From positions 1-20,769 of IMG/VR virus record IMGVR_UViG_3300037507_003673: 20,769 nucleotides of DNA; one strand, given 5' to 3'. Within the stretch, counting starts at the first letter, position 1. The number at the start of each line of letters is the position of its first letter. The translations under genes were made by a program, and so were the position numbers. Source of the DNA: a virus. The notes beneath the pieces were generated by a model. It was given only the letters and a program-made list of their open reading frames with translations, was not told where the DNA came from and did no database searches. Of this stretch, positions 1 to 20,769 are shown one piece after another.

Positions 1-2
1 CA

Positions 3-1589
3 GCCGCCCCGCGTGGGCAGGCGATGCCGGATGTTTCCGATGGACTTCCCCGCCGAGACATGCAAAGTAGAGGCAAGACAGACATCAGCAATGACGGCAC
101 GGTCACATACAGCGGCAAAGAGCCAAAAGACTGGTCTCCGCAAGACTTTGCGGGGTTTGGTAAAGACTTCGGTGTCCGAAACCTTGGCCCTCTCTCTAAA
201 GTCACCACAATCACCGACAGCGTGGGACGGACTTTGGCGGACATACCTGGAGGGATCGAGGGGAAGTTTACCTACTACGACCTGCTCTGGCTCAAAGCCA
301 ACCCGGTAGACGTTGGCGCGCTCCCTCTGGAGTTGCACGGCAAGCTGACCGCCAAGCTGGCGCGCACTATGACGCCAGAGCGCGGCAATGATGTGCAGAA
401 ATTCAACGGCATTCTCTTCGGAATGCTTTCACCCAACTCCCCGCTGCTGCCCAACGAGTTTGGCCAAGCGCGCATGCGCTTTGGCTCGATGGATGAGATC
501 AAAAAGTTTGCTGGCTTGCTGCCCGACAACCCGACCAAGGAACAGCGCAAGTCGGTCAACCAGCGCCTCAAAAAAGAGCTTGGATTCACATCTGCCAAAA
601 GCGGCGGGCTAGGCATCGGCATCTCAGTTGATTTGTCCAACATCGTGATGGCGGCCAAGCTGTTTGTTAAAAAGCCGGACTTCTTCATCAAGAAGCCCAA
701 CGAGTCTTGGGCAAACTTTGTAGACAAGCTGACTACGCAGGTGTCCGGCCTCGGGACCAAGACGGCATCATTCGGTGGCGTCTGGCAAGATCCCCTCATG
801 GCTGGCATCTCGGCGATGGATCGCCACATGGCTCGAGCCTTTAGCGAAGAGCTGATCAAAAACCCAGATGTGCGCGGACGTTTTGAGGGCATTGTCGTGA
901 AGCGCTTTAATGACCTGGTTGAGAAGTCGAAGAAGACGGCCAAGAAAGAAGACGCCAAGATCCAGCGAGCCAAAACTGAAGCGGCAAAAGCCAAGGCTAT
1001 TGAGGCCAAGACTGAAGCAATGGAAAATCTACCTGACCCGCTGTCTCTCAAGGCCGACACGCTTGATGACGTGCTTGGACAGGCTGAGGTTTTCGGCGCT
1101 GACCGAATCAAGAACTTCGTCAACGAGGCTGTGTTTGCAGCGATGGGGAGCCGCAAGGCCAAGTATACGGTCAAGGGTGGAGCCATTAATCCGAATCTAC
1201 CAGAATCCCTCCAAGGAGTTGAGTGGGTGGAAGCGCCGAAGGACTTCCAAGTAATGTCTGACGCCTATCGGTCAGCCCTTGAGATCAACGCGCAGCAGGC
1301 CAAGAAGATCGGCATTGAAATCTTCCCTTCGCAGTGGACGCTGTGGGACCGCATCCGCGGGCGCGTAGAGCCGCATGAGGCGATGTTTCCCGGTCTTGAA
1401 AGACTGCCGGCGTTGAACGACCGCCAGCTCGGAGCCGCCTATGCAGCCAACAAGCAGGCTGGCTACGCGCGCAACGTGAAGGCTGGCCAAGAATGGAAGC
1501 GGAAGTCTGGCCTGTCGCCGTCTAGCCTTGCTTACTTCACTCCGGCGGTCTTGGCGGCTGGCGCAGCGTTAAGCCAAGAGGAACAATAG
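3..1589 (+). CDS. C-terminal part of a phage large polyvalent protein (5' truncated by window edge)
   Basis: The frame is open from base 3, so the gene very probably begins upstream; the first in-frame ATG is at 24. About 528 residues are visible. The segment rich in Pro, Asn, Trp and Gly (around residues 130-290, with 'LSPNSPLLPNEFGQARMRFG', 'KKPNESWANFVDKL' and 'SGLGTKTASFGGVWQDP') resembles a conserved domain near the end of the giant multi-domain proteins of some tailed phages (DUF7178-like, from memory). A Lys/Ala/Glu-rich probable coiled coil follows (around 300-345). The extreme C-terminus has a hydrophobic 'LAYFTPAVLAAGAALSQ' stretch. Such proteins are usually thought to be packaged and ejected with the genome, but no catalytic motif is visible in this part. 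Its place just before a terminator and the integrase fits the end of a late structural operon. Confidence 0.8.
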   Translation, partial: AAPRGQAMPDVSDGLPRRDMQSRGKTDISNDGTVTYSGKEPKDWSPQDFAGFGKDFGVRNLGPLSKVTTITDSVGRTLADIPGGIEGKFTYYDLLWLKANPVDVGALPLELHGKLTAKLARTMTPERGNDVQKFNGILFGMLSPNSPLLPNEFGQARMRFGSMDEIKKFAGLLPDNPTKEQRKSVNQRLKKELGFTSAKSGGLGIGISVDLSNIVMAAKLFVKKPDFFIKKPNESWANFVDKLTTQVSGLGTKTASFGGVWQDPLMAGISAMDRHMARAFSEELIKNPDVRGRFEGIVVKRFNDLVEKSKKTAKKEDAKIQRAKTEAAKAKAIEAKTEAMENLPDPLSLKADTLDDVLGQAEVFGADRIKNFVNEAVFAAMGSRKAKYTVKGGAINPNLPESLQGVEWVEAPKDFQVMSDAYRSALEINAQQAKKIGIEIFPSQWTLWDRIRGRVEPHEAMFPGLERLPALNDRQLGAAYAANKQAGYARNVKAGQEWKRKSGLSPSSLAYFTPAVLAAGAALSQEEQ

Positions 1590-1618
1590 CTCATCTGGCA
1601 CGTCCAGAAAGAGACTAA

Positions 1619-1648
1619 GGGTCAGCTCCGGCTGGCCCTTTCTTTTTT
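1619..1648 (+). terminator. Rho-independent terminator of the late operon
   Basis: GGGTCAGC and GCTGGCCC form an 8-bp stem (one G-T pair) around a TCCG tetraloop at 1619-1638. TTTCTTTTTT follows. It lies 30 bp after the stop of the polyvalent gene and just beyond the stop of the convergent HNH gene. The T tract serves the rightward transcript only. Confidence 0.85.
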
Positions 1649-1650
1649 GC

Positions 1651-2277
1651 TTAAGCCGCCAGCATCCCCAGCACGATGTCCTCGCCCTCCACCGTGTCGC
1701 CCTTGGCCATGTTGGCGGACGCCCAGAGCGGCTGGAGGTTGGTGTAGTGGAAGGCTTCGCGCTGTTGGGCTGGGTCGGTGAGATCGTAGGTGGCGAGGGG
1801 AATTACATGGTCAACCTGCCACACGGTGCCGTAGTTCTCCCACGTCATGCCGGGAAGGAACTGCGCCTCAAGGATGAGGCAGAGAGTGTCGGCATCGCAG
1901 CCGATTAGCTTGTTTGACCGGCCGCGCCCCTTGCCTTGGCTGCCAATCATGCGTCGGATGCGGTCTCGGGAGTTGTTGGCGATGCGCGCCTTGGGGCTGT
2001 TGCGGAGATATTTGCGGCGGTGGTCGGCGAACTTGGCCGGGTTTTTCTTCTTCCACTGCGCCGTGTTGCGCAGGATGCGCTCTTTGTTGGCTTGGTAATA
2101 AGCGGCATTGGCCGCTCGGATCGCTTCTTTGTTGTTCTTGGCCTGGCAGGCAGGGCTGACCCAGCGCTCTGCAATCCTGTAGGTGCCGTCTGGCCGGCGA
2201 TACCTGCGATAGCCTTGGAAGATGTAGCCGCTTTGCGCATGGACATCTCCCTTCTTCCACTTTGGTCCTTCCCCCAT
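1651..2277 (-). CDS. HNH endonuclease
   Basis: A 208-residue protein with a C-terminal HNH nuclease domain. The motif 'WQVDHVIPL' (Asp156, His157) is followed by 'HYTNLQPLWASANMAKGD' (Asn180, Asn189, Lys192), the usual beta-beta-alpha metal-binding arrangement. The N-terminal half is very basic and contains two loosely repeated segments of the type 'YYQANKERILRNTAQWKKKNP', common before HNH domains in free-standing phage and homing-type nucleases and probably DNA binding. The enzyme is expected to cut double-stranded DNA with a divalent metal; its target is unknown. It could be a selfish free-standing homing endonuclease or a packaging-associated nuclease. It is convergent with the late operon and divergent from the integrase. 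A consensus-like promoter lies so close upstream that the message would be nearly leaderless. Confidence 0.85.
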   Translation of the reverse strand: MGEGPKWKKGDVHAQSGYIFQGYRRYRRPDGTYRIAERWVSPACQAKNNKEAIRAANAAYYQANKERILRNTAQWKKKNPAKFADHRRKYLRNSPKARIANNSRDRIRRMIGSQGKGRGRSNKLIGCDADTLCLILEAQFLPGMTWENYGTVWQVDHVIPLATYDLTDPAQQREAFHYTNLQPLWASANMAKGDTVEGEDIVLGMLAA

Positions 2278-2288
2278 TGTCCGCCAAT

Positions 2289-2317
2289 ATTATGACACAT
2301 TGAGAGGCGTTTGTCAA
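2289..2317 (-). promoter_or_regulatory. Sigma70-like promoter for the HNH gene
   Basis: On the minus strand a perfect -35 TTGACA (2317-2312) is separated by 17 bp from -10 CATAAT (2294-2289). The predicted transcription start is near 2282, only about 5 nt before the ATG at 2277. A tandem decamer array abuts the -35 box directly. Confidence 0.65.
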
Positions 2318-2347
2318 TGCCAAACTATCGGCCAAAGTGCCCAAAGA
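2318..2347 (+). repeat. Tandem 10-bp repeat array A (putative operator next to the HNH promoter)
   Basis: Three 10-bp units begin at 2318, 2328 and 2338, each with a CCAAA-type core (first unit TGCCAAACTA). They resemble, with more divergence, the TGCCAACAGA decamers found at five other places in the window. The array touches the -35 box of the HNH promoter. The sequence starting at 2318 also recurs, 15 of 16 bases identical, at 2483. Confidence 0.5.
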
Positions 2348-2440
2348 CCCGCATGTTTACAGGGCTGGGCAGCTCTTTACAAATCAGGTGCACTACCGCT
2401 GTGCTATGCCGGCGAGATATCAAATTCTTCTGACGGACGG

Positions 2441-2470
2441 TGCTGACAGCGTCCAACAACGTCCAACAAA
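2441..2470 (+). repeat. Tandem 10-bp repeat array B (putative operator upstream of the integrase)
   Basis: Units at 2441, 2451 and 2461 keep an exact 10-bp period; the second and third share GTCCAACAA, and the first (TGCTGACAGC) is almost identical to a unit of the array at 5471-5520. It lies 66 bp before the integrase ATG in a stretch without a gene, so it could control integrase expression. Confidence 0.6.
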
Positions 2471-2482
2471 TACCCATCTTTC

Positions 2483-2534
2483 TGCCAAACTTTCGGCCTC
2501 AATTTTGCCAAACTATTTGACGCGCTGCCAAACT
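2483..2534 (+). repeat. TGCCAAACT direct repeats upstream of the integrase (possible arm-type sites)
   Basis: TGCCAAACT occurs at 2483, 2506 and 2526 and once more at 2318. The copies at 2318 and 2483 extend to TGCCAAACTxTCGGCC. The last copy ends one base before the integrase ATG. Short direct repeats beside an integrase gene are typical of arm-type integrase binding sites in attP. They may alternatively be divergent operator units; no core attachment site could be identified from one window. Confidence 0.5.
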
Positions 2535-2535
2535 C

Positions 2536-3657
2536 ATGCGAAAGCACGGCATGCACGCCATCAAAAGCAGCGGCATCTCCGGCCGTCTTTACACCACAAC
2601 GGCCTCGCCGCGCTGGCAACTCAAGTTCTATCACCCAGGCATCCGCAAGCGGCAGCGCGTCTCGCTCGGCACTGAGAGTCTCGAGCTGGCCAAGGTGAAG
2701 GCCAAGGCGATCCTCGATGACATAGCGACCAAGGGCGTGGCTGCCCTCAAGGACCACGCCATGCGCGCCACGGCGCTCCCGGTTGGCAGGGCTATCGATC
2801 ATTACTTGCAGGTCAGCAAAATCGCCAGCCGCCATGCCAATGTCAACTGCCTCCTCATCGTCCTGCGCACCGCGCTCGGCGGCGACAATGACGCCGTGCG
2901 AGCCAAGCCGCTTTCGGTGATCTCGCCCTCGCTTGTCGCCAAATACAAGGCCAAGTTCCAAGGCAGCGCCTACAGCGTGCGCACCAACCTCGCCTCGGCC
3001 CGCGCCATCTTCGCCCACCCGCTGGACTGGGAGGGCTTTGAGCTGCCGGATTCCATCGCCAAGTTCGCCGCGGCGACCAAGGGCATGAAGGCGCCGGTCT
3101 CGACCTTTATCCGCATCGCGCCGGAAACGCTGGAAAAGATGGACGCCAGCAGCAAGGCTATCGGCGGCGCCACCCGGCGCGCGTATTTACTAACTCGCTA
3201 CCTCGGCATGACACCCAAGGAGGTTGCCTACTGCCGCAAGGGCTGGATCGAAGACCGCGGCGACCGACATGTTATGGTGCTCGTTGAGCGGCCCAGCGAG
3301 GAGCTGACGCTAAAGACCGGCCACAAGCGCGGACGGGTCATGGCGCTGCCGACGTGGATGGTGCCGGAACTGATGGCTGCGGAGGATTTTATGGTGACCG
3401 GGCGCACTGCTGGCACCCGGATGAAATTCATGGAGCGCAACTTCAACCTCTGGGTCCGCGAGTTTCTGCCGGATCGGCGCTCGGCCGCCTACGAACTGCG
3501 CCGCCAGGCCGGCTCCGACATGCTCAACGCCACCGGAAAGATCAGCGTAGTGCAGCACATGCTCGGCCACGCAAGCCCGCAGACAACGGCCAGATTTTAC
3601 GCCGTTTACGACCGCGAGGTGGACGTTGCGTCCGTCTGGGATGTGCCAATAACGTAA
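2536..3657 (+). CDS. int: Tyrosine recombinase / phage integrase with unusual active site
   Basis: A 373-residue protein with the layout of tyrosine integrases. An N-terminal basic arm-binding-type segment (about 1-70) is followed by a SAM-like core-binding domain (about 80-180) and a C-terminal catalytic domain. Recognisable catalytic elements are the beta-hairpin lysine region 'KTGHKRGRVMALP' (260-272), 'YELRR' (319-323, Arg322 the second catalytic Arg), 'MLGH' (His345) and 'TTARFYAVY' with Tyr355 as likely nucleophile. The first catalytic Arg, normally in a G-L/M-R-x-x-E motif, is replaced: the sequence reads G-M-T-P-K-E (224-229), and the HxxR histidine is Tyr319. It would catalyse site-specific integration and, with an excisionase, excision. 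An alternative start ATG lies at 2551. Confidence 0.85.
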   Translation: MRKHGMHAIKSSGISGRLYTTTASPRWQLKFYHPGIRKRQRVSLGTESLELAKVKAKAILDDIATKGVAALKDHAMRATALPVGRAIDHYLQVSKIASRHANVNCLLIVLRTALGGDNDAVRAKPLSVISPSLVAKYKAKFQGSAYSVRTNLASARAIFAHPLDWEGFELPDSIAKFAAATKGMKAPVSTFIRIAPETLEKMDASSKAIGGATRRAYLLTRYLGMTPKEVAYCRKGWIEDRGDRHVMVLVERPSEELTLKTGHKRGRVMALPTWMVPELMAAEDFMVTGRTAGTRMKFMERNFNLWVREFLPDRRSAAYELRRQAGSDMLNATGKISVVQHMLGHASPQTTARFYAVYDREVDVASVWDVPIT

Positions 3658-3678
3658 CTACAACTTTTCCGCTCTTTC

Positions 3679-3687
3679 TGGTATAAT
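3679..3687 (+). promoter_or_regulatory. Extended -10 promoter for the small gene at 3712
   Basis: TGGTATAAT is a perfect extended -10 element (TGn plus TATAAT at 3682-3687). No good -35 is visible, which extended -10 promoters can do without. The predicted start near 3694 leaves an 18-nt leader that holds the Shine-Dalgarno sequence AAAGGAGG at 3697-3704. Confidence 0.75.
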
Positions 3688-3711
3688 AGAAGGCGGAAAG
3701 GAGGTGGCGCG

Positions 3712-3840
3712 ATGCGTTACGACACATCACCCATGGGCATTGTTTACGGCCCTTACGGAGCAGTGGGATTTGTCGGCGGGCAGAGCAACTCGAGCTGGAT
3801 CACGGTCCTGCTCGCGTGGCTAGGTTTGAAGCCGGCGTAG
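3712..3840 (+). CDS. Small 42-residue protein with its own promoter and terminator (moron-like)
   Basis: The gene encodes 42 residues starting MRYDTSPMGIVYGPYG. It has a Gly-rich middle and a short hydrophobic end (SWITVLLAWLGLKPA) that could insert into or lie on a membrane. I do not recognise a family. Expression signals are unusually complete: an extended -10 promoter, the consensus-like AAAGGAGG seven bases before the ATG, and a 12-bp terminator stem six bases after the stop. This isolated cassette between the integrase and a convergent operon matches the 'moron' layout, a gene expressed from the otherwise silent prophage. A role in lysogeny, exclusion or toxicity is only inference. Confidence 0.7.
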   Translation: MRYDTSPMGIVYGPYGAVGFVGGQSNSSWITVLLAWLGLKPA

Positions 3841-3846
3841 TCTCAG

Positions 3847-3878
3847 CGGCCGCAGGCAGAGATGCTTGCGGCCGTTTT
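3847..3878 (+). terminator. Strong Rho-independent terminator
   Basis: CGGCCGCAGGCA (3847-3858) pairs with TGCTTGCGGCCG (3863-3874), 12 bp with one G-T pair, around a GAGA tetraloop. TTTT follows. It ends the 42-residue gene and lies at the end of the convergent leftward operon. Confidence 0.85.
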
Positions 3879-3882
3879 GCGT

Positions 3883-4107
3883 TCAGCAATACGCCGCTTC
3901 CCTGCGGAGAATGTGCTCTTCAATCGCCGCAACTTCCTCGGCGAATGGCAGGACATCAAGGTCCGCGCACGCATGCCGCACGCAGTTGTCGCTCAGGCAC
4001 TGCCGCTTCATCATGGCGAGCAGTTCCGGTGAGTCGAAGCGGCGGCCGGCGAGGCGTAGGCCGGACCATGGGAAGGTGCCGGTGAGTAGGTAGTCGTGGC
4101 GGATCAT
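3883..4107 (-). CDS. Hypothetical protein, last gene of the leftward operon
   Basis: The start ATG at 4107 overlaps the stop of the upstream gene in an ATGA arrangement, giving 74 residues starting MIRHDYLLTGTFPWSGLRLAG. A GTG four codons earlier (4119) is possible but less likely. The C-terminal half is acidic and probably helical (LDVLPFAEEVAAIEEHILRR) and three Cys are present, without a clear metal motif. I do not recognise a family. It is the sixth gene of the operon that starts near 5457, so it is probably expressed with the lipoprotein gene. Confidence 0.6.
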   Translation of the reverse strand: MIRHDYLLTGTFPWSGLRLAGRRFDSPELLAMMKRQCLSDNCVRHACADLDVLPFAEEVAAIEEHILRREAAYC

Positions 4108-4481
4108 TTGAAGCTCCACCCCGTGTTGCTGTTTTCTTCGGACTTGCTGCGCGCTGGTTTTTTCTTTGGGCGGCGGCTGACAGGCTCGCGGATTCCAAGC
4201 AGCTTGCGCTCCTCTGCGGTCAGCTTGGCGGCCACGGCGTTGTAGGCGTCTTCTTCTTGGAAGCGGCGCAAGATGCCCTCGCGGCGCTCACCCCACCAGT
4301 CCTTCATGTGGCTGGCCGTGAAGTTGCGGCTGAAGACTGCGTTGAGGACTTTTTCGTGCGTCAGGTTGGACGCTGCTGCGAGTTGTTTAGAAAGCGCGAT
4401 TAAGGCGGTGCGCTGTGGCGTAATCTTGGCGATGATGGCCTCGATGTCATCAAAGCGCTGCTGTGCTGTTTTGGATTTCAT
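4104..4481 (-). CDS. Hypothetical basic-tailed protein
   Basis: A 125-residue protein starting MKSKTAQQRFDDIEAIIAKI. The N-terminal two thirds look helical, and a central segment (TASHMKDWWGERREGILRRFQEEDAYNAVAAKL) carries a Trp pair. The last 30 residues are Lys/Arg-rich (SRRPKKKPARSK), suggesting nucleic-acid binding or an unfolded tail. The start is preceded by an A/C-rich leader (complement of 4482-4507) with no Shine-Dalgarno sequence. The next gene overlaps by 4 bp. No family is recognised. Confidence 0.65.
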   Translation of the reverse strand: MKSKTAQQRFDDIEAIIAKITPQRTALIALSKQLAAASNLTHEKVLNAVFSRNFTASHMKDWWGERREGILRRFQEEDAYNAVAAKLTAEERKLLGIREPVSRRPKKKPARSKSEENSNTGWSFK

Positions 4482-4514
4482 GTGGTGTGTTTGTGTTTTG
4501 GTTGGGTGAAAGTT

Positions 4515-4892
4515 TCAAGGGTTAACGGCAAGCGGTTGCGGTGGCTTGGGCTGGGTGGCGGAATACCAGTGCGTATACCCAGGGACGCGCAGTAGGACGC
4601 GGGACGGCACTCGGTAGCCGCTTGGGTAGACCATCTCCTCGAAGGCAACGGAGTCATGCGGGACAACGGCGCGGATGATGGAGTCTTGCTTCCATTTGCC
4701 GAACTGATCGGCGACCAGCTTGACCGTGACCGGCGATGTGCCCATGTATTCGGCGTTGAGGTAGACCAAGGCGCCCGGAGGCAGCGTGGCGATCTGCACG
4801 GTGACGACCGGCTCGGCGGTGCGGTAGCGGTCTGGCACCGGATCGGTGGCGCAGCCGGTGAGGAGCACGGCAAGGATGGCGAGCGGTCTCAC
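4515..4892 (-). CDS. PEGA-like domain lipoprotein
   Basis: A 125-residue protein with a short hydrophobic signal sequence and lipobox LTGC (Cys14 is the predicted lipidated residue), so it should be exported and membrane anchored. Residues 35-59, 'ATLPPGALVYLNAEYMGTSPVTVKL', match the PEGA pattern (P-x-G-A-x-V-x-x-N-x-x-x-x-G-x-T/S-P), a beta-sandwich surface domain. The start is GTG at 4892, overlapping the TGA of the upstream small gene (GTGA). In a prophage accessory operon such a lipoprotein may change the host surface, for example in superinfection exclusion; an outer spanin role is less likely because no lysis genes adjoin it. Function is inference; lipoprotein and PEGA-like reading are fairly firm. 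Confidence 0.75.
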   Translation of the reverse strand: MRPLAILAVLLTGCATDPVPDRYRTAEPVVTVQIATLPPGALVYLNAEYMGTSPVTVKLVADQFGKWKQDSIIRAVVPHDSVAFEEMVYPSGYRVPSRVLLRVPGYTHWYSATQPKPPQPLAVNP

Positions 4893-5065
4893 TGGGCGAC
4901 CTCCAAGGGTAGCGAAAGCTGCGGGTCGGCGGCTTCTTTGCGCGCAAGCTGCACCATATGGGCGTGCGTGATGATTAGCTCGGTGAGCTTGAGCGCGGCG
5001 CTGACATCGTAGTCGTGCTGCTCGTTGAATGCGGCGGCAGACTGGGCGATAGCGTGGATGTTCAT
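4889..5065 (-). CDS. Small hypothetical protein upstream of the lipoprotein
   Basis: A 58-residue protein starting MNIHAIAQSAAAFNEQHDYD, almost wholly helical in appearance and mildly acidic. Its ATG at 5065 lies one base after the stop of the preceding gene, and its TGA overlaps the GTG of the lipoprotein gene. This tight packing on both sides is the main evidence that it is real. No family is recognised. Confidence 0.65.
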   Translation of the reverse strand: MNIHAIAQSAAAFNEQHDYDVSAALKLTELIITHAHMVQLARKEAADPQLSLPLEVAQ

Positions 5066-5066
5066 G

Positions 5067-5249
5067 TTAGGCGGTGAGTTTGCGCAAATAGTGTTTTAGG
5101 GCAACCAAGGCGCGTGTTTTGGTTGTGTTGGGAGACACAAACTCGCATGCCAGTTGCTCGTTAACATATGCCCTTCCGTCAGGATAAAGCCGGACGTGCC
5201 AAACATTGCCTTTGTGCGTGAAAACGTGTGTGGCGTATTCGTATTTCAT
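5067..5249 (-). CDS. Small hypothetical protein
   Basis: A 60-residue protein starting MKYEYATHVFTHKGNVWHVRLYPDG. The chosen ATG at 5249 is one base after the stop of the upstream gene and has GGGGG about eight bases before it; a longer version starting at 5393 would be buried inside that upstream gene. Alternating hydrophobic residues in the first 40 positions suggest a small beta-sheet, and a helix ends the protein (TRALVALKHYLRKL). No family is recognised. Confidence 0.65.
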   Translation of the reverse strand: MKYEYATHVFTHKGNVWHVRLYPDGRAYVNEQLACEFVSPNTTKTRALVALKHYLRKLTA

Positions 5250-5250
5250 G

Positions 5251-5457
5251 TCAAAACCCCCAGTCAGTGCCGTGCCAGTTGTCAACGCAAGTGTCCTCGA
5301 CTTCGCCGCGGTAGATGCGTGTTTCGCGGATGTTGTTGCGTGTTTCGCGCTCAAGGCGGGCGGACTCGGCTGCCTCGCGGCGGGCGTTCGCAATGGCGAT
5401 TGCGCGGCGAGTGGATGCCGGCTGGAGCCGGCGCTGTGCTGCGGTGTGTGTTGTCAT
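5251..5457 (-). CDS. Hypothetical helical protein, first gene of the leftward operon
   Basis: A 68-residue, Arg/Ala/Glu-rich protein (MTTHTAAQRRLQPASTRRAI...) that would form a long charged helix (AIANARREAAESARLERETRNN) and ends in DNWHGTDWGF. The ATG at 5457 is preferred to an ATG at 5481 because the predicted transcription start is near 5483 and the 5481 codon lies in the operator repeats. The leader is A/C-rich (CTACACACCAC) without a Shine-Dalgarno sequence. No family is recognised. Confidence 0.55.
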   Translation of the reverse strand: MTTHTAAQRRLQPASTRRAIAIANARREAAESARLERETRNNIRETRIYRGEVEDTCVDNWHGTDWGF

Positions 5458-5470
5458 GTGGTGTGTAGAT

Positions 5471-5520
5471 GCTGTTGGCATCTGTCAGCACTATATGGCA
5501 TCTGTTGGCATCTGCAAGCA
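5471..5520 (-). promoter_or_regulatory. Tandem 10-bp operator array C over the promoter of the leftward operon
   Basis: On the minus strand five consecutive 10-bp units run from 5520 to 5471. The second is exactly TGCCAACAGA, the fifth is TGCCAACAGC, and the others keep TGC plus ACAG or similar. A plausible promoter is embedded in them: TTGCAG (5517-5512), a 16-bp spacer and TATAGT (5495-5490). The one poorly matching unit (TGCCATATAG) is the one containing the -10 box. A bound repressor would cover the promoter. Confidence 0.7.
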
Positions 5521-5570
5521 ATATTTTGAAGATTCTGTAAAATAGTTATTTTTCTCTGTAAATCAGCGAC

Positions 5571-5831
5571 TTACTGGAGGGCTTTTTCCAGCTTGGCCGC
5601 CATCCCGCCGACGTTGCGCAGGATCATGGCCCGGAACTGCTCGGTCATCGGACCGCCGAAGGCGTCCTCGAGGTCCATGTAGAACTCAAGGGCAACGCCG
5701 GCGTATTTCGCTGCGCTGAGGTGCGAGGCCGGAGCGCGGCGCTGCAGCCTAACGTGCGTGTCGTTGCTGATGTTGGCGAAGACTGACCTGCGTGAGCCTA
5801 CAAGTCGGTTTCGTTTTGTGGTGGTGTTCAC
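5571..5831 (-). CDS. Probable ribbon-helix-helix transcriptional repressor
   Basis: An 86-residue protein read from GTG 5831; the start is uncertain because the frame stays open upstream, but upstream codons lie in the operator repeats. Residues 16-52 have the ribbon-helix-helix pattern: a strand (SVFANIS), a helix (NDTHVRLQRRAP), a tight turn and a second helix (LSAAKYAGVALEFYMDL). Such proteins are dimers that insert the paired strands into the major groove, and they often bind tandem repeats cooperatively. The C-terminal helical part (61-86) could mediate oligomers. The gene lies at the divergent switch, with an operator-like array over its 5' end, so autoregulation is likely. It is my candidate for the lysogeny repressor. 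The fold is inferred by eye only. Confidence 0.5.
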   Translation of the reverse strand: MNTTTKRNRLVGSRRSVFANISNDTHVRLQRRAPASHLSAAKYAGVALEFYMDLEDAFGGPMTEQFRAMILRNVGGMAAKLEKALQ

Positions 5832-5880
5832 GCCAACAGCTTCCAACAGACGCCAACAAATGTCAACTGGGGTCAATGCC
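5831..5880 (+). promoter_or_regulatory. Tandem 10-bp operator array D at the divergent switch
   Basis: Units begin at 5831, 5841, 5851, 5861 and 5871. The core CCAACA falls at 5833, 5843 and 5853, with weaker TCAAC and TCAAT at 5863 and 5873, all exactly 10 bp apart. The array overlaps the start of the repressor gene and extends into the 118-bp gap before the rightward genes. Confidence 0.7.
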
Positions 5881-5902
5881 CCAGACTGCCCAGAGATGGG
5901 CA
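5867..5902. repeat. Two adjacent short inverted repeats in the switch region
   Basis: CTGGGG (5867-5872) and CCCCAG (5879-5884) form one inverted repeat with a 6-nt centre. TGCCCA (5887-5892) and TGGGCA (5897-5902) form another with a GAGA centre. They sit between the two oppositely oriented decamer arrays. They could be hairpins or sites for a second, dimeric regulator. Confidence 0.5.
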
Positions 5903-5908
5903 AAAAAT

Positions 5909-5938
5909 AATGCTTGCACCTGTGGGCACTTGTAGGCA
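5909..5938 (-). promoter_or_regulatory. Inverted 10-bp operator array D' before the excisionase-like gene
   Basis: Read on the minus strand, units ending at 5938 and 5928 are TGCCTACAAG and TGCCCACAGG, with a weaker third unit at 5918-5909. The spacing is again 10 bp, but the orientation is opposite to array D. The array ends 11 bp before the ATG at 5950. Confidence 0.55.
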
Positions 5939-5949
5939 TCTTACGCGAA

Positions 5950-6177
5950 ATGCACGCCCACCTCGCCCTCACCGTGAAGCAGACTGCAAGAGCGCTGCAG
6001 GTCGGCGAGCGTCGCGTCCGCGGATGGATCAAGGCTGGCGAGCTGCCGGCGTTCAGCATCGGCCCGCGCGAAGGCACACGCATCTCGCGGTGCGCCATCG
6101 ATAACTTCATCAAGGCGCGGACTTTCAATGTCGTCGATGCACACAGATGCCAACAGACGCGATCAGACTCTCTATGA
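5950..6177 (+). CDS. Excisionase-like helix-turn-helix protein
   Basis: A 75-residue protein whose first 57 residues have the MerR/excisionase (HTH_17) pattern: 'LTVKQTARALQVGERRVRGWIKAGELPAFSIGPREGTRISRCAIDNFI', that is, helix-turn-helix, then a wing with Gly and Arg, then a final helix. Members act as recombination directionality factors or small repressors that bend DNA. It is the first gene of the rightward operon and is divergent from the probable repressor, the position of cro or xis. ATG 5950 is preferred; TTG 5914 would extend into the operator. Its last codons coincide with another decamer array, and its stop overlaps the next start (ATGA). Confidence 0.75.
   Translation: MHAHLALTVKQTARALQVGERRVRGWIKAGELPAFSIGPREGTRISRCAIDNFIKARTFNVVDAHRCQQTRSDSL
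6138..6167 (+). promoter_or_regulatory. Tandem 10-bp repeat array E inside the end of the excisionase-like gene
   Basis: Units at 6138, 6148 and 6158 share the CAGA ending, and the middle one is exactly TGCCAACAGA. The array lies within coding sequence just upstream of the next gene. A 10-bp period cannot arise from a codon repeat, which favours selection at the DNA level. Confidence 0.6.
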
Positions 6178-6311
6178 CACACCACACCACACCAACCCTG
6201 CTCGAAGTCTTGAGCTATCTCACCGACCCGGTCTTCACGACTGTGGCCGTTCTGACAATCGGCACGTTCGCCGCGCTGCAATTCATTAACAAGATCGGAG
6301 GCGCACGATGA
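6174..6311 (+). CDS. Small single-pass membrane protein
   Basis: A 45-residue protein, MTHHTTPTLLEVLSYLTDP then a hydrophobic segment at about 20-40 (VFTTVAVLTIGTFAALQFI) and a short basic tail. It overlaps both neighbours by ATGA junctions, which supports the start and the reality of the gene. A single transmembrane helix with the N-terminus probably outside or in the periplasm is the only thing that can be read. No family is recognised. Confidence 0.65.
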   Translation: MTHHTTPTLLEVLSYLTDPVFTTVAVLTIGTFAALQFINKIGGAR

Positions 6312-6637
6312 TCGACCTCCGCATAGACCAGCCCTACGACGAGGCGGCTCGCTGCGAATGCGGTGACGCTGAATGCCTCGGCTCAGTGGAAGTCGCTGGC
6401 GTCATTGCCGCGAGCATTGCGGAGGCATTGCCCCAGCTCGAATCGCCGATGCTCAAGCTCATCAAGGAGCGCAACGAGGCGCGCCAGATGTGCGAGGTGC
6501 TCGCCGCGGCGATGCCCGACTTGGTTCACGTCACGACCTCGCCCAAGGCAATGGCCGCGGCGTCTGACGAGCTGCACACGGCGCTGATCACCTATGTGAA
6601 GCTGCGGAAGAATTGGGACGAGAGGAGCTGGAAATGA
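6308..6637 (+). CDS. Hypothetical protein
   Basis: A 109-residue protein starting MIDLRIDQPYDEAARCECGDAECLG. The CxCxxxxC cluster near residues 16-23 may bind metal. The remainder looks helical (a predicted helix at LKLIKERNEARQMCEVLAAAM), typical of small early phage proteins. Both ends overlap neighbours by ATGA. No family is recognised. Confidence 0.65.
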   Translation: MIDLRIDQPYDEAARCECGDAECLGSVEVAGVIAASIAEALPQLESPMLKLIKERNEARQMCEVLAAAMPDLVHVTTSPKAMAAASDELHTALITYVKLRKNWDERSWK

Positions 6638-6783
6638 GGAAGCTCACCAAGTCCATGCTGCTCAACCGGCCGGCGACCCGCAAAGACTCCGGCACCAAAG
6701 ACACCGCCTTCTGCGGGCGCCGCAAGGCCAAGCGGGTGCGTGCGCGCAAGGCGCAGCGTCAAGCGAGGAGGGTGCAACGATGA
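6634..6783 (+). CDS. Small very basic protein
   Basis: A 49-residue protein (MRKLTKSMLLNRPATRKDSG...) whose second half is almost all Arg, Lys and Ala (RRKAKRVRARKAQRQARRVQR). It probably binds nucleic acid. ATGA overlaps at both ends support it. Its opening (xxKLTKSML) resembles that of the weaker candidate gene at 9442 (xxKPTKSLM). Confidence 0.55.
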   Translation: MRKLTKSMLLNRPATRKDSGTKDTAFCGRRKAKRVRARKAQRQARRVQR

Positions 6784-6923
6784 GCTACGAACTCGGAGAC
6801 CCGGACGACCGCTGCTGCGATGAGGGCCGCGAGGCCGACATTGAGGAGCGTGACGCGGATGACTGCAGCAAGGCTTACGGCGTGCCGTTTGATCCTTACA
6901 GCGATGAGGAGGGCGAAGAATGA
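6780..6923 (+). CDS. Small very acidic protein
   Basis: A 47-residue protein, MSYELGDPDDRCCDEGREAD and on to a terminal DEEGEE, with three Cys. It is strongly acidic, in contrast to its basic neighbour. Small acidic phage proteins sometimes mimic DNA or inhibit host nucleases, but nothing here proves that. It overlaps both neighbours by ATGA. Confidence 0.55.
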   Translation: MSYELGDPDDRCCDEGREADIEERDADDCSKAYGVPFDPYSDEEGEE

Positions 6924-7198
6924 GCGCCTGGATCTTCGGCGAGGAGCGCATCCCGCAGAACGACCGGCACGTCTTGGTCACCGATGGGCGGCAATGCTTT
7001 GTCGCCTACTTCGAGGATGTCGATTGGGTGGACGCGCAGACGTTCGATCCCTTTGAGACGCGCATCACGCACTGGATGGAACTGCCGGAGTTGCCACGCC
7101 GCGAGCGCACCCCGCAGGAAGAAGCCGAGTGGGCTGCCGATAAGCGCGCGGAATACGAGGCCGACCGCTGCTGCGGACACCACTGGGGCAACTGCTAA
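6920..7198 (+). CDS. DUF551-like phage protein
   Basis: A 92-residue protein with the pattern of the DUF551 family: P-x(n)-VLVT, then 'CFVAYFEDVDW' and 'ITHWMELPELP'. The family is common in phage early regions and has no firmly known function. The C-terminal 35 residues are charged and end with a Cys/His-rich CCGHHWGNC, which could bind a metal. It starts by an ATGA overlap and ends just before the shared ribosome binding site of the methyltransferase and its alternative-frame partner. Confidence 0.75.
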   Translation: MSAWIFGEERIPQNDRHVLVTDGRQCFVAYFEDVDWVDAQTFDPFETRITHWMELPELPRRERTPQEEAEWAADKRAEYEADRCCGHHWGNC

Positions 7199-7209
7199 CG
7201 GAGAGACCG

Positions 7210-8226
7210 ATGTGGATACTACCTCGCCAATTACACACGTCTCCCTTTGTGCCGGATACGGAGGCATTGATCTCGGACTTAAACGAGCAATCCCAAGCCT
7301 GCGCACAATCGCTTTTAGTGAGATCGAAGCCTTCGCCTGCGCGAACTTGGTCTCTAAAATGGAAGCGGGACTCTTGGACCCAGCTCCTATCTGGACGGAT
7401 CTTAAAACCTTCCCATGGGCCGAGTTTCACGGCCGCGTGGACATCCTCAGCGGCGGCTACCCGTGCCAGCCATTCAGTGCCGCCGGCAAGCGCCTCGGCG
7501 CTGAAGACCCACGACACCTCTGGCCGTTTATCGCAGCCGGAATTGCTGCAATGCGACCAAGTGTCTGTTTCTTTGAAAACGTCGAGGGACATATCAGCCT
7601 TGGGCTTCCCGACGTGCTGCAAGACTTGGCAGGAATGGGTTACCGAACGACGTGGTGCGTATTCAGCGCGAGTGAAGTTGGCGCGACGCATCAAAGAAAG
7701 CGCATCTTCATCTTGGCCCACTGTCACAACGCAAGACAGCTACAACACGCCTTGCGCTTCTCAGATGGAGAGGAATACGCCTCCACTGGTAGTTGCGGTG
7801 CATGGCCCGCTCGCCCTGGCGAGCAGCAGTTTGCATGGGAGCCGCCAAGGGTTGTCGTGGGCAACGCCAGCAGCGCGAGACACGCAAGGACAGCGTGGAG
7901 CGGCGGCGAATGCGCGCAAGGGCAATCCATTGGATACGTTGCCGAATCAGATGGCGCAGTGGGGCACGCCAACAGCCCGCGACCACAAGAGCGGCCGAGG
8001 CAACGAGAAACGGGAATACAAGGAGCTGACGCCGATGGTGGAGAGGCAGCAGAGCGGCAAACTCAACCCTCGCTGGGTCGAGACGCTGATGGGTTTGCCC
8101 ATCGGATGGACGATGCCGTCCTGCACGTCTCCACAGACAATCGCACCGATGAGCTGCGACTCCTCGGCAATGGAGTTGTCTCGGCCACCGCAGAGCGAGC
8201 TTTCCGAGTTCTCGTTGGCGAGCTGA
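7210..8226 (+). CDS. Alternative-frame protein fully overlapping the C5 methyltransferase gene
   Basis: A 338-codon frame lies entirely over the methyltransferase gene, shifted by one frame, starting at ATG 7210 with a well-placed GGAGAG. Its product is Ser/Thr/Trp-rich. It has three W-x-T-x-x-x-x-D motifs (SWPTVTTQDS, SWATPAARDT, QWGTPTARDH) and near its end LNPRWVETLMGLPIGWT. The motifs LNP-x-WVE-x-LMG-x-P-x-GWT and W-x-TP-x-x-x-D recur, as I recall, in many phage proteins annotated near methyltransferases, so this frame looks selected rather than accidental. No function is known to me. It could also be a translation by-product of a conserved methyltransferase DNA sequence. Confidence 0.5.
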   Translation: MWILPRQLHTSPFVPDTEALISDLNEQSQACAQSLLVRSKPSPARTWSLKWKRDSWTQLLSGRILKPSHGPSFTAAWTSSAAATRASHSVPPASASALKTHDTSGRLSQPELLQCDQVSVSLKTSRDISALGFPTCCKTWQEWVTERRGAYSARVKLARRIKESASSSWPTVTTQDSYNTPCASQMERNTPPLVVAVHGPLALASSSLHGSRQGLSWATPAARDTQGQRGAAANARKGNPLDTLPNQMAQWGTPTARDHKSGRGNEKREYKELTPMVERQQSGKLNPRWVETLMGLPIGWTMPSCTSPQTIAPMSCDSSAMELSRPPQSELSEFSLAS

Positions 8227-8243
8227 TGGAGGAAGCACCATGA
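7212..8243 (+). CDS. C5 cytosine-specific DNA methyltransferase
   Basis: A 343-residue protein with the ordered motifs of C5 methyltransferases. Motif I is SLCAGYGGIDLGL (11-23, S-adenosylmethionine binding). Motif IV is GGYPCQPFSAAGKR (81-94, catalytic Cys85). Motif VI is FENV (121-124) and motif VIII is QRKRIFI (161-167). The C-terminal motif is LRLLGNGVV (315-323). The 170-300 stretch would be the target recognition region; the recognised sequence cannot be predicted. It would methylate cytosine in phage DNA and protect it from host restriction; no partner restriction enzyme is visible. The start is taken as GTG 7212, two bases inside an ATG that opens a second long frame, with GGAGAG at 7200-7205 serving either. 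The gene ends with an ATGA overlap. Confidence 0.85.
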   Translation: MDTTSPITHVSLCAGYGGIDLGLKRAIPSLRTIAFSEIEAFACANLVSKMEAGLLDPAPIWTDLKTFPWAEFHGRVDILSGGYPCQPFSAAGKRLGAEDPRHLWPFIAAGIAAMRPSVCFFENVEGHISLGLPDVLQDLAGMGYRTTWCVFSASEVGATHQRKRIFILAHCHNARQLQHALRFSDGEEYASTGSCGAWPARPGEQQFAWEPPRVVVGNASSARHARTAWSGGECAQGQSIGYVAESDGAVGHANSPRPQERPRQRETGIQGADADGGEAAERQTQPSLGRDADGFAHRMDDAVLHVSTDNRTDELRLLGNGVVSATAERAFRVLVGELMEEAP

Positions 8244-8395
8244 CCGCCCACGACATCGACTTGGTCACCCAATGGCTTGCCGCGCGGGACAACGAGAAGA
8301 CCGGCGCCAAGGTGTATCACGGCGAGCGGCCGTGTTTGCCGGCGGCTGCCATGTTGGCGGTGGCTGAGAGGATCTGGAGGAAGCGCTCAAGGTGA
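8240..8395 (+). CDS. Small hypothetical protein
   Basis: A 51-residue protein, MTAHDIDLVTQWLAARDNEK..., with two probable helices and a basic end (IWRKRSR). It overlaps the methyltransferase stop by ATGA and its own TGA overlaps the next ATG (TGATG). No family is recognised. Confidence 0.55.
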   Translation: MTAHDIDLVTQWLAARDNEKTGAKVYHGERPCLPAAAMLAVAERIWRKRSR

Positions 8396-8574
8396 TGACC
8401 TTTAAGCAGTGGCGAGCGTGCGGACGTAAGCGGCGCTTTCACACCGCGGCAGAGGCGCGTCGTTGTCAGCCGATGATGACTGTCTACGAGTGCAAGTATT
8501 GCGGCCGCTACCACCTGACCAAGGGAATCGACTGGTGGGCCAAGCACATCCTGCAGCGGAGGTTGGCGGCTTGA
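8395..8574 (+). CDS. Small zinc-ribbon-like protein
   Basis: A 59-residue basic protein (MTFKQWRACGRKRRFHTAAEARRC... in part) with 'YECKYCGRYHLTK': Cys33, Cys36 and His40 probably bind zinc with an upstream Cys or His. Such small phage zinc proteins are frequent near replication genes, and DNA or RNA binding is likely. ATG 8395 in a TGATG junction is preferred to GTG 8392. Confidence 0.65.
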   Translation: MTFKQWRACGRKRRFHTAAEARRCQPMMTVYECKYCGRYHLTKGIDWWAKHILQRRLAA

Positions 8575-8846
8575 GGACGGCGCCTCTCCTCTGCGCTTGG
8601 CCGGTCGCCCACAATGAGTGGCGCATCCAGTCGCGCATCGGTGCGGCGTCCAAATACCTGCGCTCCGGGCTGAAGCTGACCCGCTGCGCCTGGGCAATTT
8701 GTGGCGGGCATCTGGTCATCTTCAAGGTCATCGGCGGCAAGGCTGACGCTCAGAGGGTGATGGCGAATGTGACCCGCTATCTAAGGGAGAATTTTACAGA
8801 GAGGGCAATTCACGAAATGCCCCGCAGAGGCACTTTGATTTCATGA
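8571..8846 (+). CDS. Hypothetical protein
   Basis: A 91-residue protein with a TTG start in a TTGA overlap with the previous stop. The frame is open further upstream but there it would overlap the zinc-ribbon gene. It is basic, with a hydrophobic patch (CAWAICGGHLVIFKVIGG) between helical segments. It ends by an ATGA overlap. No family is recognised. Confidence 0.55.
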   Translation: MRTAPLLCAWPVAHNEWRIQSRIGAASKYLRSGLKLTRCAWAICGGHLVIFKVIGGKADAQRVMANVTRYLRENFTERAIHEMPRRGTLIS

Positions 8847-9445
8847 CCATGGCAAGACCGCGGACGACATCTAAACCCAAAAAGAAAGCAGCCAAGCCGG
8901 AGCCAGAGATTGCTCCGGTGCATGTGGGCCGCTCAACCGGCCTCGAGGTGCCCGAAGCGAAGGCTGAGAAGATCGCCGCAGCGCATATGGCCGGCATGTC
9001 GATCCGTGAGATGTGCCGCGCGTTCAACACGTCGTACCACACGATCATGGCGCTGATACGAAACAGGCCGGAGCTGTTGGAACGCGCGCGGGAAATTACG
9101 TCGAAGAACTGGAAGACCTTGGCCGCCGTTGGGACCGCGGAACTCTTTGAGAGGATACCCGACATGAAGAGTCACGAACTCACTATCATGTCTGCGGTTG
9201 CAACAGAGAAATCTGAACTGCTGGCCGGTGGCGCAACGCAGCGTGTGGAGCATGTGATGGCTCCGGCGGCTGACTCTTGGAATAGCTTCGTGCGCGGGCT
9301 GAGGAGCGAGCAGGTGATCGATGTGACGGCGGAACGGGTGGATTTACCGGTCGGCTCAGAAGGACGCGAGGCGCAAAAGGCCGCTGCACTGCCGGCTGCT
9401 GCTATTGAGATTGAGACTGGCTCTACAGAGGAAAGCGAGAGATGA
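8843..9445 (+). CDS. HTH DNA-binding protein (possible small terminase or regulator)
   Basis: A 200-residue protein with a basic Pro/Lys-rich N-terminus (1-25) and a homeodomain-like helix-turn-helix at about 40-75 (KAEKIAAAHMAGMSIREMCRAFNTSYHTIMALIRNRPE cut here to its core, GMSIREMCRAFNTSYHTI). A helical region with 'ATEKSELLAGGATQRVEHV' follows. This arrangement of HTH, helical middle and variable tail is found in small terminase subunits and in phage regulators. It lies some 8 kb from the large terminase gene, so a regulatory or replication role is equally possible. ATGA overlaps link it on both sides. Confidence 0.6.
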   Translation: MTMARPRTTSKPKKKAAKPEPEIAPVHVGRSTGLEVPEAKAEKIAAAHMAGMSIREMCRAFNTSYHTIMALIRNRPELLERAREITSKNWKTLAAVGTAELFERIPDMKSHELTIMSAVATEKSELLAGGATQRVEHVMAPAADSWNSFVRGLRSEQVIDVTAERVDLPVGSEGREAQKAAALPAAAIEIETGSTEESER

Positions 9446-9597
9446 GCCGCAAACCGACCAAGTCGTTAATGCGACAACAGAGTAGAGCTGCTGCACATGA
9501 GAGTTATTGGATTGAGTTATGCAGGGGTGGAGGGGGTCTGTCGTTATCATTTTCTCTAATACCCCCGACCGCTTGGACCTCCCGAAATTTTTTATAA
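9442..9597 (+). CDS. Doubtful small gene in a structured region
   Basis: An ATG overlapping the previous stop (ATGA) opens 51 codons, MSRKPTKSLMRQQSRAAAHES and on. The junction type and an opening similar to the basic gene at 6634 are in favour. The second half coincides with G-run and C-run repeats and a T tract that look non-coding, so the frame may be decayed or accidental. Confidence 0.3.
   Translation: MSRKPTKSLMRQQSRAAAHESYWIELCRGGGGLSLSFSLIPPTAWTSRNFL
9529..9593 (+). terminator. Possible attenuator or terminator structure
   Basis: GGGGGT (9532-9537) can pair with ACCCCC (9561-9566), and GGAGG (9529-9533) alternatively with CCTCC (9578-9582). ATTTTTTAT follows at 9586-9594. Two mutually exclusive pairings before a T tract suggest an attenuator, but loops are long and stability cannot be judged by eye. 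Confidence 0.3.
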
Positions 9598-9606
9598 AAA
9601 CACTTT

Positions 9607-10056
9607 ATGATCAAGCACATCCTATCCGCCGCCAAGTCAACCCTCAGCCAACCCATTAGTCAACCCGCCGCGGAACCCGCCAAGCCAATCCCCTCGCCTG
9701 CCGCAGAACCAGTCCCGGCGCCCAAGCCGGAAGCCATCCTCAAGTCCACCCCAAAGACCGCCAAAGAACTGGCCGTTGAAACCGCCGCCCAGATCGGCTA
9801 CAGCGCGGGCGATGTGGTCACCGCGGTGATCTGCCGCCATCAGCGCGCCCGTCACCCGCGCATGCTCTTCGTTGAGGTGCCCGACTGGTCGGAGCCGGTG
9901 GTGTGCTATGTGAAGGATGCCGCGAGCTGGCAGCCGGTCAATCCGCCCTACGACCGCATCAAGGCGCGCTGGTCAGGGATGGCAGACGTGGAAGGCCGGC
10001 TGATCTTTGAGAGCAGCGACGAGTGCAAGAAGAGCCGACTGATCCGCCGGAAATGA
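9607..10056 (+). CDS. Hypothetical protein with Pro/Ala-rich linker
   Basis: A 149-residue protein. After a short basic start (MIKHILSAAKSTL) comes a Pro/Ala/Glu-rich unfolded linker (about 15-50). The rest is a compact C-terminal domain of about 95 residues with alternating strands (DVVTAVICRHQ, RMLFVEVPDW, EPVVCYVKDA). The start has an A/T-rich leader (AACACTTT) and no Shine-Dalgarno sequence. It is translationally coupled (ATGA) to the replication initiator. No family is recognised; the context suggests replication. Confidence 0.65.
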   Translation: MIKHILSAAKSTLSQPISQPAAEPAKPIPSPAAEPVPAPKPEAILKSTPKTAKELAVETAAQIGYSAGDVVTAVICRHQRARHPRMLFVEVPDWSEPVVCYVKDAASWQPVNPPYDRIKARWSGMADVEGRLIFESSDECKKSRLIRRK

Positions 10057-10826
10057 GCGTAGCCGCCACCAACTACGTCTGGACGAAGTCGCCCGCGGAA
10101 GGAGCCGACCGGCTTGTCCTTTTGGCCTTGGCAGACTTCGCCGATGAGATGGGCAACTGCTTCGGTTCCTGGGGCAAGCTGTGCGAGAAGACACGGCTGG
10201 CTCGGGCCACGGTTGCTCGTTGTCTTCGCCGCCTGCAGAAGGCTGGCCAACTGGTGATGGTTGAGAAGGGCCACCGGAAGATCGCCGGCAACGGCTCGGA
10301 GGCCAGCATTTGGATCATTCCGGGTGTGTCCGAGGAGATGGGTCTCACGATGAGACCGGTCTCAGAAAGAGACCCAAGTAGTGTCAGAATGAGACCCAAG
10401 TGGTGTCAGGATGAGACCCCAACTATAAGTAACATAAGGAACGCTGACAGTGCGGTCGCTCCGGCTGCTTCGCAGCCTTCGCTCCCTTCATCTTCCGCTC
10501 CCCTTAATTCCGCCCCCAAAAAACGCAAACCCCGCAAAGCGGCGCCGCACCCTACCCTGCGCCCCGACTTGGACGACCAGTCTTGGTTTCGCCACCTTTC
10601 CGAGCTTCCCGAGTTCGCCCACGCCAAGATCGCCGAGGAATACGGCCGCTGTCGGACGTGGTGCCGCAACAAGGGTGTCGGCGCGGTCAGCCGCCGCCGG
10701 TTCATCAATTGGCTGTCCAAGGTCGAGGCGCCGCTCACCGAGCCGACCCCGCAGGTGGTCCGCCGGTCGGCTGCCGATGACTACTATGCGCGCATCGAGG
10801 CGCGCGTGGGAGGGATCAAAGCGTGA
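10053..10826 (+). CDS. Replication initiator, lambda O-like (winged helix), with iterons in its gene
   Basis: A 257-residue protein. Residues 7-75 have the winged-helix pattern of phage O-type initiators: 'VWTKSPAEGADRLVLLALADFA', then 'SWGKLCEKTRLARATVARCLRRLQKAGQL'. A low-complexity linker (about 100-165, Ser/Pro/Ala) separates it from a C-terminal domain of about 90 residues rich in Arg and Trp (YGRCRTWCRNKGVG). In lambda, O binds iterons inside its own gene, exactly in such a linker, and recruits the helicase. Here 22-bp repeats lie at the same relative place. A DnaB-type helicase is encoded downstream. ATG 10053 overlaps the previous stop, and the end overlaps the next start (GTGA). Confidence 0.7.
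   Translation: MSVAATNYVWTKSPAEGADRLVLLALADFADEMGNCFGSWGKLCEKTRLARATVARCLRRLQKAGQLVMVEKGHRKIAGNGSEASIWIIPGVSEEMGLTMRPVSERDPSSVRMRPKWCQDETPTISNIRNADSAVAPAASQPSLPSSSAPLNSAPKKRKPRKAAPHPTLRPDLDDQSWFRHLSELPEFAHAKIAEEYGRCRTWCRNKGVGAVSRRRFINWLSKVEAPLTEPTPQVVRRSAADDYYARIEARVGGIKA
10341..10440. other. Putative phage replication origin (iterons plus A/T-rich stretch)
   Basis: GAGACC or its complement GGTCTC occurs at 10341, 10352, 10358, 10369, 10391 and 10413. The boxes at 10352 and 10358 join into the 12-bp palindrome GAGACCGGTCTC. The units 10369-10390 and 10391-10412 are 22 bp long, two helical turns, and differ at only two positions; a third begins at 10413. An A/T-rich stretch (10420-10440, AACTATAAGTAACATAAGG) follows. 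Because 22 is not a multiple of three, the copies are translated in different frames, so the repeat is conserved as DNA, not as protein. Confidence 0.65.
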
Positions 10827-11323
10827 GCACCCTCTTCGCCCTCGAAAACGGCATCCACGCCCCGATCACCGGCGGTGCCGTGCTCTCGGCCTGCCGCAAG
10901 GGAGAGTTGTCCGAATCGCTTTTCATTGTCGGCGCCCAAGCCTGCAACTGGGAAATCTTCACGCCCTTCGGTCACGCCCAGACGACCGACGTGATGCTCA
11001 CCCGCTCCGGCGTTCGCCCTATCGGCGTCCAAGTTAAGACCGCCACCCTAGACCGCGGCGCCTACCACGTCTCCGTCAAGCGCGCCACCGGCGGACGCAA
11101 TGCGCGCCCCTATCAAGTCCACGACTTTGACGTTCTGGCCGCCTACCTGCCCGACCTCAACCAATTCGTTTTCTGGACATTTGACGACATCAGCAACCGC
11201 GTCAGCGTCCGCTACGACCCCAACAAGCACCGGAGACCCGGTAACTGGGAACTGCTCAACGATGTCGCGGAATCGCTAACAAATTCTGGGTCTGGGACAG
11301 CCGTTGTCCCACCCCATCCTTGA
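10823..11323 (+). CDS. PD-(D/E)XK nuclease-like protein
   Basis: A 166-residue protein with the pattern of the PDDEXK_5-like group. 'KGELSESLFIVGAQACNWEIFTPFG' (Glu28, Glu31) is followed by 'TTDVML' (Asp56) and 'IGVQVKTATLDRG' (Gln70, Lys72), the D...(E/Q)xK core of restriction-like endonucleases. A conserved-looking 'YQVHDFDVLAAYLPDLNQFVFW' follows. Gln instead of Glu in the QxK motif is common in this group. The GTG start overlaps the initiator stop. A role in DNA cleavage or branch processing during replication is likely but not shown. Confidence 0.7.
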   Translation: MSTLFALENGIHAPITGGAVLSACRKGELSESLFIVGAQACNWEIFTPFGHAQTTDVMLTRSGVRPIGVQVKTATLDRGAYHVSVKRATGGRNARPYQVHDFDVLAAYLPDLNQFVFWTFDDISNRVSVRYDPNKHRRPGNWELLNDVAESLTNSGSGTAVVPPHP

Positions 11324-11339
11324 TACTCCGTAGATATTT

Positions 11340-11516
11340 ATGAAAACCGCCAAAGGCACCAAGAAAAAGGCGAGCGCCCCCAAGGCGCCGAAAACCGTCT
11401 ACAACATCAACGTCGAATACGTCGAAGCCATCGCCGACGAAAGCATCGCCACCATCATGGCTTTGCGCGCCCTCGTCCGCCAACTCGCCACCGAGCTGCA
11501 GGAGGCCCGCAAATGA
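11340..11516 (+). CDS. Small hypothetical protein with basic N-terminus
   Basis: A 58-residue protein: a Lys/Ala/Pro-rich start (MKTAKGTKKKASAPKAPK) and a helical rest (IADESIATIMALRALVRQLATELQEARK). The start follows an A/T-rich leader (TAGATATTT) with no Shine-Dalgarno sequence, 16 bp after the previous gene. It is coupled to the next gene by ATGA. No family is recognised. Confidence 0.6.
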   Translation: MKTAKGTKKKASAPKAPKTVYNINVEYVEAIADESIATIMALRALVRQLATELQEARK

Positions 11517-11707
11517 AGTTCAAAAACGGCTGCATCACCGAGGTGGAGCGCGGCGTGCCCGGACTGCCGCAGATCAACCACATGCTCATGCAGAAGGCGT
11601 GCGACAGATTCCTTGCCAAGCGCGGACTGTACAACCCCGGGTTCCGCCGCTCGGAATGGCTCTTCGGCCGCATGGCAATCGGACAACAACGGAGGGCCGC
11701 AGCGTGA
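11513..11707 (+). CDS. Small hypothetical basic protein
   Basis: A 64-residue protein, MKFKNGCITEVERGVPGLPQ and on, with a helical middle and several aromatic and Arg residues (YNPGFRRSEWLFGRMAIG). ATGA and GTGA overlaps on both sides support it. No family is recognised. Confidence 0.6.
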   Translation: MKFKNGCITEVERGVPGLPQINHMLMQKACDRFLAKRGLYNPGFRRSEWLFGRMAIGQQRRAAA

Positions 11708-11964
11708 GCACGATGATGTGCCCCGACCTGGTTGTTGGCGAGGTCGGCTTCGGCAACAACTTTGGCGCCTCTGCGGAGCTGGAGTTTATGCGCAACGAAG
11801 ACCGCCGCCACACCGCCGAAATCGCCGATCTTCAGCGCGAGAACCGTGAGCTGATTCGGCGCGTCAATCGGCTCAAGCGCGTCCTTGAGCGGTGCGCTGC
11901 GCTGTCCGAGGAAGTCTCCAACGAAAAGCACGAGGCGCTGCTTGAGATTGCCCAGCCGCTATGA
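11704..11964 (+). CDS. Coiled-coil hypothetical protein
   Basis: An 86-residue protein with a GTG start in a GTGA overlap. Residues from about 28 to 80 are charged with hydrophobic residues at heptad spacing (EIADLQRENRELIRRVNRL), a likely coiled coil and dimer. The first 25 residues are hydrophobic and Gly-rich. No family is recognised. Confidence 0.6.
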   Translation: MSTMMCPDLVVGEVGFGNNFGASAELEFMRNEDRRHTAEIADLQRENRELIRRVNRLKRVLERCAALSEEVSNEKHEALLEIAQPL

Positions 11965-12170
11965 GCCTGCGCTACGAGCAATACTGGGCGCTTCGCCGCA
12001 CCCGCCAGTTCTTAGCCGACCTGCTGCACCCCAGCACGCGGCCCAAGACGGTCAAGGAGCTGCGCGGGCGCGCGTCCGCCTGCCTGCGGCACTTCCCGTT
12101 CCTCGAGGGGTCCGGCAAGCCGATCTTCTCGCAAGACGAGTTTGCCTCACCGGAGGGCCACGAACTATGA
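11961..12170 (+). CDS. Small hypothetical basic protein
   Basis: A 69-residue basic protein, MSLRYEQYWALRRTRQFLAD and on, with two probable helices and an unfolded, more acidic end. It resembles the many small uncharacterised early phage proteins that lie before the KGDxPRPV-type gene. ATGA overlaps on both sides support the start. No family is recognised. Confidence 0.6.
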   Translation: MSLRYEQYWALRRTRQFLADLLHPSTRPKTVKELRGRASACLRHFPFLEGSGKPIFSQDEFASPEGHEL

Positions 12171-12472
12171 GCGCCGGCAAAGGCGACAGCCCACGGCCGG
12201 TCGATGGCGACCGCTACCGGCGCAACTACGAGGCGATCTTCCCCAAAGAAGACTTGCTGTCCGACATTCTCACCAAGGTCCGCGACCAGTTCCCGTATCC
12301 CGCCTGGATATGCCGCCCGTGCGGCGAGGCTTACGGCCGCGGCATGCCCGCCGGCCACGTCTCGACCTGGCACGAAGACACCTGCGGCATCTGCGGCAAG
12401 GTCACTTCCGTCAGCGAGCCGCGCGATTTTGGCCACCTAAAAAAATGGCCCATCCTCCCAAAAAACCCTTGA
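12167..12472 (+). CDS. KGDxPRPV-type phage zinc-binding protein
   Basis: A 101-residue protein that opens with KGDSPRPVDGDRYRRNYEAIF, a motif I know from many small phage proteins of unknown function. A metal site follows: Cys49-x2-Cys52, His64, His69 and Cys73-x2-Cys76 (ICRPCG... and TCGICG). It ends the coupled gene chain that begins at 5950. The 66-bp gap after it carries a decamer array. Confidence 0.7.
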   Translation: MSAGKGDSPRPVDGDRYRRNYEAIFPKEDLLSDILTKVRDQFPYPAWICRPCGEAYGRGMPAGHVSTWHEDTCGICGKVTSVSEPRDFGHLKKWPILPKNP

Positions 12473-12478
12473 TTCCCA

Positions 12479-12508
12479 TGCCAACATTTGCCAACATATG
12501 CCTACAGA
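12479..12508 (+). promoter_or_regulatory. Tandem 10-bp operator array F before the helicase operon
   Basis: Units at 12479, 12489 and 12499 are TGCCAACATT, then a copy differing at the last base, then TGCCTACAGA, in perfect 10-bp register. The array fills most of the only sizeable gap between the early gene chain and the helicase block. No clear -10 or -35 was found, so the promoter itself is not located. Confidence 0.65.
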
Positions 12509-12538
12509 TCACGCCACGACAGAAAGCAGTCCCACGTC

Positions 12539-12751
12539 ATGGCTACTGAACACCAACCACCACCGCCACCCGAACACCACATCACACCATGGTTAGAAGA
12601 AACATTTCGCCTTGTAGACGCAGCCTGCGACCGCTGGGAGCGCCGTCGCGCGCGTCTCGCCCGGAGGAAAGCGGAAAATGAACGCGCTGCTGCTCACCTA
12701 CCTGCTGCTCATCGTTCTGACAATCTTTGTCATAATGATCCTCGAGGATAA
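12539..12751 (+). CDS. Small hypothetical protein with poly-Pro segment
   Basis: A 70-residue protein, MATEHQPPPPPEHHITPWLE and on, with a Pro/His-rich start and a strongly basic helix (RWERRRARLARRKAENERAAA). ATG 12539 is preferred; a TTG at 12488 would lie in the operator array. The last 25 codons overlap a small membrane-protein gene in another frame. No family is recognised. Confidence 0.5.
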   Translation: MATEHQPPPPPEHHITPWLEETFRLVDAACDRWERRRARLARRKAENERAAAHLPAAHRSDNLCHNDPRG

Positions 12752-12770
12752 CGACGGAGGCGCCGCCTAA
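12678..12770 (+). CDS. Very small single-pass membrane protein
   Basis: A 30-residue protein: a hydrophobic helix (LLLTYLLLIVLTIFVIMIL) followed by an acidic end (EDNDGGAA). GGAGG at 12663-12667 lies ten bases before the ATG. It overlaps the end of the preceding gene in a different frame and stops one base before the helicase ATG. The strong hydrophobicity and the fit between neighbours argue that it is real; function unknown. Confidence 0.5.
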   Translation: MNALLLTYLLLIVLTIFVIMILEDNDGGAA

Positions 12771-12771
12771 T

Positions 12772-14166
12772 ATGATCACACCACACGACGCAAAGACCGA
12801 AGCCTACGTCCTCGGCGCGCTGATGAACCACGGCGACCTGCTCGCCGAGTTGCCCGAGCTGACCGACGAATACTTTTTCCGCCCCGACCATAAGACTGTC
12901 TTCAGCGCGATCAGCGAGATTGTCGTCGATGGCGGCACACCGGACCTCATCCAAGTTACCCGCCTGCTGGAAGCGCGCAAGGAACTCGTCAAAGTGGGCG
13001 GTCCCGGAGCCGTCACCGAGATGATCGGCCAAGCGCTCACCCGCAACATTGACTACCAGCTCGGCATCCTGCGCGACTACGCGGCCCGCCGGAAGATCAT
13101 CACCGCCGCCGACCGGATGAAGGCCGCCGCCATGGACACGACCCAGGATGCGGACGAGGCGCTTGCCACCGCCGGCACTGCGGTCCTCGACATCGACCTC
13201 GCCGGTAAGTCCGACACCATCCAGCCCGCCAGCGCGATGATGCACGGCGCCCTCGCCGAGTTGCACCGCAGCGTGGCCGAGCGCGGCAAGCCCCGCGGCA
13301 TCGTCACCGGCTACAAATCTTTCGACCTCTGGACCGGCGGACTGCGCGAAGGTCAGTTCGTTTTGGTCGCCGCTCGTCCTGCCATGGGTAAGAGCGCCTT
13401 GCTCGTCAACATCGCTGACCGACTTGTTGCCCGCGGCATTCCGGTGCTGCTGTTCTCCCTCGAAATGCTGAAGCTGGAGCTGATCCAGCGCATCATCTGC
13501 GCGCGGGCATCCTTTGACAGCACCCGCCTCAAGCTCGGCGACATTGAGCACGACGAGATGCGCCGCCTTGAGCATGAGCACATGCGCCTCGCCGGCCAGC
13601 CGCTCTTCATCGATGACCAGGGCGGTCTTTCCATCATGGATGTCCGCGCGCGTGCGCGCCGCGCCGTCAAGAAGCACGGCGTGAAAGTCGTCCTCGTTGA
13701 CTACCTGCAGCTTCTCTCCGCGAAGAACGCGCAGTCACGCGAGAATGAGGTCGGCTTCGTCTCCCGCGGCCTCAAGAGCATGGCCATGGAGCTGAAGGTT
13801 CCGGTGCTCGCCGCCGCCCAGCTCAACCGCAAAGCCGAAGAGCGCGGTGACAACCGCCCCAAGATGGCCGACCTCCGCGACTCCGGGCAGATCGAGGCGG
13901 ACGCCGACATCGTCACCCTGCTCTACCGCAAATCCTACTACGAGACCGAAAGCAATCCGCAGGACAGCCACGAAGCCGAGTGGACCGTAGCCAAGCACCG
14001 CGCCGGCCGCACCGGAGTCATCCCGCTTATGTGGCATCCGCCGTATACCCGATTTGACAGCGTCAGCGACCGATTCACAGACGAGCCAGACGTGCCGTGG
14101 GGCGAAGAGAAGGCGGCCGATCTGTTTCCGGTGCCGCACAAACTGATGGAGGTCATCAACGAATGA
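12772..14166 (+). CDS. dnaB: Replicative DNA helicase, DnaB family
   Basis: A 464-residue protein with the DnaB layout. An N-terminal helical domain (1-100, starting with the typical 'DAKTEAYVLGALMNHGDLL') is followed by a linker and a RecA-like C-terminal domain from about 175 ('GIVTGYKSFDLWTGGLREGQFVLVAA' region). The Walker A motif is ARPAMGKSA (Lys207), Walker B is VVLVDYLQLL (Asp310), and AAAQLNR (Gln350) and the 'LRDSGQIEADADIV' segment are canonical. It forms a hexamer that unwinds DNA at the fork. Encoding its own helicase frees the phage from the host DnaB; the O-like initiator at 10053 is its probable loader or partner. GGAGG at 12756-12760 precedes the ATG; the stop overlaps the nuclease gene by ATGA. 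Confidence 0.93.
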   Translation: MITPHDAKTEAYVLGALMNHGDLLAELPELTDEYFFRPDHKTVFSAISEIVVDGGTPDLIQVTRLLEARKELVKVGGPGAVTEMIGQALTRNIDYQLGILRDYAARRKIITAADRMKAAAMDTTQDADEALATAGTAVLDIDLAGKSDTIQPASAMMHGALAELHRSVAERGKPRGIVTGYKSFDLWTGGLREGQFVLVAARPAMGKSALLVNIADRLVARGIPVLLFSLEMLKLELIQRIICARASFDSTRLKLGDIEHDEMRRLEHEHMRLAGQPLFIDDQGGLSIMDVRARARRAVKKHGVKVVLVDYLQLLSAKNAQSRENEVGFVSRGLKSMAMELKVPVLAAAQLNRKAEERGDNRPKMADLRDSGQIEADADIVTLLYRKSYYETESNPQDSHEAEWTVAKHRAGRTGVIPLMWHPPYTRFDSVSDRFTDEPDVPWGEEKAADLFPVPHKLMEVINE

Positions 14167-14531
14167 TCAACTCGCGGCAGAAAGGCGCCAGCTTCGAGCG
14201 CGAGGTCGCCAAGGCATTGACCGCCGAAGGATTTCCGGCCAAGCGGGGCGCGCAGGTCAGCCAGGGACGATGGGGAGTTTCTGCGCCCGACGTGATCGTG
14301 CCCTGCTTGCCGGATTGGCACTTTGAGTGCAAGCGCCACGGCCGCGCACGCTTCGACCTGGACGCCGCCATCGCGCAAGCCTACCGCGACTGCGGACGCA
14401 AACACTGCGCCGTCATCCACCGCAAAGACCACTGCCGCATGCTGGTCACGCTGACCATGGAGGACTTCTGCGAACTCCTGCGTCACTCCGACTTTCCTAT
14501 CCAACCAAAAACACAACCAACCAACGCATAA
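14163..14531 (+). CDS. Holliday junction resolvase-like PD-(D/E)XK nuclease
   Basis: A 122-residue protein with the pattern of Hjc-type or related small nucleases. 'RQKGASFEREVAKALTAEGF' (Glu12, Glu14) is followed by 'SAPDVIVP' (Asp43) and 'WHFECKRHG' (Glu55, Lys57), then a helix (LDAAIAQAYRDC). Such enzymes resolve branched recombination and replication intermediates before packaging. Its place between the helicase and the single-strand binding protein fits that role. The C-terminus ends in a Thr/Asn/Pro-rich stretch. ATG 14163 overlaps the helicase stop. Confidence 0.75.
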   Translation: MINSRQKGASFEREVAKALTAEGFPAKRGAQVSQGRWGVSAPDVIVPCLPDWHFECKRHGRARFDLDAAIAQAYRDCGRKHCAVIHRKDHCRMLVTLTMEDFCELLRHSDFPIQPKTQPTNA

Positions 14532-14533
14532 AT

Positions 14534-15106
14534 ATGCCAAATAAAACCATAACCACACCCGCCGGCATCGCCCGGTATCCTCACCTCAACCGTCCCGACA
14601 CCAAGTTCGACGACGTGGGAGTCTACAAAGTCAACCTCGAGCTGACCGCCGAGGAAGCCGAACCGTTCCTCAAGGAAGTCGAAGCGCTCGTCTCCGAGTT
14701 CGTTGCTGAAAAGAAGCGTGAGCTGAAGAAAGACAAGCTCAAGATGCACGCTGCGCCTTGGGAAGAAAACGACGGCCTCGTCCAGCTCAAGCTCAAGGTC
14801 AAAGCCATGGGCAAAGGCAAGGACGGCGAGACGTATTCGCGCCAGCCGAAGCTCTTCAACGCCTCCGGTGAAATCATCACCGACAACATCGGCGGCGGCA
14901 GCCGCATCAAGGTCGCCGTGCTCCCGTATGTCTGGTACACGGCTTCACTTGGGGCCGGCGTCACGCTGCAACCCAAGGCAATTCAAGTCCTCGACCTGGT
15001 CACTTGGGGCGACGGCGGCAGCGCCACCGCCTACGGCTTCGACGTGTCCGAGGCCAAGCCCGACACGCGCAAGACCGGCACGGACGACGAAGAAATTAGC
15101 TGGTAA
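14534..15106 (+). CDS. Phage single-stranded DNA-binding protein (gp2.5/DUF2815-like)
   Basis: A 190-residue protein with the features of T7 gp2.5-like/DUF2815 binding proteins. It opens with 'TTPAGIARYPHLNRPDTKFDDVGVYKVNLEL', continues with a charged helix (about 40-70) and an OB-fold-like beta region with 'IGGGSRIKVAVLPYVWYT...GAGVTLQPKAIQVLDL'. It ends in an acidic tail with a terminal aromatic residue (DDEEISW), the hallmark used by such proteins to contact replication partners. It coats single-stranded DNA during replication and recombination. The start has a purine-poor A/C-rich leader ending in TAAAT and no Shine-Dalgarno sequence. Confidence 0.8.
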   Translation: MPNKTITTPAGIARYPHLNRPDTKFDDVGVYKVNLELTAEEAEPFLKEVEALVSEFVAEKKRELKKDKLKMHAAPWEENDGLVQLKLKVKAMGKGKDGETYSRQPKLFNASGEIITDNIGGGSRIKVAVLPYVWYTASLGAGVTLQPKAIQVLDLVTWGDGGSATAYGFDVSEAKPDTRKTGTDDEEISW

Positions 15107-15112
15107 CCTCCC

Positions 15113-15880
15113 ATGCCAGCCAAACGCACCACACGCAAACCGGCAACCAAGGGCAAGGCGGCGAAAGCCGCCAAGCCCGCCGAGCCGGATCGCTTCACTG
15201 AGGACGGACGCAAAATCGTCCGCCTCGAGAAGACCCGAGCGCACCAGAAGTATCCGCTGAAAGACGGCACTGAAGTTCCCGGCGCCAGCACCATCGCCAA
15301 GATCGGCGAGGACAGCAGCGGCCTCATCCACTGGGCGTGGAAGCTCGGCATGGACGGCCAAGACTACCGCAAGGTGCGCGACAAGGCGGCCGACATCGGG
15401 ACGTTGGCCCACTTCAAAATTGAGTGCTTCTTGCACAACCACGAACCCGACCTCAGCGAATACTCGCCGGCGGACGTTGAGAAAGCCGAGGTTGCCTACC
15501 AGAACTTCCGTCGCTGGTGGGACGACGAAGGTCTCACCGTCATTGAGCCGGAGGTGCAGCTTGTCTCCGAGGAATACCTCTTCGGCGGAACCATCGATGC
15601 ACCCAGCCGCGACCGCGACGGCAAGATCGTCCTCCTCGACTGGAAGACATCCAAAGCCATTGTCGGCGCGCACAAGGTGCAGCTCGCTGGCTACGAGCAA
15701 CTCTGGAACGAGAACCGGCCGGACATGAAAGTCCAGCGCCGCGGCATCGTCCGCATCGGCAAAGAATCCCCGGACGACTTCGAGGTCGCTTGGATGTTCA
15801 GCGCCGAGCCGTTCTGGAAGGTATTCCAAGCGCGCCTCGCGCTGCACTACGCGCAGTTGATGCTCAAAAAGGCAGCCTGA
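15113..15880 (+). CDS. RecB-family / PD-(D/E)XK exonuclease
   Basis: A 255-residue protein. After a Lys/Ala/Pro-rich tail (1-26) comes a RecB/Cas4-type nuclease domain: GTLAH (His100), EPEVQL then FGGTIDA (Asp162), LLDWKTSK (Asp176, Lys178) and a QLAGY motif (Gln190, Tyr194). These residues bind the metal and cut DNA ends. Next to a single-strand binding protein such an exonuclease probably supplies recombination ends, as in Red-like or T7 gp6-like systems; no separate annealase is seen, and the binding protein may anneal as gp2.5 does. It starts six bases after the preceding stop. Confidence 0.8.
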   Translation: MPAKRTTRKPATKGKAAKAAKPAEPDRFTEDGRKIVRLEKTRAHQKYPLKDGTEVPGASTIAKIGEDSSGLIHWAWKLGMDGQDYRKVRDKAADIGTLAHFKIECFLHNHEPDLSEYSPADVEKAEVAYQNFRRWWDDEGLTVIEPEVQLVSEEYLFGGTIDAPSRDRDGKIVLLDWKTSKAIVGAHKVQLAGYEQLWNENRPDMKVQRRGIVRIGKESPDDFEVAWMFSAEPFWKVFQARLALHYAQLMLKKAA

Positions 15881-15882
15881 CC

Positions 15883-16206
15883 ATGAGCGAGGCACCGGGA
15901 TCAAACATCACGTTCGATTGGGACAACCTTCGGTATCCCGTTGGATTGAACACAAGGAACTATGCGGGAGAATATCGCATTGTTGAAACCCAGAACGACA
16001 TCGGCGAGTCGCGCTTTACGCCAGAATACCGCAATTATGAAGACGGCGATTGGTGGCAAAAGTTTGAGGTGCGCGTCCCTAGTCGTATCAGTTGTTCAAA
16101 TGTCGTGTGGTTTTCGACGCTTGACCGCGCCCAAGAGTGGATTGACGCCGCGCACTACCGCCGGCCGTTTCTGGCCTACCACAAATACGAACCCGCCGAA
16201 TACTAA
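15883..16206 (+). CDS. Hypothetical protein
   Basis: A 107-residue protein rich in Tyr, Trp and Arg (for example DWDNLRYPVGLNTRNYAGEY and EDGDWWQKFEVRVPSR), suggesting a small beta-rich fold. It starts two bases after the nuclease stop and its last A is the first base of the next ATG (TAATG). No family is recognised. Confidence 0.65.
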   Translation: MSEAPGSNITFDWDNLRYPVGLNTRNYAGEYRIVETQNDIGESRFTPEYRNYEDGDWWQKFEVRVPSRISCSNVVWFSTLDRAQEWIDAAHYRRPFLAYHKYEPAEY

Positions 16207-16556
16207 TGAAACGCACCCGCCGGTTCGTCGTCCGAGAGCAGACCTTTGGTCTGGTCGTGGAGTTCTATTGCGGAACCCCGCAATTATCGGCGATCCGGCG
16301 GTGCATTGCGCTGCTCCAGCTCGACCCCAAAGACCCTGACAACGAACCCGACGACACCGACGCCGCTTGGGCCATGTGCAATGGAAGCCAGGCGGTCGTC
16401 TGGATTGAAGACGCCGCGGACACCGGCTCGCTCGTCCATGAGCTGTATCACGTTGTGCAGGATTTCTTAAAGCACATTACCAGCAGCGACGAGGAAACCG
16501 GCGCTTACTTGATCCAATACCTTTTCCGAGAAGCCATCAAAAAGAACAAGCCATGA
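16206..16556 (+). CDS. Zincin-like (HExxH) protein
   Basis: A 116-residue protein with 'TGSLVHELYHVVQDFLKH': His78, Glu79 and His82 form a zincin HExxH site. Glu96 or Glu97 in 'SDEETGAYLIQYLF' is well placed as third metal ligand, giving a gluzincin-like or minimal metallopeptidase core. Phage proteins of this sort are usually annotated as putative metallopeptidases without known substrate; related HExxH domains occur in ImmA-type proteases that cleave repressors. No HTH partner adjoins it. ATGA overlap leads to the next gene. Confidence 0.65.
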   Translation: MKRTRRFVVREQTFGLVVEFYCGTPQLSAIRRCIALLQLDPKDPDNEPDDTDAAWAMCNGSQAVVWIEDAADTGSLVHELYHVVQDFLKHITSSDEETGAYLIQYLFREAIKKNKP

Positions 16557-16708
16557 AAAAACCCGCAGGACTATACGCAAACATACACGCCAAAAAAGCC
16601 CGCATTGCCGCCGGAAGCGGTGAGCGCATGCGCAAGCCCGGTTCCGCCGGCGCGCCCACCGCCAAAGCCTTCCGCGCATCCGCCAAGACCGCCAAAGCGC
16701 GCCGATGA
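16553..16708 (+). CDS. Small basic phage protein (DUF6321-like)
   Basis: A 51-residue protein: LYANIHAKKARIAAGSGERM, then RKPGSAGAPTAKAFRASAKTA. This highly characteristic sequence recurs in many phage genomes, as far as I remember under DUF6321, without a known function. The strongly basic composition suggests DNA or RNA binding. It is linked to both neighbours by ATGA overlaps. Confidence 0.8.
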   Translation: MKKPAGLYANIHAKKARIAAGSGERMRKPGSAGAPTAKAFRASAKTAKARR

Positions 16709-16860
16709 CCTCCGGCGCCCTCATCGCCTTGGTCGGCTTCATCTACTTCGCCGTTGCCATCGACCTCGGCCTCATCCAGCACCGCTACTGGCACGGCCTC
16801 ATATGGCTCGGCTACAGCATCGCGCAAATCGGGCTATGGAGGGTAACCATCTATGACTAA
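16705..16860 (+). CDS. Small membrane protein
   Basis: A 51-residue hydrophobic protein with one clear transmembrane helix (about 3-25, SGALIALVGFIYFAVAIDLG) and a second, weaker one (about 30-46, HGLIWLGYSIAQIGLW). It could be a small holin-like protein but lies far from any lysis gene. It starts by ATGA overlap and its end overlaps the next gene by eight bases. Confidence 0.6.
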   Translation: MTSGALIALVGFIYFAVAIDLGLIQHRYWHGLIWLGYSIAQIGLWRVTIYD

Positions 16861-17032
16861 GCCCCGCGACATGTACGACCTGACGAGTCATTCGACCGAC
16901 ACGCCAGAGATCAAGACCAAGCTCAAGCAGGCTATCAAGCTTTACAACGAAGTCGGCCGCGACCGCGCCAGCAATAACTTGCCCGCCCTCGCCGCCGCCT
17001 TCGCCGCGCGCAAGCGCAAGCAATCAAAATGA
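16853..17032 (+). CDS. Small hypothetical protein
   Basis: A 59-residue protein, MTKPRDMYDLTSHSTDTPEI, then a helix (KTKLKQAIKLYNEVG) and a basic C-terminus (FAARKRKQSK). It overlaps the membrane-protein gene by eight bases and the next gene by four. No family is recognised. Confidence 0.6.
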   Translation: MTKPRDMYDLTSHSTDTPEIKTKLKQAIKLYNEVGRDRASNNLPALAAAFAARKRKQSK

Positions 17033-17157
17033 CTTTCAAGTTGCAGGCTCAAGCGGGTTCTTGCCGCGGTTCATGTGGTGTGGCCGCGCGGACCATCTCC
17101 GGGATGCCCAGCTCCAGCGAGCAAGACGACTGGGGTGCCTGCACATTCTTTGCATGA
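17029..17157 (+). CDS. Very small hypothetical protein
   Basis: A 42-residue frame, MTFKLQAQAGSCRGSCGVAA and on, Ser/Gly/Cys-rich. The ATGA junctions on both sides are the only support; the composition is not distinctive. Confidence 0.4.
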   Translation: MTFKLQAQAGSCRGSCGVAARTISGMPSSSEQDDWGACTFFA

Positions 17158-17366
17158 TCCATGAGTTTGCCCGCCCCGTTGCCGTCAAGACCCCGCTCGG
17201 CCTTGGCTCGGTGTGGTATGTGGAGTCGCAGGGAGCCTATTTCAACAACATCTACGCCGTGATCCTCGAGGACACCGGCGAGACGCGCTACATGCGCAGC
17301 GATCAGTTCGTCGTGTTGGAGAATCCCACGATGGACATCAAAAATTTGGGCGCCGCGCCGGTTTAA
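17154..17366 (+). CDS. Small hypothetical protein upstream of the terminase
   Basis: A 70-residue protein with alternating hydrophobic strands ('VAVKTPLGLGSVWYVES', 'YAVILEDTGETRYMRSDQFVVL'), probably a small beta-barrel such as an SH3-like fold. ATG 17154 is chosen for its ATGA overlap; the frame is open to 17061. It is the last gene before the terminase. No family is recognised. Confidence 0.6.
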   Translation: MIHEFARPVAVKTPLGLGSVWYVESQGAYFNNIYAVILEDTGETRYMRSDQFVVLENPTMDIKNLGAAPV

Positions 17367-17389
17367 CCAACGGCTTGGGGAAGCTGGCG

Positions 17390-19051
17390 TTGCGCAAACG
17401 CACCGGCCGGCGCCCGATCTACTTCGTGAACGAGCACGCACAACGCTTCAAGCCCACACCGCACCCAGTCATGCAGGTCGATCTCGACTTGCTCGAGAAA
17501 CTGGGGCCGGAAGAAGGCTGGAAATACTTAAAAACGAGGGAAGAGCTGATCGCCCGCGAGGCATCAGACCCGTTTCGCTATGGCTACATCCCGCCGGTGT
17601 GGAAGCGCGCGTCCGATCTGCTGGAAAAGCACCGCGAGATCCTCGTCATGGGCGGAAACCGCAGCGGAAAGACCGAATGGGCGGCGAAAGAGGTCATCAA
17701 GACGCTCTACAGCAAGCCCGGGGCAGTCGTCTGGTGCTTCCAAACCACAGCACCCAACTCCATTGAGTTGCAGCAACCCAGAATTTGGAAATATATGCCG
17801 CCGGAATGGCGCAATGCCCGCAAATCGCAGGTCGTTAATATAACGTACAGCGTTAAGGGCGGTTTTACAGAATCCAAGTTCGTGACACCGTCAGGCGGAA
17901 GCATTTGCATCTTCCGCAACTACGCGCAAGACCCGAGCACGATTGAGGGCGGCGAAATTGACTTCGCATGGTGCGATGAGCTGGTCCCGCTTGATGTCCT
18001 CGAAACCCTTCGCTTCCGCCTCATAGACCGAAACGGCAAGTTGGCCGTCACCTTTACCCCGGTGCAAGGCTGGTCGCCGACTGTTGCTGACTACCTAAGC
18101 GGCGCCAAGACCATCACCGATACCGACGCCGAGCTGCTCCCGCTCAAAAACGACAAAGGCGAGATCTCCGGCTACGACAAAGTGCCCATTGAGCAGATCA
18201 ATCCGAAGGGGCGTCCGGTTTTATACTTTCACACCCAGAGCAATCCCTGGGCCGGCTGGTCGCGGATGAAGAAAGAGCTGCAGAGCGAAACCAAGGAAAA
18301 AATACTGTGCCGCGCTTACGGCGTTCCGACCAAAGCGATCAGCGGTCGGTTCCCATTGTTCAATCCCAAGGTCCACGTCATCCGCGCCTCGGATGTCCCG
18401 CAAGGCACCCGCTACCACTGGGTCGATCCGGCGAGCGGCAAGAACTGGGCCATGATCTGGACCGTCCACGACACTGCCGGCCGCATTGTCGTCTACCGCG
18501 AATGGCCAGACCAAACGTCCTACATCGAAGGAGTCGGCTACGCTGGCGAGTGGGCGCTGCCAGATGGCAAGAAGCTCGACGGCAAACCCGGACCCGCGCA
18601 GCAGGACTTCGGCTTTGGCTTGGAGCGCTACAAAGACGAAATCCTCCGCGTCGAAGCCGGCGAGGAAGTTTTTGAGAGATGGATGGACAGCCGCTACGGC
18701 AACGCCCGCACCCTCGGCAAAGAATCCCCAACGACCCTTATCGACGAGATGGCCGACCTCGGCATGCTCTTCACGGCCACACCGGGCGACAGCATCGATG
18801 AAGGCGTCAGCATGATCAATGACGCGCTGTCATACAACCCCGAGAAGCCGGTGGACTCCCGCAATCAGCCGAAGCTCTACATCAGCGAGAATTGCAAAAA
18901 CCTCATTTACTGCCTGCAGACTTACACCGCGGCTGACGGTAAAAAGGGAGCAACCAAAGACTTCATCGATTTACTTCGTTACGTTTGCCTCTCCGACGCC
19001 ATCAACGTCGAAGGCGACATCCTGCGCAGCCACGGAGGAGGCAGCTACTGA
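17390..19051 (+). CDS. terL: Terminase large subunit
   Basis: A protein of about 553 residues with the two terminase modules. The packaging ATPase has Walker A GGNRSGKT (88-95, Lys94) and Walker B IDFAWCDE (190-197), with 'TFTPVQGW' as the coupling motif. The C-terminal RNase H-like nuclease starts at 'HWVDPASGKNWA' (Asp346), with 'FERWMDSRYGN' and 'KDFIDLLRYVC' further on. It pumps DNA into the prohead and cuts it. The start is uncertain: the frame is open from 17213, no ATG fits near the previous stop, and TTG 17390 (after GGGGAAG) or TTG 17375 are the best candidates. No small subunit is adjacent; the HTH protein at 8843 is one candidate. Confidence 0.9.
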   Translation: MRKRTGRRPIYFVNEHAQRFKPTPHPVMQVDLDLLEKLGPEEGWKYLKTREELIAREASDPFRYGYIPPVWKRASDLLEKHREILVMGGNRSGKTEWAAKEVIKTLYSKPGAVVWCFQTTAPNSIELQQPRIWKYMPPEWRNARKSQVVNITYSVKGGFTESKFVTPSGGSICIFRNYAQDPSTIEGGEIDFAWCDELVPLDVLETLRFRLIDRNGKLAVTFTPVQGWSPTVADYLSGAKTITDTDAELLPLKNDKGEISGYDKVPIEQINPKGRPVLYFHTQSNPWAGWSRMKKELQSETKEKILCRAYGVPTKAISGRFPLFNPKVHVIRASDVPQGTRYHWVDPASGKNWAMIWTVHDTAGRIVVYREWPDQTSYIEGVGYAGEWALPDGKKLDGKPGPAQQDFGFGLERYKDEILRVEAGEEVFERWMDSRYGNARTLGKESPTTLIDEMADLGMLFTATPGDSIDEGVSMINDALSYNPEKPVDSRNQPKLYISENCKNLIYCLQTYTAADGKKGATKDFIDLLRYVCLSDAINVEGDILRSHGGGSY

Positions 19052-19134
19052 TGCGCTTTGCGTGGCGTTTTACCCGACCTTCAAAGAAGACGATCACCAC
19101 GCAAACAACCAAGACCCTGCAAAAAAGATACTGA
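19051..19134 (+). CDS. Tiny basic peptide gene (27 residues)
   Basis: MRFAWRFTRPSKKTITTQTT and seven more residues. TGATG junctions on both sides couple it to the terminase and to the next gene. It may be a real leader-like gene or only a reinitiation bridge. Confidence 0.35.
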   Translation: MRFAWRFTRPSKKTITTQTTKTLQKRY

Positions 19135-19619
19135 TGAACAACTGCCCAAAATGCGGTTCGCCGCAAGAATCGCCAAAACTGGACGGAACCACAGCGCGTA
19201 TTTGGTTTACCTGCGGGAGCTACGGCTACGCAGACAAACCAGACCAAGTATTTCGCAGTTCGGACAAATGCCTCGACAGAGAAGAGATCAACACCCTGCA
19301 GCGCAAGGTAGAGGAACTGCAGGTCGCTTTAGACTTCGCCAACGAAGCCGTCGATCAGCGGGAGCGTTCTTGCAAAGAGAAAGAAGCCAAGCTCGACAAC
19401 TTCCAAGCCTTCACGATCCACAGTTGCGGGGACTCCTGCAGTCGCCCCATGTGCGTTTTGCGGAGGGAGAGGGATGCGTACAAGGAGGCGTTGCAGATGT
19501 GTGTTTTTTGGGCTGAATCCATCAGCCGTAGAGTCACCGAGGACAGAGACAGCATAAATTGGACGGGACTGCAGATAGCTCGCAAAGCTCTGGCAGACAT
19601 CCAAAAGGAAGCGAAATGA
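19134..19619 (+). CDS. Zinc-ribbon and coiled-coil hypothetical protein
   Basis: A 161-residue protein. The first 45 residues carry a Cys pair (NCPKCGS) and later Cys residues (FTCGSYG, DKCLD) that suggest a zinc ribbon. Residues from about 45 to 90 form a charged coiled coil (EINTLQRKVEELQVALDFAN). A Cys-rich turn (HSCGDSCSRPMCVLRRERDA) and a further helix follow. This design is frequent in phage accessory genes of unknown function. The start shares an A with the previous stop. Confidence 0.65.
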   Translation: MNNCPKCGSPQESPKLDGTTARIWFTCGSYGYADKPDQVFRSSDKCLDREEINTLQRKVEELQVALDFANEAVDQRERSCKEKEAKLDNFQAFTIHSCGDSCSRPMCVLRRERDAYKEALQMCVFWAESISRRVTEDRDSINWTGLQIARKALADIQKEAK

Positions 19620-19638
19620 TATTTGGAGGCTTCCGCAA

Positions 19639-19848
19639 ATGACTCAGGCACCGCCAGCCCCGCCCAGCCGCCTACGCCCCGGACGCCGCGGCAATGACAT
19701 CCCGCGCTGCGGCATCTGTGCGAAGCCGCTTCGTATTGAGGACATTCACGGCCACGACACCCACCTCGGCCCTGCCTGCCGAGAATGCGGCCCGCACCTG
19801 CAGAATGCCATCCATGCCCTAGAAATCATCGTAATGCGTCGCGGATGA
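19639..19848 (+). CDS. Small zinc-finger-like protein
   Basis: A 69-residue protein with two Cys pairs, CGIC (24-27) and CREC (47-50), spaced by a His-rich segment (DIHGHDTHLGPA), an obvious zinc site. The N-terminus is Pro/Arg-rich. GGAGG at 19624-19628 precedes the ATG. No family is recognised. Confidence 0.65.
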   Translation: MTQAPPAPPSRLRPGRRGNDIPRCGICAKPLRIEDIHGHDTHLGPACRECGPHLQNAIHALEIIVMRRG

Positions 19849-19915
19849 CGCCTTAACCCATACGAACGACTGCATTCGCCATTCGCAAACCCCGAACACA
19901 AACAGCTTAAAAATT

Positions 19916-20206
19916 ATGCTATTCACGCAAAAAACCAAAACCATCCCCATCGACCGCTACCAAGTCACCGACAACTACGACCCCAAGGGCGCCCTGTCCT
20001 TCACCCGCGAGCAAGCCCCGCCAGCGTTCCTCGCCGTGATGACCGAGCTGCAAGACCGCATTGCCGACACCTCGCTGCTCGTAAGCACCATGGCCACCGC
20101 CAAGGAACCGGGATATCTCGCCCATGCCGCCGGCCAGCTCTCCGCGCTCAACGAATTGTGGGACACCCTTGAGCAACGCCGCGCGGAGTCGGTGACTGTG
20201 GAGTGA
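19916..20206 (+). CDS. Hypothetical helical protein
   Basis: A 96-residue protein with a strand-like start (MLFTQKTKTIPIDRYQVTDN) and a mostly helical rest (FLAVMTELQDRIADTSLLVS and later). A 67-bp gap separates it from the previous gene, and the leader is A/C- then A/T-rich (CTTAAAAATT) without a Shine-Dalgarno sequence. It is the last gene before the control region. No family is recognised. Confidence 0.65.
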   Translation: MLFTQKTKTIPIDRYQVTDNYDPKGALSFTREQAPPAFLAVMTELQDRIADTSLLVSTMATAKEPGYLAHAAGQLSALNELWDTLEQRRAESVTVE

Positions 20207-20227
20207 TGTTCCCGCTCGCACCCATTT

Positions 20228-20263
20228 GGGTATAATCCGGCCGTTTTCCGGGCATTTATACCC
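20228..20263. repeat. Inverted repeat in the late control region
   Basis: GGGTATAA (20228-20235) pairs with TTATACCC (20256-20263), and CCGG (20237-20240) with CCGG (20248-20251) inside. The copies of CCCGCTCG at 20211 and 20261 are exactly 50 bp apart. It may be a terminator-like hairpin or a protein site; a TATAAT within it could also be a -10 box. Confidence 0.45.
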
Positions 20264-20294
20264 GCTCGGTAATAGTTACAAAATCACCGCACAT

Positions 20295-20307
20295 TTTGTG
20301 ACACAAA
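20295..20307. promoter_or_regulatory. Perfect palindrome TTTGTGACACAAA
   Basis: A 6+1+6 perfect palindrome at 20295-20307 is followed by CACTT/AAGTG (20315-20330), a second inverted repeat. A dimeric regulator site 85-90 bp before the putative late promoter is plausible. Confidence 0.4.
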
Positions 20308-20353
20308 CTGTCATCACTTGTGCAGAAGTGTGGACGTTTCTATCCATCCGGCT

Positions 20354-20381
20354 CTCGTCACTCGTCACACGTCACTCGCCA
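20354..20381 (+). repeat. Four tandem 7-bp repeats
   Basis: Units at 20354, 20361, 20368 and 20375 follow CTCGTCA (two exact, two with one change). They end 15 bp before the putative -35 box, the right place for an activator of late transcription. Confidence 0.55.
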
Positions 20382-20395
20382 CTTGAAAATATTGC

Positions 20396-20423
20396 TGGAC
20401 TTTTGTACAGCAGCCGCTATACT
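20396..20423 (+). promoter_or_regulatory. Putative late promoter
   Basis: TGGACT (20396-20401), a 16-bp spacer and TATACT (20418-20423) give a weak -35 with a good -10, as expected for a promoter that needs an activator. The leader of about 85 nt holds a short hairpin (GTGCC at 20445, GGCAC at 20455). Confidence 0.45.
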
Positions 20424-20514
20424 TATTAGTATCAAAGTGGAGTCGTGCCCTCATGGCACATCGGTTTGATCGGACTGGCGGACGCACCGCCTGGCACTTC
20501 TTGAGGGTTTACTC

Positions 20515-20769
20515 ATGGACGAAGGGAAAGCAGCTCCGGCTGCAGGTAAGGACGATATACTCTCGCTGGCTCTTGAAGAGCTGACCGGGCAACCGGCGAA
20601 AAGCGAGGAAGCGAAACTGGATGATGAATCCGGTGATCTTTCACAAGACGAGACAAGCGAGGAATCCGCGGAGCAATCCGAGGAAACCTCCGAAGATAAC
20701 GAGGAAGCAACGAGCGAAAGCTCCGAGGACGAAGACGAGGCCGGCGAAGACGAAGCGCCCACGCAGGAC
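20515..20769 (+). CDS. Acidic N-terminus of a presumed structural protein (3' truncated by window edge)
   Basis: From ATG 20515, with GAGGG at 20502-20506 before it, 85 codons run to the window end without a stop. After about 30 ordinary residues (MDEGKAAPAAGKDDILSLAL...) the sequence is almost only Glu, Asp, Ser and Ala. Such an acidic, unfolded N-terminus is seen in scaffolding proteins and in some portal- or capsid-adjacent proteins. It is the first gene after the late control region, so it probably starts the structural module; the actual function needs the rest of the gene. Confidence 0.65.
   Translation, partial: MDEGKAAPAAGKDDILSLALEELTGQPAKSEEAKLDDESGDLSQDETSEESAEQSEETSEDNEEATSESSEDEDEAGEDEAPTQD

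Follow-up and report, generated by a model that had tools for sequence, protein, structure and literature searches.

Tandem 10-bp arrays of an uncultured temperate phage: probable operators of an RHH-type repressor and a separate array at attP

Five tandem arrays of 10-bp units in the 20,769-nt stretch of DNA analyzed here (IMG/VR record IMGVR_UViG_3300037507_003673; "the window") are probably operators of an RHH-type master repressor, while a separate array at attP would be read by an HTH_17 excisionase. In related phages the operator letters track the class of the RHH protein, and the attP letters track the type of the HTH_17 protein. The source of the window is an uncultured temperate phage, and the features concerned are the following.

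2318–2337, + strand: attP arm-like repeat TGCCAAACTATCGGCCAAAG, formerly misread as a decamer array
2376–2415, − strand: putative attP core, read from the sequence as a tRNA-like 5' half (by eye resembling tRNA-Thr)
2441–2470, + strand: attP array between the att core and arm-like repeats, proposed excisionase array; 15.6 bits, leave-window-out 14.3
2536–3657, + strand: tyrosine integrase gene (PF00589, 2.1e-6)
5471–5520, − strand: putative operator array over the leftward operon promoter; best three in-register units 29.8 bits, leave-window-out 32.4
5571–5831, − strand: RHH-type repressor gene (86 aa, P0001), proposed operator reader from homologues and operator co-change
5831–5870, + strand: putative operator array over the repressor's own promoter, units CGCCAACAGC TTCCAACAGA CGCCAACAAA TGTCAACTGG; best three 32.8 bits, leave-window-out 32.6
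5861–5866, − strand: putative −35 (TTGACA) of the repressor promoter
5909–5938, − strand: putative operator array over the putative HTH_17 promoter; 24.5 bits in both scans
5950–6177, + strand: HTH_17 (MerR/excisionase-like) gene (75 aa; PF12728, 9.8e-10), proposed recombination directionality factor (RDF)
6138–6167, + strand: array within the 3'-terminal part of the HTH_17 gene and ahead of the gene that follows rightward; 27.7 bits, leave-window-out 30.3
12479–12508, + strand: putative operator array before the DnaB-helicase operon; 35.2 bits, outside the training region

The window contains five three-unit runs matching the first consensus at 21 or more of 30 positions, whereas 200 dinucleotide shuffles yielded a mean of 0.02 (maximum 1), and none of 300 letter-permuted consensus strings reached five such runs (maximum 4). 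The exact 10-bp register claimed in the original prediction was confirmed, as three-unit runs were found at period 10 and none at periods 7, 8, 9, 11, 12 and 13; for two-unit runs at 15/20, period 13 yields one. A matrix built from relatives, with the window left out of training (leave-window-out) and the earlier consensus string as seed, identified exactly six places in the window scoring at least 8 bits. Five of them are strong (24.5–34.3 bits; none of 200 shuffles reached 20 bits, the best being 18.8), and the sixth, 2441–2470, has 14.3 bits (shuffles contained on average 0.065 matches of at least 14 bits, maximum 2).

Seven arrays had been claimed originally, mostly in gaps between genes. 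Those at 5471–5520, 5909–5938, 6138–6167 and 12479–12508 lie at the coordinates given then, but 6138–6167 lies within a gene, HTH_17, at its 3' end, and not in a gap; for 5831–5880 (+ strand) the location holds, while the last unit, 5871–5880, fails at −3.8 bits. The array at 2441–2470 is weak alone yet kept in relatives that share the window's integrase and its HTH_17 type. The seventh, 2318–2347, assigned to an "HNH promoter", was dropped as an operator, scoring 0.2 bits as an array with a middle unit at −13.6 bits. That two of the seven are weak or absent would fit arrays produced by chance or as a by-product of codon or composition bias; against this, shuffles, permuted strings and other periods yield almost none, and the arrays are conserved and change together across relatives, which leaves such an origin extremely improbable.

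The proposal of an operator regulon also survives both comparisons on which it had been staked: shuffled sequence contains nearly no arrays, and related phages carry arrays at the same gene gaps. In the first set of relatives, TGCCAACAGA arrays occur in 24/24 loci with a repressor homologue of at least 65% identity and in 0/9 loci with a homologue at 39–56%; three further fragments have neither a homologue nor an array. Upstream of the RHH gene, the fraction of matches at lag 10 is elevated in every RHH class: 0.395 vs 0.247 in class F (sd 0.011, 12 non-redundant loci), 0.364 vs 0.249 in class H (sd 0.018, 4) and 0.345 vs 0.258 in class T (sd 0.014, 6). On the downstream side of this gene, class H shows an increase at lag 11 almost like that at lag 10 (0.330, 0.338). 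A held-out scan of 55 loci (852 kb; L061, L069 and L090, unclassed or short, were left out) identified 48 arrays of at least 20 bits where 0.4 were expected, one of the 48 lying within a homologous coding match.

Because the class matrices were trained within RHH classes (the H matrix from 22 units), scores obtained close to the RHH gene within the same class are to some extent circular. The gap before DnaB is outside this training, which was confined to the surroundings of the repressor gene. Here an own-class array of at least 13.8 bits was found in all 40 loci reaching DnaB, the window included; at 20 bits or more the own-class matrix finds it in 23/23 loci of class F, 1/4 of class H and 5/13 of class T. 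Twenty seven DnaB arrays were examined for TTGA, with L057 and L078 dropped.

The promoter-proximal placement agrees with the proposed regulon, in which the arrays would be operators phased at one helix turn. In the leftward array, the degenerate unit TGCCATATAG contains a putative −10, and this layout is the same in relatives. In an alignment of 15 relatives, the TTGACA upstream of the repressor gene keeps its columns in 13 and is shifted in the other two; it is called a putative −35, since no promoter pair passed the scanner in sigma-70 scans. The start codon is about 36 nt downstream of it, so the repressor mRNA looks leaderless. We infer that RHH dimers would bind cooperatively side by side, approximately one per 10-bp unit and all on the same side of the helix, in the manner of ParR on parC, and that such a row would cover the putative −35 and −10 elements of the repressor and HTH_17 genes and of the leftward and DnaB operons. 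In the lysogen these promoters would be shut by occlusion. The separate 10-bp array at attP would be read by the HTH_17 protein, acting as the excisionase (RDF).

The RHH family membership of the 5571–5831 product comes through its homologues: P0001 had zero matches in Pfam, but it is tied by alignment to homologues of the type of L082, which matches the RHH family HicB (5.7e-5, 23.4 bits, cut-off 21), and L096, which is just under this cut-off (20.6 bits). The predicted structure of P0001 (pLDDT 61) is too poor for a structure search. In the predicted monomer models the helices are placed as in RHH proteins and the strand is not formed; for a homologue model, the best Foldseek rows are mostly RHH at weak scores (E 0.44 or worse), and the structure comparison is likewise weak (VIA Z at most 4.1). 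A PDB sequence search with P0001 gave no match; with its alignment the search matched a single tRNA synthetase (E 1.3), which was rejected as chance.

To identify the reader of the operators, 55 of 58 loci were compared (L052, L061 and L090, too short upstream, were left out) with respect to the RHH class, the HTH_17 type (A or B, 35% identical over 52 aa) and the operator unit. Loci with RHH F carry unit F both with HTH A (11/11) and with HTH B (22/22); RHH H with HTH A goes with unit H (5/5), RHH T with HTH A goes with unit T (15/15), and one T locus without a detected HTH carries unit T as well. L026 had been left out of the first HTH-B operator comparison because of a wrong-frame read. In the reciprocal case, L097/L036, HTH B is combined with a T-like RHH protein, and TGTCCATA units are found before DnaB and after the repressor gene together with a B-type attP array; for the promoter of the RHH gene itself, L097 yielded no scored array. 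On the RHH tree the HTH type changes at least four times, but good support is limited to 8 of the 26 inner branches of this weak tree (the loci are related and many are near-copies), and the independent HTH swaps, two on supported branches and three on all, are too few for a sign test. The operator letters change with the class of the 5571–5831 product and not with the HTH_17 type, which suggests that this product, also the earlier choice, is the operator reader and makes it the best candidate.

Our first idea was that the HTH_17 protein reads all arrays, like the excisionase-repressors 186 Apl and P2 Cox, and that the RHH protein does something else. In the Apl/Cox model, monomers line up head to tail on direct repeats with one-turn spacing, both at attP and at the promoters of the switch. 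Passages of PMC7498355 describe direct repeats one turn apart at att for RDFs (186 Apl, P2 Cox, lambda Xis) and place Apl at att and between early promoters, and the window resembles these systems in its one-turn repeats at att and in the HTH_17 and excisionase matches of the 5950–6177 product. It differs from them in that operators outside attP track the RHH protein rather than HTH_17. The idea was dropped as phages with HTH B keep F operators; moreover, the operators of L097/L036 are TGTCCATA, the F array is absent from attP in 17/17 HTH-B/RHH-F loci, and the five matches of the B-unit matrix outside attP coincide with none of the known operators and appear to be due to chance. We now consider it unlikely.

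For attP itself, the HTH_17 protein is the better candidate. Its gene product is a small HTH/wHTH protein of the excisionase family, which also matches phrog_66 ("excisionase and transcriptional regulator", 2.7e-7) and phrog_2907 (excisionase) in PHROGs. Among contigs with 150 nt upstream of the integrase start (others were left out of the attP table), the F array is present at attP in 10/10 HTH-A/RHH-F loci, compared with 0/17 HTH-B/RHH-F loci. The best B-matrix match of the HTH-B loci L046, L050 and L051 is in the upstream gene instead of adjoining the att core; a second match at the right place exists in L050 and L051 and is lacking in L046. Since the attP array follows the HTH_17 type, a correlative link between the protein and these one-turn direct repeats, the HTH_17 product is most likely the excisionase. 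This does not agree with the original assignment of the integrase array to the 5571–5831 repressor; that array probably belongs to another protein, although apart from it and the wrong "HNH" array the repressor model appears largely supported. The element TGCCAAAC recurs at 2483–2490, 2506–2513 and 2526–2533, just before the integrase gene, and similar repeats adjoin the integrase in relatives; together with TGCCAAACTATCGGCCAAAG, these repeats have the pattern of arm-type integrase sites and may serve as such. No intact tRNA was found in the window.

Among the HTH-A phages, all loci of classes F (10/10, at least 14.7 bits) and T (12/12, at least 12.8 bits) have an attP unit that matches their operator unit; at the 20-bit threshold these numbers are 6/10 and 4/12, respectively. 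Such a coincidence is expected if the HTH_17 protein reads all arrays, and also if the operator decamers are read by the two proteins alike in HTH-A phages and by the RHH protein alone in HTH-B phages. The latter extension, likened to a CI/Cro-like contest between two unrelated folds, is compatible with the RHH protein as the operator reader; in its favor, the attP and operator units differ together between F and T, but in class H the attP arrays of 5/5 loci score −7.2 to 9.3 bits with the H operator matrix, a poor fit, so that the two specificities are not identical in this class. We regard it as possible but below an even chance. With the same reserve, an RHH repressor and a MerR-like excisionase, unrelated in structure, may have converged on one 10-bp repeat in the HTH-A phages, including the window. 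Such a shared code would change in step between F and T, fit poorly in class H and be broken by the swap to type B. If convergence were true, lysogeny control and prophage excision would use one set of tandem operators, jointly or in competition.

Direct repeats in tandem close to DnaB also resemble replication iterons, and passages of PMC5016525 and PMC9426499 describe an RHH protein, ParR, that acts in partition via 10-bp direct repeats; the arrays could accordingly be iterons or a centromere-like partition site instead of operators. However, they have few units each and are dispersed over at least five places at gene starts, the phage carries an integrase gene together with a tRNA-type attP, and no ParM/ParA-like match was found among the window proteins scanned against Pfam and PHROGs, in a record that may be a fragment. 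We consider this reading very unlikely and retain that of RHH-read operators.

Among known systems, ParR/parC of pB171 and R1 is close: the same passages describe RHH proteins on 10- or 11-bp direct repeats with higher-order assembly and autoregulation, and those of PMC9426499 state that ParR families differ in repeat letters and that members do not bind non-cognate parC. The phage shares with them a small RHH-type protein and approximately one-turn tandem direct repeats at its own promoter. In contrast, this phage integrates, its arrays are spread across several promoters, their role would be repression, and the same scan of the window, again of a possibly fragmentary record, revealed neither a cognate ParM-like (actin-like) gene nor another NTPase gene. 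The RHH lysogeny repressor F55 of SSV1 is described in PMC5569661 and PMC9608457 as maintaining lysogeny by binding to tandem repeats, which lie in its own promoter and in several early ones. The repeat layout is alike here, but the F55 motif is an 11-nt ATAGATAGAGT of an archaeal fusellovirus, whereas a terminase and a replication block of the DnaB type are present in this record. For the HTH_17 product a possible model is BldC, a small MerR-like domain that according to sections of PMC5859096 binds head-to-tail to a variable number of approximately 9-bp direct repeats, although BldC is a cellular Streptomyces regulator with the unit AATTXXXX(C). By analogy, the system would work like ParR on 10-bp repeats and like F55, with an Apl-like excisionase alongside. 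Phages of the lambda type have CI/Cro operators at the repressor gene and a divergent early gene, a leaderless-looking repressor mRNA and paired dyads. The window shares the repressor gene beside a divergent early gene, putative operators at both and the leaderless-looking mRNA, and differs in its tandem one-turn units without paired dyads and in a repressor of RHH type, not HTH. Among the open-access literature matches listed, none reported a bacteriophage RHH master repressor with one-turn tandem operators.

P0001 and P0002 had no match in 50,697 phage records, and no relatives were confirmed in the genome contigs scanned with the RHH alignment and the integrase. For DnaB, the first among the matches listed is Akkermansia phage Chambord (36%), which is only a hint at a Verrucomicrobiota host.

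If our reading is right, a family of uncultured temperate phages decides between lysis and lysogeny via ParR-like tandem one-turn operators instead of paired dyads, and the reader protein, the operator letters and the excisionase partner all vary naturally within it. The family would then provide a natural set of swaps for studying how the RHH strand reads a decamer, and the swaps would also help to explain how a repressor and an excisionase could come to use the same repeat.

The window, an IMG/VR record of 20,769 bases classed as linear and hence often a fragment, carries genes for a tyrosine integrase, a divergent pair of small DNA-binding proteins, an O-like replication protein, DnaB, a RusA-like resolvase, an ssDNA-binding protein, an exonuclease and a terminase. 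The frame at 6984–8243 contains PCQPFSAAGKR, presumably the C5-cytosine methyltransferase motif; the ORF 7210–8226 is in a different frame. The divergent pair comprises:

5571–5831, minus strand: P0001, a ribbon-helix-helix (RHH) type protein, the proposed repressor
5950–6177, plus strand: HTH_17 gene, MerR/excisionase-like, the proposed recombination directionality factor (RDF)

Three-unit runs of the decamer TGCCAACAGA with at least 21 of 30 matches occur five times in the window and are almost absent from 200 shuffled sequences (mean 0.02, maximum one), while periods of 7–9 and 11–13 gave no three-unit run in the window. A matrix trained on relatives only, with the originally proposed string as seed, recovered the same five arrays at 24.5–34.3 bits. 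Thus, five of the seven arrays of the original prediction are real and lie where it placed them, and this part of the observation stands. The array at 2441–2470 scores 14.3 bits with this matrix versus 18.8 bits for the best of 200 shuffles, so that the score alone is insufficient and the case depends on conservation. The array at 2318–2347, assigned to an HNH promoter, scores 0.2 bits and was rejected as an array; it is an att feature instead.

Among the first set of 36 related loci, collected by scans with HTH_17 and the integrase, TGCCAACAGA arrays were found in 24, namely all those with a P0001 homolog of at least 65% identity. They were absent from the nine loci with a homolog of 39–56% identity, where differently lettered 10-bp arrays occupy the same positions, and from three fragments without a P0001 homolog. 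An alignment scan listed 57 contigs that carry a relative of P0001, and RHH classes were defined by the strand motif: VFAN/VYAN (F), VHAN (H) and [VA]T[VI][ST]L (T). Lag 10 is prominent upstream of the RHH gene in all three, and arrays with class-specific letters occur at the corresponding gaps of related phages, as expected from the original prediction.

Unit consensus by RHH class
Class F: TGCCAACAGA
Class H: TGTCC(A/C)CA(A/T)G
Class T: (T/C/A)GTCCGCAAA

At the repressor promoter of L075–L079 (class H loci) the TGTCC unit has the orientation of the repressor gene; F and T units there are on the opposite strand in about the same phase. RHH dimers have two-fold symmetry.

Wherever a gene divergent from the repressor was detected it is HTH_17-like, of one of two types, A and B, which share 35% identity over 52 residues. 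Fifty five loci were scored for the unit accompanying each combination.

Operator unit by protein combination
RHH F with HTH A: unit F in 11 of 11
RHH F with HTH B: unit F in 22 of 22
RHH H with HTH A: unit H in 5 of 5
RHH T with HTH A: unit T in 15 of 15
RHH T, HTH none detected: unit T in 1 of 1

In the remaining locus, L097 (T-like RHH, HTH B), no matrix tried found an array at the repressor promoter; the contig carries TGTCCATGTT TGTCCATAAA TGTCCATACC before DnaB (15.0 bits, T matrix) and TTGTCCATAT ATGCATACTA TTGTCCATAC after the repressor gene. These counts, partly circular as the matrices were trained within RHH classes, together with the L097 units indicate that operator letters go with the RHH protein. 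The non-circular part is that class F loci have like scores with HTH A and HTH B, and that the F matrix fails on HTH-A loci whose RHH is of class H or T. The HTH type switches at least four times on a weakly supported RHH tree; in two independent swap pairs on well supported branches, too few for significance, the attP array moves with the HTH while the operator array is constant. The 6138–6167 array lies in the stretch coding for the C-terminus of A-type HTH_17. In B-type phages an array directly precedes the HTH_B start, a layout that would fit a swapping of HTH modules at arrays.

With class matrices trained solely on the region around the repressor gene (−450 to +203), the remainder of the 55 loci (852 kb) yielded 48 arrays of at least 20 bits versus 0.4 expected, although many contigs are near-copies and the 48 are not independent cases. 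By manual count, 29 precede the DnaB operon, ten precede an integrase and nine are leftward (class T only, 0.7–2.2 kb beyond the repressor gene, next to a gene without a homolog in the window); one of the 48 overlaps a homologous coding match. Forty loci extend to 400 nt upstream of DnaB: own-class matrices reach at least 20 bits there in 23/23 F, 1/4 H and 5/13 T loci, and at least 13.8 bits in all 40. Chance is small even for the lower scores, since the F matrix gives 0.13 hits at 12 bits per 20.8 kb of shuffled window. The letters vary with class, for example TGCCAACATT TGCCAACATA (F), TGTCCATGAC TGTCCCATAG (H) and TGTCCGCATT TGTCCACACT (T).

At attP the array letters go with the HTH type, opposite to the operators. 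An F array is present in 10/10 HTH-A/RHH-F loci (14.7–33.5 bits) and in 0/17 HTH-B/RHH-F loci (at most 7.2 bits). In most of the latter the attP array is TTGATCTGGT-like and likewise 10-bp phased; the B matrix, trained on those same loci, found none beside the att core of L046. HTH-A/RHH-T loci reach at least 12.8 bits in 12/12 cases, and five HTH-A/RHH-H loci match poorly (−7.2 to 9.3 bits). The B unit is partly F-like (TTGGCATCTG for F on the opposite strand, TTGCATCTGG for one B variant). The integrase array, originally attributed to the RHH repressor, is most likely the excisionase's. The TGCCAAAC motif of 2318–2347 recurs at 2483, 2506 and 2526, across a tRNA-like core (2376–2415), a layout suggestive of integrase arm sites. 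The core looks like a tRNA 5' half, and related integrases have, by eye, different tRNA-like halves at this spot.

P0001 itself gave no family hit. Its homolog L082 passes Pfam HicB, an RHH family, L096 falls just below the cut-off (4.1e-4), and four of 20 homologs weakly match FitA-like RHH. The model of a homolog has helices at 22–30, 32–35, 39–56 and 63–86 after an unformed strand region; its best structural neighbors, all weak, are mostly RHH proteins (Rv0298, FitA, VapB, CopG, NikA and Arc in one search, PutA and AmrZ in another). The varying strand residues of the family are, in a by-eye alignment on CopG, presumably the DNA-contacting ones. The original interpretation is supported in part: the protein and the regulatory logic it proposed are likely right, the HNH site drops out of the proposed RHH regulon, and the integrase site most likely does too.

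Of 15 aligned loci, 13 have TTGACA adjoining the repressor array; of 27 DnaB arrays inspected, 18 are preceded by TTGA at a distance of at most 16 nt; and a degenerate unit of the leftward array contains a TATAGT-like −10. No sigma-70 pair passed the scanner, so we only infer promoters; the arrays would run from a putative −35 as far as the start region. The repressor start at 5831 (GTG in the window versus ATG in close relatives) is about 36 nt from the putative −35, which suggests a leaderless mRNA. Immediately upstream of this −35, a dyad CTGGGGTCAATGCCCCAG (5867–5884), with both arms (GGG..CCC) conserved, by manual count, in 12 of the 15 aligned relatives, is a possible site for another regulator. 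Just past the leftward operator-promoter (5251–5481; L040–L097 downstream of the repressor gene) sequences vary widely between contigs, and the array-promoter is kept despite this, resembling a cargo slot.

In the proposed model, RHH dimers lined up along one face of the helix would occlude the promoters and the repressor would autoregulate, like ParR on parC (PMC5016525, PMC9426499) and F55 on the SSV1 promoters (PMC5569661, PMC9608457), and HTH_17 would serve at attP as the RDF, like Apl (PMC7498355). The most interesting point is that A-type HTH_17 may bind the operators as well, since attP and operator units are alike in classes F and T.

Follow-up and report, generated by a model that had tools for sequence, protein, structure and literature searches.

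The four 17-bp palindromes at 10341-10418 very probably form a phage replication origin that lies inside the gene of its own initiator and works like lambda ori. This reading of the window (the whole 20,769-bp stretch analysed, a virus fragment from IMG/VR) is drawn from sequence comparison and analogy. It relies on the conservation of the array at the DNA level, the joint change of palindrome and recognition helix, the exchange of protein modules among relatives and a positive control with lambda O. An earlier note on this DNA had proposed a lambda-like origin embedded in an O-like initiator gene, and the comparisons support that proposal.

The initiator gene and its palindromes

The window carries integrase, DnaB, Gp2.5-like SSB, exonuclease, RusA-like and terminase genes, which points to a temperate tailed phage. 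The O-like replication initiator gene spans 10053-10826 (+ strand; 257 aa from the ATG, a GTG at 10023 being a possible alternative start). Its product matches Pfam HTH_36 (E 2.4e-7) and the PHROG families 6643, 1032, 8540, 391 and 678, classed as replication initiation (O-like), with E down to 2.5e-14. Pfam Phage_rep_O (PF04492) gave no match with the window protein at E up to 1, while the control, lambda O, matches it at 5.7e-36; phrog_678 (O-like) is common to lambda O (1.7e-35) and the window protein (4.6e-6), over the N-terminal half. The window initiator is thus outside Phage_rep_O and inside a wider O-like profile group (phrog_678, 391, 8540). It has no Pfam match to RepA_N, and a sequence search of the PDB returned nothing significant.

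In the AF2 model (mean pLDDT 65 overall, about 88 for the N-domain and about 81-92 over residues 1-70) residues 1-90 (10053-10322, +) form a predicted winged-helix DNA-binding domain with helices at 40-47 and 51-64, the latter being the predicted recognition helix (codons 10203-10244, +). Residues 95-168 (pLDDT <50) appear as an unstructured linker, followed at about residues 170-250 by a helical C-terminal domain (10545-10823, +), the presumed contact for helicase or loader by analogy with lambda O. Foldseek searches of the PDB with the N-domain gave weak matches to the N-terminal domains of plasmid Rep/initiator proteins (4pql, 5kbj and 4pt7, E 0.005-0.014), 5kbj being a Rep-DNA complex; MarR and Fur folds were found as well. 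The array occupies codons 97-122, at the start of the linker, i.e. between the winged-helix and C-terminal domains, where the earlier note had placed it.

All six GAGACC/GGTCTC boxes reported in that note were located, at 10341(-), 10352, 10358(-), 10369, 10391 and 10413, with spacings of 11, 6, 11, 22 and 22 bp. The whole 20.8-kb window holds 16 such boxes where 10.5 are expected, so that six within 78 bp is far beyond chance. A feature beyond the earlier description is that the boxes pair as the arms of four 17-bp inverted repeats, GGTCTCA-n3-TGAGACC, whose starts are 17, 22 and 22 bp apart: iteron 1 at 10341-10357 (GGTCTCACGATGAGACC), iteron 2 at 10358-10374 (GGTCTCAGAAAGAGACC), iteron 3 at 10380-10396 (AGTGTCAGAATGAGACC) and iteron 4 at 10402-10418 (GGTGTCAGGATGAGACC). 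The iterons are both palindromic and direct repeats. Iteron 1 has perfect 7-bp arms; in later copies GTGTCA replaces GTCTCA on the left or AGAGAC appears on the right, giving the half-sites GGTCTCA/GGTGTCA (left) and TGAGACC/AGAGACC (right). The codon frames at the starts of the four copies are 0, 2, 0 and 1, i.e. all three frames are used, as claimed for the 22-bp units, and the shifted units encode unlike peptides (MRPVSERDP, VRMRP, CQDETP). In nine related contigs (13-48 kb) the motif is confined to the equivalent place.

The A/T-rich stretch announced after the boxes is found at 10421-10441 (+; AACTATAAGTAACATAAGGAA), with 76% A+T and AAC at 10421, 10431 and 10440. This candidate unwinding element is the 20-mer with the lowest stability in the gene, but it ranks 37 of 20,749 in the window; that it is not the least stable DNA there counts against the origin reading, as does its length of about 20 bp, where lambda has 40. 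The GC skew, also named in the earlier note, gave a divided answer. In five related contigs (8500-11500 of the window; L375-L378) a sign change does occur near the array: some 0.8-1 kb upstream of it a weakly positive skew turns distinctly negative. Origins usually show a G-rich leading strand; the polarity here is opposite to that pattern, which weighs against the origin reading, and the observation is not decisive.

By analogy with lambda, each 17-bp palindrome would be occupied by two O-like subunits, which would contact it with the recognition helix (residues 51-64) of the winged-helix domain. The four resulting dimers, spaced 17-22 bp, would make up a compact nucleoprotein, bend the DNA and open the adjoining A-rich element at 10421-10441. 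Recruitment of the replicative helicase by the C-terminal domain would follow, and the origin would fire. The helicase is probably the phage's own DnaB-type protein (12772-14166, +; Pfam DnaB_C, E 1e-86; phrog_19), the presumed downstream partner of the initiator.

Conservation of the array and its co-change with the recognition helix

The claim that the boxes are kept as DNA was borne out by two comparisons. We permuted synonymous codons within each gene, with protein and codon usage unchanged, and scored how often the most frequent half-site occurred in 120 bp. The initiator gene of the window reached a count of 6 against a null maximum of 5 (500 of 500 shuffles beaten). Relatives carrying other palindromes (L089, L107, L106, L128, L090, L131-L135 and L019) also passed, and the positive control, lambda O with its annotated iterons, exceeded its own shuffles. 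Half-site recurrence in lambda P and nine other genes of the window was not above that of their shuffles. The signal was weaker or marginal in L104, L057 and L137 and not significant in L138 and L056; thus the test misses some arrays. A generic count of inverted repeats per gene, unlike half-site recurrence, did not separate initiators from controls.

Among 27 distinct genes of the window class (class A) the array shows a pairwise synonymous difference of 0.028 per codon, 6-9 times lower than the 0.155-0.25 upstream, while its amino-acid difference (0.075) is not reduced. Variable positions number 3 of 56 in the arms and 10 of 12 in the centres. With synonymous sites frozen, amino-acid change not lowered and arms varying less than centres, the array is, judged from these alignments, conserved as DNA, the dyad arms in particular.

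The earlier note had also proposed comparing the repeats among related phages; the arms proved conserved within the window class and their letters changed together with the helix. Classes were defined by palindrome from 51 close relatives in viral contigs and 80 sequences from a profile scan. GGTCTCA-n3-TGAGACC goes with the helix RLARATVARCLRRL, GGTC(T/C)A-n5-T(A/G)GACC with RLCRATVANSLKRL, GGTGCA-n5-TGCACC with RLARRTVADCLKRL, GGTGTCA-n3-TGACACC with (R/K)LS(K/R)STIARSL, and GGACAATTTGTCC with MTRRNIARCIDK. A 22-bp unit, GGT...ACC plus CAAGT, is common to the first three, whose differences are confined to the interior of the arms.

Exchanges of domains among relatives separate the possible causes. 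L005 and L006 (GGTGCA-n5-TGCACC) and L019 (GGACAATTTGTCC) share 95-98% of the C-domain of the window protein but carry different helices and palindromes; in L007 an N-domain 100% identical to that of the window and the same array are combined with a C-domain only 32% identical. Thus, across the relatives compared, the letters of the palindrome change with the predicted recognition helix and not with the C-terminal domain, which is swapped independently of N-domain and iterons. Since the site lies within the linker codons, specificity domain and site could move as one cassette, joinable to different C-terminal domains. At least two unrelated types of C-terminal domain are joined to near-identical cassettes of N-domain and iterons.

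The association extends to 85 non-redundant phage or prophage initiators, bacterial genomes of several phyla included. Similarity of the sites, taken from repeated k-mers in the array, correlates with that of the recognition helix (r 0.52; partial Mantel 0.40, P=0.001) more than with that of the remaining N-domain (partial 0.14), in a test that does not fully remove shared ancestry. In a sliding window the co-variation peaks at the helix (alignment columns 44-61). Over unlike arrays the mode of the centre-to-centre spacing is 22 bp, with noisy detection. We claim no residue-to-base code, as automatic dyad alignment over all sites proved too noisy for one. A scan of bacterial genomes with L005 found no relatives; the same scan with an alignment found 14 distant ones, most with their own arrays. 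The iterons of L104-L117 (helix RLARSTVARSL) are asymmetric and combine a GTGTCA with a GGTCCA half-site within one copy; this class is perhaps in transition between specificities.

A recurrent AAC element after the arrays

AAC recurs every 9-13 bp after the arrays. In 33 initiators not selected for AAC, window relatives among them being non-independent, the summed chain length is 83 against 44 +/- 4 (maximum 58) in 400 codon shuffles, for a triplet chosen after inspection; the window taken singly gives P 0.08. Many lineages carry the unit as GAACCRTCA. A scan of viral contigs with GAACCRTCANNGAACCRTCA retrieved at least 120 stretches; the reversed motif, scanned over the entire collection, gave 21. 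Among the matches listed, 69 of 80 loci retrieved by the motif alone lie in sense within an O-like gene, with a minor circularity in that a few of the HMM training sequences themselves contained the motif; none of the 21 reversed-motif loci does. Nine of the 11 exceptions among the listed loci are cut off just upstream. The two exceptions with full context are L279 and L290 (motif loci L233-L312).

A significant half-site cluster stands directly upstream in 56 of the 65 distinct loci listed. These loci fall into 29 groups at 60% identity, with a median pairwise N-domain identity of 32%, and 25 of the 29 have a significant array. None of 369 genomes from a single bacterial class contained GAACCRTCA, which shows its rarity there only. 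We tentatively propose, at a little short of an even chance, that phages whose initiators are O-like HTH_36 proteins have in common a two-part origin in the initiator gene: palindromic iterons with letters set by the recognition helix (a readable code), and an AAC element, invariant and phased with the DNA helix, which in most lineages takes the form GAACCRTCA and would be a common site of strand opening or helicase loading, with a role like that of the DnaA-trio in bacterial origins.

Alternative readings and known systems

The array could instead be a set of operators, bound by the O-like protein or another regulator that controls transcription of the replication region, with no role as origin. 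Winged-helix proteins often bind palindromic operators, and the MarR and Fur folds found for the N-domain fit this. The array is nevertheless in the middle of a gene and not at a promoter, is unique within related genomes, is followed by an A-rich element of low stability and matches the anatomy of lambda ori, and PHROG classes the family as replication initiators; we consider operators unlikely. Still less probable is that the repeats serve mainly as a joint for domain swapping among phages. C-terminal domains are indeed exchanged near the 3' edge of the array, but dyad symmetry and palindromes that follow the recognition helix would be left unexplained, and the swapping is more plausibly a result of mosaicism.

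Two further readings have next to no probability. The iterons are coding, so a conserved linker peptide might have left the DNA repeat as a by-product; this is contradicted by the change of frame between 22-bp units with unlike peptides, by frozen synonymous sites with unreduced amino-acid change, and by the loss of the pattern on codon shuffling. GGTCTC/GAGACC might also be the target of host restriction or of the phage C5-cytosine methyltransferase, whose gene is in the window (6984-8243, +). Relatives of equal anatomy have unrelated letters (GGTGCA, GGTCTA, GGACAA) that track the initiator helix, which speaks strongly against such a target.

The origin reading agrees best with lambda, in which O dimers bind 19-bp inverted repeats within gene O and open the neighbouring A+T-rich region (PMC7466680, PMC5043065). 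As in lambda ori and its Stx phage relatives, the window has four inverted-repeat iterons of 17-19 bp, about 20-24 bp apart, in the middle of the initiator gene and followed by A-rich DNA; as in lambda O, an N-terminal DNA-binding half precedes a C-terminal recruitment half. It differs from lambda by its initiator (HTH_36, not Phage_rep_O), its palindrome, its phage-encoded DnaB helicase and an A-rich element of about 20 bp with AAC phasing, against 40 in lambda. The oriL of Bacillus phage SPP1, within gene 38, is likewise inside an initiator gene, with an A/T-rich unwinding element and a phage DnaB-type helicase (PMC6316719), but its sites have been described as direct repeats, and SPP1 has a second origin, oriR. 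In PLE RepA the N-domain co-varies with the origin and its semi-palindromic iterons while the C-domain is conserved, and specificity swaps are experimental (PMC8263062); the DNA-binding domain of the window initiator co-varies with its iterons in the same way, whereas the PLE origin is intergenic, with iterons of about 30 bp and an initiator of the RepA_N family.

Origins inside initiator genes (lambda, SPP1 oriL) and co-variation of N-domain and origin (PLE RepA) are thus already known. New are the HTH_36 origin class with its half-sites, the co-variation of helix and site throughout a family of embedded origins, and AAC/GAACCRTCA as a shared element; in the openly text-searchable literature, a part of the whole, we found no earlier description of this class. 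To our knowledge most phage origins are unmapped. If the rule holds, matched initiator-site pairs could be read from sequence alone, so that in a large group of temperate phages the origin could be located and the initiator classed by specificity; the rule also bears on cross-replication among co-resident phages or satellites. The natural variants (classes A-D, with shared C-domains) offer a ready set for studying how a winged-helix initiator reads iterons, and AAC/GAACCRTCA a concrete candidate opening site.

Two neighbouring genes gave minor observations. A same-strand open frame of 338 aa (7210-8226), with no assigned function and perhaps spurious, overlaps the C5-cytosine methyltransferase gene. 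A PD-(D/E)XK_5 endonuclease gene (10823-11323, +) overlaps the stop of the initiator gene and is possibly part of the replication module; L056 has a homologue at the equivalent place (2331-2804), though its initiator helix and C-domain differ.
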